Source: Hypomyces perniciosus
Taxonomy: Eukaryota > Ascomycota > Sordariomycetes > Hypocreales > Hypocreaceae
DNA length: 64,000 nucleotides
Direction: 5' to 3'
Assembly: GCA_008477525.1 (NCBI GenBank)
Contig: SPDT01000001.1
Coordinates: forward strand, 310,001 to 374,000
In this document: positions 1 to 64,000 of the stretch, in pieces
Layout: each line of letters opens with the position of its first letter
How positions within the stretch are numbered: position 1 is the first letter of the stretch
The notes under the pieces: model-generated
The model's input: only the letters and a program-made list of their open reading frames with translations
What the model was told of the DNA's origin: nothing
Database searches by the model: none
Position numbers and translations under genes: made by a program

Positions 1-1
1 C

Positions 2-1206
2 GGTGCGACCGAGAGCAACAACATGAGCATCAAGGGCGTCGCACGCTTCTTCGGCCGTTCTGGCAAGAAGAAGCACATCATCACAACCCAGACTGAGCAC
101 AAGTGCGTCCTAGACAGCTGCCGGCATCTGCAGGATGAAGGGTTCGAGATTACGTATCTGTCTGTCCAGAACAACGGATTGATTCGGATGGAAGATCTCG
201 AGGCAGCCATTCGGCCGGACACTGCTCTGGTCAGTGTGATGGCAGTCAACAACGAGATTGGAGTCATTCAACCACTCGAGCAGATTGGCAAACTCTGCCG
301 TGAGAAGAAGATTTTCTTTCACACAGATGCTGCGCAGGCTGTTGGCAAGATTCCCATGGATGTCAATGCCATGAACATTGACCTCATGTCAATATCGTCA
401 CATAAGATTTACGGGCCTAAGGGAATTGGCGCATGCTATGTACGGAGACGACCAAGGGTCAGACTCGACCCCCTCATCACAGGCGGTGGACAGGAACGAG
501 GTCTGAGGAGTGGTACTCTAGCACCACCCTTGGTCGTTGGTTTCGGCGAGGCCTGCCGCATCGCCAGCGAAGAGCTCCAGGTATGTAGAGTCTTTCCCCC
601 CGATCCTACATTTACCCCACCACATATGATGATCCGCTTTATACATGCATGGCTTTCTGAATGGCACGTGACAAGGCCGTTCGTGTTGAGTGTAGCAACC
701 TATCTGATTTATGCCATTGTTCCTATTATTTGTTGGCCTTCAATCAGATCGATCCGGATCACTAACCGAGGCTTATTCTATAGTATGATTCAAAACGAAT
801 CAAGTTTTTGTCAGATCGCCTGCTGAACGGCCTGCTGGCTATGGAGCACACTTCTCAAAACGGCGACCCTAACTCCTTTTATCCTGGCTGCGTCAATGTG
901 TCATTTGCTTATGTCGAAGGCGAATCCTTGCTCATGGCACTAAAGGATATTGCCCTGTCTTCCGGCAGTGCATGCACTTCGGCCTCACTTGAACCGAGCT
1001 ACGTCCTCCGAGCGCTTGGAAACAGCGACGAGAATGCGCATAGCAGCATTCGGTTTGGTATTGGCCGCTTCACCACGGAAGCCGAGATTGACTACGTGTT
1101 GAAGGCGGTACAGGAGCGTGTCACGTTCTTGCGTGAGCTGAGTCCGTTGTGGGAGTTGGTACAGGAGGGTATTGATCTTAACACGATCCAGTGGAGTCAA
1201 CATTAA
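2..1206 (+). CDS. NFS1: Cysteine desulfurase NFS1, mitochondrial (5' end missing)
   Basis: PLP enzyme that takes sulfur from cysteine (cysteine to alanine plus persulfide) for Fe-S cluster assembly and tRNA thiolation, in the mitochondrial matrix. The reading frame is already open at base 2 (residues [12 protein letters not shown]), so the N-terminal part, including any presequence, lies left of the window. Exons are 2-580 and 784-1206, separated by a 203-bp intron (donor GTATGT, acceptor TATAG), joined in phase 0 after the residues EELQ. The PLP lysine is visible in [10 protein letters not shown], the catalytic cysteine loop in [10 protein letters not shown], and the eukaryotic C-terminus ends in IQWSQH. 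The visible 333 residues match the family without gaps, by recall. An ATG at base 23 is internal and is not the start. Confidence 0.95.
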
Positions 1207-1805
1207 CGTCTCTTTTTGCACATTTTTGAGAGTTATTATGAATTGGGTTTAAGGGGTCCGACCGGCTGGGGTGCCGGATTTGCGCCAGCCGTATCGCTGT
1301 AACAGAATTGTATTACCATGATACCGCACGTTAAATATTATGAACACGATTTAATGACATTCCAGAAGATGAACAGAAGGATATGCTTGTCTTGCTTTGC
1401 TTTTGTGATGGCTGTAGCGTTCACGATGATTGAGGATGTTGGGAGGATGGCGTCTACTTTGTTGTTTCAGCGCGGCCAGAACCAAGTCAGGGCAATTTGG
1501 CTGCCGACATCTACAATGATTCTATACCCGATACTTCGTATAAACATTTCTGATATTCGAGCTCGCCTGGTTTAATGTTGCCGGAGAAGCTGAACGCGTT
1601 GTGCTGATGAGGGCCGTTGCGGCACATACGTCAGAGATCCATTCGACTTAGACATCATACAGAGCAATGGTTCCAATGATCTCATCCTCTTTTCCAATGG
1701 ATGAATGCCAATGTCCCAAATGGGGCAATGAGCTGAACGGAAGAGGAAATGTGAAGTAAATCATGTCTTGACTCTTGAGCCGAGTACCCTGTAGTTCGCG
1801 ACTCA

Positions 1806-1960
1806 TGACGTCACTGTGCCACCCTTCTTGGGAACGGCCTTGATGACATCAATTCTGTGATGCGCCACGACGCTCGATGGCGTCATGGACGTCATTCGCA
1901 AACGGTCAAGTTGGATTGGGTTCAGTTGTTACTATTGTCAACGGCTTCCTGATGTCGTCA
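1806..1960 (+). promoter_or_regulatory. Cluster of CRE/ATF-like sites
   Basis: A perfect TGACGTCA palindrome lies at 1806-1813. It is followed by TGATGACATCA at 1841-1851, CGTCA at 1881-1885, ACGTCA at 1889-1894 and CGTCA at 1956-1960. These are the binding words of CREB/ATF-type bZIP factors, which in fungi (the Atf1/AtfA family) drive osmotic and oxidative stress genes. Position 170-320 bp upstream of a stress-type gene supports function, but binding is inferred. Confidence 0.55.
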
Positions 1961-2001
1961 CAGCATGTGAAGACCGTTGTCATCATGAAGTCCATTTTGG
2001 A

Positions 2002-2009
2002 TATATAAA
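2002..2009 (+). promoter_or_regulatory. TATA box of the CsbD-like gene
   Basis: TATATAAA-like sequence (ATATATAAAT at 2001-2010), about 120 bp upstream of the ATG at 2128. It lies downstream of the in-frame ATG at 1885, so it argues against that earlier start. Confidence 0.6.
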
Positions 2010-2127
2010 TCCCCTACCACGCCTCCATCTAGCACTTGTCCTTTCAATACTCTCCAATCAACACTCTCACATCACAGAGACTCAACAACTTCTACAACAA
2101 AAGTACCATTCAATCAACACGTTCATC

Positions 2128-2733
2128 ATGTCTACCAACGACAACAACAATAACGCTTCCACCCTCAAGTCCTACGTCGACTCCGCCACAGGTGCTGTCC
2201 AGAGCATGATTGGCAACGTGACCGGAAACAACGGCGACCAAGTCCAAGGCCAGCTGCGAAAGGACAAGGCCGATGCCGAGTATGAAGCTTCCCAGGATGC
2301 CCACGCCAAAATCCCCGGTGGCACCTTGTCCAGCTCAGGGGCTTTCGCCAAAGACGACCCCAACCGAGGGCAGGGCTCATGGAACCAGACCGTGGGTGCC
2401 GCCAAGGAGACCCTGGGTGGCCTTCTCGGTAATGAGGTATGTCATGTTCCTCCCCTACTTTTCAAGAGTTTCTCCTAACATCCTGTGTAGTCGTTGAAGT
2501 CTGCTGGTCGCCAGCAAAACCTCGAGGGCCAACAACAAGAGGCCAAGGGCCAGCTCAGCGATTATGGCTCTGGTCTTGCCAATCGAGCCCAGGGAACCGT
2601 TGGCGGTGCTGTTTCTGGATTTACTGGTGATAAGGAGGGTCAGGAGCACTACCAAAAGCTGCATGATGAGGGTAAGACACAGCAGCGTGGTGCTGAGCAT
2701 GACATCCGGAAGCAGTCGGAGTCAAACTACTAA
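2128..2733 (+). CDS. CsbD-like stress protein (Hmp1-type 'cruciform DNA recognition' family)
   Basis: Predicted hydrophilic protein of 183 residues. Exons are 2128-2436 and 2491-2733, with a 54-bp intron (GTATGT...GTGTAG) in phase 0. It has repeated G-N/Q-x-V-Q/E-G-Q-L/Q-type segments with TGAVQSMIG and VGAAKETLGGLLGN near the N-terminal half and GQQQEAKGQL, QGTVGGAVSGFTGD in the second half. These are the helical glycine-capped repeats of CsbD-like stress proteins, which fungal annotations often call mismatched base pair/cruciform DNA recognition protein (Hmp1). No signal peptide or membrane segment. The start at 2128 is chosen because a TATA box lies about 120 bp upstream; an in-frame ATG at 1885 would add 81 unlikely residues. 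The CRE-like sites upstream suggest stress induction (inference). Confidence 0.8.
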
Positions 2734-3043
2734 GGGGGTGATTACTGGTGAAGGATAATGACAGCATAGAGAAGGATATGTCCTCGAGGAGGCTGTAGAA
2801 AGATACCCTAACAATCCAATATTGTCATGATTATACAATATGACTACGAAAGTAGCCACACTCACAAATCGAATTTCGTTCCCATGGCATTATTTCAACT
2901 CATATTTAACGACCAAGTCTGTCTTATATAGTGAGTAGCTATTTCCAGTCCATTCTGTGTTGTTTCTGGCTCGAAAGAATTTGGCCAACACTGTCACCCC
3001 TATCTCTCCAACCATGCCCTGCATCGCAATCCAGATACACTTG
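2734..3043. other. Intergenic between convergent genes
   Basis: Short AT-rich spacer between the stop codons of two convergent genes. It holds their 3' untranslated regions and nothing else I can recognise. Confidence 0.6.
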
Positions 3044-4580
3044 CTACGTAGCATCCTGACCGACGATGTTGGTCTGACTCTCGCTCCTTGTGGGTTCTTG
3101 AGTCTTGTTCGGCTTTGACGCGCGAACCATCCAGGTTGACACGAGTGTAATAAGCGATACGGCCATTCCCAGGCAGAATGGCAACCCCAGCCACGACCCC
3201 AACCCGACATTAAATAACGTACCAATGATCAACTGAAAGATCAAGAGGCCCAATACCTCTATGGCAACCAACATGCCAAACACAGATCCCGTGCTTTGCT
3301 CACCCTTGAAAACCACGATCATTGTACGACATAATGTCGGGACACCAGATCCAAGGGAGGAAATAACGAGACCCAGTATGATGAGGCTCTTTTCGCTGAT
3401 TATGAGGAGGAAGAGTGAGCCGAACATGAAGAGAACGGTGCTGGCGCGGGCGAGGATGCGATCACGCTGAAACGACTCCTGGGCGGTTTTCTTGTGGAGG
3501 ATGTAGGATACCACTGGCAGGATGAGGAGCAGCGTTATGAGCGTGACGCCAGCGCTGAGGGACGTGAGAAGTGCGGACCGCTCGAGGGGCCAGTTGAACT
3601 GGATGGGCATGAGGCGCATGACGATGCCATACTGGGATGATGCAGCAGGCATAACGAGAGAGGCACCGGGGAGGAGATAGATAGCTGGGCGGGTGAATAG
3701 AATCTTGAGGGTATCCTTAATGGAAGTCAACGTTTCCGTGTTGCTACCGCCCTCCCGTGGCACTGTCGTGTCCCTCTTGGGAAGAGTTTCGGGCATGAAC
3801 AACGCCAGGGACAGACCGCCAAAAGCTATCAGGCCGAGCTCAACGTAAAGGGGGTGCCAAATGGAGATCTCTGCTAGATGGCTTGCCATCAGGGGGCCAA
3901 AGAGCGCCGCTGAGAGGACCGCGCCGACAGCCCATTGGAAGCAAGTTGCCCTGTATTTTGTGAGTTGATGCTCAATAATACAGCCTTCATGGAGGAGATA
4001 AATATGAGTTTCTTTTTACCTTTTCGATTCGGCTATTACATCCGAGATGCTGGTGAAGACCATGGCTTCTGCCACGCCTCGACCACCGCCTAGGAGGAGC
4101 ATTGGTCCCGCAGCCCAGACTGCTCTGAGGGGGACTTGTCTCCAGTTTCGGAGGATAAGAAGTATGAATCCTTCGGAAAGGAAGAGACTGAAGATACTCA
4201 TAAGTAGGATGGGAACGCGGCCAATACGATCAGCCAAGGCACCCAGGGGCAGCGAAACCAAAGCACCTATCCTCATCGTTAGCATTCAAGAACCATGAAA
4301 AGATAAAGGCACAAATTCACACACTGCAAAGAGTAGCAGAGACGTCAAAACCAATATCAATCAAGTTCAGCTCCCGCTGTATGGCCTCATTGTGACAGTC
4401 CTCCTCTGGAAGAAGTTCATCCGAGGTGAGGTTGAAGTGTCGTTTGCAGATGATGTCCTGCTCTATCCTCGTTGTAGGAAAGCCACTTATCGATAATCCA
4501 AGATTGATGAGCCAGAGATTGACGACGAGAAGAGGCATGATCCATTTTACTGGAATCGTCGGACGGCGAAGCAGCGCCAT
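3044..4580 (-). CDS. Major facilitator superfamily transporter
   Basis: Membrane transporter with substrate unknown. Exons (minus strand) are 4580-4321, 4271-4020 and 3950-3044, giving 472 residues. The introns are short (about 49 and 69 bp); the boundaries of the first are less certain because its branch site TGCTAAC lies very close to the acceptor. The first hydrophobic segment follows the start (IMPLLVVNLWLINLGLSI). The MFS motif A is GALADRIGR after the first splice junction. About eleven to twelve hydrophobic segments follow, with the usual polar central loop (LPKRDTTVPREGG region) and a polar C-terminal tail. A stop lies one codon upstream of the ATG, so this start is the only one in frame. 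Fungal MFS proteins of this kind often export small molecules, but nothing here fixes the substrate. Confidence 0.85.
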
Positions 4581-7500
4581 GATTTAACGAGTGTGTATGC
4601 TGTCTGCACCGATGGAGAAGATGGTATTTGCCGATTTTTGGAGGAAGCAGACATCACAGAGTTGGAGTGATACCTTTTTGATGAATTCGAAGCTCGGGTG
4701 CGAGCAAACGGGTAAATACATCATCTGAGCGCAGTGTTGTTTGCCTGATGTCTTTGTTGGCCCGACAAAGGCGGATGAGAACAATAGGAAGCCAAACGCG
4801 ACAATGGCTATTGGGCGGCCAGCTGCATACGTGAAGGTACAGTCAAATACCAGCAGTGTTGGCTTCATGAATTGAATTCCGAACAATGGCGGCGACTTTT
4901 GAGAAATCTTTTTGACTTGTATCCGCGCCTTTTACTTTTATTTACTTGTAAGGTGTTGACTTGACCTTGCATTAATGGACGGGTTAACTTCAAGGGGAAC
5001 GTGAGGATTTCGACCAATAGAAATAAAAAAGGATTAATAGAGTCATTGGGCTAAGTCATGAGAATATGTATTGAAATTGAAATATGGTATATTATTTCTT
5101 CCATGTTTACAACTTTCCGTGTTTCCTTTTGTATGGATCTTAAAGCTCCTACCTAGGTACCTTGCAGTCGCGCATGACTTTGACATTTAATGTCCGGATG
5201 GGTGATGATTTTATTAACCTCTTTTCATGTAACCTTAAAAAGAAGATATCCAGAGGCCTTAATACGGATCCTCCGAACGATGATATATACTCTCGTGACT
5301 CCGTTGGTCATGGCCCCTAACACTGCAGCTCGCCTCTCTAATGAGTGACTGTAGAGGGGTGATGAGAGCGCTGTTCCGATGATGGAGCAATCCCAACTGG
5401 GATATGAACAACAGCCTGCTTTTCTTCCTACTTTGCCTCCTTGGCCGGGAGGACCGAGCCTTGTGGACGCATGGATAGGACGGCATGGCTCCTGTCCGCG
5501 GCCGCCTGCAGAAATAGATGCGTGCTACGAAGTACACACATTTCACAGCTTCATTTCAGCCTCGTCGTTTCCGAGGCGACTTCGCGGGAAACAACAAAAT
5601 CCTTCGCGATGCTATGCAGCAGTCTATGACGCCGAAAAGCCCATTTTTACGGGGAAGTGTGTATGTACCCTTCTCTACTCCGTATGGAAGTCAGCCACGT
5701 TGTTGGAGGGATCCCGCGGCTCGCTGCATTACCAGTTTCTAGGTTTGCTCCTGTTGTGTAACTGCGATAATTGAGCATCATGGTATTACTAGTACTCCGT
5801 ACATAGATTGCAAAAACCGGGAGGAGAAGGATTCAATGCCGCCCCGATGCTGATCCGCAGATGTCCGAAGGTTCGGAGATGTGTGGGTTGGTTGGTTTGC
5901 CGTTCCTAATGCTGATCGTACCTTTTTAATAATAGCCAATACGCACGAAGTACGAAGAAGTCTGCTGGTAGAATGCAGCAGACATTGAACGAAATAAAAG
6001 GTCTAGTGGTATTGAGCTGGCATGCAGAATGCATGCACGTCCTGTACTCTGTACTGTACGTTTTTGAAGCGTAGCGAGGCCTCCCCATGTGCAAACACAG
6101 CACAAACATGCGTGGTGAGACCGGCTGACAGAGCCTTCAGGGCTTGCAGCATGTAGGATTTTGTTTGCTCCTGATCCTCGCAGTGCTCCTTGGATGCAGA
6201 TGCGGTCAGCCGTTTAGGCAATCCTAAGGAGAAAGGATAAGCAGTTAATGGCCAATCTTGTCCCGAAGTCCGGAGGCATGGACCACCGCCAATTCGTCCT
6301 GTAAGCGGCGTTGAGGATCAACAGGGAATCTGCAACCCAGTGCCAGTGGCTGGAATCAAGCATGTTCATGCATGAAGAAAGACAATAATATGAAACGAAC
6401 CAGATCGGCCTACTCCGGCATGCGACTGGACAAATTGTACAAGATATTGCTCATCTTTCGGGCGAGATGAGCACGATGACTACCGGGTATGGATGGTCGC
6501 TAATTCCGCTCGCTGTCCATCTCCACAAGCCTCGTGGACATCATGCTGTGTTCGCAGGAGATGTACGAGTACGAGTAACACACACCACCAACCAGCCCGA
6601 CTCAAGAAAGCGGCCACGCAATACTCGTACGGCCAAGATGGGCGAAGGATTCTGAACAATGCACTCACGCCTTGGCTTTGAGCGAGCACCGTGTTGCTTT
6701 TTGTGCGTACATCACAGATTGGGTACGGAGTAGACTTTCTGAGACACGATGGGCTGGTGCTGAGAGCGCTACCCCATATGTGGATTAAGGTAGACAATCG
6801 AGATACGCGATGGGCGAAAGATGCCATAGGTCCAGGTTGACACATCTGCACTGCACTCAAGCCCTTGTCGACTCCTCCCCACGTTACTCGTACCTGTCCC
6901 TTCCACTTTTCCCTCATATGCCGTACCAATCAGCGGCTAGCCGTTGATGAAGTCCAGTCCACTCCTTTGGCGACGATAGCGAGAAAACGCGGGCATGCGT
7001 GCGCCGTGGCTGAAAGTTCAGTCAAACGGATTAGCCGTTGGCTGAAGAATTGGCTGGCAGTGCTACTCCTATGCATGATGCGTTGTAGTATACTCGTAGA
7101 TGGCCAGAAGGAAGCCATCTCAACAGCTACGCTGTCCGTTTTTGGCTGTCTTGCAGCTCCTGCTTGACGATGGGATGGAGGATGACGGCTGATGCTTTGG
7201 TCTTCGATGCCGATCCGCGAGTGCGCCCGTGTCTGTGCGAGACACGACGACTGTCAGAAAAGCTGAGGTCACGATGGACGATGTCCGTTCCGATTTGGCG
7301 ACCCTGACTGTGGCTGGCTTATTTACTGTGAGTGGGGAAGTGATTTTATTACCCTGGTCAGTTTTCGTGGGGAGCCGTGATGACCGAGAAATTGAGGATG
7401 TCTTGAACATGATAACGGAAAGGTTGAGACGCTTTTGTATGTGTGTCTGTGTCGTCCGTGTCCGTGTCCGTGTCTTGTGTGTGTCTGTGTGCATGCATTG

Positions 7501-10234
7501 TGTGTGTTCGTAGTATCTATGTTATGTGCGTTTGCAGGTTGCAACGTCCCTGCATACACGAATACATACATACATGGATACAGCAATTGTAGGGACTTCA
7601 TCGCCTTTGATCAGCCTTATGTCGGGGGACGGGGCACGCACAGAGAGAATAAAGTGCCGATGTTCTCCGTAAAGCCGATGCCTAATGCTTGTTGTTTGAT
7701 CGACAGCGGGCAAACTTTTGATGACGATGTAAGGGACAAAAGGGCGTACGGGGGGGCCTGAGAGACTAGTAGTAGTATATGCACTGTATGTACTCCGTAC
7801 TCTGCATGCACAAGGCCCGGGGATCAATTGATATCGACAGCAGGCCCATTCTCCATGTACGGACGGAGTACGAGTAGTACCTACGGTAGAAGTACTACTA
7901 CTACTAGGTACTAGTATCAATAAACTGGTAATAAAAGACCCATTGGCATTCTCGATTGAGAGTCAACCGCGAGATTGGCCCATGTTGGTGCAGGCTTCTT
8001 ACACGTGCGATGACATGCCGTACTACCAACTTATAAATCAGTAGTGTTGAATTGCTTCGGGACTACGGAATACTAGATACTAGACTAGACGCCTCTGTCA
8101 TTCTGAAGAGATTTGTGCACACAAGCGAACAAAAGAACCACCTCATTTGCCATTCGTGTTGCTTGACTCAATGTCCCTATTTGGACACTTGAAATCTATC
8201 AACGCACAACTACTCCGTATCTGGGGCCTATTATTGATTAGTACTCGTACTCGTAGTACTACTACTAGCAGTACTAGTAGCGATTGTTTGTGATGGGCCT
8301 GCGTCTGCAATGCGTCTCGGTCCGCCATCTCCCTTTGTTCCGATCACTGATCTGATGAGAGGACATGCATGATGCTACCAGGCATTTCACCGCAACGGAC
8401 CATACCCGCCTCAATTTTTCTCTCTACGAGTACGAGTATGTATGTGCTCCGTGCTCTGTACTCCGTACAACAAGGACCCAACTGTGGTGCAAAAAGCATT
8501 TACGAGTACACACACCGCACAAATTACTATCAAATTGTTCTTGTGGTCTTGGTAGTGAAATTGCCATGTACTAGTGGATACATGCCATTGTCCGGAGGAC
8601 TTGGAGCGTTAAATGGTCTAAATTACACCTCGTAAAAACACATGGATACTGGATAAATTCAGAGGCATTTGTCACCAGCCGCATCCCGCTGTCATATTCA
8701 CTCCTCGTACGAGTATAGTATATAACGACTGACAATCACCTTGACAAAGCATCATTCATTGTCCGCCTATCTCCGAAAGCAAACGGATGAGCCGGACAAG
8801 GATCATTGGCGGACGTCCAGGGGGCGACGACTCGGACGGGGAATGGTCCTGCATGAATGGTGGGCTCTGGATGGGATGGATGGCCCATGGAAGCCCTAAT
8901 GCATCCCGCCATCGTTCTTCAGTCAATGCCAACCCCTGAACGTGGTGGACTGGACGGTTCAAGCTGACTGATTTGGGGGCTGGGTCCCTTTTGACGGGTC
9001 GGCTGCAGGCTTGTACGAAAGCGCAGCCCACAGACTCCGGACTAGCATCGCTGATGATCCATCACATCAACACAAAAGGCCTCCCCCCTGGTCGCCTTGT
9101 TCGCCGTCTGGGGCCCCCAAGTTCCGCAGCCCAACTGCCAACTGCCAGTCTCCCACCAGAAAGGCACAATGGGTAGCGGGGACTGTGGCTGGGATTTTAC
9201 GTGTAGAGACCCGCATACGCGTCGGCCGAAATGGCACTGGAGCTGTGGAAGCAGACCTAAAAAAAAAATAAAAAAAAAGACGGATATTTCCCGTCCGCGT
9301 AGTAGTAGTATTACCTACTTGTACGAGTATGGGTTGATGTTTGTAGTACTACTGCTACTAGTACGAAGGTGTTGTAGATCCTCGCCGGCGTAGTATTATG
9401 CAGATGAGGAAAATAAAACTAGACCTTCCAGCATCTTAATTAACAGCACACCCCCTGACCTCCTCCCCAGTCCCTGCCTGGCCCTGCCTTGTCTTGTCTT
9501 GTCTTGTCTTGTCTTGTATCGTACGGAGTATCAGACAGAGCAATTGTGCATTTGTCTGGTGCGCCTCCTGTTTTGCTTTTTCCTTTAACTTGGAGCTACG
9601 ATATGACGCTATTTTTGCTTCTTTCGCTCTGACGCTGTCAAGGTACGTCTAAACGGCCATTTCCCACGACGGCGCAAACACTTTTTCCCTTTCTTCCTCT
9701 GCCTCTGCCTCCTCCTCCTCTGGACTGGTCTGGCCTGCTCGTACATACAGCGTACACTCGCCTGCTCCTCGCGACCTCACGATCGTTATTCGGAGATCCC
9801 CCCCGCGGTTTCGGCATCATCATCGTCATGTGTGTGTAGAGGTGGTACCACCAGCACGTCACAGTCACGGATGCACGCACCAGCTTCTCTTTGTGTCTCA
9901 TATCCTCGTCCTCGTCCTCTTTAGAGCCATGTGCTTGCGGGCCTGCCGTCCTTCCAGCCGTTCGATTGTGTCCCGATCCTGCTTGTACTAATTGCAACCA
10001 GGGGCTCTCTCTCCGTGACTCTTGTCTTTGGAGCATAGCCTCGGCCCCATTGCCGCGAAATTGCTGTCTGGCACATCGCCTCTTTGCATCAACCTCCTCG
10101 GCGAGTCGCAGAACCTGATAGGGCGCGAACGGTGCTGCCTGTCGCCATAATTCTATAACTCCGCAATACCCACGTCGTACCCGATCGAGAGTTCGTCCCA
10201 TAATCATTGCAGAGATCACACCACCACCACAGCA
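4581..10234. other. 5.6-kb gene-free, repeat-rich region
   Basis: Many ORFs of 60-235 codons are present, but none shows a recognisable domain, a convincing splice pattern or coding-like composition. The region carries seven exact copies of TACTCCGTA/TACGGAGTA, many TACGAGTA and TAG/TAC trinucleotide runs, a GT/GTC-rich stretch at about 7438-7511 and a CTTGT tandem repeat at 9488-9517. The last few hundred bases are probably the promoter and 5' leader of the gene at 10235. A lineage-specific gene or long non-coding RNA cannot be excluded. Confidence 0.6.
9488..9517. repeat. CTTGT tandem repeat, six copies
   Basis: Six uninterrupted copies of CTTGT, followed closely by a TACGGAGTA word at 9522-9530. 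Located about 0.7 kb upstream of the large scaffold-like gene. Confidence 0.95.
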
Positions 10235-13200
10235 ATGACGAGCCCGACTACCGAGTCTCGGCCAACGTCGAGCATCGCATCGCCGCGTTTTATGAGATCG
10301 CGAACCCAAAGCATTTCCAGTGACAGACCCTCGACCATCAGTCATGGCCTCTCGTTGCCGCCCCTGTCTGTATCACCAGAGGCAGCGTTCATTGCCGCAA
10401 CCGCAGCCTCCCAGATTATCACCAACGACCATGACAACCACGCGGGCACCTGGTACGATCAAAATGGCATTGAGCCCTCGGGAGAGACTGCCTTGGTGTC
10501 CCCTGCTGCTCTACACCTAGTCAACGGCTTCCTTGATCAGCTGCTTTTCAGCTTCCTTCAAGTAGCCAAATCCACTTCCCTCGCCACCCTCCGACCTGCC
10601 GTTTCTCAGGTTCTTAAACCGAAGCTTGGCAACGACACCATTCACAACGCCAATGAGGAGCTGCGCGAATACCTTGGTGGCGCTGATGAGGAGGACTATG
10701 CGGAACCTCAGAATGCCCGTGATTGGGATGTCGAGCTGGTCTGGAAGCGAACGAGACTAAGATGCATGGTATACTCCTCTCTCGGAGACCTCGAGGAAGA
10801 AGACGAGGATATGTACATGGAGCAAGAGAATCTCGAGATCGGCGCTCACGAGCAGAAATCCGACATCATTTCTCCGGCTGTGGCCATCTTTCTGACATCA
10901 GTCATGGAATACATGGGGGAGCTGACCCTCACCGTGGCTAGCCAAGCAGCCTGCCAGAGGGTGCGAGCGAAGATTGAAAAGGAAATCAAAGACGGCACAC
11001 GCAACCCCAACGACCTCGCCGACCGGATTGTAGTGGACGAGATGGACATGGAGCGAGTTGCTCTTGATCGAACCCTGGGGCGGTTGTGGCGTGGATGGAA
11101 GAAGAGAATGCGCACGCCAGCTGTCGAGTCCCTTGGTCGGGCCTTGTCTGTCAGTCATTCAAGACAGGAAAACTATAACGCTGAGTCGCATGCTCCAAGG
11201 ACTCCTAACAGTGATGGGGGGAGGCTTGAAGATCATGTCGAGGACCCCATTGCTGAGGATATCGATCCTATGAACATTCCCTTGCCCATGGGCGACAATG
11301 ATGTCGAGGAGATAGAAGTACCTGGGCTGGCGCGCCACAGCGACAATGAAGAAGATGAGGACGAGGAGCCTAAGCATGAGATTCGTCGCCTCAAGTCATT
11401 TGTTGTCTGCTCTGCTGCGGCCCATAGTCAACGGACGCCAGCTCCTACCCTGCGACATGCCGTCACACCTCACAAGAGATCCAATTCGTTGCCTACGTCT
11501 AAGCGAGCAGTCTTTTATGCCATAGCTCGGCCTAGCACGAGGACTGGAACGATTTGCACACCAGTTGATTCGAGTGATGCTGAGGATAGCCCGGCCAACC
11601 AAAGTGCGGAAGTAGTTGACATTCAAGAGATCTCCCAGACCAAGAAAGCAACCCCAAGGCCGACACTCGCAATGAACACTCGACTGGCAAGAATCAGTGG
11701 AAGAGATGACTCGACAGTTGCATCTAACGATGCGGATGAAGTTGCTACATATGAGAAAGCTGAGATTTTAACTTCGTCTCGAGTGTCAGTTGGTAGCACG
11801 TCATCTCGTTCTGTCTCAGATTCCGGCAAAGCTATTCACGTCAGAAGATCGTCGAGTGTGCATTCCGCACGCATCATCGACGTTCCTGCGCCTAGAAGTC
11901 CTATTGCTCCGCATTCGCCATCCTTTGAGACGACAGAACGTCCTCGGCCCGTCAGTCTGTCAAGCTCTAGTCCTCTTGTGCAATCTTTTAGTGCAGAGGA
12001 GTCACGGAGAGCGAAGGCTACTGACCATGGCGCCCGGGCGGCGACGACGACTGTCTCGTCGACAAGGTCTTCGATTGACAGGGTGAAACCCTCATTGCAA
12101 AATGCAGCCACCATCTCAGAATCTGAAGAAGAAGTGGACGACCGCTCTGCTAAAACCAGTGGTATTGCTCATGCTGCCCCATCACCACGCAGTAAAGATC
12201 AACCTAGCCATGTTGCCCATCTCTTGCAGACAAATTTTAGACAAACAGATAGGACATCGCCCTCTCCCAAGGCTGAACAAGCCCCTCCCGGCACAAAGAT
12301 GGCGACGCTCAACAAGGCTGGTTCATTTGCAGAAGATCAAAGTCCGGAGATTCCCCGTAAGTCAACGGGTTACTCCAGCTGGCAGCCTCCCAAAAATGAA
12401 GGCAAAGGAATGGCAGTGGTTGAGCGCACGAGATCAAAAGAAACTGAGGAAGAAGTGACAGTGCCCTTGCATTCCATTGTGCCACCCCGACAGATCCACA
12501 CCTCTGGATCTTCTGGATCTTCCGCAACTGGACGACTCAAGGCACTCCGAACGTCAGAGGATTCTCCAAGTCGCGCTGAGTGTGTGGCTCGCAACTTTGA
12601 GGAATTAATTCAGAGCAACCAGACCATCACGTATACCCTGACACCAGAAAATATGCGCGATATCGATGTACGTGCCATCTCCTCCCACCTTCTAAACTAT
12701 ACTGACAATTGTGCAGGTCAAAACGTCTCTTGATACCCCTGTGGTGGCGAAGTTCTCCCGCAAAAGTGAAGAAATCCGGGGTGGTCCCTCATCTGAGACC
12801 AACGGATCGCCCTCGGGTCAACGTGCGACACCTACAGGTTCTCAAACTCCTCCTGAACACAAACCCACTGGGCCCATTCCTCGAGCACCAGTAGGCGCGG
12901 CCATTGCTTCGGGTCGCGTAGGGGGACCTCAGGCTCGGGATGCGCGTGGCCGCATTGAATCTGTGGCAGACATTGCTGAGTTCATCAAATCCACTGGACC
13001 GCCCAGTGAGAGAGGACCAGTTTCTTTGCGGAGTGTCCACGTCTCAAGTAGTCCAGTGAAGGGAAGCATCGACTCTCGCCGAGTATCCATAACGAGCAAC
13101 CACAGCAATAACAGTCGCTATCGCTACCAGCCCCGAGATGCTCGTGCCGACCGCAGAGCCGACAACTCAGACCTCATCGACTTTATTCGTCAGGGTCCGC

Positions 13201-14120
13201 CAATCTCTAGTAACAACCAACACCGAATTCCCCGTCACGTTGCTCCCTTCCGCAACACCATGGATTCCGAGATTATGTCTGGCGCCGCTGGGGGTAAGGC
13301 CGTCGATGCCGTCATCCCTGAAATTCGATATAGTCAAGCATCGGCTAATTTTACTGAAACTTCAGCGCCTTCGATACACTCCTCTATCAACTCCAGTTCC
13401 GCCCTACTTAAGAACAAGGGGTCTTCCAAAGTGAGTAAAATACTCGGTGAAGACGAGGGCATGCCCGTACGGAAGACTCGCCGCGTTCGTGATCCATACG
13501 CCATCGACTTCAGCGATGAAGAGGAAGAAGAAGAGGACGAGTTCGAAGCAGCCCCCCGGGCACCTGCTAAGAGGCAGGAGAGTTTGGCGGAGTTTCTGCG
13601 AAACTACGACCCTCCACCCGAGCCGCCTTCTCCGCCATCGAAGATGGTTCCCAAGAAGAAGACAAGCGCCCCAAGCCTTATCGGCAGATTCACCCGCGGC
13701 GGCTCCAAGGACCCTAATGCCACTTCTGCCGCCGAGGCACGCTCGCTAAACAGCCGTACCAGCAACGTGGGATTTGCTGCCAACGAGACACGATCCTTGA
13801 ACAGCCGCGTCGGCAGTAAGCATATCCCAATTCAAGTCAACATGCCGCCTGGTTACGACATGTATGGACCTATCACCGGCAATCCTAGCCAGCCTCGGGT
13901 GGGATCCACGACTGGATCTGCCGGCAGGGTTCCGATGAAGAAGTTCGAACCCCGAGATTCTACCCCCGTCCCTGTCGGCCAGACTTCCGATCTAGCTGCG
14001 TTCCTTCGGGATTCAGAGCCACCTCCTGACAAGGCTCTTCCTCCGACTCCCATTCGCCAGGACGACACCAATGGCTTTTCAAAGATGTTTGGTCGAAGAA
14101 ACAAGACCTCTGTGGCATAG
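10235..14120 (+). CDS. Large serine-rich low-complexity protein with four LxxFLRxxxPP repeats
   Basis: Predicted protein of 1278 residues. Exons are 10235-12667 and 12717-14120, with a 49-bp intron (GTACGT...GTGCAG, phase 0) after the residues NMRDID. I do not recognise a named family with certainty. The N-terminal 80-190 residues look folded and helical (segment AALHLVNGFLDQLLFSFLQ and a following VELVWKRTRLRC). After that the chain is mostly Ser/Pro/Glu-rich and probably disordered, with acidic runs. In the C-terminal third a short motif recurs four times, at nucleotides about 12967, 13168, 13581 and 13987: ADIAEFIKSTGPP, SDLIDFIRQGPP, SLAEFLRNYDPP, SDLAAFLRDSEPP. No signal peptide or membrane span, so a cytosolic or nuclear scaffold or regulator is my inference. 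Some fungal annotations may label such proteins Flo11-like on composition alone; nothing here indicates an adhesin. Confidence 0.8.
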
Positions 14121-15455
14121 ACTGTGATCATCTTGCGATCCGGCCTATCAAGACATCCTGGAGGCGACGTGCTTCCACCAGAAGTGATGGAAAAGTTTCA
14201 CTTGTAATTTTTTGGAATTTTTATGACGCATATACCTTGATTGCTGATGCTATTTGGACAACAATGGGGAATCTGGGTGCTCCTAATGATTATGTGTTTT
14301 TTGTATCTCTCTCCCTCTTACTATTTATCGTCTTTCCTATCTCCTTTTTTTTTTTTTATCTCGATCCATCTATCTGCAACGCTTGATACCCCCCAAATCT
14401 AAATCGCTACCAACCTAATTATCAATCTTACCACCGGGGACAAATGGGATGAAAAGTCGTTGTGGCTATTTTAACAACAGTGTGTATGCATGGGATGAGC
14501 AGAGGGAGGAATATAGTATATAGTTTTTTTTTGGCCAAATTGGGGTGGAAGTTTCTGGGAGTATATGAAAGCTTGGATGATCAAAGGGGGCTGGATGTGT
14601 GTTGCGGCTTTTCTCTCGTATTCACTTGGCTTTGGCTAGCTCTTTTTATCTATCAACCCCGAAAATCTGGCCCGTTAGATGCCTCTCTATTTATCATATG
14701 AATGCAATGGATATGTGTTAATTGAAGAAGAGGCACTTTGTGTGCATGTCATGGATTCGCTTGGTGTTGCTATTGACATTCTCAAGACTCCATGGTATCC
14801 CAAAGAAATAGTTGAACAAACAATAAGCATTACTTGAACTAAGTGATCTCAATCATTTTCGCATGAGCAGTCAATAATGCCGCTTCCACTCCCCAGTCAT
14901 GCAAAATCTTCATATAGCACCGTATATATGCCCTCTTGTGATCCGATGCTCATACCAGCCCCGCCAGGCTCACAGCGTACAAACCACACCTCCATCATAG
15001 CCCATTGCTATTATCACTCTCGCATACCCAGTAGTAAGCCAAATAGAACAAAGAAACAAAAATAGAAGGATGTGCAAGAAACTATAACGCGATCAAGGAC
15101 GGTTCACCCGTTGATGCTTGTTAAAACAGCAAGATGAGAAGCCAAAAAGGAGAAACATAGACATGAGAACAAGAAACTCGAGGTGACGCTGTTTCCAGCC
15201 GCTCTCACCGACCAGAAACCAAAACTCTACGCCACGCTAAATAGATGTATGAAAATCTCCAACGCAGCGTGGACCTACAGCTAAACAGCTTATCGAAGTG
15301 CAACAAGTGCGGGTAACCCAGTACGAGCAAGAGACTGGACCCTTGGGGTGCACTTTTGAGCACGGCCGTACATGCGATTGTTGAAAAGGCATGTCTCCAA
15401 GAAAATGTAGGGCCAGCTATGACCCTAAGAAATGACGACTCGAGAATGCACCGGC
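14121..15455. other. Intergenic between convergent genes
   Basis: 3' flanks of the scaffold-like gene and MAF1. Contains a T-run near 14346-14357 and scattered ORFs under 100 codons without features. No gene seen. Confidence 0.6.
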
Positions 15456-16530
15456 CTAAATTTCCATCCGGCCAGCAATATCCTCGCTCATGCATCTCTC
15501 GCGTTTTGCATACATATCTTCATCGTCGTCGTCATCGTCCAGCGGTCCGTCGTCAATCAAGTCATCATCTGAAAATTGCACGAGGTCACCGTCCTCGCCG
15601 CGGTTCCAGTACAGCCCATCATCGAGAGCATCTTCATCGTCTTCGAATGGAGGTACCAGTTCCGCGTCTTGGTCACCGAGCCAGTACTTGGCGCGCTTCT
15701 TTGCGACATCCTCGTCGGTGGCGATATGCCGTTTGCTTAGCCCGGCCTTGGTAGGTCGAAGCGTTGGACTCTGTGATGAGATGACCGGAACAACGCGGAC
15801 GTAAAGATAGGCAACCCGCTTCAGTGCGCGACTGAAGAAGAAATAGTGAACTGCCCAGATGGCACTCTCATCTTCCTCAAACGGGTCGATCTCCGGATGG
15901 TAGCTGAAGATGGTACACTCATTAAGACGCATCTCCTTGTTTATGAGCGACCAGCATTGTGGTCCCCACTGGGAGTTTAGGTCGCTGGCCAGGGAAGAAT
16001 CATATGACGTTCCCTCGAACCCGGGCCGCACATTGTGCAAGATGGAATCCAGGTTTGCCATGACACGCTTCAGGTTTCTCTCGCGCTTGAAGTCCCCGGG
16101 TCGTAACACATGGGAGAAATCGTAATGAGGATGACTCGCGTTCAGCGTCGCAATCATATAGGCGAACGTGCGACGACTGGAGAGTTCGGACAGGGGACCA
16201 AAAGCGCTCGAGTGCGAGAAGAGTTGCATACTGCGCGACGTCGCAAGCATGTGCGCACGATCGGGCGGTGACAGACTGGCGCCCAACTTGAGCAGCGCGG
16301 CATGTTGTGAGCTCAGATCCTTATCAATGTTCTTGTATAGCTTCTTGTCCGACCCGGTCGATTTCGTGGTATAGAGATCGCATCCGCCGGTAACGTTGCA
16401 GTCGGGTGTGTTGAAGTTGAGCGCGCTCGTAACGGCTTCGAAGTCTTGTACTGGAAGATACTACACAACGGAAATCGTGTCAGTATGGAATGCCCGAGTT
16501 GTGCTGACCGACGGCAGTGCTTACCTTCAT
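15456..16530 (-). CDS. MAF1: MAF1, repressor of RNA polymerase III
   Basis: Maf1 binds Pol III and represses tRNA and 5S transcription when nutrients are short or TOR/PKA signalling falls; it shuttles between cytoplasm and nucleus. Exons (minus) are 16530-16525 and 16460-15456, giving 336 residues. The first coding exon holds only two codons (ATG AAG), then a 64-bp intron (GTAAGC, branch ACTGAC, acceptor GTGTAG), then YLPVQDFEAVTSALNF. Maf1 hallmarks: the N-terminal A box with CNVTGGCDLYTTK; the central RRTFAYMIATLNASHPHYDF; and the B/C boxes SLINKEMRLNECTIFSYHPE and WAVHYFFFSRALKRVAYLYV. The C-terminus is long and acidic (runs of Asp), as in other fungi. The segment SSRRTFAY contains a basic-S/T motif, but I cannot assign phosphosites. 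Confidence 0.95.
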
Positions 16531-17817
16531 CTTGGCTGCTCGCTATTAACATGAACGTCACAGCGTGATGAGCGATGAAGAGTGTGTCAGCGCAAGGAGA
16601 ACGTAGCGTGAATGCGGCGAAAGCGAAGTCGGGCTGCGATGGTTCAATGTCGTAATCGCTCCGGGGAAGAAGCGGGAGTGCGTCTCAAGACCGAACCTAT
16701 TGATTAGTCCAACGATAAACAAGGCCAGGCTCGGGTCTAGTAGTGTTGAGAACCGGTAGGCATTGGCACGATTCACGATGGACGAGATGAGATGCAAGCG
16801 TGTTGAGTTGGTGATGGAGGAGGGATTCCGGATTGGGGGGGAGAGCGAATGGACGGGCAAAGGCCGGGGGGTGGTGACATGCAGCTGGTTACTGGTACTG
16901 GACCAGCTGGGGAGGATCACTGGCGTGGCAGACAGTGGTGTGACATCAGTGGAGCTGTGCTTCGTAACAGTAAGTAAGACAGCGCTGCGGGTGGAGGACA
17001 CCTGTAAGCAAAAGCGTGCAAGTTGGTTGGGTATTAACGCAATGCCGACGCGCACATCCAACTCGTCCGTCCCGCTCCGATCGCCCGTCTTCAGCTGGCT
17101 GGCAGTTAAGTTGACATTGTTAGTACTTCGCAGTAAAAGCCCATTGGCGAGAGGAGAGTGCTGGAGTGCATAGATTAGGCAAGCCGATTTGCTGGCGCCA
17201 ACCTTGGCCCATCTTGGCCCTGCGACGAATGACATGGCATCATGGTGCCACGAGCGACAACGACAAGAGGGAATGGGCTGACGGTAGAAATCATTAATGT
17301 TTGTAGTAATATCTCGGGTTTGCCTCCGAGCATCTTCTGCTTCGCTCTTCGGCTGCGCTGAGATGACCATCGGACACAGCCAAGTGACCACGCAGGCCCG
17401 CCGACTCCGGGGCACCTCGCGCCGCCGTTTGGCCCCGTGAAATGCTTCTCTTGACATGAGAGAGGGTGGTTTGCCACCTTCCAAGATCTATACACATAAA
17501 AAGAAAATAGGGCTGTGATCCTCTCCCAAAACACCTCTTGCACCCCTCTCCTTATGTGTCCTCTCTTCCCATCGAAGAGATGCTCAGTTTCCTGAGTCTT
17601 TCGGTCAAACAAGACCCACCTCTCGCAGGTTCGAAATCATGGTCTCGGCCTGTAAAGTTAATAGTCAACCGTCAGTCAACATTATCCCCTATGCCTTGGT
17701 CCTGGTAGGAGACTTCGGGTTGAGGCCTGGCGGTCTGTAGGGAATCGGCCGGCGCTGGCAATGCATCAAGGAGCCGAGAATGGCACGAGTTCGTCGTATT
17801 CATTCATTCACGCGCAG
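16531..17817. other. Intergenic: MAF1 promoter region
   Basis: Upstream of MAF1 and downstream of the AP-1 sigma gene, both on the minus strand. A 308-codon minus-strand ORF at 16558-17484 is open, but it is low-complexity Ser/Thr/Arg text without any domain and directly abuts the MAF1 start, so I treat it as leader/promoter sequence. Nothing else recognised. Confidence 0.55.
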
Positions 17818-18600
17818 CTACATGAGCTTGGTGACCTCGTCCTCGACCTTTTCAGGGGAATTGGGCGTCAGCCATCATGTAGCGTAGCGCGGTCGTCTTC
17901 GTAACAAGGCCGAGGGCGTATGGGCCGATGGGAAACCAGAATCAAACGCGACTGGCAAGATTGTCGCCGACCACACTCACCTCCATATCTTCCAGCGAAT
18001 CCTGCTGTCCAATACACCGCAAAACGTTCTTCTTGCTGCTTTCCTGCAGCTCTCCTGCAAGAAGCAGCTCATCGAGAATGTAGTATGCCTTGGTGAAAGA
18101 GAAGATAATGTCCAGCTCGCACACGTTGCCGTAGTACTTGTCCATCTGCTCGACGTATCGGTGGATGATCTCGAGGGTGATCAGCTCGTTATCCTCGGAC
18201 GAGCACCCTGCGATGAAGAAAAGCGAGGCATATCGTCGGTACACAATCTTGGTGTCTAATTGCAGAACGGTCAGACATCAATACGACGTGCAAGACGCTG
18301 CGATGACCATCACATACCCTTGTACTCGAGGAAATTGCACATGCGTGTTCGTCGGGCGAGGACAAGCTGTGTTACGTCCTTTACGATCTTGGCCTTGTCC
18401 TTGGGGGACAGCGTCGTAAACCATTTCGCAAGACGCTACAACGACAGTCAGCTAGTGATGCCTCCATGGACAGCACAAGAGGGAATGACGAACAACTTTG
18501 CCCTGGCGGGACAACAGAATCAGGTAGCTGATAGGGAAGGCGACGTGTTAGCAACCAAGGGACGGGAGGAGCAAAAGAGGGCATCGTACTGAATCGCCAT
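17818..18600 (-). CDS. APS1: AP-1 clathrin adaptor complex sigma subunit
   Basis: Small sigma subunit of the AP-1 adaptor, which with gamma, beta and mu chains loads cargo into clathrin coats at the trans-Golgi and endosomes. Five exons (minus): 18600-18590, 18527-18494, 18435-18318, 18255-17981 and 17847-17818; 155 residues, the family length. The first exon codes only MAI plus two bases, and the last only VEDEVTKLM and the stop. All four introns have good donors (GTACGA, GTTCGT, GTATGT, GTGAGT). The fold starts with [20 protein letters not shown]. The core [30 protein letters not shown] and [19 protein letters not shown] is nearly invariant in sigma-1. The ending EDEVTKLM fits AP-1 rather than AP-2. 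Confidence 0.95.
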
Positions 18601-19355
18601 GATGACGGCCTCACATCACCAAGGGGGGTTTCGGGGACGTGATGGAAGGACGCGAAGCTACAAGGGGGTGTTGGATGGTAATGCTGAGGTTTGGTTGCTC
18701 TCCTTCACCGAGGCAGGGTAATTTTGCCAACCTGGTTGGTGACGAGCAAAGGAACAAGCGGACAAGCGGTCCAGACCCTGAGCAAATTGCTGTAGCGGAA
18801 CAGCTTCTCCACAGCAGCCCCTTGCGGCCTGGCGCCTGGCGCACAGCGGCTGTCACCCGCCTACGGAGTACAGTGGACCAACATCACTGACAGGTCAGAG
18901 ACACGTTGAAGCCCCGCGCCAACTTGTTTGTGCTCGCCATCATCGCCAATGACATTTGATAGAGGGGAACTTGGCGGGGTTGTTTGAAATCCTCGTTCTC
19001 TCGTTGAGATCATGACTCCTAGACGTCATCCTCGCCAAATTCTTTCCGCAAATCACACAGGCAGTTTATTCAAGGTAAATAAATGTATTCAAAGAGATAG
19101 CATACATGCAACATAATTGCTGAATAGTCCACATCACCTGCATCTCTCGGGCAAATCCACCTGGTTGCCGCAATTAGTAATAGGCTTCCACATTTGTAGA
19201 CGCCTTCCCGGGCTGAGAATATATTTTATGGAGGGCCGCTGACCACCATCTTTTAGTACCTACCCAGCAGGTTTTTCAGTCCAAATCTCTTAAGTTCTTG
19301 ATCTGCATTTTCATCCCCCATCTATTGGTGCTCCGTATCTTTGCTTAGAGCCACA
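18601..19355. other. Divergent promoter region between APS1 and the GCL regulatory gene
   Basis: Head-to-head intergenic space of 755 bp serving both genes. One TACGGAGTA copy at 18862-18870. No gene recognised. Confidence 0.6.
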
Positions 19356-20332
19356 ATGACGAAACTCATTCTCGCTACGGGGTTTGTGCTCCAACCAATC
19401 CGTGTATCTCTGCCAACCGCTAACCCAGGCGCAGCAATGTCATGTCCGCTGGCCCGTCAATCATTCGAAGATCAGGCGGCTCAAGATCCAACCTCGAGCT
19501 CGTCAACTCCCTTCGAGACAACTTTGCCGCAGCGCGACTGGACTATGCGATCCATCTACCTACGACCAATAGCACCAGCACCCCGCCGACAGCCTTACAA
19601 GTCCCGGTAGAAGCGTGGACAGATCGAGATACCAAGACGTTATACATCCCAAGAATCGACTGGAACGCTGGTTTGCGCGAAGATGCGAGCGAATATGAGA
19701 TTACAGTGAAGCTTTTCCTCCTCCCGAACACACCTACTGAGGAGCGCGAGGCATATGCGCGTGAGGCCCTCAGCCTGGTTACCAGGGAGCTTGGGATAGA
19801 GACCATTGATTTGCTCATTGTTTCGTACCCTGGCATGTCCTTCGAAGGCAGTTGCGAGAAGGAGGCTGAGAGAATCAATGCCCAGCAAGGGAACCTGGAG
19901 GAAGAGCTCGCAATGTGGAAGGTCTTTGAGGACCTACACGAACGAGGAGTCGTCAAGCGGCTAGGCGTGGCCGAGTTCGGCAGCGAGAAGCTTCGCGCCT
20001 TTATTGAGCGGTCATCAGTCCGTCCAAGTGTCGACCAAATCAACCTTCAAGATTGCTGCAACGTTCCTCGGCCACTGAAGAAGCTCGCTGAGGAAGAGGA
20101 CATTGAATTGAATGTGCATACGGACAGTACCGATATCCTACCCCGCGGCACGTTACGAGAGCTCCTTGGCCACAGCCCGCACGGTGCTGGGGTGTTGGCA
20201 GACCCCGCGAACAACGGCGCTGGTTTGGAAGGCGAGATTGTACCACAGTGGGTGGTCAGGTATATGGCGTTTGTGAGGGATCGCGGTGTAATTGAAAATA
20301 AGGGCTACTTTGCGGGAGCGGAGCTGCAGTAA
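19356..20332 (+). CDS. Glutamate-cysteine ligase regulatory (modifier) subunit
   Basis: Aldo/keto-reductase-fold subunit that binds the catalytic glutamate-cysteine ligase and improves its affinity and feedback control in the first step of glutathione synthesis; cytosolic. Exons are 19356-19381 and 19435-20332, joined through a 53-bp intron (GTTTGT, branch GCTAAC, acceptor GCGCAG), giving 307 residues. The start MTKLILATGNVMSAGPSIIRR is the characteristic fungal N-terminus and depends on the splice; an ATG at 19442 would drop it. Core features: ELGIETIDLLIVSYPG, the segment MWKVFEDLHERGVVKRLGVAEFG and the SVDQINLQDCCNVP strand, as in AKR barrels. By family knowledge it is not an active reductase. 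Confidence 0.9.
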
Positions 20333-20516
20333 AATGAAGGCTGAGGAGCGTGGGGGGGATCTAGAGGCCTTGCTTCAGCTTTCAGGGATTACCATCTTTT
20401 TCTTTCTTTCTTTTTGGATTTCGAGGCGATACGGTCTTTTGTTTATTAAACAGCGAGCATCATGCATGGACATCACAGCCTTAATTGTGGGAACAGTGGC
20501 TTGACCAAGTGTCATG

Positions 20517-21365
20517 TTAACCGAGCATGCTTCGTTTGCGACCTCTCATCCTGACATCCTCCAGCTTCTTGAGGACTATGTTTGCTTGCTTGAAGGTCTG
20601 TCTGTATGCCTCCAGGACCTCGCTGAAGAGGCACTCGGCTCGGGGATGCGTGCTTCCAAATGCGCGTTCAAGAACATAGAGATCAACAGCTCGATCTTCA
20701 TCCTGGACACCTCCGCTGGCAAGTCCAAGGTCGATGATGACAATCTCTCCCTCAAGACCACTTCCACCTGGCTGATTGCCATCGGGTGTGCCGCTCGGCA
20801 AGGGACTCAGCATCATGTTGCTGGTCGTCAAATCGCCGTGGATGATGCCAATCTTGTGCATGTTGCCCACTGCCGTGCCTATTCTGCGCATCAGATCCTT
20901 CAGCCCCTGGTCATCCTCGATACCCTCGGTTCGGTTCCCGAGTCGCTCGTTAATGTTGATACGGACAGGCGTGCCGGGAATCCATTCCAACATCAACCAT
21001 CCCGCAGCCTCATCGAGGGCATAAACGGCGGGCACACGAAGTCCATCCCTGCGACACTTGGCTAGAATGCGAGCTTCTGACAGGATGCGATGTCTCGTCA
21101 GGCGCTGGTCAAGAGCCGGGTGTCGCCATGGCTTCGGCGGCCGGTATTTGAGAGCACAGGCGACGTTGGGCAGCAAGTAGGTCGTTTTGTAGAGACGGCC
21201 CTCGGCGCCTTGTGTGATGAGGGTTGGCGGGGTAGACGCGGGGTTCTCGAGGATCTTGGGGAGCGGGAACTGATGAGCCGCCGCCGCATCTGTTGCTGTT
21301 GCTGCTGCTGCTGCTGCTGTTGGCGTCGCGGCCACAGCCGACTCGGTCGGTGAGGAGGCGGCCAT
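20517..21365 (-). CDS. BUD32: BUD32, kinase/ATPase subunit of the EKC/KEOPS complex
   Basis: Small atypical kinase (PRPK/piD261 family) that works with Kae1 in the complex making N6-threonylcarbamoyl-adenosine in tRNA, with links to telomeres and transcription. Single exon, 282 residues. An alanine-rich N-terminal extension (residues 11-30) is coded by CAG/CTG-type repeats. The minimal kinase core follows: QGAEGRLYKT glycine loop (51-61), ALKYR with the ATP-binding Lys73, HGDLTTSN catalytic loop (176-183) and DLGLA (212-216, replacing DFG). The basic C-terminus RGRKRSMLG is the family signature. The gene is tail to tail with the upstream-lying GCL regulatory gene, with 184 bp between the stops. 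Confidence 0.95.
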   Translation of the reverse strand: MAASSPTESAVAATPTAAAAAATATDAAAAHQFPLPKILENPASTPPTLITQGAEGRLYKTTYLLPNVACALKYRPPKPWRHPALDQRLTRHRILSEARILAKCRRDGLRVPAVYALDEAAGWLMLEWIPGTPVRININERLGNRTEGIEDDQGLKDLMRRIGTAVGNMHKIGIIHGDLTTSNMMLSPLPSGTPDGNQPGGSGLEGEIVIIDLGLASGGVQDEDRAVDLYVLERAFGSTHPRAECLFSEVLEAYRQTFKQANIVLKKLEDVRMRGRKRSMLG

Positions 21366-22412
21366 ATTCGGTGGATGCCGCAGTTTGTCAAGCAGGGAAA
21401 ATTCAAAAGCCTCTGACTATTTCCTTGTTGGCTAGAACGAGAAAAACCCACTGCGGACCGCGATGATTTCTGCTGTGCTGATGCACTCTGCAGGTCATTG
21501 AGGGGAAACGCAGTCATCGCTGCAAGGTCGGACCAATGGGTACGTACTGCCAGGGCCCTTGGTGGTTTGATTGGCTGGGATGCCGTATCCGGCGGTACCG
21601 AGCCATATGCGCATGCAGGACCTGTACTTCTTGGTACCACAGGCCACCGGACTGGACGTGCGCTGCCCGCTTCTACTAATAACAAACTTCTTTCGATCCC
21701 GCGCTGAGTCGCATTCCTAGCGGGAGTGAATGTTGGGATGGAGGGGGGTCTCGTAATATCGAGAGCCCATAACGGCCCTGGACGACCTTTTCTACAGCCT
21801 CTGTTTGCTTCTGTGCCTCATTAAAAAACCTTGGTGCCCTCGTCCTGCGCCAACTGCAGTCTCTCAGCCAGTCGCCACAGGCTCGCCTTGGATTTGAAAC
21901 CACATGCTCAATTCCATGATTGTACGATGATCAACGCAATTGGCACCGCCACCAACCAGCGGATGCCATGTGACTAGCCTAACTTACTAAGAAGGGCCTG
22001 GTTCTACAAAAGGCTTCCCCCAACATGTTTCTCGTAGTGGCCATTAGCTGATGGGATGCAGGGGGGTGCTTCGCAGGCGACAGGGGCTGGGCGCAAGAAT
22101 TGCGCGGTGCGGTCTTTGGCTCTCAAGCCCTTCCCGAGGCCAACAAATGGCACACAGTTTCTTGTGTTTCCCTCGCAGCGACCCAATCAGACCTACAGGA
22201 GAATGGCATGGAAGAAAAAGGGCCCCTCCTCTCGGCTCTATTCTTATAAGCTCACCTTGGCCATCAATTTTGCCGCTCGCCGTGCCTCCGGCCAGGTCTA
22301 ACCCTCTCTTCCCTCTACATACTTCCTCTCCCCCCCTCAACACTCTTTGGACGATGACCCTGCTCTCTGGCGACACCAACACACTTTGCACTGCATTGCC
22401 CACTGCAACATC
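21366..22412. other. Divergent promoter region
   Basis: Head-to-head spacer between BUD32 and the gene at 22413. A TTATAAG element lies near 22244, the best TATA candidate for the plus-strand gene. ORFs here are arginine/proline-rich shadows. No gene recognised. Confidence 0.55.
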
Positions 22413-23141
22413 ATGGCCGAATCTGGCTGGTGGGCCATAATTTTGGCCTCGACGGCCACTGGGCTGTCGATAGCTGTGATCGCACAGACTGCGAATTCGT
22501 TCTGGATGGCCTACAAGGTTGCGCCACAAGAGATCGCCACCTTTATCGACACCGTCGACTTCTCGATCGAAGAGAACGAAAGCTACGATCGAGACGTCGC
22601 CAAGGTCCAGCGCCTCGAGGACAAGATCCGCCTCAATCGCCTGTTGAGGGAGATCCAGAAGATCGGCGACGACCTGCGCGAGGACCTCAACTGCCTAGTC
22701 ATTGAGGAGGGCACAAGCACGCTGCGCACCAGCACGAGACTTTTCTGGGCGTCGAAGCGCACACGTCTGGAGGATCGGGTACGGAGATTGGATCTGTTGC
22801 GCATGCGCTTCATGGTTGTGTACTTGGGAATCATCACTTCTATCGCCGACAAGCAACCCCCTCCCCCGCCACCTATGCCAAGGGATTTGGAGAAGAGCGC
22901 CGCCTTCACGACACCCACCAAGCCGGCGCCCAAGAAGACTTTTACTACCGAGATCCCGGCCAGACGCCCGCCTCTCCGACGGCTTACCACTCAGGCTATT
23001 GGCCACAATGAACATGTTGGCGTGCCGCAGAGGAGTGGCTGGGCCGGAGTCGTGCAGGAACTACAGACATCGCCTCGCATGCAGGCTCGACATGCCTCGA
23101 TCGAGGCGGCCATGGCGCAGATTTCACAGATTTCTCCTTGA
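22413..23141 (+). CDS. Conserved-looking hypothetical protein with N-terminal membrane segment
   Basis: Single-exon ORF of 242 residues; family not recognised. After MAESGWW comes one hydrophobic segment (AIILASTATGLSIAVIAQTA), suited to a signal anchor. Then a charged, helical, probably coiled-coil region of about 110 residues with ENESYDRDVAKVQRLEDKIR and RLLREIQKIGDDL. A second mildly hydrophobic stretch (MVVYLGIITSIA) precedes a polyproline run and a basic disordered tail. An in-frame ATG at 22347 would add 22 residues (with HQHTLHCIAH) and cannot be excluded, but 22413 puts the hydrophobic segment at the N-terminus. Coding character is supported by the length, GC-rich third positions and domain-like layout rather than by homology. 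Confidence 0.7.
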   Translation: MAESGWWAIILASTATGLSIAVIAQTANSFWMAYKVAPQEIATFIDTVDFSIEENESYDRDVAKVQRLEDKIRLNRLLREIQKIGDDLREDLNCLVIEEGTSTLRTSTRLFWASKRTRLEDRVRRLDLLRMRFMVVYLGIITSIADKQPPPPPPMPRDLEKSAAFTTPTKPAPKKTFTTEIPARRPPLRRLTTQAIGHNEHVGVPQRSGWAGVVQELQTSPRMQARHASIEAAMAQISQISP

Positions 23142-23622
23142 ATCTGCAAAGGTCTGGCTCTTGCGACTCCCATAAACTATCGGCTCCTACATTATGCGAC
23201 GTTTATGACCGATCGACTTTATGATGGCATGAACGAACTTCAACATATCTTTACACTAACAGTATTCACCAGCGACAGCATTACCAGAAACGAACCTTCA
23301 ATGATTTTATGAAGGTATGAGAGAAGGAGTTGATTAGGTATGATATTTTTTATGATGCGCGGTTATGGGTGGGTGGTCGGATTGGTTGGATGGACGGACG
23401 GACGCAGGACTCAGGAGTTATTGGTCACTTCACTTTCTTTCCTTCACTTCTTAGATAGGATACCCCATTTCCTTTCCCCAAAGCTGGCCTTCCCTTTTTG
23501 ATTTCTATACTTGGATCTTAATCACATCACACACCATCCGCTCCGTTCTCACAGCACAGGCCTTTTATCCTATCCCTTTGAACAACATTCCTATCGCCGG
23601 TTCAAACCCAGCTTGAACACCT
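23142..23622. other. Intergenic between convergent genes
   Basis: 3' flanks of two convergent genes. A (GGAC)-like run GGATGGACGGACGGACG lies near 23388. Nothing else recognised. Confidence 0.6.
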
Positions 23623-24318
23623 TTAGTGAGCAGACAGCTCGCCAGGGCCAGTGCCATTCTTCTCTCCAACTGTACGGCAAAGTTAGGAACAGGTGCCTTA
23701 GAAGAAAAAAAATGCAAACACGAGTTTAGACATACCATCCAGTGCAACCAGGAACCGGCTCACACAATTATAGGCAGCAACCTAACACGGGAACACTTAG
23801 CAAACAATGCTGGCCTGATGAGAAGGGCGGTGACTTACTGTTGCCGTAATTTCCACAACCTCTTTATCGCTAAAGAGCTGGTGTATCAAAGCAAACATCT
23901 CATCCTTCACTTGCACATTCCGTGTCATCTCATCCGCGTACAACAGCACAGCCCACTGCTTCTCATTCAACTCAGTCGGCTTCTCGAGCAGCTGATCCTG
24001 CTTAACAACATCCATAGCAGCCGCACTCACGCCGCCTTGGATAGCCAGCGGCGCATGGTGGTTCCATTCATACCAGGCCTTGTTGACAACGGCCACACGG
24101 GAGATGGCGAGCTCGCGGATGTCATCGGCAAGGGACGTCTTGGTACGCACGGCGCCGAGGAATGAGTTCCAGCCATCGGCAACGGGAGGAGAGTGCAGGA
24201 GTGTCAGATCCAAAGCCTGTAAAGGGCGAGGAGCGCGGCGGTCTCGAATACGCTGAACAATGGCTGCGTCCTCGGGGCTCTCCGCCGGCGGAGGGTCGGG
24301 GATGTAAGGGAGTCTCAT
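23623..24318 (-). CDS. Carboxymuconolactone decarboxylase/AhpD-like family protein
   Basis: AhpD-like fold protein; fungal members are mostly uncharacterised and may act on hydroperoxides or lactones. Exons (minus) are 24318-23839, 23781-23736 and 23669-23623, giving 190 residues. The start reads MRLPYIPDPPP. The CMD helix pair is visible in RELAISRVAVVNKAWYEWNHH and EVVEITATVAAYNCVSRFLVALDVG. The first splice is needed to complete the last helix. The classic CxxC redox pair of AhpD is absent, so peroxidase activity is doubtful. The open frame runs upstream to ATG 24450, adding 44 residues that are basic and contain no Asp or Glu, resembling a mitochondrial presequence. However, a TATATAAA box at 24468-24461 lies only about 12 bp before that ATG, which favours 24318. 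Confidence 0.85.
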
Positions 24319-25334
24319 TGTGGTGGGCGAGGAGGTACGAAACCGGTGGCGATATAAAGAAACAAAAATTCTAGGTTTATTCTTGCTATGACGAAGAATT
24401 GGTGCGAAAAATGCTATCATGACTCTACTAGATGTGACTACACGAAGCACCTTCTGGTGATTTATATATCTATTTTTTGGGTCCGTTTTAGTTGAGATGC
24501 GGTGGACAATTACCGGAACTGCTCGGCTGCAGCGCGGGGTTACTGCTCCGTACTGGAGTCATCAAAGGTTCAGTGCATATCGGGGCCGAAAGCCGGCATT
24601 TGAATCATGACGAGTATGACGTCCGGAAATTTGCATGAAACAGATTGAGAATGAAACACCAACATAGCTCCGTCTTCCGGGGTTGGTAACTGGTTTTCTG
24701 AGTAGTATTAGATATCGTGTATATTCCCATTAAACTTCATACATAGAAATTCTCAGGAATTCCAAGAACTCCCTGAGATCTCCTCCAAGAAGATGGTCCT
24801 ACGACTACCATGTACTTCGTACTTTGAACTACTCCGTAATACTACCAATATATACATGTAAAAGACTAATAATTTCCGTCCTAGCACCAAGCTAAAATGT
24901 TCCAGCATCAAGGTAAGCTGCACGGGGGGCTGCAGGCACATGTGTCACCCGTTCCATTCCTAGGAACTCCGTAATATGGAGAGCACTTCTATCTTCTCGG
25001 TAGCAGGACTGAGATCAATGGATGATATCTTTCCCGCCAGCAGCCCATTACAATTCAGGCTTACTGATTATGCATGCGCTTTCCAAGGGTTTTTATCAAC
25101 ATATTTCCCTCCATCACAATTAATTATTGCTCTTTTGTATGTTATTGATAGACTCCAATCTTGCCTCCAGTCTGCAGATGTGACAAGTTGATCGGCGCGT
25201 GGCTTGACGCGTTGGCTATGGTCACGTGACCATTCGCCGTAGCTTGGCCATTTACGCGACAGCACTTTTCTCTCGCGTCGGTGCCTGCGAACATCTCAAC
25301 CACCTTCACTCTCGCCATCTGCTCATCAGTCACC
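24319..25334. other. Divergent promoter region before SPT16
   Basis: AT-rich spacer between head-to-head genes. Contains TACTTCGTA (24813-24821) and TACTCCGTA (24830-24838) only eight bases apart, and a near copy (AACTCCGTA) at 24965-24973. No gene recognised. Confidence 0.6.
24461..24468 (-). promoter_or_regulatory. TATA box of the CMD-like gene
   Basis: TATATAAA read on the minus strand, about 145 bp upstream of the preferred ATG (24318) and too close to the ATG at 24450 for the latter to lie on most transcripts. Confidence 0.5.
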
Positions 25335-28300
25335 ATGGCGGAGATCAAGATCGACAACAAGCTCTTCCAGGAGCGCATCTCACACTTCGTGACCGCCTGG
25401 AAGAATGACCTCCGAGCCAAGGATGGGCTCTTTGGTGGAGCTTCGGCCATCGTCGTCATGATGGGCAAGGTGGAGGAGATACCCGAATTTCACAAGAACA
25501 ACGCAATGCACGTAAGTACCGCGCCGCGCACTGGAAAAACCGTAGTGCGGCGACGTGGAAACTGATAAAGCGCCTCAGTTTTGGCTTCTGGGATATGAGT
25601 TCCCGACGACCTTGATGCTCTTCACCCTGGACACGCTGTACATCCTGACGACGCAGAAGAAGGGTACGTTCGATCGAATGCGCAGCGATCCCGAGACGTT
25701 GGTATCTAACCATCATCTTAGCAAAACATCTCGATCAGCTAAAAGGCGGCCGTTTTCCCATCGAGGTGCTCGTCCGAGGCAAAGATGCGGCCGAAAACGA
25801 GAAGCTGTTTGTCACCGCAGCTGACAAAATCAAGGGGGCAGGGGTAAGCTATTTTCCATTCCCATACCCTACTCCGCAATCGCTGACTGGCATCGAACAC
25901 AGAAAAAAGTCGGAACTATCGCGAAAGACACGTCTAAGGGACCTTTTGTCGATGAGTGGAAGAAGGTGTTTTCCGAACATTGCAAGGATGTGGAAGAGGT
26001 TGATATTTCATCAGCTCTGTCAACAAATGCGTTCTCCATCAAGGATGAAAGCGAACTTCGAGCGATGCGATCCGCTTCCAAGGCCTGCGTAGCTCTCATG
26101 ACCCCTTACTTCCTCGACGAAATGTCCAATATTTTGGACGCTGAGAAGAAGGTCAAGCACTCGACGCTTGCAGAGAAGGTGGATAAGAAGCTGGATGACA
26201 ACAATTTCTGGAAGACGGTTCAGCTCCCCAGCAAGGGTAAGTTGCCTTCTGACCTCGACCCAGCCCAGCTGGACTGGATTTTGGGGCCCTCAATCCAGAG
26301 CGGTGGCAAGTACGACCTCCGATTTGCTGGCGATCCGAACGATGATAATCTGCATGCCGGTATCATTATCGCAGCCATGGGTCTCAGATACAAGTCGTAC
26401 TGCTCTACCATCGCACGAACGTACTTGGTCGATCCCAACAAGTCTCAAGAGAGCAACTACAAGCTCCTTTACATGGTCCATAACACCATCATCAAGGAAA
26501 TTCGAGACGGCATGGCAGCCAAGGATGTCTATGCGAAGGCGCTGAGCATCATCAAGAGCAAGAAGCCGGATATGGAGAAGCATTTCCTAAAGAACGTGGG
26601 CTGGGGAATTGGTCTAGAGAACAGGGATCCTACCCTCATCTTGAACGCCAAGAACCAAAAGACTCTGAAGGATGGCATGACTCTGGTCATCAACACCGGT
26701 TTCCAAGACATTGAAAATCCTCAGCCTCAAGACAAGAGCAGCAAGGTGTACTCGCTTGTGCTCACTGACACAATCCGGGTTACATCAGGAGAGCCTGTGG
26801 TTTTCACTGCCGAGGCGCCTACAAGCGCCGACGCCAACTCATTCTTCTTCAAAGATGAGGAAGCGGTACCCACTCCCAAAAAGGAGAAGAAAGATTCTCG
26901 GGTCGGCGCTGTTGCAACTAAGAATATCACGAGCACCCGACTTCGCTCTGAGCGGACCACTCAAGTGGATGACGATGCCGATAAAAAGCGACGTGAACAT
27001 CAGAAGGCGCTCGCCGCGAAGAAGCAGAAGGAGGGCCTTGCCAGATTTTCTGAGTCTACAAGTGATCAGAATGGAGGGGAAGTCAAGAAGTTCAAGCGTT
27101 TCGAGTCCTACAAGCGGGATAACCAGTTCCCCTTGAAGATCAAGAACCTCGAGATTGTAGTGGACTCGAAGAACGGCACAGTTGTTCTTCCCATTATGGG
27201 GCGGCCCGTTCCGTTCCACATTAATACTATCAAGAATGCGAGCAAGAGTGACGAAGGTGAATTTGCTTTTCTGCGAATCAACTTCCTATCCCCTGGTCAG
27301 GGTGTTGGCCGAAAAGATGATCAACCATTCGAGGATGCGTCCGCTCATTTCGTGCGCAGCCTGACATTCAGATCGCTTGATGGTGACAGATACAGTGAGA
27401 TAGCTACTCAGATCTCGAACCTGAAGCGTGATGTGGTGAAGAAGGAGCAAGAGAAGAAGGACATGGAAGATGTGGTGGAACAAGACAAGCTGATAGAGAT
27501 TCGGAGTGAGTTTTTCCTCAAACCAGAGATACCATTGTTTCACTTGCTAACCATATAATAGACCGTCGACCGGCCGTTTTGGATAATGTCTACATCCGGC
27601 CAGCCATGGAGGGCAAGCGTGTCCCTGGAAAGGTTGAGATTCATCAGAACGGTATCAGATACCAATCCCCACTCAACGCTCAACACCGCGTTGATATTCT
27701 GTTTTCGAACGTCAAACACCTATTCTTCCAGCCTTGCCAGCATGAGCTGATCGTCATCATCCACATCCACCTGAAAGACCCAATCATTGTGGGCAACAAG
27801 AAAAAAACCAAGGATGTACAGTTTTACCGCGAAGCAACTGACATTCAGTTTGACGAAACGGGTAACAGGAAACGGAAGTACCGCTATGGTGATGAGGATG
27901 AGTTTGAGGCTGAGCAGGAAGAGAGGCGTCGCCGGGCTGAGCTTGACAGACTCTTCCAAGGATTCGCCCAGAAGATAGCAGAGGCTGGTCGCAACGAGAA
28001 CATTGAGGTGGACATGCCCATCCGGGATCTTGGTTTCAACGGTGTGCCTTTCCGCAGCAACGTCTTCGTCCAACCCACTACGGACTGCCTGATTCAGGTC
28101 GTGGAACCACCCTTCATGGTCATTACGATTGAAGACATTGAAATTGCCCATCTCGAACGTGTTCAGTTTGGTTTGAAGAACTTTGATATGGTCTTTGTCT
28201 TCAAGGACTTTACACGAGCTCCATATCACATCAACACCATTCCTGTCGAGTTCCTAGATCAAGTGAAGGACTTCCTTGATTCTTCAGACATCGCATATAG

Positions 28301-28673
28301 CGAAGGTCCCCTCAACCTCAACTGGCCGACCATCATGAAGACGGTCAACGCCGACACGCATCAGTTCTTCGTCGACGGTGGTTGGTCCTTCCTACAGTCT
28401 GAATCGGACGAATCGGGCGCCGAAGACGAGTCTGATGAGGAATCTGCCTTTGAAATCGATGATGATGAGATGGATGAGGTATCGGAGTCGAGTGAAGACG
28501 ATTCAGACTTTGGCAGTAATGCCAGCGACGACGAGGACGACGCTGAATTTGACAGCGACGAGGACGAAGGCGAGGATTGGGATGAGCTGGAGAAGAAAGC
28601 CAAGAAGCGTGACCGGGAAAGCGGTCTAAACGATGATGAGGGTCGCGGTGGTAAGAAGCAGCGGAAGCGTTAA
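25335..28673 (+). CDS. SPT16: SPT16, large subunit of the FACT histone chaperone
   Basis: Spt16 with Pob3 (and Nhp6) reorganises nucleosomes during transcription and replication, in the nucleus. Exons: 25335-25511, 25579-25663, 25722-25843, 25903-27505 and 27562-28673, giving 1032 residues, the normal length. All introns are 55-67 bp with GTAAGT/GTACGT/GTGAGT donors. Domains: an inactive aminopeptidase-like N-terminal domain (about 1-450: [15 protein letters not shown], later [18 protein letters not shown]), the dimerisation/middle region (about 530-830, with [22 protein letters not shown] and [14 protein letters not shown]) and a PH-like Rtt106 segment ending in [17 protein letters not shown]. 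The very acidic C-terminus that binds histones H2A-H2B is followed by the basic end GGKKQRKR. Confidence 0.97.
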
Positions 28674-29472
28674 TGGATGAGGCAAAAAGTCAGATGCTTG
28701 TGGCCTCGCACTTTTCATTATGAAGGGGAGGAAGAGTGCGGGCCTGTGTTCAATACATGGTTGTTTGTATTAAAAAACGCTTTGTTCTGGTGGCTGTATA
28801 TTATTTCTACAGAGGCCATCTTGCTGGTTTTCGGGTCGAGATGGCGTCTTAATTCAGATTACTTCGGGGCTTGGGTTTGGGGACGGTTTAAGCTGTCCAG
28901 ATTTAAAAAGGATCGTTTTCTTAGACTCTTTCTTCTTTTCACATTGACAACCGTGCATGGTGACCACATATAGTATATACACATCACAAGGGGTTAGTAA
29001 GAGGAGGAACAATCCCATGTTTGAAAAAAAATACTGATACAAAGATATGCCCACACTTTCTATCGACATGCCTCTTCGGCAAAAAAGCAAATAACCCCAA
29101 CTCCGAAGACCCAGCGATAATACGAGAGAGAGAAACGCAAGAGCCCAATAAGGACTCCCAGCTTTGATGCCTGGCCTGGTAATCCACACATAACCCCAGA
29201 AAGGGGGTGGGCAGCCCCGCCATGAGCAAAGCAACGAAAAAACCCGACATCATTGGGAGATAGTCATACAAGCCATAAGAAAGCTCACGACGCCCATGCC
29301 ATCCTTTACGCATTGCCCACGTGGTCTGTTCCAGACATTCCTCGTTGGTGGCTTACGCAGAGTTTCACGTGAAGCCAAGGTCCCAGAGGAGCCGAGTAGA
29401 ACGGGAGCCGGAGCTGCTGCTAGAAGGAAGATGTGGCCCGTGAAGCATGGCGCGAGAGCTGTCGCGAGTCGC
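28674..29472. other. Intergenic between convergent genes
   Basis: 3' flanks of SPT16 and CDC50. Several ORFs near 100 codons, all without features. No gene recognised. Confidence 0.6.
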
Positions 29473-31091
29473 CTAGGTCTCGCCAGGACGGAGTTCACGG
29501 CCAGATGCCATGGCTGTACTTGGGCCAGAGGTTTTAGATGTAGGGGCGTTGTTCCATGACAGGTAGGTGTGGTCACCGAGTTTCCTATTTATAGATTAGA
29601 TTAACGAGAAATACGGTTACATAGTGGCGGCAATCAACTAACCTGGGCCTGATGAGATGGGTCGCAGTGAAAATAGCACCAAGGAGAATACAAAGGCCGC
29701 CAACTACGATGTAAGCAATGCCAAGGAAGTTGTTTCGACCACCCATAACCGTACGAGTGGTGATGATGATGGCTTTGGTGCCCCTATACTCTGTGGTAGG
29801 GAAAACTGTACTCCAATATTAGCATGAACACAACGGCATGAGAAGTTGCAGCTGGACGTACAATCATCAACAATGATTTCGTAACGACCTTCCTGCATCG
29901 CCTGAGTGTCATTGCGCTGATAAAGTTTGCTAAAGGCAGGCAGCCCAGCAGTGCGCATCCAGACCTGGAAAGCCTGCCAGTTCTGAAGATTGGGAGGCGG
30001 GTTACTATCTGTGTAGTTGTTTGGATATCGTTCGCGCCAGTTTGGCGGGGGCAGCACATCACCCGGCTTGTATTTTGTCTCGCCATACAGATCCTTGTCG
30101 CTGCTCCAGGCAATGTTGGTGTTATTGTTCATCAAGTACGTCTGCGTCTGGTTGCCACTGCCTCCGGGGGGGTTAAGCAGCTCGGGGCTGGTAAAGGAGT
30201 CGTTGAACATGGAGTTAGCAATGAGACCGCATGGGTAATAGGGCTTATTGACGCCATTTATGTTGTCGCCGAAGAGAGGCGTGCACTTGCCCGAGTGGAT
30301 ATCATTATATGATCGTGCCACTCCTTTGAGCTGATCGACATCGAAGGAATCGGCATAGCGTCGATGGTTCTGGTAGAAGTTGGTGAGTTTGTAGTAGAAG
30401 AGAACAGGCGGGCCCATGCTCTCGGGGATATTGAACGTCAAATGGCATCGGTCGCCTGCAATCTGGACACCGGGATTCACGGTGATATTGACGCCCTTCT
30501 CAACAGCCCACTGCGCGTCCGTAGACTTGTTGGAGCTCTTGAAAGCGGTTTCCACGGCATCATTTGGCATAGCCCCGAAGCCCTGCGCGAAATCCGGGGC
30601 ACTCTTCCTGCAATTTGTGTAATCGAGTTGGATTTCTTGTACCTAGGCGAAACGGTTAGAGATTGCGCTGGAGGGAGCGCCGGAGGGACACGGCGATCGG
30701 TGATGGATGTCGTGCGTACTTGTGCGCTGGCGTATAGCAGAAGACCGCCGATGGGAGCGAATATGATGCCAATTACGAAGAACAATGGCAGAACCGACTT
30801 TGGCGTGAGGATTGGCCTGAGAATCTATCAGTATCATCTCGAGTCTACACCTGCAGAACGGACGCAACACCTACTGCCATGCCTTCAATCGCTGTTGCCG
30901 GAAAGCCGTGTCTATTATCACCACATGGTCAGCGATCCGGATCTATCCCAGTGGTCGATATGCGCGCGCATCCGGATCGTCGTCTACTCACTCGCCGGGC
31001 GACGGTTCTTCTTCTTATCCGGCTGCTTCGGGTTCGAGTCGTGCGAGTCCATCGAGTCGGTATGACCGACGCCGCGCGGTGAGTCGGACAT
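29473..31091 (-). CDS. CDC50: CDC50/LEM3-family subunit of P4-ATPase phospholipid flippase
   Basis: Beta subunit needed for exit from the ER and activity of lipid flippases (Drs2/Dnf type) in Golgi, endosomes and plasma membrane. Six exons (minus): 31091-30992, 30911-30875, 30816-30720, 30642-29862, 29805-29643 and 29584-29473; 429 residues. The cytosolic N-terminus [20 protein letters not shown] is followed by [20 protein letters not shown] and TM1 ([18 protein letters not shown]). The large ectodomain has paired cysteines and several NxS/T sites, then [21 protein letters not shown] and TM2 ([17 protein letters not shown]). The tail is [14 protein letters not shown] 56-bp intron after YEIIVDD is open in frame, so a naive ORF reads through it and then loses frame; splicing restores [11 protein letters not shown]. 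Confidence 0.95.
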
Positions 31092-32749
31092 GTCGTCAAA
31101 TTCGACAGGCACAACGGTGCGCGTGATCGGGGAGAAGGTGACGATATTGGGAGATGATGGAAGAGAGTTCGTGTTCCAAGGGGCTGTAACATCGACACGG
31201 AGACGTTCAAGCGCTAGTGTGGCTGGTAAGCCATGACGAGTCTCCTGGGCTGTGTGTGGCGCGTGGCAGTGCAGGACATGTCGTCAGAAGCTGACAAAAA
31301 AGGGCCCTCATACTCTGGTTCAGTGTGTATAGGGTAGGCGCCTGGTTGATTGGGATGCAACACCATGGACTACGGATTTTCATGTTCTGACTTGTGAAGT
31401 GACAATTTTGCCTGTGCTATATCCATTATTATTATTGTTGTTATTATCATACATGATTGCTCTCGTCATTACTTGACCCTCCCTCGATATGCCTCTCGCC
31501 TCATTGATGAGGACCATAATTCGCAATGGCATTCGCAATGGCAGGCCGTAATCCAATGTGGCCATCAGTGATGAGGGTGAATCGCTGCTTTTGCTCTTTC
31601 ACGGGACAATGGACCTTGATTCAGAAGCAACACGGGCTTTTCAAGTCTTTGCATCATGACCGACTTGGTTTGGTAAAAAGAACAAGTTCTTGATCAGCAG
31701 ACAGCGACGGCATCGACCCGTTTCTCTTACTCGTACTCACCGATTGCTCTAATGCTGCCGGTGAAGACTAGAGCGGTAGTCTCTGATAACTCACTGCAGG
31801 AAAGAGGACCATAATGAGACATGCATCAACATCAACTGTTATGTCTACCATTGGATTGGTCGGTTCTATCGGGGGCCATTGGATTCTTGTTCCGCACTGG
31901 AGAAATGTATCAAAAGGTTGACATCCATCTTCTCCTTCCCTCCCCCCTTGACTGTTGTTTGCTTTTTTTTTTCCTCTTTCGTTTCTATGGACTGATAAAC
32001 ATCTACTCCATACTATGACTTTCCCCCAAAACACGCATATGCATTCGTGCTGTTTCGTCACCGCTAAACGCCGGCAAAGGAGTCTTGTCAGTGGTAGGGT
32101 GATGGGATTCACGATGTGAGGGGGAAGTTGTCTGGTCTGGGTTAACAAGATGGCCCCAATTGCGAGCTGAAGGCTAGCGACGCCATGCCGTGGCGACTTT
32201 CTCCGTGGCATCACAACTGGCTCGCCAAAGCTGCAAGGCATGCCTTTGCGACTTGTTTTGGTAAAGTTGGTGATTTGAAATCGTGGAAAGCTGTGTTACC
32301 AGGTTACTGCTACTGCAAGCCCACCAGAACAGAAACAAGCTCTGTACAAGGGAGACTGCAAAATACAGGGATCAATAGCATTGTACGAAGTATGTGCTTC
32401 GTAAACAGCAGCTGGATAAGAGTTAACAATAAATGATATGTGGTAATCAGAATCAGCCGTGGCAATGCCCTGTATTCCCCATTTCTTGTCGCCTGCTTGG
32501 CTGCATTGCTAGAAAGGCGAGTGCGGCGACCTCGGCATGGCTTCTCTGAATCTGTTGGGAAACGGCGGGGGCGTGTCAATCCGAGGCGCGGATGAAGGAA
32601 GAACTTTGTAGAAACACGGCAAACAGTTCCGAAGTGGCCAAATTCTAGTAAAGAGAAGCTGACGACGATAATCGCTGAGCCTCAGAGGGATGGAATCGAT
32701 CAATCCTGCTGATCAGGATCAGGCTATGCATCTAGGCTGCGAAACGCTG

Positions 32750-32750
<1 letters not shown>

Positions 32751-32789
<39 letters not shown>
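32751..32789. repeat. GTCT tetranucleotide microsatellite
   Basis: About ten uninterrupted GTCT units in a gene-free region. Confidence 0.95.
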
Positions 32790-32794
<5 letters not shown>

Positions 32795-33812
32795 TAACCC
32801 CAGAAATAGATAGCCGCCTGCCTTCTCTCACCGGTTACCGGCTGAACACTACTCCGTACAGTAGTAGTAGTACTATACTTCGTACTCACACCGTCCAGAC
32901 GCCTCCATCAGCTGTGTGATCTGATCAGTTAGTCGGCATGATGCATTCCGCAGCCCGACGAATTCATACTACGTCCATACCTAAGCGACCAATACCTTAC
33001 TGCTACTACTACTATTTCGTGTCTAGCAGTGGTACGATAATGCTACTGCGGAGTTGCGTACGGGTACGCCGGACACCATCTCAGCGAGCCAACGAGTGAC
33101 GACAGAGCAGCCAAGCAGGCCAAGACGCATCGCGGTTGAGCTCTGCAAAAAAAAAAAAAAAACCCTGCAAAGTTGCAAAGACGTTCAAGGACCCTTTGGG
33201 TACTCGTCGGCCTTGGCATGCGGGATGCTACGAGATCAGAGCAAACGCTGCCAAATCAGATTGGCCCATCTGGCTTTGCCTGTCTCGTCTCTCATGTGGC
33301 ATTTATTAGCCTGGCGCGGCCTGTCCACTTGTATGCTCACGCCCTCCCCCTCCACAAAACGAGGCGCAGCATTAAAACCGCGACTTATGTACTCCGTATG
33401 ATGGGTTTGATTGTTGTTGGACTCCCCTGCTTGCCGCCGGCCTGCATCCAGCTGTGCAGGCCAGCAGGTCGGTCCGGGTGATGAATCGTCTTGGACCCGC
33501 GTGTCGAAAAGGCGATTTCCGAGCTATCGGCGAGGGCGATGCACGAATAGTACATACCTATGAAGTAATGTACTCCGTATTAATATGATATCATATCATC
33601 ATCTCGGGCAAAAGCCAACAAACACGGACGGAGAGCATCCCCACACTTGATTGCATGCAGGACTGTCTGTGTATCTAATGTATAAATGATGCACTACGGC
33701 GTATCTAGTAGGAGGAAGACCATCATATATGCCTGCCCTGTTGCCCTGAATATATGCTGTTTGTATTTTCGGTTCTGTTTTCTTCTCTCCTTTGTTTGTC
33801 GCCCATGACAGA

Positions 33813-33841
33813 TACTACTACTACTACTATTACTACTACTG
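33813..33841. repeat. TAC/ACT trinucleotide run
   Basis: Near-perfect (TAC)n run with one interruption (TATTAC). Similar runs occur near 9300, 35863 and 53035, all intergenic. Confidence 0.85.
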
Positions 33842-34297
33842 CTCGAACAATATAACATCTCAACACATCTTAGCCGCCGCTCATCTCGCTCAAATCTTAC
33901 ACCCCCCCCGACTAGCTCCCTCCCTTCTCAAGGCTCTCGGCACCTCGATGCACTGTCAAAGCGCGCGGTGTCTTCTGTCTCTCAAATTGAAGTGATTCAT
34001 TCAATTCAATCTTCCGCAAAATCGGCAGACGCCACTTATACACTCACGTCCCCAGAGCAAAGGCCAAGAAGGCCGCATGCGGGGCCGACACCAGTTCTCT
34101 CCAGCCAGCCATTCTTGCTTTTTGCCCTGACTCACTCTTGAAGACCACATCTCGCCTCTTACATTCCTGGCCGCCGCTTTTGGGCATTGTCGAGATTTTG
34201 ACGTTTTTGCTTCTTTCGAGGCGGCATCGAGAATAAGACCGTCGAGTCTTTTCATCAACAGTCTTTGTGTGGAATTGCAAACCAACCACACAAAACC

Positions 34298-34878
34298 ATG
34301 GCATCGCCGACACCTTCACGGACGAGTCGCCGTCTGAGCAGGGACACTGGCTTCCCCGAGCCTTTTGATCAAGGTACGTCGAAACGGATATTTCGATTTA
34401 TTTATTTATTTATTCATTCATTTTTATGCTGTTGAAAGAAAATAAACAAACAACACCATATTGACACATCTTCATAGGGAGCAATACCACTCTGCCTCAT
34501 CCCGACGCCGATCTGTCACCAAATGCATGCATCTCCCACGACGATCTCATCGTCGACTATGCACTCAAACGAAAGAAGCTGTCGTTCCTGCACCGGCGCA
34601 AACACAATCGAATACCCGCTCACGGACTCATCAGCCCGAGCACCGAACTCGTTGGCAGCGTCCTGTCTCTGAGCTTGACCAACACCCACAGCGGCCACAG
34701 CAAGGATTCCACGTCGACGCAGAAGCTCGCCAGAGTCTCCACGACCAGCATTCCCTCCAAGTACGAGACCGAAAGCGTGCAGTCGAAGAAGGACGACGAC
34801 ACACCACCCACGTCGCCCGACAGCGTGCATCGTCAATCCAAGAGGAGCGGCTTCCTCAACAAACTGCGGCGAGGGTGA
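34298..34878 (+). CDS. Hypothetical Ser/Thr-rich basic protein
   Basis: Predicted 158-residue protein; family not recognised. Exons are 34298-34373 and 34478-34878, with a 104-bp intron (GTACGT...TTCATAG) in phase 1. The intron contains a TTTA tandem run. The N-terminus MASPTPSRTSRRLSRDTGF is basic and Ser-rich. A central segment reads SHDDLIVDYALKRKKLSFLHRR, then LISPSTELVGSVLSLSLTNTHS, a Ser/Thr/Lys-rich low-complexity part and a strongly basic end KRSGFLNKLRRG. No signal peptide or membrane segment. Possible phosphorylated membrane- or RNA-binding small protein (inference). The good splice signals and consistent frame support a real gene. Confidence 0.6.
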
Positions 34879-35342
34879 ATCAAACCGCCAGATATCTACT
34901 CCGAAAACCGCCTATAGAATTAACATCAACATCCACATCAATACACACACTTCGACACCAAAAAGAAATACCGGACGAGTTTATGAATTCCTTTTGTTTC
35001 TTTGTCTTCATTAGCGATGGAGTTTTGGCGGGAGATGGATGCAACACTGTCAACATCTTTACAAGGGCACAGCTAGCGGTTAGGATTTGGCTTTGACTTT
35101 GGATTTGGATTTCTGGGTGGGCAGAGAAACTGTCTCTATAGAAGGGGGCGGGTAACCACTTTTCACGACACTACACAACACAACACAACAAAAGACTGTG
35201 ATATCTGCTATGTAATAAAAGGCGACATTGCATTCTGGGTCATTTCTCATCTCTCGTTTGTCTCTCTACACTTTTCTAGTCTTAAAGCAAGATGCTATTA
35301 TATACGGAGTAATAGCAGTGGTAGTATCATTCTGTCTGTGCC
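34879..35342. other. Intergenic between convergent genes
   Basis: 3' flanks; contains TACGGAGTA at 35303-35311. Nothing else recognised. Confidence 0.6.
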
Positions 35343-35759
35343 TCAGCTCCCCCGATACGTGGTGTAGCTGTACGGGCTCAGCAACAAGGGCACATGGTAA
35401 TGCTGTCCCTCCTCCACACGGAACACCACCGTCGCCTCTGGGAAGAAGGTCTTGTCCTCACCAAAGTAGCCCGCCGTATCGAAGCGCAGCGTCCACCGGC
35501 TGGGGCCCTTGATCTCGGCGAGCACGTCGTTGAGGGTGTAAAGCGGCACTTCGCCCGACGACGTCTCCGAGCTGTAGGGCAGCCAGAACTTGATGCGGCC
35601 GTCGTCGTCGGTCTGCGACTCGAACCTCTTGAGGGCCGCGGCAGCGTTGTGGGTGTTGGCGTTGGTGCCGGGGCCTTCGAGACGGACGCGGATGCCCTTT
35701 GCAGGGCGGCCGGCGGTGGTGTCGAGGACGTGGCAGGTGATGCGGTCTTTGCCGGACAT
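35343..35759 (-). CDS. 5-hydroxyisourate hydrolase (transthyretin-related protein)
   Basis: Hydrolyses 5-hydroxyisourate, the product of uricase, to OHCU in purine breakdown. Single exon, 138 residues. The family signature is at both ends: CHVLDTTAGRPAKGIRVRLE (His10 catalytic) and the C-terminal YRGS (135-138). Arg55 (DGRIKFWLP) and His120/His122 (GQHYHVPLLLSPYSY) are in the expected places for the other active-site residues. A loop of about 12 residues (GPGTNANTHNAA) after the second strand is longer than I expect for bacterial members. No N-terminal PTS2 or C-terminal PTS1 is evident, so the cytosol is likely, although uricase is often peroxisomal. Confidence 0.93.
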   Translation of the reverse strand: MSGKDRITCHVLDTTAGRPAKGIRVRLEGPGTNANTHNAAAALKRFESQTDDDGRIKFWLPYSSETSSGEVPLYTLNDVLAEIKGPSRWTLRFDTAGYFGEDKTFFPEATVVFRVEEGQHYHVPLLLSPYSYTTYRGS

Positions 35760-36665
35760 GGCTGATGGATTTAACGTGATTTCTTTTTTGTCTCTCTTTC
35801 AAGTCGAGTGATTGGTTTGAAGGAGGTCTGGTGATGGTGGTTTGTAGCAGTAGGAGTATAGGTAGTAGTAGTAGTAGATGATGGGTGGTGGGGTCAGGCG
35901 GCTGGCTTATCGTCGATACGATAAACGATAGTGGGAAGGTGGGAATCGGGACAAGCCGAACAACGGTGTGGACGAGCTTTTATATATAGACAGGGAGAAG
36001 GCGATGAAGAGGCAATGCTGGTGCTTCTATTCTTATTGCAGCAGAGGCAGACAGACCTCCAAGGCGATCAGCCGTTAGGCAGGTTGGCAGGCTTGTCAGG
36101 CAACATGTACTTCGTACTCCGTATGCATCCAATCAATCAATATATTGCCAGCAGTGCTCCGGAACTCAGCCACGCTATGCGCCGCCTACCGTTGGTGGAA
36201 CTGGCCGCACCATCAGATCATGTACTACGAGTACGAGTACATACATACAAAGTGAAGAAGCGCTGACTACGGAGTACCTTATGGTGCTCAACCCCAAATC
36301 CATGAGCTGGAAGTTCAAGGCCTTGAAGGGAAGAATCTCAACCTCAACTAAATAGCTTGATATCGTCAAATGGAAAAATTCGTCAGTATCAATGTCCCGA
36401 GGAACAGTCTCTCGAGGCGGATGTTGTCGCCGCTTTTTTGTCAACCATTGCCCCTCCATCCCTCTCTATGCTGATGTCAACAGCCACTTCAACCCTCCAC
36501 CAGAACAAAGAAACCTGGAAGCTCCCTAGCTAGCAACGCTTCGGCACTTCAACATCACCCGTATACCTCCATATTTCACGCGGCGATAGAGCTGCGTCTC
36601 TCTTCTCCCGTCTCCTCCTACACACAACTTTCAGGCCTCCTCCGCCTCCACGCAGCAGAGCAGCC
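35760..36665. other. Divergent promoter region before GET3
   Basis: Head-to-head spacer. Has a TAG trinucleotide run at 35863-35878, overlapping TACTTCGTA/TACTCCGTA at 36108-36123 and TACGGAGTA at 36269-36277. No gene recognised. Confidence 0.6.
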
Positions 36666-37763
36666 ATGGCGTTGGTCATCGACGAAGACGCTCTCGAGCC
36701 GTCCCTCCAATCCCTCCTCGACCAGCGCTCTCTCCGCTGGATCTTCGTCGGCGGCAAAGGCGGCGTCGGCAAGACCACCACCTCGTGCTCCCTCGCCATC
36801 CAGCTCGCCAAAGTCCGCCGCTCCGTCCTGCTCATCAGCACCGACCCCGCGCATAACCTCTCCGATGCCTTCAACCAAAAGTTCGGCAAGGAGGCGCGCC
36901 TGATCAACGGCTTTGACAACCTCAGCGCCATGGAGATCGATCCCAATGGAAGCATGCAGGACTTGCTTGCCGGCCAGGGCGATAACAGTGAGGATTTGAA
37001 TGCGATGGGTGGGGGGTTGGGAGGCATGATGCAAGATCTGGCGTTTGCGGTGCGTTTGCCCCCTGATCGTCTGAGTAAGAATATAGGCATAGGAACAAGG
37101 AGCTGATGATGTATTGGAAAACGACAGATTCCTGGTATTGACGAAGCCATGTCCTTCGCCGAGGTCCTAAAGCAGGTCAAGTCACTCTCCTACGAAACCA
37201 TCGTCTTCGACACCGCTCCCACAGGCCACACCCTCCGCTTCCTCCAGTTCCCCTCTGTGCTCGAAAAAGCCCTCTCCAAGGTCTCCCAGCTCTCCTCCCA
37301 ATACGGACCCCTACTGAACGGCTTCCTCGGCGCCAACGGCGCCCTCCCCAACGGACAGAACCTCAACGAGATGATGGAGAAGCTCGAGTCCCTGCGCGAG
37401 ACCATCTCCGAAGTCAACACCCAATTCAAGGACGCCGATCTGACTACATTTGTCTGCGTCTGCATCGCAGAGTTCTTGAGTCTGTACGAGACGGAGCGCA
37501 TGATCCAGGAGCTGGCCAATTACGGCATCGACACGCATAGCATCGTCGTCAACCAGCTCCTGTTCCCCAGGAAGGAGAGCGAGTGTGAGCAGTGCAATGC
37601 TCGGCGCAAGATGCAGCGCAAGTACCTCGACCAGTACGAGGAGCTTTACGCAGAGGACTTTAATGTTGTGAAGATGCCCCTGTTGGTGGAGGAGGTTAGG
37701 GGCAAGGAGAAGCTGGAGAAGTTTAGTGACATGTTGGTTTCACCGTATGTGCCGCCGCAGTAG
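36666..37763 (+). CDS. GET3: GET3, ATPase of the tail-anchored protein insertion pathway
   Basis: Cytosolic homodimeric ATPase (ArsA/TRC40 family) that shields tail-anchored membrane proteins and delivers them to Get1/Get2 in the ER. Exons are 36666-37049 and 37128-37763, with a 78-bp intron (GTGCGT...GACAG, phase 0), giving 339 residues. The deviant P-loop GKGGVGKT is at 30-37. Switch I is [12 protein letters not shown] and the switch II/A-type region is [15 protein letters not shown]. The hydrophobic-groove part contains [13 protein letters not shown]. The zinc-binding CxxC joining the dimer is CEQC (281-284). The frame closes with YVPPQ. All key residues are present. Confidence 0.97.
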
Positions 37764-38495
37764 TAAAGAAAAAGAAGGGGGGGAAAGTATTATACAGAAA
37801 CTGTGTCTAGATAGCCCAATAGATAGGTTTAAAGATTCTGGTAGGAGTCGGGCTTACATGGGAATCATTAAAAAAACGCAAAGGGAGACCTCTCCCGAGA
37901 TTTTGATATCATATTCATTCTTCAGGCATACACATCGTCATCACTAACAAGAAAAGGCATTCACATATGGGCACACCCACTTTTGCAGATATAATATATG
38001 TCATTCAGTTCACTCTCTCTTCCGTAGAGATAGTCTAGATTTCATACCCTCCCTCGTCTGATAACCGCCCAACACTCCCCCGATCCATTCGTCTTCAATC
38101 AACATCAATCCCTTGCTCCAAAACCATGCATCCTCCACGGCATTGTCACAGCCCTGCCGCCCTTGAGGTTCGCCAACAGAAGAAGAAGAAGAAGAAGAAG
38201 GCCAGAAATACAGAGCCAGACACCATGCCACCCTTGGGCATTCCAAAAAAACGCCTAATCCAAAGCCCTTCCCCCAGCCAAGCATCGGCATGTGAGATCG
38301 TTCATGCCCCTTTCATTGATGTATCAAGTTGTTTCCCTGGTTATGAAATGCGAGAATGTGAGTGAGTTGTTTGTGTATAGCGTAAGCCATGATTAAAATG
38401 CCGAGCAGAAAATATGTCAAGCAATCCCACCGTGCGCCGATGTGCTAAGCAGCCGTTCCAGATGGTCGTCAAAAAGTATGTCGCTGCCATGATCG
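37764..38495. other. Intergenic between convergent genes
   Basis: 3' flanks of GET3 and MPE1. A GAAGAA(GAA)n run is at about 38178-38200. No gene recognised. Confidence 0.6.
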
Positions 38496-40521
38496 TCACA
38501 GCTCCCGGTAGTCACTTGGTCGGACTCTCCGTTGCTTATTTTGGTGCCTATGCGGGTTGACGGGCTTCCGGAAGTATGCATCATCCTCACCACCTCCTTG
38601 GGCGTAGTTGACGCCATCTTGGAAGCCATTCATGTTTCCGCCGTTCATCCCGTTCATGCCACCCATGTTGTTCATACCCCAGCCATTATTCATGCCACCA
38701 CCCATGCCATTGATGTTGCCGTTGAAACCTCCATTCATGCCGCCGCCATAGCCTCCGTTCATGCCACCAAAGCCTTGCATACCCATCATTGGCATACCCA
38801 TCATTGGCATTCCCATCCCCATCCCCATGTTCATGTTCATGTTCATATTCATGTTGGGCATGGGCATACCCATCATATTTGGCATCATACCCATACCACT
38901 GTTGAACATCATATTGTTCATTCCCATGTTGGGCATGCCGTTCATCATACCATTCATCATGTTCTGAGGTTGTTGGTTTTGCATGGCTCTAGGTCCCTTG
39001 GGGATCTTGGGATTCTCAAGCATGTCTTCTGCGGGTCTCTTCTTTAAGACGGTGTCTTCCGGCTTCGCTACTTCCATCTTCTTGCTGTCTGTAGCTTGGG
39101 AATCACGAGCAAGGCTTTTAGGGCCAGTTGGGGGAGACTTGGATGCTGATCTTGCTGATTGTGCTGTCGGCGACTTAGACCTCTCCTTGGTTTGGGCATC
39201 CGTTGGCTTTTCCGCTTTGTCTGTGGGCTCCTCTGCTTTCTTCTCACCATTCTTCTCCTCCTCCTTATCCTCAGACTTGCTGACTGGCATCTCTGTTGGA
39301 GCTTTAGGTGATCTTGGTGGAGTTGTCCTAGCAGTCTCCCTCTCCTTCAGGTAGTCTTGTATTTTCTTTGACACTTCTTCGTCAGGCTGTAGATCATCAA
39401 TTAAAACACCTTCAGTGTGGCAGGCAGGGCAAACGAAGTCGCTTTCGATGAGAGCATTGGTTATGCAATCATTGCAAAAGGTCTTCTGGCAGCACGGCGT
39501 CTTCATTGGCTCTATGAACATCTTCTTGTCAATCGAACACTCGAGACCACGCTCTTGAACCTCCTTGTCCTCCGCCTGCGCTGTCTTGGCCGCGGCGGAT
39601 GAGGACTTGGTCTTGGCTTGGAACTGCTCCCAGGATGCCTTGTCTGGCTCAGCAATGACAAAGTCTCCTTCGGCATTGACCATGATTCCCGAGGGCCGCT
39701 TAGAGTCATCACCTTCAGTCTGAGCTAAGACGACAGACTTGTCGACCTTTTGTAAGAATGAACGAGGGATACCAGTAGTACGCTTGACACGGGGCCGGTT
39801 GTCAAAGTCAGGGTCATCATTAGTGGGACACAACTGAATCCAATGACCCTTGTTTCCACACCGGTAACAAATGTATCCGTTGGGAGGGTCGTGATCTGGT
39901 ACGTTTGCCGGTCGTTTGGCACCTGCTTTGAACACTGGGGCTTGACTGTAGCAGTAGTTAGCACTAAGCTGTGCAATGGATTTTCTCGATAGGAATAAAT
40001 ACTTACTGAGACAGCTCTTCCTGCTGAGCTGACCATTGCTCCGTCTGGGCAGCAAACATGGCTGCCATTCTGTCCTCTTCCGTCATGGCATCGTTCATTT
40101 GGGTAAAGGCGCTCGAGCTCGGCTTAGAAGCCGAGGCCTTTGCTGACTGTTCCTTACGGCCAGCGTTCTTAGCTGTCACAGGCATCTTGCCGGAAACATA
40201 TCGAGCGGCGCGACCAGCTCCAGGCTTGATCGCTGGTTGCCGCCGTGCAATGACGGTGGTAGATCTGGGGACGATCGTCGTATCATCGTCATATTCTGGA
40301 CCCAGGTTAGCAACCACATGTTCCGCGTTGTGACTTTTTGGATACATACCCTCGCTATTATCGTCTGTGTAGATGAAGAGGTCGAAGTCGGTACCATCGC
40401 CCAAACCACTCTTGTTGATGATTTCACGCTTGAGCTCAAACACTGAGATACCTGTGCCATCAAATTCCACTCTGGTGGGCTCCTTCTGCGACTTGAACTT
40501 GAAGAAAACCGACGAAGACAT
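38496..40521 (-). CDS. MPE1: MPE1 (RBBP6-type), cleavage and polyadenylation factor subunit
   Basis: Essential mRNA 3'-end processing factor with ubiquitin-like and RING parts; nuclear. Exons (minus) are 40521-40350, 40295-40007 and 39945-38496, giving 636 residues. The DWNN ubiquitin-like domain starts at MSSSVFFKFKSQKEPTRVEF and runs to about residue 80. The zinc knuckle is CYRCGNKGHWIQLC (C180, C183, H188, C193). The RING/U-box-like finger lies at about 290-330 (LECSIDKK, PCCQKTFCNDC, VCPAC). A Lys/Glu/Ser-rich linker follows, then a remarkable Met/Asn/Gly-rich tail of about 120 residues and the end RPSDYREL. Intron 1 (40349-40296, 54 bp, GTATGT/TGCTAAC/CCAG) is a multiple of three and stop-free, so unspliced RNA would add 18 residues within DWNN. 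Confidence 0.95.
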
Positions 40522-41710
40522 GATGCCGACGGTTGGGTTTCCTGCCCAATCAGTCCTTTGTTACGAGCAGCGAAGAACGAGGATATCAAGACGTCAGGCT
40601 CGTTTAGAGGTCGGGCTGTTAAATCTGCAAGGTGAATACGCCGAGAGGCCTCAGTCGCAAAAATGACTATGTGAGTATTGATTGTTTCTGGTGCTAGTGA
40701 ATTTTTTTTCTTGATTGTTCTTCTTGGTCCCTGCACCCCCGTGCTCTCTCAACTCAAGATGGACTCAAATTATCAATTCTGATTGTAATTGGAGGAAAAG
40801 ACAATGACAATAGGGCGAATGGGCGCGATGAATAAGGAGTACAATCGGCAGCAGCCGGAAGGAAAGACAACCCTTGAGTTCCTCCTCACTTCCTGATCAC
40901 CACGACAGACCAGCCTCTGTGTACCAGTAAAACCTTTTAAGTTAGCCAGTCGTCCGATTTCTTGCAACCCCTCGCTAGAGCAGGCGAGCGACACGTGGAA
41001 GCGCAAAGTCGAAGGGCGACGATGAGAGCGCAAGTCTCCTCGCTGGCTGTGGACGCGTACGTCGCCAGATCGGCAGCAGGCACCCGTTTGGCCCCAAAGA
41101 GAGTACGAGATCTCTGCTTGCTAAAAATGGCCTCCGAGACGGTAAAAATCGCTGGGAATGGTGACTGCTAGACGTCAAGAGATGGCAAGTCGACCATCTG
41201 ATGATAACTTCGATGGAGTGATGATGGACGGCTGAGGCAAACGGATGAGAAATGGGGAAGAAAGAGAAGCGGAGGCAGGGGATGTCGGGGGTTCATTAAT
41301 AATGGAGGCCCCTCCGACAGCGCAGGCGGCAGGCGCGTCAGAGCAAAGAAACGTTTACTACGACTACTACGTACATGTGGAAGATACTTTTTCCGTGGTC
41401 GGATCACGTGCGCACAAAAAGCCGTGAAAGAGGGGTCCATTTACCGTGAACCCACTGACTAGGACTCTGAAGCTACCTCATAGCTAGACGACGTTAACAT
41501 GTGACAAAAAGTATCTTCGCAGTACCTTGCATGATCTCCCCTCTCGGGCTGCCGCCAATAACCGGCTCTGCAAAGATCAGCACGCGCATTCGCTGTATCT
41601 ACCCCGCTGGTCCGCGCGTGCTGCAATGGATGGAAGGGACTTTTGGAAGCTCCTGTGGCTTCTGGTGGTATCTTCCACCCCTCAATAGATTAGAGATGAG
41701 GTAGGGCGAC
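40522..41710. other. Divergent promoter region between MPE1 and the DUG1-type gene
   Basis: Head-to-head spacer of about 1.2 kb with ORFs up to 97 codons and no recognisable feature. Confidence 0.6.
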
Positions 41711-43369
41711 ATGCCCCGCACCATCTTCCTCCAGACAACTCTCTGTTGTCCTCGACTGCTCTCGACGAGAATACCCAGGCCCAGTTTCTCCCAGCTTCAG
41801 CTCCAAAGCTTCAGAATTATCCCTCAGCGCCGCCTCTATCTCACTGATTCGATCCGTGCTCACCAGGCAAGAAAGATGGCTCCCCAACTCGATAGCTACT
41901 TCAAGCAGGTCGACAGCTCCGCCGACGCCTTCATCGAGCGTTTGCGCAAGGCTGTTGCCATCCCTTCCATCTCGGCCGATGATGCTCGCCGCCCCGATGT
42001 CATCCGCATGGGCCATTGGCTTGCTGACGAGCTGAAGGCCCTGGGTGCCCAGGTTGAGCTGCGAGAGCTGGGCAAGCAGCCTCACAAGGAGTACCTTGAC
42101 CTCCCTCCTGTTGTCCTTGGTCGATACGGAAACGACAAGAACAAGCGGACGATCCTCGTGTACGGCCACTACGATGTTCAGCCCGCTGAGAAGAGCGATG
42201 GCTGGGCTACCGAGCCTTTCGAGTTGACGGTCGACGAGAAGGGTCGCATGCTTGGTCGCGGCTCGACTGATGACAAGGGTCCCGTTCTTGGCTGGCTGAA
42301 TGCCATCGAGGCTCACCAGAAGGCCGGCGTTGACTTCCCTGTCAACCTCCTCATGTGCTTTGAGGGCATGGAGGAGTACGGCTCTGAGGGTCTGGATGAT
42401 CTTGTCAGGGCTGAGGCTAAGAACTACTTCGCCGACGCCGACGCTATCTGCATTTCTGACAACTACTGGCTTGGAACTGAGAAACCTTGCTTGACCTATG
42501 GTCTTCGAGGCTGCAACTACTATTCCGTCGAGGTCTCCGGCCCTGGAGCTGATCTGCACAGTGGTGTGTTTGGTGGACAAGCCCAGGAGCCCATGACCGA
42601 CCTCGTGCGCATCTTGGGTTCGCTGGTTGACACCCATGGCAAGATCCAGATCCCTGGAATCATGGATCAGGTTGCCCCAGTTACTTCAGAGGAGGAGAGT
42701 CTCTATGACACCATCTCGTTTACCATGGGAGACCTGCACGAGTCTCTTGGCAGCACAACAACCATCCATGATGAGACTAAGCCAACCTTGATGGCTCGTT
42801 GGCGATACCCATCCTTGTCGCTCCACGGCATTGAGGGTGCCTTCTCTGCCCCCGGCGCAAAGACCGTCATCCCCGCTAAGGTCATTGGCAAGTTCTCTAT
42901 CCGAACTGTCCCCAACATGGAGATCGACCAGACCAACGAGTGTGTCTTCAAGTATGTTGAGGAGCAGTTCGCCAAGCTGGGCAGCAAGAACACCATGAAG
43001 GTGTATGCCCAGCACAGCGGAAAGTGGTGGGTGGCATCACCAAAGCACTGGAACTTCACTGCCGCCGCCAAGGCTGTCGAGCGTGTCTGGGGTGTCGCCC
43101 CTGACTTTACCCGAGAGGGTGGAAGGTATGGAAGCCACGATATTATCCTTTCTTTGATATGATAGCATATGCTGACTACGGTTTGCAGTATCCCCGTTAC
43201 CCTCACTTTTGAGGAAGCGACAGGCAAGAATGTCCTGCTGCTGCCTATGGGCAGCTCGACGGATGGTGCTCATTCGATCAATGAGAAGCTTGACAAGCGC
43301 AACTACATTGAGGGCATCAAGCTGTTGGGTGCCTACCTCCATTTCGTCGCTGAGGAGCCCCAGTCTTAA
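41711..43369 (+). CDS. DUG1: DUG1-type Cys-Gly metallodipeptidase (M20 family)
   Basis: Zinc dipeptidase that splits Cys-Gly and related dipeptides in glutathione turnover. Exons are 41711 (or 41876)-43125 and 43189-43369, with a 63-bp intron. From ATG 41876 ([14 protein letters not shown]) it has 476 residues, the usual cytosolic length. From ATG 41711 it has 531. The extra 55 residues are Arg/Ser/Gln-rich with a single Asp, like a mitochondrial presequence, so two products are possible. M20 metal ligands: His98 in YGHYDVQP, Asp in GSTDDKGP (132-133), Glu in [11 protein letters not shown], Asp195 in ISDNYW and the C-terminal His in [11 protein letters not shown]. The lid domain contains [13 protein letters not shown]. 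The splice gives [11 protein letters not shown], matching the family. Confidence 0.93.
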
Positions 43370-43761
43370 TACAGGACGTTTTCAAGGAATCGAAAACTAT
43401 ATACCCGGGCTGTGTACATTATCAGACTATCATAAGCGTATGAAGTAACGCATGCCAAAGTCCCGCTTGCTCGGGCAATACCATTTCTCTGTGTCATTTG
43501 TTCCTTCGTGTATGTAATAGCCGTTTTTCACCGCTAGCTGGCAAGGGCTGGAGGTGAAATATCGTTAAAAATTCCAGTGAATAATTACCGTTTCGTAGAC
43601 GTGGTGTATCAGCGGCTTGGGCTATCGTTGGCAGCTGGTCCTGGTTGAGATAGGTGAGAAGCACTGCATCACCAGAAGCAGGTTGGATCTTTGGGTAGTT
43701 AGATTTGGTACGGCTGTCGATATTAGAAAGAGGACTGAAACTGACTTCACAGGATATGTAT
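43370..43761. other. Intergenic between convergent genes
   Basis: 3' flanks of the dipeptidase and the hydrolase-ULD gene. Nothing recognised. Confidence 0.6.
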
Positions 43762-46185
43762 CTATGGAGGCGATCTCGGAGATGGATGCAATGGTCGCCC
43801 GTTGAGCTGTCTTTGCATCATATTGCCCATTTGTCCACCAAGTTGTCCCATTCGAGCCATCTGTTGTAATTGGGCCTGCATTTGCGGAGTCATTTGACGC
43901 AACTGGTTGCCCTGCATATTCTGCAGCTGTTGGGCATATTGCTGTGCCCATTGATGCTGTTGCTGTTGCTGTTGCTGTTCGCCACGCCGGATCGGTTCAG
44001 TAATAATCGGCAAAACTTCTAACTGCATTCTGATCACCAAAAGTGAGGCCTCCAATTCTTCAAGCAGAGATAGGCAGTCTTCTTCAGATAGACTCGACAT
44101 TTCTGCAAGATACGCGGCAATGCTTTCCTTACATTCGAATTGATCCAAGGCTAATACCGCTAGCTTTCCAGGATGATTGGCGCCCTTAACGGTCTGGACG
44201 AGAAACTCCGTGTCGATAACTTGAATGCGGGTGTAGGGGTTCATATCCTTGTCTTCATCTTGAGGTTTTGGTGGTCGCGGGTTGGGGAATAGCTCGGTAA
44301 TGTTTTGACTCTTGTCGGGACTCTTATCCCTGGTAGGATCTGCAGTTTGACAGGGAGTGTCGAGGACAGCTATCTCACGGACTTCTTCAATACGACGGTA
44401 TGTAAGGTCGCATTTGTAACTGTCTCGCATGTAAGCGGAGAGTTCTTGAGCTCGTTACGTGGTGGCCACCCACCACGTTGTGTGTGTTTCAGGACAACTA
44501 GAGTTCTCCCATCGGCATCGAGGGCAGTATGAGGATGGCATTTTTCTTCTTCTGAAGACTATGCTCATATCTACTTCCTGGCCGGGCTGCGAGATTTAGC
44601 ATCTACGCTTGATGTGGTTCCTTGAGACATACCCGAAAAAGTGATCCCCACGGCTTGGTAAGATCGAGGACTCGCCCCGTATGGCGGTCCTGAAGGAACC
44701 AATCTCCTCGTTTTACCTTCCCTGATCCTAAGTCTTTGAACTTATCTACAATAATTTGAACAAAGAGCTGAGTTATCCGTAAGCATGGTTCAGGTCATCG
44801 TAGTTGGGCCGACAATGTCATTGTTCGACGCACCTCAACGGATCCGATGAAGTCTGGGAAGAAGGGGAAAGTTCTTCCACGTGCATCATTAAGAATCACC
44901 GGTTTTTGGTGAAGGATCTGTGGGGGTAGGTTGTTACTTTGGTAGATCAGTTGTTGTTGAAGGCCCATAATTTGATGCTGCTGTATCCTTTCCTGGTTGA
45001 CACGCCTGTATATAGTATGCTCCCCTTCTGACTGAGCTGGCGAGTTAGAGATAATAATATCCAAAAGCTTCTTTACAACTAGCATATAGTTTCCCTTTCG
45101 CTCGTCGAATTTGTTCAAGCCACGATGGTCTGTATGGAGGGGTATGATTTGGGAAGTAGCCGCACCAGCGGTTGCAGAGCTCTGGGGGACGACCTGACAA
45201 AGTGACAGTTGCCATCGCAGGTAGATTGAACATGGGACGATGACTCACAAACTCTCAAATCCAAGGGATGAAACCTAGCAGGTAGCGCCGCGTCTTTTGG
45301 GTTTCAAAGTAGTATAGGCGTCTGGTGGTTTTGAAATGTTCCTGGAATTTCTCATCCAACTCTTTCAGGCTCATGCTGTTTGTGGCAAGGGGACGTATAA
45401 TATCTGTGTCCGCATCGAAAGGGGCAAATAATGTGGCGACTAGCATCCCGTATCGAGCAAACGGAGTCCCTAAGTGAGGAGTCCCAAGAAACAATACTCC
45501 TTTTACTCGACTCCTGATGGATTCGGGCAGTTCAACAAGAGCCTATGTCGTTCAGTCATTCGCTTCCATATTTCCTCAATGTGACATACCTGCTTAATAA
45601 CAAGCCCTCCATAGCTGTGACCAACCAAGATAAGATCATGACCATCTAGCTGCAAAATTCAGTCGGTATCTCTTCTTTGCCCATCGTGGAGGTGCTGCTA
45701 TACCATGTCGCCGAGTTCTTCAACGAGTGACCGTGCCGTTACTGCCAGACTCGTTGAGTTCGCATCACGAACCCAGAATGAGTCGTAATTAAATGTGAAA
45801 AGGCGCACACTCGAGTGAAGGTTTCTCTTTTGAAGATCCTTTGGCAACAGATCGCTAATCCAACATATGTTTCCTTGCCGCCACGTCAGCGTGGGATCGG
45901 CCCCAAGGCCGTGGACGAACACGACACTAACAGCGCTTTTTTAGCCATCGAGGATCTTCGTTTAAAGGCTTTTGAGACATACTCGGTTATTAGACCATCA
46001 TCAACTGGGTCTGTGGGCTTTTGTGACTCTCCCGGAGTGGGATATTCGAGGCATAAGCCATACTCTGCCAGACGACGCGATGGTGTTGGTGAGGGCGCGA
46101 GCTTGCTCAAGAGCAACAACGAAGCTGCACACACCATGGCAGTGATGAAGACCAACTGAGTAGCGCTATTTGAATCCATGGTCAT
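43762..46185 (-). pseudogene. SERAC1-like hydrolase with ubiquitin-like domain, zinc ribbon and Q-rich tail; one in-frame TGA
   Basis: Eight exons (minus): 46185-45983, 45926-45704, 45649-45590, 45542-45249, 45193-44834, 44767-44633, 44586-44474 and 44419-43762. All joints keep frame, for 681 codons. Layout: an N-terminal hydrophobic anchor (LVFITAMVCAASLLLL), then an alpha/beta hydrolase core with VVFVHGLGADPTLTWRQGN, the nucleophile elbow GHSYGG and FLGTPHLGTPFARYG. A likely catalytic His sits in TDHRGLNKF. A ubiquitin-like ULD domain follows (VILNDARGRTFPFFPDFIG to VDMSIVF), then a zinc ribbon (CPRC...CYKC followed by DLTYRRIEEV) and a Gln/Met-rich end. Codon 258 is TGA (45257-45255), just before the exon-4 donor. 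Everything after it is still conserved in frame, including the supposed catalytic His. Read literally, the product stops at 257 residues. Possibilities: a young pseudogene, an assembly error, readthrough, or a shortened protein. Confidence 0.65.
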
Positions 46186-47174
46186 CCCACTTGTCGAGCT
46201 CTAATGGCCGAGAATCAAGCAGAAGATATAGGAGCCCGGCTCCCTGAGTAACGGGGATGGCATGAGGTGAGGAGTTTGAATGAGCCGATTCAGACTACAT
46301 GAGAATAGGGTAGCAACAGAGGTCAAAGCATTGGAAAGGATGCCTAATCAAAGAGACCAATAATTATGCTTGAGGACCAGACTGGAACGTGGTCGACTTT
46401 TAGAGGGCCGAGTACTTGTACTTTTCTGAGGTTGAGCGTGATAGTACATACCTAGTATACATGCCTATGGTACTCCGTACGGAGTACCTATATCATGAAA
46501 CCCTAGCCCTCCGAGTTGGTGCCCCTTATAGTTACTAATGTTGATTGGGCATCAACAAGCCCAGGGCCCCATCTGTGCGCCCGTGACGGCCCGTTAATGG
46601 ACTAAAACTGCGCTTCCGTTCTCCGCTCGACCCGCTTGCGATGACATGTCGAGGAGTGGAGTTATTCCAACTCTTATGCAGGCTAAATAGCGTCCATACC
46701 TACTGAGAGGGCCTATATCGAGGGCCTATATCTCCAAAATGTTGGACAGCTTGCAGTAGTAGGACTAGTTCTGACGTGGACCATCTCATCCCTGATCCTA
46801 ATCCTCCGAAGTAGTATCTACTATTCTACTATGTACATACGTGCTATAGTCCATTGCAAATAGGGAGTCTGGGAACAAAGAAGCTTTGCGGATCGTCAAG
46901 TCTAGCGGCCCTGGCATGTCTGGGCTTCTGGGCTTCTGGGCCTCTGGGCAGGTCTGCGGGGTTGCTGATCGCGTGCATCCCCTTAGCTCATCTGGACATG
47001 TGAGTGAGTTTGGGGCGATTGGGCGGTGTCGGACAAGTTCAAACTTTCCGACGAATCCGCAAAGGGGCCTGCGTTATTATTTGTGTAGTAGTATTTGTAT
47101 TTTCTTGTCTTCTTCTGTTCTGGTCTTCTCAACCCAATATTTCACGTGGAGAATTCCTCAGACTGGGGGGGAAA
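46186..47174. other. Divergent promoter region
   Basis: Head-to-head spacer between the hydrolase-ULD gene and the Yippee gene. Contains the 20-bp palindrome at 46469-46488 made of TACTCCGTA and TACGGAGTA, and a GGGCTTCTGGGCCTCTGG-type imperfect repeat near 46920. No gene recognised. Confidence 0.6.
46469..46488. repeat. Perfect 20-bp palindrome
   Basis: GGTACTCCGTACGGAGTACC reads the same on both strands. It is two opposed copies of the dispersed TACTCCGTA word sharing a central TA. Confidence 0.95.
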
Positions 47175-47933
47175 ATGGTGCGTGAAAGCGGCATCCCGGC
47201 GACAAAGCCAATATTCCCCGGCTATCTCCTGCCCAGCTTCAAGTTCGCTTTCCCTCGTCGCCACTCTGCGTCTTCATCTTCGTTCTCATCATCTGGCGGC
47301 TCTCCAACTTCATCTGCCGTTACCACGCCGAACAATTCGCCACCAGATCGTGAACCTGCAATCCCAAAGTCGGGCCACGCGGCTGCACGTCGGCTCTCGC
47401 GTACGGCGGCAGATACCTTGCGATGTTCAAACTGCTCTACGGATCTGGCGTTTGCGTCGCAGATCATCTCCAAGGGATTCACAGGTCGCTATGGCCGCGC
47501 ATTCTTGGTTGCACCACTGGCACCGCCAGCTGAGCAGTCGCTTTTGAACCTTCGCGTGGGCAAGAGTGAGAACAGGCAGCTCGTTACGGGGTGGCACGTC
47601 GTGGCAGATGTTAGCTGCGGGACATGCTCGCGCAAGTTGGGATGGAAGTACGTCGATGCTAAGGAACAGTCGCAGAAGTACAAGGTGGGCAAGTTCATCT
47701 TGGAGACGGAGCGGGTGGTGACGTACCGGACCTGGAGCGACATTCCCGTTTCCGAACACGGTGAGATATTAGAAGAGGGTAACGAGGCAGGGCGACGGGA
47801 GAGCGACGAGGATGGGATTTCGTTTGACTCTGAGGATGAAGATGAGTGTGAAGATGTGTTTGCTGGTGTGTGGGATGCGGAGACGGCGGCCCGGCGCAGA
47901 AGTCTTGCAAGGCCCAAGTCAGTCTCGGAATGA
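47175..47933 (+). CDS. Yippee-domain zinc protein
   Basis: Predicted 252-residue protein of the Yippee/Mis18/cereblon-like zinc fold; fungal members (Moh1 type) have been linked to stationary phase and ubiquitin-ligase assemblies, but the role is not settled. The two CxxC halves are CSNC (C84, C87) and CGTC (C148, C151). Between them are SKGFTGRYGRAFLV and the family strand TGWHVVADVSCGTCSRKLGWKYV, followed by YKVGKFILE. The N-terminal 70 residues are Ser-rich and basic, and the C-terminus is acidic (EDEDECED) with a basic end. ATG 47175 is preferred. The frame is open back to ATG 47004, but that extension has an isolated hydrophobic stretch (ACVIICVVVFVFSCLLLFW) that does not suit this soluble family. 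Confidence 0.88.
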   Translation: MVRESGIPATKPIFPGYLLPSFKFAFPRRHSASSSSFSSSGGSPTSSAVTTPNNSPPDREPAIPKSGHAAARRLSRTAADTLRCSNCSTDLAFASQIISKGFTGRYGRAFLVAPLAPPAEQSLLNLRVGKSENRQLVTGWHVVADVSCGTCSRKLGWKYVDAKEQSQKYKVGKFILETERVVTYRTWSDIPVSEHGEILEEGNEAGRRESDEDGISFDSEDEDECEDVFAGVWDAETAARRRSLARPKSVSE

Positions 47934-50088
47934 TGGCCAGGCCATGGCTGGCGTCTGACTACTTTTGTTCTCTTTTATCTCCTTTGAGGAAGCATGGCAG
48001 CAGGATTGGACTATGAGATCTGTCATGACTTTAGGGCTGGCGTTCCGGTACGTTCTTACGAGATACCACTGCGAGTGTGATTTTGGCACCAATTTGCACT
48101 GGAGGAACACATATATGATAAATGGTAGTACTATATGGATATACAGATCTTGGAAGAAATCGATCCCTTATTGTGGAATGCTTCATCAATGGCATACGCT
48201 TCTGGTACGTGACGCTGCAGTCACCGATGAGCAGAATGACAGCTCATCTTATCTTGTCATTTATGCACGACTACTCATACTCATATGAATTGCCTCAAGG
48301 GGGGGAGAACTGCCTCAACCGACGCAAGGGGAAGGAGTTTATGGAAGAGGTTCCTCGGATGTCATTGCTCCAAATCCTGGTTAGTGAATATGAACAGTGG
48401 ACCTGGATGTTTCGCCGATGGGGCTCCATTCCTTTTTCTCGGGTTCTGTATCAGGTTGCGCACTCGTTTGCTTCCTGTATCCCTTGGACATTACTACTAC
48501 GAGTACACTATTCCTACAAATAGGGGGCTTCGACGGCCCAAGCGATACTCGTATTGGTTTTGGAATCTAGGCATTCAGTCTTGATCAGGGGTTCTCGCAA
48601 CCTAGGACAAAATAACCCTCAGATAGCAACGCTGAGCCCACACCCCCGCCCGGGGAAGAATCTGCATGCATGTTCTGCAACCTGAGAAGATCCGAGCTGG
48701 TCGGATGGTTGGTCTTTGAGCATCTTGAGGCGAGTCATATATGCACGTCTTCACCCGGTGAAGGCTTGTGTAGCGTAGGGCTGGCTGGGCCGGCACACCT
48801 TCACAACAGAGGAAAGTGCGATAATAAGGGGTCGAACGGGTGACAGCCTCGACGTTTTCGTGAAGTGATGCAAGTGGCCTTCTCTTGCTTGTATTTTGGG
48901 ACGCATTGCCAGAATGCTGGATACCTAGGTAGTGTGCCATTGCTGGTGGTTTGCGTCTGAGGCAAACGTCTTGCTCCCCTTGCATTGGGCATTTCGAGCA
49001 TGTGACCAGACCATTACATTCATAATGGATACTCGAACCATATTCTGTCTGTGCCAATTTTTTTCTTCAGCCGTGAGACATGCTCGCATAACGCCAGGAT
49101 GATGCATGCTTCCTGAGTTCGGAGTTCTCAGGTCCATTATAATCGGCACATCCGCCGAAGTCGCCACCAGTGCGGATAATGGTGTGGTTGCTAGGCAGGG
49201 GGGAACTGCGCTAGGGTCCGCTATTTTCTCAGCTTTAGTGGCCTGTTGCAGGGCTCCGGGGCTTAAGAGCAGATGGCAAGCCCTGTAAGGAGCGTGGGGG
49301 CCTAGAGCTTCGAAGAAACGCCAATCTCGATAGTGGTCGCAGCCCCCTGTCACCTTTGTATGCTCCTTAGGTAGTACTACTAGGTACTCCTCGTAAGTGC
49401 GCAAATTGATCGTCGTCATATCATATCACCTGGGTAGCGAGCGTCCCCTCAGGAAGAGCCTGGGCGGTGAACAAACACGGAGACTAATCTAGTAGCAAAC
49501 ACCTTCTGCCGGACCGACAACGAGTGTCAGCTTCAAGCGTCAACCTTTTTGTCCGGCAGTCCATCGCCCTTTGTTTAATCCATTAATCGTTAATCACGAC
49601 CGTTGCGAGAGAGAGAAAAAAAAATAACGACGACTTGTCAAAAACGCTATTCGCCCAGCTTGCATGTATGTCCCCCCACATCGCCTGACCTCCAAACTCC
49701 CCAACTGCTCTCGCTCCGCCGCAAGGGTCCATCCAATACCGCACGTTTCTGGTGGTTTATGACGGAGCTTATTTGCTACCTACATAACTTCTGATGCACT
49801 CGTGACCCCGGTTCCAAACACACTGCATTCTGCATTCCTGATCCGACTGACTCGCCCCCAGTCTGGACATCGGTGTGACCACAACAGCCCTGACTTTCAT
49901 ATTTATTCCCTGAAAGAATTGTTGAACGGTATCCCACTCCCGACCGTCCTTTATTACTCCGACATACGAGTGCTGCTGCTGCTCCATACTCCTCGCCACC
50001 TCGTTACCACTGCTTGTCGACCGTACACTGTTTGTCCGTTCATATATCAAGTCGATTGAGAAACCAAGGAAACATTGCCAATTCCACC
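47934..50088. other. 2.2-kb intergenic region upstream of neutral trehalase
   Basis: No gene recognised. ORFs of 133-164 codons at 48122-48523, 48602-49057 and 48925-49419 have no features. The last few hundred bases are presumably the trehalase promoter and leader; an 85-codon ORF at 49802-50059 ends 30 bp before the trehalase ATG and could be an upstream ORF. Confidence 0.55.
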
Positions 50089-52512
50089 ATGCCTGGCGCC
50101 ACAGGTCACCGCTCGCGCGGCTCCGAGGAATATGGCGTCTACGACGATGCCAAAACCTACTATGCGTCCGAGGAGCGACACAGCAATCGATTGGGCGTTC
50201 GCAACCGCACCTATTCTCAGGTGCGCACTGTTCATTGACGCTGCATTTCCGATCCTCTCGATCTAACTGTGTGCAGAACAGCTTGATGAAACAGCTTGAG
50301 AGACTTGGGCTTCGAGAGCCATTCCGACGTGGAAGCCACGGTGAGTTGGGCTGGTCAATGAAGCGGGGCTGACTATATACTGATTCGTCTCCTTTTAGAT
50401 GAGAGCACCATGGACCAGAATCGCCGATTCCTCATCCAGGTCGAGCCAACTCTGGAGAACCTGAAAAACCAAGAGGACACCGATGGAAACATGCAGATTA
50501 CCATTGAGGATAACGGCCCCAAGGTCATCTCCTTGCGAACCGCTGCCTCTGCCGGTCACAACCGTTTTGAAGTTCGGGGGACGTATATGCTGTCCAATCT
50601 CCTGCAGGAGTTGACGTTGGCCAAGGAATTTGGACGGAAGCAGATCATTCTGGATGAAGGGCGGTTGAATGAGAACCCTGTTGACCGCTTGTCCCGGCTT
50701 ATCCGGGACCACTTCTGGGATGGCTTGACGAGACGAATTGATGCGTCTAGCATCGAGATTGCTGCCCGCGATCCTAAAGACTGGACGGATGACCCTCGTC
50801 CTCGTATCTATGTCCCTATTGGTGCTCCTGAGCAGTATGCATACTACAAGAAGGTCGCCGAGAACCGGCCGGAGCTTCGACTGGACGTTCAGCAGCTGCC
50901 CCAGAAGATCACTCCGGAGCTGATTCGGGATATGAATGGTAAACCAGGTTTGCTAGCTGTTGAGGTGGAAGAGGTTGAAGAGGAGACTGAGGATGGCACA
51001 AAGGTGAAGGGCTTGAGAGGATTGCCATTCGTTGTCCCAGGCGGTCGTTTCAACGAGCTTTACGGCTGGGACAGCTACATGGAGTCTTTGGGCTTGTTGA
51101 TCCATGACAGAGTCGACCTGGCCAAGTCCATGGTGCTCAACTTCTGCTTCTGCATCCAGCACTATGGAAAGATTCTCAACGCTACGAGGTCGTACTACTT
51201 GGGACGATCGCAACCTCCCTTCTTGACCGATATGGCACTCCGAGTGTATGAGAAGATCAAGCACGAGCCAGACTCCAAGGAATTCCTGCGACGAGCGATC
51301 CTTGCCGCCATCAAGGAGTACCACAGTGTCTGGACGAGCGAGCCTCGACTGGACCCGGTGACTGGTCTGTCGCGGTACCGACCTGAAGGTCTCGGCGTCC
51401 CTCCCGAGACAGAAGCCGGTCACTTTGTGCACATCTTGAAGCCTTACGTCGAGAAGCACAAGATGGAATTTGAAGAGTTTGTCCGTGCCTACAACTACGG
51501 CGAGATCAAGGAGCCGGAGCTGGATGAGTACTTCCTCCACGACCGAGCTGTTCGTGAATCGGGACACGACACGACGTACCGTTTGGAGGGCGTCTGTGCC
51601 AATCTCGCCACTATTGACTTAAACTCGCTTTTGTTCAAGTACGAGACGGACATTGCACGAACAATTCGAAACCTCTTTGACGACAAGTTGGCCATTCCTG
51701 CTGAGTTTTGCCAGGGAACGCCTTACCAGCCTGGCGAGGTTGTCTCATCGGCTGTTTGGGACCGACGAGCCAAGCGCCGGAAGCTGACGATGGATAAGCT
51801 CATGTGGAATGAGGAAGAGGGCATGTTCTTTGACTACGACACTGTCAAGAAAGAGCGGTGCAAGTACGAAACTGCTACGACACTGTGGGCTCTCTGGGCC
51901 GGAATTGCAACGCCCAAGCAGGCTGCCGATCTAGTGAAGAAGGGCCTGCCTCGGTTCGAAGTCTTTGGTGGTCTGGTTGCTGGAACGGAGAACTCGCGAG
52001 GTGCCATCGGACTGGAGCGGCCCAACCGGCAGTGGGACTACCCATACGGCTGGGCTCCGCAACAGATCTTGGCCTGGACCGGACTGCTCCGATACAGCTT
52101 TACGGAGGATGCTGAGCGACTTGCGTACAAGTGGCTGTTCATGATCACCAAGGCGTTTGTCGACTTCAACGGAGTGGTCGTCGAGAAATACGACGTGACG
52201 CGACCGGTGGACCCTCACCGAGTAGATGCCGAGTACGGAAATCAGGGTCTTGATTTCAAGGGTGTTGCCAAAGAAGGGTAAGTCATCATCGATGGGCGAG
52301 GCCTATTTTTCATACGATCGCTGTGAGATTCGGGTGTGCTAATGCAGGATGGATATAGGTTTGGATGGGTCAATGCCAGCTACGTCTACGGGCTGCAGAT
52401 CGTGAACGCGCACATGCGACGAGCGCTTGGAACGCTGACGCCGTACCCGACTTTCATCAAGGCGATTGAGATGAACAATGAGAAGGCTTTGGCTGATCTG
52501 ACTCTGCCATAA
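50089..52512 (+). CDS. NTH1: Neutral trehalase (GH37)
   Basis: Cytosolic enzyme that hydrolyses trehalose to two glucose during spore germination and recovery from stress. Exons: 50089-50220, 50277-50340, 50399-52277 and 52359-52512, giving 742 residues. The N-terminal regulatory part has the PKA-type site RRGS (61-64) and a calcium-binding, EF-hand-like loop [12 protein letters not shown] (92-103), as in fungal neutral trehalases. The two trehalase signatures are [14 protein letters not shown] (279-292) and [10 protein letters not shown] (610-619). The last splice gives [14 protein letters not shown]. The start [20 protein letters not shown] is the first ATG giving a typical N-terminus; the frame is open further upstream. 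Activation by PKA phosphorylation, 14-3-3 and calcium is known for the family; here it is inferred from the conserved sites. Confidence 0.96.
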
Positions 52513-53034
52513 AGACGGGCAACATCTTGAATGGAGACGATATCCGGCGCGGAGAATATAAAGGCTGATGAGAGTGCTTTTTTCGGAACAGTGTCATTCA
52601 TGATTCAGCTGGGGATGAAGGAGGCTCGCAGCACGGATTAGAACGAGCATCCTCAGGCAATGTTTGTCAGGCTGGTTATTGTCTAGGCTTACTTAATACA
52701 TCAATAAATGGTCATATTTTGTCGGGTGGCAGCCTGCACATGTCGGACAATGGCACCAGTTTCAGGACGCAGATCTTCCATGTGATTGTGCCTCTTGTGG
52801 CTGAGGGGTGTGTAGCATGTACTGTTCAAGCAGGATGACGTTATGGCCCAGCTGTTGGAGAACCTTGTAGATCCTGCGTACCGAGCTTGAAGTTCAGGAT
52901 AAGGACGGACATATCAGACAGAGCAAGTCCTGTATACAAGATGCGAGGGATGGTTATTTCTAAAGCATCCAAGGCTTGTCAATAACTATTATGTAAATGT
53001 CAGTGGAATGATTGTCTGCGAGTGCGTGTATATA

Positions 53035-53058
53035 AGTAGTAGTAGTAGTAGTAGTAGT
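53035..53058. repeat. AGT trinucleotide microsatellite
   Basis: Eight uninterrupted AGT units. Confidence 0.9.
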
Positions 53059-53396
53059 ATACAGTATCTGGGGTAATCTGAATTGGTGCATTCACATGCA
53101 AACAGCTCCGGTGCGCCGGTGCCGTTGACACGGGGGAAGAGGTGGGGAATGGGGAGATGGCGTATTGCCGAATTGGATTTGCCACTGATGGACAGATTGT
53201 AGAGTAGACTTTGTTTTATTCGAGAAATCATCATCACCAGAATTAGATAAATCGATGGAATGAATGAATGAATGATGGAGGTGTGTACTCGGTAATACTA
53301 GTTGGTAGATGTCAAACCACTAACCGGGCATACGGAGAGGCACGGAGACGATGCTTAGGGAAGAGGCGCCAAAGACGCAATAATAATTCCGTCTAT

Positions 53397-53454
53397 GTAC
53401 TTCGTACTCCGTAGTAGTATAAGGTACGAAGAAATAGTACTCTGTACGAAGTAC
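53397..53454. repeat. Inverted repeat built from TACTTCGTA words
   Basis: Left arm 53397-53413 (GTACTTCGTACTCCGTA) and right arm 53438-53454 pair in 14 of 17 positions around a 24-bp spacer, so the stretch could form a hairpin or cruciform. Both arms contain TACTTCGTA (or its complement), and the left also TACTCCGTA. Confidence 0.85.
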
Positions 53455-53830
53455 CTCTACCACAGTCAATCGATGACGCGGGGCTTCTGAGACCAATGCT
53501 GTTTCGGTACCTCGGCCAATGGCGGCCAAAGGTTGCGCAACTTCCGGTCCCTTGAGCCGAGCTTCGATGCCGCGCGCCGCCTCCGGTTTTCGACTCTGCC
53601 TACTTCGTACATACTGCTAGTACTAACTCCTCCTCGACTCGTACGCTCACACCCCCTGCCGAATAGCCAGAGCCATAGCCCATAGCCCATAGCCATGGAC
53701 ATGATGCTAGAGCAAGTGTTACTGGCTGGCTCAGACTCACGCTGCCCGGGCCATTCCGGCAGCACGAGGGGCGTTGGCTTTCCCTTGTCCCAAGTTCCGA
53801 GGTGAAGCTGAGGTACCAATAGCCAATAGT

Positions 53831-53857
53831 GACTGACTGACTGACTGACTGACTGAC
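53831..53857. repeat. GACT tetranucleotide microsatellite
   Basis: Nearly seven uninterrupted GACT units. Confidence 0.95.
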
Positions 53858-54078
53858 ACGAACCGTCAAGCATGGCCGTGACCTGTGACTCTTCTTCTTT
53901 GCCCTCCCCCGGAATTCGACTCTTGATTTCCTTCTCTCCCTTTTCCTCATCCCATCCGTTCTCTGTCCTTGATATACCTGATCATTGGATACCCATTGGT
54001 CTCTCTCCTCTATACTCCCCCTTCCCTCTCTCCCTTACATAGATCGCATCTACACGTATCATCCTCTTCTTGCCCATC

Positions 54079-55917
54079 ATGGCGTCCAATAACATGATCA
54101 GCCCGGCCATCAACCCGGACATTGAAGACGAGCTCTTCCTCAAGGAGGTCGAGGAGGTCAAGGCCTGGTGGCGTGACTCGCGATGGAGGCACACCAAGCG
54201 GCCCTTTTCCGCAGAGCAGATCGTCTCCAAGCGCGGCCATCTCAAGATTGACTACGCCAGCAATGCCCAAGCCAAGAAGCTGTGGAATATCCTCGAGGGC
54301 CGCTTCAAGGTGAGCCATTCCTTGCCCAGGTAGCAGGCGAAGCATCAATCGCTAACCACCATCAACTACCGTATAGAACAAGGACGCCAGCTACACATAC
54401 GGCTGCTTGGAGCCCACAATGGTTACCCAGATGGCCAAGTACCTCGACACCGTCTACGTCTCGGGCTGGCAGTCATCGTCGACTGCCTCTTCCTCTGACG
54501 AGCCCGGCCCCGATCTGGCTGACTACCCTTATGTAAGGCCTCCTCGACAACCACTTACAAGTCCCAGCTCGCTAACCTTGCCATGTCATGACAGACCACC
54601 GTCCCTAACAAGGTCGGCCACCTCTTCATGGCCCAGCTCTTCCACGACCGCAAACAACGCCAGGAACGCCTCAGCGTCCCCAAGGCCCAGCGCGCCAAGC
54701 TAGCCAATGTTGATTACCTGCGTCCCATCATTGCCGACGCCGACACCGGCCACGGCGGCCTGACAGCCGTCATGAAGCTCACCAAGCTCTTCATCGAAAA
54801 GGGCGCCGCGGGCATCCACATCGAGGACCAGGCCCCCGGTACGAAGAAGTGCGGCCACATGGCTGGCAAGGTCCTCGTGCCCATCAGCGAGCACATCAGC
54901 CGTCTAGTTGCCATCCGTGCTCAGGCCGATATCATGGGCTCTGACCTCATTGCTGTTGCTCGCACTGATGCCGAGGCTGCGACCCTGATTACTACCACCA
55001 TTGATCCGCGCGATCATGCTTTCATTCTGGGTTCCACAAACCCTAATCTTCAGCCGCTGAATGACCTTATGGTCGCCGCTGAGCAGGCCGGCAAACAAGG
55101 CGATGAACTCCAGCGCATCGAAGACGAATGGGTTGCCGCCGCAGGCCTCAAACGCTTTGACGAAGCTGTCATCGTTGCCATCGACGCAGGCTCCTCCGCC
55201 AATGCCGCGAAGATCAAGAGCCAGTACCTCGCTCAAGCCAAGGGCAAGAGCAACGCCGAGGCCCGCGCCATTGCGAAGGCCTTGCTTGGTGTAGATGTCT
55301 TCTTCAACTGGGATGCGCCCCGAACGCGCGAGGGTTACTACCGCCTCAAGGGCGGCTGTGACTGCGCCATTAACCGTGCCATTGCGTATGGTCCTTACTG
55401 CGATGCCGTCTGGATGGAGAGCAAGTTGCCCGACTATGCTCAGGCCAAGGAATTCGCCGACGGTGTACACGCCGTCTGGCCCGAGAAGAAGTACGTTTCC
55501 CTTCCCTTCTCTTCCTCTCTACTTTACATGATCCCATAAGTAACTAACATTCAATCAAGGCTCGCGTATAACCTCTCCCCTTCATTCAACTGGAAAACCG
55601 CCATGCCCCGCGCCGATCAGGAGACTTACATCACCCGTCTCGCTACTCTCGGCTACTGCTGGCAATTCATCACCCTCGCAGGCTTACACACCACCGCCCT
55701 GGTGAGCGACCATTTCGCCCGCGCATACGCCCAACAAGGCATGCGCGCCTACGGTGAACTCGTTCAAGAGCCCGAGATGGAGCTCGGCGTCGATGTGGTT
55801 AAGCATCAGAAGTGGAGTGGTGCCAACTACGTAGATGAGCTGCAGAAGATGGTGACCGGTGGTGTGAGCTCTACGGCTGCCATGGGTAAGGGTGTGACTG
55901 AGGATCAGTTCCATTAA
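54079..55917 (+). CDS. ICL1: Isocitrate lyase
   Basis: First enzyme of the glyoxylate shunt, cleaving isocitrate to glyoxylate and succinate. It is needed for growth on acetate and fatty acids and often for host infection by fungal pathogens. Exons: 54079-54309, 54377-54532, 54595-55490 and 55560-55917, giving 546 residues. The catalytic signature KKCGHMAG (Cys215) is present. Other active-site blocks are [31 protein letters not shown] and [13 protein letters not shown]. The eukaryote-specific insertion of about 100 residues between the barrel strands is included. The C-terminus EDQFH has no classical PTS1, so peroxisomal import would need another signal. It lies tail to tail with SNF1, 523 bp between stops. 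Glucose repression via CreA/Snf1 is known for the family; I did not verify sites. Confidence 0.97.
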
Positions 55918-56440
55918 ATCAACTTGCTCCCCTCATTGGATGTGGAAGTTATGGTGCCGAAGGAGGAGAGTAGGTGAGATGTTTGAGATGATATATCATG
56001 ATTGCTTGAGTACAAAAGCAAAGCAGAAGAGCTGATGGCTTCTGCATGTACATTTAATATCCTCATGGGATGTTTTGTCTCTCTTTTTTCAAGTAATTGC
56101 ATAGTAGAATGAAATTGTATTTCGTTATCATACCATCACCGAGCGTTTGCTTGGAATACTCGAAAATGCCATGATATTGATATCAAGACTAACTTCTTCA
56201 ATCCCCAACCCGCGAAGCGTAAATAAATGATGCCAACCCCGGTTCTAGTCCCTTGCGCCAGCCCCAATCATAGCGATGGCTATGTGTGTGTGTGTGTGTG
56301 TGTACGAACTCGATTCCTGTAGCCCGACTCCTCATGGAAAATATACACAGTCCGCCTCTCATTTACCTCAAAACCTCAAGATGACCCGCCCTTCCCCTCT
56401 CTTTTCTTCCAAATATCCTTCAATTCAATTCAGCCCCATA
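55918..56440. other. Intergenic between convergent ICL1 and SNF1
   Basis: 3' flanks of both genes, with a TG microsatellite at 56283-56302. Nothing else recognised. Confidence 0.65.
56283..56302. repeat. TG dinucleotide microsatellite
   Basis: Ten uninterrupted TG units downstream of SNF1. Confidence 0.9.
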
Positions 56441-58800
<2,360 letters not shown>

Positions 58801-61189
58801 AGCGAGTTGAATGTCGAAAATCCGCTTCGTAAATATTTTTTTTTATTCCGGCTCGGTGTCAATCAATGTCAGGCGCGGAGAAATGTGGATGCGTTGGTGT
58901 TGCGTTCGGTTCGTGGGACAGTAACTTGTGACTTGTGACTTGGCGGAGGGAGTGACGGAAGAGGTGGAAAGATGGAGGGGTACGGAGTAGGGAAAACGTC
59001 ACTCACTATTATAGCCCGTGCATGTACTTGGTACTCTGCAGGTACTCTGGAAGAACTGCCAGCAGCTGAGGCGCACCAGTTACAGCGCAAAGCCCTACGC
59101 TATTGCACTGAAGCGTTGAGAACGACTTCTTTGATGAGAGTTGTGTGTTGATATACATACAAAGTACCAAGGTACGGAGTAATGGGCCTGAGGCAAGACT
59201 TGATCCATTGATGCCATCATTGCTCCGTAGCACATATATATATATAAATATATATATCCAGACTCCTCTGCTTCGTAAATTGGGCCATTTTACATCTTCT
59301 CCTCCAAGCGCCCTCTTCCTCCTCCTCTCAACAATTTCCCAACCAATGTCAATCAATTCACGTGTTTGTCTGGCCTATCATTCATCTAGCGCCGACTAAT
59401 GCTTCCTCAAGAGGCAGTGCTTTGGCTACTGCCTTCTCGTCAACATCCTCACCAACGTCCCTTTGCGTATTATCCTTATCCTTATCCTTGCTTTCAAAGT
59501 TTTCATATAGGTACTATTATTATATAAGCCGTGAGGCGGACGGGTCAAGATTAACAGCAGGAAGAATACTAATCTTCCGTCTATGTCGAGGGCTCTGCTA
59601 TTGCCTCGAGGTCTTCGTTCATCTCAATCGAACCGACTCGTAGATTTAGAGTAATGCTATTATTGAAACAGACAAAAATTGCTATTGGCACAGCTATAGC
59701 CGGTGTACCACCCAACAATTCTCAACTTCACACTCATATCATATAACACTCAACACAACGCCTATAGCTAGCTGTCAATAATCCATTTGCTTTTAATGGA
59801 AATCGCTGCGCCGTTATTGCGATAGAAGTCTTATAAGTAAGAGATTAAGTCATTAATAGAGTCGAACAAAATTAAACAGCGGCGGGGGTAGGATTTCGTA
59901 GTCGGATTTAGGCATATCTAGTAGGTCAGATAGCAACTGTGGCGGAGGTTACGGAGTAGATTTTATCCTCCCAACCAGGATCGCCAAACTACTCCAACAA
60001 AAGGTCCAACGGGAGATCTATTCCAGCCAGAGGTGCCTGAGATGTAGAAATATTGTAATTGCAATAGTTGAGTGTAGTATTGAAGATGAAGGAATTGGAA
60101 GCTAGGAAGATTCTCGCGGGTGGTGCATGGGCCATATCTGTGCCAATAGCCATATTGTCTGTTTCAATAGCATTACTCTAAATTTAATGCTGATCAAGAC
60201 CCTTAGAAAGACAGAGGTGTGAATCTTCCTGAGGATGACAACCCCTGGGCTCCACCCTATCAGCAACTACTATGTATATGGACAACAAGTTGGCCATCCC
60301 CCTTCCTGGCGATTCCGCTCCACTATACGAAGTATAACACCCGCGTATCTGGTGACAGTGAACGACCTTCTACTTCACCTTCACACTCTATGAATTCAGG
60401 ATACCCTGCTCCAATTGGGCCTTTGCCTTGGATTTTGCGAGTTTGACAGAATAAGACTACATTTGCTTTACCGTCTGATGTTGCCTACTGTTTGTTAAAG
60501 TTTCAGTTGTATTTGGTTCTTGTTTTGCAGTCAGATATTTACGAAACTATATCAGTTATTGGAATCCGCGGTCTCAATCTTGATGGCTGGTATCCACTCA
60601 TTATACCCATATTCACGCCAAAAAGTCAAGATAAAATGAGAGTTTTTATTTACATGCACATATATCTCTATTTGCACATCACTTTCCCTTGACCACTTAC
60701 GTTTTTTAGGTCGATTATCCACATCCCATACACCGAATCCAATTTCTCATACATGGTAAATAGGGCAATGGCATAAGATGAAACGAAACCAAAGTAACTT
60801 GACAGCTTTACGGCCTTCAAACCCGGCAGCCCAGCAGATAGCTGAATGTGATTGAACCTTTGGAGATATTTTATGCAATCAATATGACTATTTAATTTAA
60901 TTTGCGCATTATGATCAGTCTATATTATGCTATATATTCAGTGATGGGGCGTGTGTGTATGTATGTGTATGTGTGTGTGTGTGTCAATAAGAATTCTCGA
61001 TAAAATGCGAAAAGAAGAAAAGTACTTCGTACCAGCCCAGCAAAAGTGAAGTGCACACCTCAGCAATTGTAGCTGAGAGTGGCCATATTTGCTGTGTGAC
61101 TATACTAATAGACAATTGTAGAGCCCCCCTTTGTTCCATTCCACAAGGCCAGTCCTTCCACACTATCCCAAAGCTGTAACGCTCAAAAC
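58801..61189. other. SNF1 promoter and gene-poor region with MITE-like element
   Basis: Left part is the SNF1 promoter: TACGGAGTA at 58981 and 59173, an AT microsatellite at about 59233-59258. It then holds the MITE-like element at 59649-60178 and AT-rich sequence with GT-rich runs near 60950. Small ORFs only; no gene recognised. Confidence 0.6.
59649..60178. mobile_element. MITE-like element 1 with long terminal inverted repeats
   Basis: 530-bp element. The left end begins GAGTAATGCTATT and the right end is its complement (AATAGCATTACTC). The inverted repeats continue for about 65-85 bp, sharing GAAACAGACAA, GCTATTGGCACAG and CCACCC blocks with a few differences and a 3-bp gap. TA dinucleotides flank both outer ends (59647-59648, 60179-60180), consistent with a TA target duplication as in Tc1/mariner-type elements. 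No ORF of note lies inside, so it is non-autonomous. Confidence 0.85.
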
Positions 61190-61603
61190 TCAGGCTGGGG
61201 GGATTTGGCCATACACAAAACACTTGAACGACCTGAAACCAGCGCCATGGTTATGAGCGCAGTTTTTCTGAACGCCATGATAAACAAAGCCTGTGTTTTG
61301 GTCGCTCTTAACGGGGTAATCGGAGCAATTATCCGTTGTGTAGAAGGTGCATGAACAACCGGCCGAATCCATGCAGTTTGCAATGTTGGCGCTCCATGTC
61401 CCCGCGGTATAGAATTTGATGCACTCGGATGCATCAGTAGACTTGTCGACGTAGGGTACAATCTGATAGCTTGCGTAGCTGGTGCACGCGTCATTATAGT
61501 AGTACTGGACCTTCATGGCTTGACCATGGTCTGCCGAAGATGGTTGTACACTCAATGAGAACAATGCTCCAAGAAGGGCGAATTTTGAAGTGAGCTGAAC
61601 CAT
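61190..61603 (-). CDS. Small secreted cysteine-rich protein (effector candidate)
   Basis: Single-exon 137-residue ORF. Residues 1-24 form a clear signal peptide (MVQLTSKFALLGALFSLSV, then an SSA cleavage-type site before DHGQAM). The mature part of about 113 residues has eight cysteines (four possible disulfides), including a CSC pair, many Tyr and Asn, and no membrane span or GPI signal. I do not recognise a family. Small secreted cysteine-rich proteins in fungi are often host- or competitor-directed effectors or surface proteins, which here is inference. Its place between two MITE-like elements at the edge of AT-rich sequence also fits that class. The start is the first ATG of the ORF, and the leader carries an AGCTGAGATG tandem repeat 70-100 bp upstream. 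Confidence 0.8.
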   Translation of the reverse strand: MVQLTSKFALLGALFSLSVQPSSADHGQAMKVQYYYNDACTSYASYQIVPYVDKSTDASECIKFYTAGTWSANIANCMDSAGCSCTFYTTDNCSDYPVKSDQNTGFVYHGVQKNCAHNHGAGFRSFKCFVYGQIPPA

Positions 61604-61676
61604 TGTGACCTAGGTGTGTATGAAAATGGTCGAAGAGTTGAAGTAGCAATATGAGAAGCAACAAGGAGCTGAAATA

Positions 61677-61704
61677 GATGAGCTGAGATGAGCTGAGATG
61701 AGCC
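61677..61704. repeat. AGCTGAGATG tandem repeat
   Basis: Two full and two partial copies of a 10-bp unit, in the 5' flank of the secreted protein gene. Confidence 0.85.
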
Positions 61705-62477
61705 AGAAGGGTGAGTTAGAACGGGTTAAGTTGAATCTACGGAGTGTCTTAAATACATAAGGGTTTTGAGTCTTCATGACTCGAGGTCTGCCCGGAAGAC
61801 CCGGCATTCTATCTCAGGGAATCTTCTCAGCCCATAAGCCTATTGCCTTGGGGCCCCATAAAGATCCTAGCTATAGCCTCTTAATTTCTTTTAATCCGTA
61901 AATGTACATGTGGTTCTAGCTACCATTCCTCCGTACGGCTGTTATTATTAGGCAAGGGCTATAATCCCAACGGATAGACTTAACGTGTGACTGTTATAAC
62001 CTAGTTGTTGGAAGGCCGTGATACGAGGAATACAGGGTGGACCATAGTCGGGTTCAACGTGGCATATACGAAGAACGCGTTTAGTTTCTACAGTGCTACT
62101 ATACATTGGCTAGCCGGATTGGTGGAAACCCATCAGGGGTAATAAAGGAGACTTCTTTATACACATATATGATAGATACAATAGGATTCAGGTGCCTAAA
62201 GCTCTATTCTATATTAGGTCAGCCAACTACTCAAACACGTTACACCGCAATACTATCTCCGAGACAATTATAATTAAGCTCTAGAGAGTAAAGGGGACCC
62301 AGTCATTACACAAAGCACAAAGTACACCCAACAAGGATCAAATACTGCCATGAAACAACTATTCTGCTATTACTGACGTTTATTCAGTACGTAGCTATAC
62401 AAAAGTCTTGTCATAAAATGCATAAAAGATCAGGTATAGTAACTTAATCAACACAAGATCGGCGTAACTATAAGTAA

Positions 62478-63033
62478 GAGTAATGCTATTTACACAAATA
62501 GAATTTACTATTCGCACAGATAGTCAGTCCATGCGCCGCCACCCGCCAAAATCTAAACTGCACTAATACGTAGCTACAACAATACATTAGATTGCTTCAA
62601 ATAACAGGTCTTCAATATCCCTTCTATCTACTACTTCATATAACCTCCCTAGGCCGACTACTTCTCTAGCTATACGACCAGCACGGTTAAATTCTTCTTT
62701 AGTGCTGACCAAAGCTGTAGCTGAGACTCGGCTTTATCGTTGATGTTTTGGCGACCCTCCGCGTGTCCGAGAACGCCGAGAGGACGATCTAGAGCTCTGT
62801 GGCGTCTACTGTGAGCTAGCAGAGCTATCTATCTTTCATTGTAAAGGGGCTTGCTGGATACTAGGGTCGATCGCCTTGACCCTTGCTCACCCTTTCTCTC
62901 GCTCTCTATGTCACTGTTTTAGTTGCTATGACTGTTATGTCCTATCTCCGCCGCTGCTGTAGTTGGAGATTTTTGCGGGTGGCGTATGGACCCTCCCTGC
63001 GAATAGCAATTTCTATGAATAACATTACTACTC
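62478..63033. mobile_element. MITE-like element 2, related to element 1
   Basis: About 556 bp. The left end GAGTAATGCTATT is the same as in element 1. The right end, complemented, reads GAGTAGTAATGTTATT, with a 3-bp insertion and a C-to-T change. Inner parts of the inverted repeats share TATTCGCA, GTCCAT, CGCCACCCGC and AAAATCT blocks over about 75-80 bp, and element 1 has matching CTATTGGCACAG and CCACCCGC blocks. Outer boundaries are less sure than in element 1. No ORF inside. Confidence 0.75.
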
Positions 63034-64000
63034 ATAAGTAAAGAGGCATACGTCATATCTTTAGCTAAAACTTAAAAATAGAATACTAACAGTTAGTGAT
63101 ACTATTCAAGCGAGTCTATTATTAGGTGATAGATATATTTTAAGAGATGAACCGGACAACAAGATTTTTCATAGCAGAGAATCGGGGTGCAGTGCTGAGC
63201 AGGTATAAGCCACTAGTCACTATACTTAAGTCTTACTGCCAAGTTTACTTTAGAGCTAGCTTTAAGACTGTTAAGGAGAGAGTGGGTTTAGGATGGCAGT
63301 ACATAGACGGGGCGTAGGACCAAACGCGTGTGAGGGAGTAAGCATATGGCATCCTAATGCTACTCACTGTGCTTACGTCCTAACCTCAGTCTCATAGGTT
63401 CTAGGACCTAGGTAAATAGTAGCCTACGTGAACACTATGTATACGAAATTGTGTGGCATAGTAAGCCGGCTTAAGCGGAATACTATTAGTATGATAAATA
63501 CTACTACAGGTAACACATCCACTAACCTACATACATTTTAAAACTACCCTTTAGAATTATTAGAGTTATCAGGTTAAGGGAACTGTTAAGTCGCTAAGTA
63601 AGTATACTACTACTACTAATACTTCGTATAACTGCTAGTACTATGGAGTACGGAGGGCTGCGAACTACTATCTAACATTTAGAAATACCATAGTACTAGT
63701 ACTACTACTAGGAGGTCTTAAATTCGACTATCCCCGTACCTACTTCGCTGGGATGAGGAAGCTGATTAGGAAAATTGCCTTTGCTTCGTGAAGAGATGCA
63801 TAATTTTTTATGTAATCCCGATATAAACTAATAAAAAGTAGACATACTATATTTCTGCATATCCCGGCTATTTTATAATTTGTGCAACAACGTATAATTG
63901 CTGCAATATAAAAATCAAGACAATAGTATTTGCAAACCTTTACTGTTTTATATTGAATTACATTAATAGACTCCCTAAAAGCTAGTTGATATACCATTTC

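What the first reader, a model, noticed from the sequence alone, without database searches (positions are those of the whole stretch)
5676..59958. Dispersed intergenic word TACTCCGTA / TACGGAGTA, 21 exact copies
Exact copies start at 5676, 5793, 6724, 7791, 8211, 8459, 9522, 18862, 24830, 32850, 33390, 33571, 35303, 36115, 36269, 46471, 46478, 53405, 58981, 59173 and 59950. A 9-mer counted on both strands is expected about 0.5 times in 64 kb at even base use, so this is roughly a 40-fold excess. None falls inside a coding exon that I call. Copies often sit next to TAC/TAG repeats or TACTTCGTA. This could be a binding site for an abundant factor, a remnant of a short mobile or expanding repeat, or a replication or chromatin mark.
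Basis: seen in the sequence. Interest (0 to 1): 0.75.

Follow-up and report, generated by a model that had tools for sequence, protein, structure and literature searches.

The report
Promoter-side nine-base word in fungus
One exact nine-letter DNA word recurs thousands of times in this mould's genome and, in the part read closely, sits beside genes where switches lie and not inside them; the same word is already known as a protein-binding site in other moulds, so it is most likely a widely shared gene-control site and not a mobile piece of DNA.

Summary
All 21 exact copies exist (one starts at 36268, not 36269); dinucleotide shuffles expect 0.17. The genome has 8,234 copies in 44.0 Mb against 342 for the reversed word. 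The window is from a Hypocreales fungus near Hypocreaceae.

The word is sharply defined: among TAC-NNN-GTA words in 94 kb only loops TCC (26) and TTC (19) exceed 3; TACTCGTA (22) also stands out. In home-made gene models 0 of 26 copies are coding; 18 lie in divergent and 7 in tandem gaps, none in 11 convergent gaps. Flanks are unrelated. Words overlap 7 bases apart in direct and both inverted orders. This points to a selected transcription-factor site, not a mobile repeat.

It is in print: core of the SomA ChIP-seq/EMSA motif of Aspergillus fumigatus, a motif under UvCGBP1 peaks in a Hypocreales fungus, and an over-represented k-mer and Starship target. Added here: the count, promoter confinement, exact family and overlaps in another lineage.

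The parts
5676..5684 (+). TACTCCGTA copy, divergent gap 3890-10234
5793..5801 (+). TACTCCGTA copy, divergent gap 3890-10234
6724..6732 (-). TACTCCGTA copy, divergent gap 3890-10234
7791..7799 (+). TACTCCGTA copy, divergent gap 3890-10234
8211..8219 (+). TACTCCGTA copy, divergent gap 3890-10234
8459..8467 (+). TACTCCGTA copy, divergent gap 3890-10234
9522..9530 (-). TACTCCGTA copy, divergent gap 3890-10234, 704 bases before the predicted start at 10235
18862..18870 (-). TACTCCGTA copy, divergent gap 18343-19441
24830..24838 (+). TACTCCGTA copy, divergent gap 24319-25334, 496 bases before the predicted start of the SPT16-type gene
32850..32858 (+). TACTCCGTA copy, tandem gap 30571-35281
33390..33398 (+). 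TACTCCGTA copy, tandem gap 30571-35281
33571..33579 (+). TACTCCGTA copy, tandem gap 30571-35281
35303..35311 (-). TACTCCGTA copy, in a doubtful predicted intron of gene model 35282-35759
36108..36123 (+). direct overlapping pair TACTTCGTACTCCGTA (TACTCCGTA at 36115-36123), divergent gap 35760-36665
36268..36276 (-). TACTCCGTA copy, divergent gap 35760-36665
46471..46486 (.). inverted overlapping pair TACTCCGTACGGAGTA (copies at 46471 + and 46478 -), divergent gap 44431-47174
53398..53413 (+). direct overlapping pair TACTTCGTACTCCGTA (TACTCCGTA at 53405-53413), tandem gap 52513-54078 before the isocitrate-lyase-type gene
58981..58989 (-). TACTCCGTA copy, 180 bases before the predicted start of the kinase + UBA_2 gene 56441-58800 (minus strand)
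59173..59181 (-). TACTCCGTA copy, 372 bases before the same kinase gene
59950..59958 (-). TACTCCGTA copy, 1,149 bases before the same kinase gene
1532..63628 (.). 12 sister words TACTTCGTA, starting at 1532+, 5526-, 24813+, 32384-, 32876+, 36108+, 53398+, 53445-, 53601+, 60326-, 61023+, 63620+; none in predicted coding sequence
6564..48553 (.). 18 sister words TACTCGTA, starting at 6564-, 6570-, 6622+, 6885+, 7091+, 7869-, 8242+, 8248+, 8425-, 8431-, 8501-, 8708-, 9322-, 31728+, 36226-, 36232-, 48498-, 48546+; 13 of them in the divergent gap 3890-10234

Best explanation
TACTCCGTA is the core of an abundant cis-regulatory element: a transcription-factor binding site with an imperfect dyad (TAC...GTA around TCC, TTC or TC), present thousands of times and, where gene models could be made, lying in intergenic DNA upstream of genes and kept out of coding and convergent (3'-to-3') DNA. 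A dimeric factor is thought to bind single, direct-overlapping and inverted-overlapping copies and to set the activity of many promoters. Shown here: the count, the sharp sequence limits, promoter confinement in 94 kb, the overlaps. Inferred: that it is bound, that the factor is a dimer, and that the main reader is SomA (Flo8/Som1 type) with its partner PtaB, as ChIP-seq and EMSA indicated for GTACTCCGTAC in A. fumigatus. I hold 'promoter transcription-factor site' at about 0.8 (the figure below) and 'SomA-PtaB is the main reader in this fungus' at about 0.4.
For: 8,234 copies against 342 reversed; GTACTCCGTAC 2,392 against 20. Only TCC and TTC exceed 3 among three-base loops, and single-base variants number 0-5 apart from TTC 19, so sequence and not merely an inverted repeat is kept. 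In 94 kb, 0 of 26 copies are in 40.6 kb of predicted coding DNA; 18 divergent, 7 tandem, 0 convergent, 1 in a doubtful intron. In other held stretches 14 of 14 copies score as non-coding. 23 of 25 intergenic copies are nearer to a start that they precede than to a stop that they follow, against 65% of random intergenic positions (P = 0.002). 11 of 17 promoter-bearing gaps hold the word against 0 of 11 convergent gaps (P = 0.0009), while the reversed words hit one gap of each class. Orientation to the nearest downstream gene is mixed, 15 same and 10 opposite. Literature: SomA motif GTACTCCGTAC in 119 of 476 common ChIP-seq peaks, EMSA with a mutated probe; TACGGAGTA among six motifs of UvCGBP1 peaks in U. 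virens, Hypocreales. The genome has a PtaB-type LIM_bind match (E 4.6e-65), and at C4:899063-899401 a sub-threshold LisH match and a Flo8 LUFS match (E 9.7e-6) fall in one 263-residue open frame.
Against: No binding, accessibility or expression data exist for this organism here. 8,234 copies far exceed the 476 SomA peaks of another species. The word also surfaced under ChIP of an unrelated C2H2 factor whose EMSA-tested site is C/AAGGGG, and an earlier paper ties SomA action in yeast to the Flo8 consensus TTTGC, so SomA may be neither the direct nor the only reader. Convergent gaps are short: with copies within 500 bp counted as one event, their absence there has P = 0.052 for TACTCCGTA and 0.018 for the three words. 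3 of 11 divergent gaps hold none of the three words. Gene models are home-made and untested against transcripts; 2 of 26 copies (36268, 79042) and 2 of 6 outlying TACTTCGTA copies pass a coding score whose false-positive rate is 8%. In 30 kb from two other contigs TACTCCGTA is sparser (3 copies) and TACTCGTA absent. The Flo8 query was recalled from memory.
Confidence: 0.8

Rival explanations
1. A general regulatory or chromatin-opening factor (Reb1/Abf1/Rap1-like in role; those names are recalled) binds the word. SomA, UvCGBP1 and a Starship recombinase merely meet it because it marks open promoters.
For: Thousands of copies, some before broadly needed genes such as the SPT16-type and the kinase + UBA_2 gene. 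The word appears under ChIP of two unrelated factors in two classes of fungi. The Starship paper notes overlap with a predicted C6 zinc cluster motif in A. nidulans.
Against: EMSA with recombinant SomA and a mutated probe speaks for direct SomA binding in A. fumigatus. The TTC and TC sister words lack the CGG triplet that zinc cluster proteins favour (recalled). No accessibility data.
Confidence: 0.3
2. The word is a heptamer microsatellite (TACTCCG/TACTTCG) that spreads by slippage, and most copies are its remnants.
For: 890 direct overlapping pairs against 7 reversed, with runs of several units. Heptamer arrays of the same unit occur in bacteria such as Thiohalocapsa.
Against: Inverted overlaps, 389 and 176 against 0, cannot come from slippage. 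The period does not continue beyond one base on either side in 40 copies. Decayed neighbours are not enriched apart from TTC.
Confidence: 0.07
3. The word is the conserved end or the target mark of a short mobile element, or of Starship insertions.
For: Starship Tardis of A. fumigatus has TACGGAGTAG as predicted target site.
Against: Among 40 copies all flank matches longer than 27 bases are between neighbouring copies of one stretch; identical flanking bases of 4-6 letters 0 of 40, of 3 letters 2 (0.8 expected), of 2 letters 4 (2.7 expected). A 4,001-base stretch with seven copies finds only itself and one 66-base match (that tool skips very common words). A target-site reading needs the word to exist first.
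Confidence: 0.04

Closest known systems
SomA binding motif GTACTCCGTAC, Aspergillus fumigatus (PMC7667024, PMC10900910; passages read)
   Same: The 11-mer contains this 9-mer and lies upstream of regulated genes; 2,392 exact 11-mers in this genome.
   Different: Another class of fungi; no binding data here; far more copies than SomA peaks; TACTTCGTA, TACTCGTA and overlapping pairs are not mentioned in the passages read.
TACGGAGTA motif under UvCGBP1 ChIP-seq peaks, Ustilaginoidea virens (PMC8344781; passages read)
   Same: The identical 9-mer, in a fungus of the same order; 74.52% of those peaks lie in promoters.
   Different: One of six motifs; the EMSA-tested site of that factor is C/AAGGGG, so the word may be a bystander there.
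Starship Tardis target site TACGGAGTAG and over-represented k-mer CTACGGAGTA in A. fumigatus Af293 (PMC12153272; passages read)
   Same: Same word with one flanking base, and genome-wide excess; the authors suggest a transcription-factor site.
   Different: There met as an insertion target; its positions relative to genes are not described in the passages read; no Starship was sought here.

Membership tests
SomA binding motif (A. fumigatus) | Exact 11-mer GTACTCCGTAC present and enriched | tested here: met
   2,392 against 20 for the reversed word
SomA binding motif (A. fumigatus) | Copies lie upstream of genes | tested here: met
   25 of 26 copies of the 9-mer in divergent or tandem gaps, 0 in convergent gaps, 0 in coding DNA, on home-made models of 94 kb
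SomA binding motif (A. fumigatus) | SomA and PtaB encoded in the genome | tested here: inconclusive
   LIM_bind E 4.6e-65 (the match is read through 3 stops, as across introns); LUFS piece E 9.7e-6 over 35 residues beside a sub-threshold LisH; letters could not be fetched
SomA binding motif (A. fumigatus) | Bound by SomA | not testable with these tools
   needs ChIP or EMSA with this organism's protein
Heptamer microsatellite | Direct tandem only, period continues, decayed units common | tested here: not met
   inverted overlaps enriched, no continuation beyond one base, no decayed units apart from TTC; direct pairs do exist
Short mobile element | Shared flanks or target-site duplication | tested here: not met
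   40 copies; 4,001-base search
Starship target site | A Starship flanked by the word | not tested
   no captain gene or element was sought

The most novel reading that the evidence does not exclude
The word is a promoter or chromatin-opening element shared across Pezizomycotina, read by a general regulatory factor not yet recognised as such (SomA-PtaB itself or an unnamed dimeric factor), kept since before the split of Eurotiomycetes and Sordariomycetes, with a small grammar of sister words and overlaps, and used by at least one giant transposon as a landing site.
Probability: 0.3. Interest if true: 0.75.

Novelty: new member of a known kind. Interest (0 to 1): 0.48.

Why it matters
A 9-mer with over 8,000 copies would be one of the commonest regulatory words of a filamentous fungus, yet the passages found leave its general role open, and one paper calls its characterisation of interest for future research. 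The same word with sharp limits in another class of fungi suggests an old shared promoter code. The sites, sister words and overlap types listed here let one accessibility or SomA-removal experiment test it.

Tried and rejected
Longer repeat or insertion: flank comparison, flanking-duplication test and a whole-genome DNA search were negative. RNA reading: no Rfam match at gathering score and no tRNA in the window, and mixed orientation to genes. SomA by LisH: four matches over the cut-off; two of them (L012, L013) look like GID-complex proteins by eye from translations (recalled, not tested further), and C4:5410943 and C10:1549002 stayed unidentified.

Literature: searches at (155 papers, 40 listed; 48, 40 listed; 12; 4; 14; 13; 253, 20 listed; 0). 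Papers opened, passages only: PMC7667024, PMC12153272, PMC11537487, PMC10900910, PMC8344781, PMC12430421, PMC6414702, PMC5063351, PMC7092444, PMC2853525, PMC4631450. Hits in PMC11537487, PMC12430421, PMC6414702 and PMC7092444 are primers, and in PMC5063351 part of a SINE sequence. Other listed papers (for example PMC9581972, PMC8486383, PMC11719998, PMC9783980, PMC4677357) were seen in listings only. A Fusarium graminearum motif paper (PMC2853525) has no string GTA or TACT in its main text, a result against universal use in Hypocreales; its supplement was not seen. The starfish paper is not held.
Full report
Observation. Dinucleotide shuffles expect 0.17. The window is C3:310001-374000 of a 44,002,379-base genome in 23 contigs, which holds 4,129 + 4,105 copies against 154 + 188 of the reversed word. 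A third-order Markov forecast scaled from 94 kb gives about 248, a 33-fold excess.

Organism. The window carries genes with introns by my models: SPT16-type, neutral-trehalase-type, isocitrate-lyase-type, and a kinase with a UBA_2 domain (the likeness to Snf1 is recalled). The 860-residue frame at 10151-12733 matches Cladobotryum mycophilum best (62%), then Trichoderma and Tolypocladium, so this is a Sordariomycete of the Hypocreales near Hypocreaceae. The database label Flo11 on that protein was not tested.

Anatomy of the word. Over C3:300001-394000, among TAC-NNN-GTA words the loop TCC has 26, TTC 19 and no other more than 3. Among two-base loops TC has 22; TA has 10 and the four-base loop CTAG 8, but those words are palindromes counted on both strands. 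Single substitutions of the 9-mer number 0 to 5 apart from TTC. Genome-wide, TACTTCGTA has 5,830 against 461 reversed, TACTCGTA 5,413 against 1,498, GTACTCCGTAC 2,392 against 20. The consensus is TACT(Y)CGTA with an optional middle Y, an imperfect dyad of GTA half-sites. In 40 unique copies the base before is G in 19 and C in 13, the base after C in 19 and T in 12; further out I see no clear continuation of a 7-base period.

Overlaps. Words share their TA ends at a 7-base step: 890 direct pairs (7 reversed), 389 places of TACGRAGTACTYCGTA and 176 of TACTYCGTACGRAGTA (0 reversed for both). Runs of three or more units count more than once. Independent placement would give about 1 per arrangement, ignoring the shared end bases. 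Inverted overlaps cannot be made by slippage.

Where it sits. I wrote a 13-state gene-finding HMM trained on the 94 kb itself: 43% coding. Of 26 copies, 0 are in coding DNA (40.6 kb), 1 in a doubtful intron, 25 intergenic: 18 divergent, 7 tandem, 0 convergent. TACTTCGTA: 0 of 19 coding. TACTCGTA: 1 of 22 coding (outside the window). Neither is in a convergent gap. TACTCCGTA is in 11 of 17 promoter-bearing gaps (8 of 11 divergent, 3 of 6 tandem) and 0 of 11 convergent gaps (Fisher P = 0.0009, not corrected for the shorter convergent gaps). With copies within 500 bp as one event, P for none in convergent DNA is 0.052 (17 clusters) and 0.018 for the three words (23 clusters); for none in coding DNA 6.6e-5 and 2.2e-6. 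These clusters leave out copies inside genes (the intron copy and the one coding TACTCGTA) and copies in the outermost gaps, so the last figure is too favourable. Elsewhere in held sequence 14 of 14 TACTCCGTA copies score non-coding; for TACTTCGTA 2 of 6 score coding. In the 94 kb 2 of 26 copies (36268, 79042) score just above the cut-off, whose false-positive rate is 8%. Three 10-kb stretches of two other contigs hold 3 TACTCCGTA, 4 TACTTCGTA and no TACTCGTA, so density varies by region.

Not a mobile element. Comparison of the flanks of 40 copies gives 21 matches at E <= 0.001; every one longer than 27 bases is between neighbouring copies of one stretch, the rest are sister words, overlapping pairs or repeats of 17-27 bases. 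Flanking identical letters: 4 of 40 at two bases (2.7 expected), 2 at three (0.8), 0 at four to six. A 4,001-base stretch with seven copies finds itself and one 66-base match (very common words are skipped by that tool).

What is known (passages read only). SomA ChIP-seq in A. fumigatus: 476 common peaks, top motif GTACTCCGTAC in 119, EMSA confirmed; an EMSA on the meaB promoter repeats it. UvCGBP1 peaks in U. virens include TACGGAGTA among six motifs. A. fumigatus Starship Tardis has the predicted target TACGGAGTAG; CTACGGAGTA is above the 99.99th percentile of k-mers in Af293; the authors propose a factor site, note a C6 zinc cluster motif and say the repeat is conserved among Eurotiomycetes. 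Against SomA as sole reader: the Flo8 consensus TTTGC and recovery of the word under an unrelated factor. A F. graminearum motif paper shows no such word in its main text.

Reader in this genome. A LIM_bind match as expected for PtaB is at C8:3969937 (E 4.6e-65). A recalled piece of yeast Flo8 matches C4:899297-899401 (E 9.7e-6, 46% over 35 residues), 166 bases after a sub-threshold LisH match at C4:899063-899131 (E 0.97), both in an open frame of 263 residues. This is the likely SomA locus; its letters could not be fetched.

Verdict. A real, strong, promoter-side regulatory word, already in print in other fungi. Added here are a further lineage, a full count, the exact family and its overlaps. 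Mechanism: bound by a probably dimeric transcription factor, SomA-PtaB or a more general one; no binding was shown here.

Noticed in passing
Looks like bacterial heptamer repeats, independent of the fungal word.
   Followed up: partly
window 8054-8120: Matches C5:3580306-3580371 at 94%; no Rfam or tRNA hit. A small dispersed fragment of unknown kind.
   Followed up: partly
G000:C3 about 0.886-1.335 Mb (outside the window): The listings of the 11-mer (mostly plus strand), direct pairs and inverted pairs show none here, and TACTTCGTA (plus strand) only a few. Cause unknown.
   Followed up: no
window and neighbours, intergenic gaps: GTA/TAC triplet runs (32 GTAGTAGTA in 94 kb) are also absent from predicted coding DNA and from all 11 convergent gaps, and absent from 30 kb of two other contigs.
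   Followed up: partly
window 3890-10234: A 6.3 kb divergent gap holds 7 TACTCCGTA, 1 TACTTCGTA and 13 TACTCGTA, before a 1,262-residue gene model whose relatives bear the database label Flo11.
   Followed up: partly
window 58801-64000 and on into L009: A 9.7 kb stretch without predicted genes, GC falling to 0.415 at 60-64 kb.
   Followed up: no
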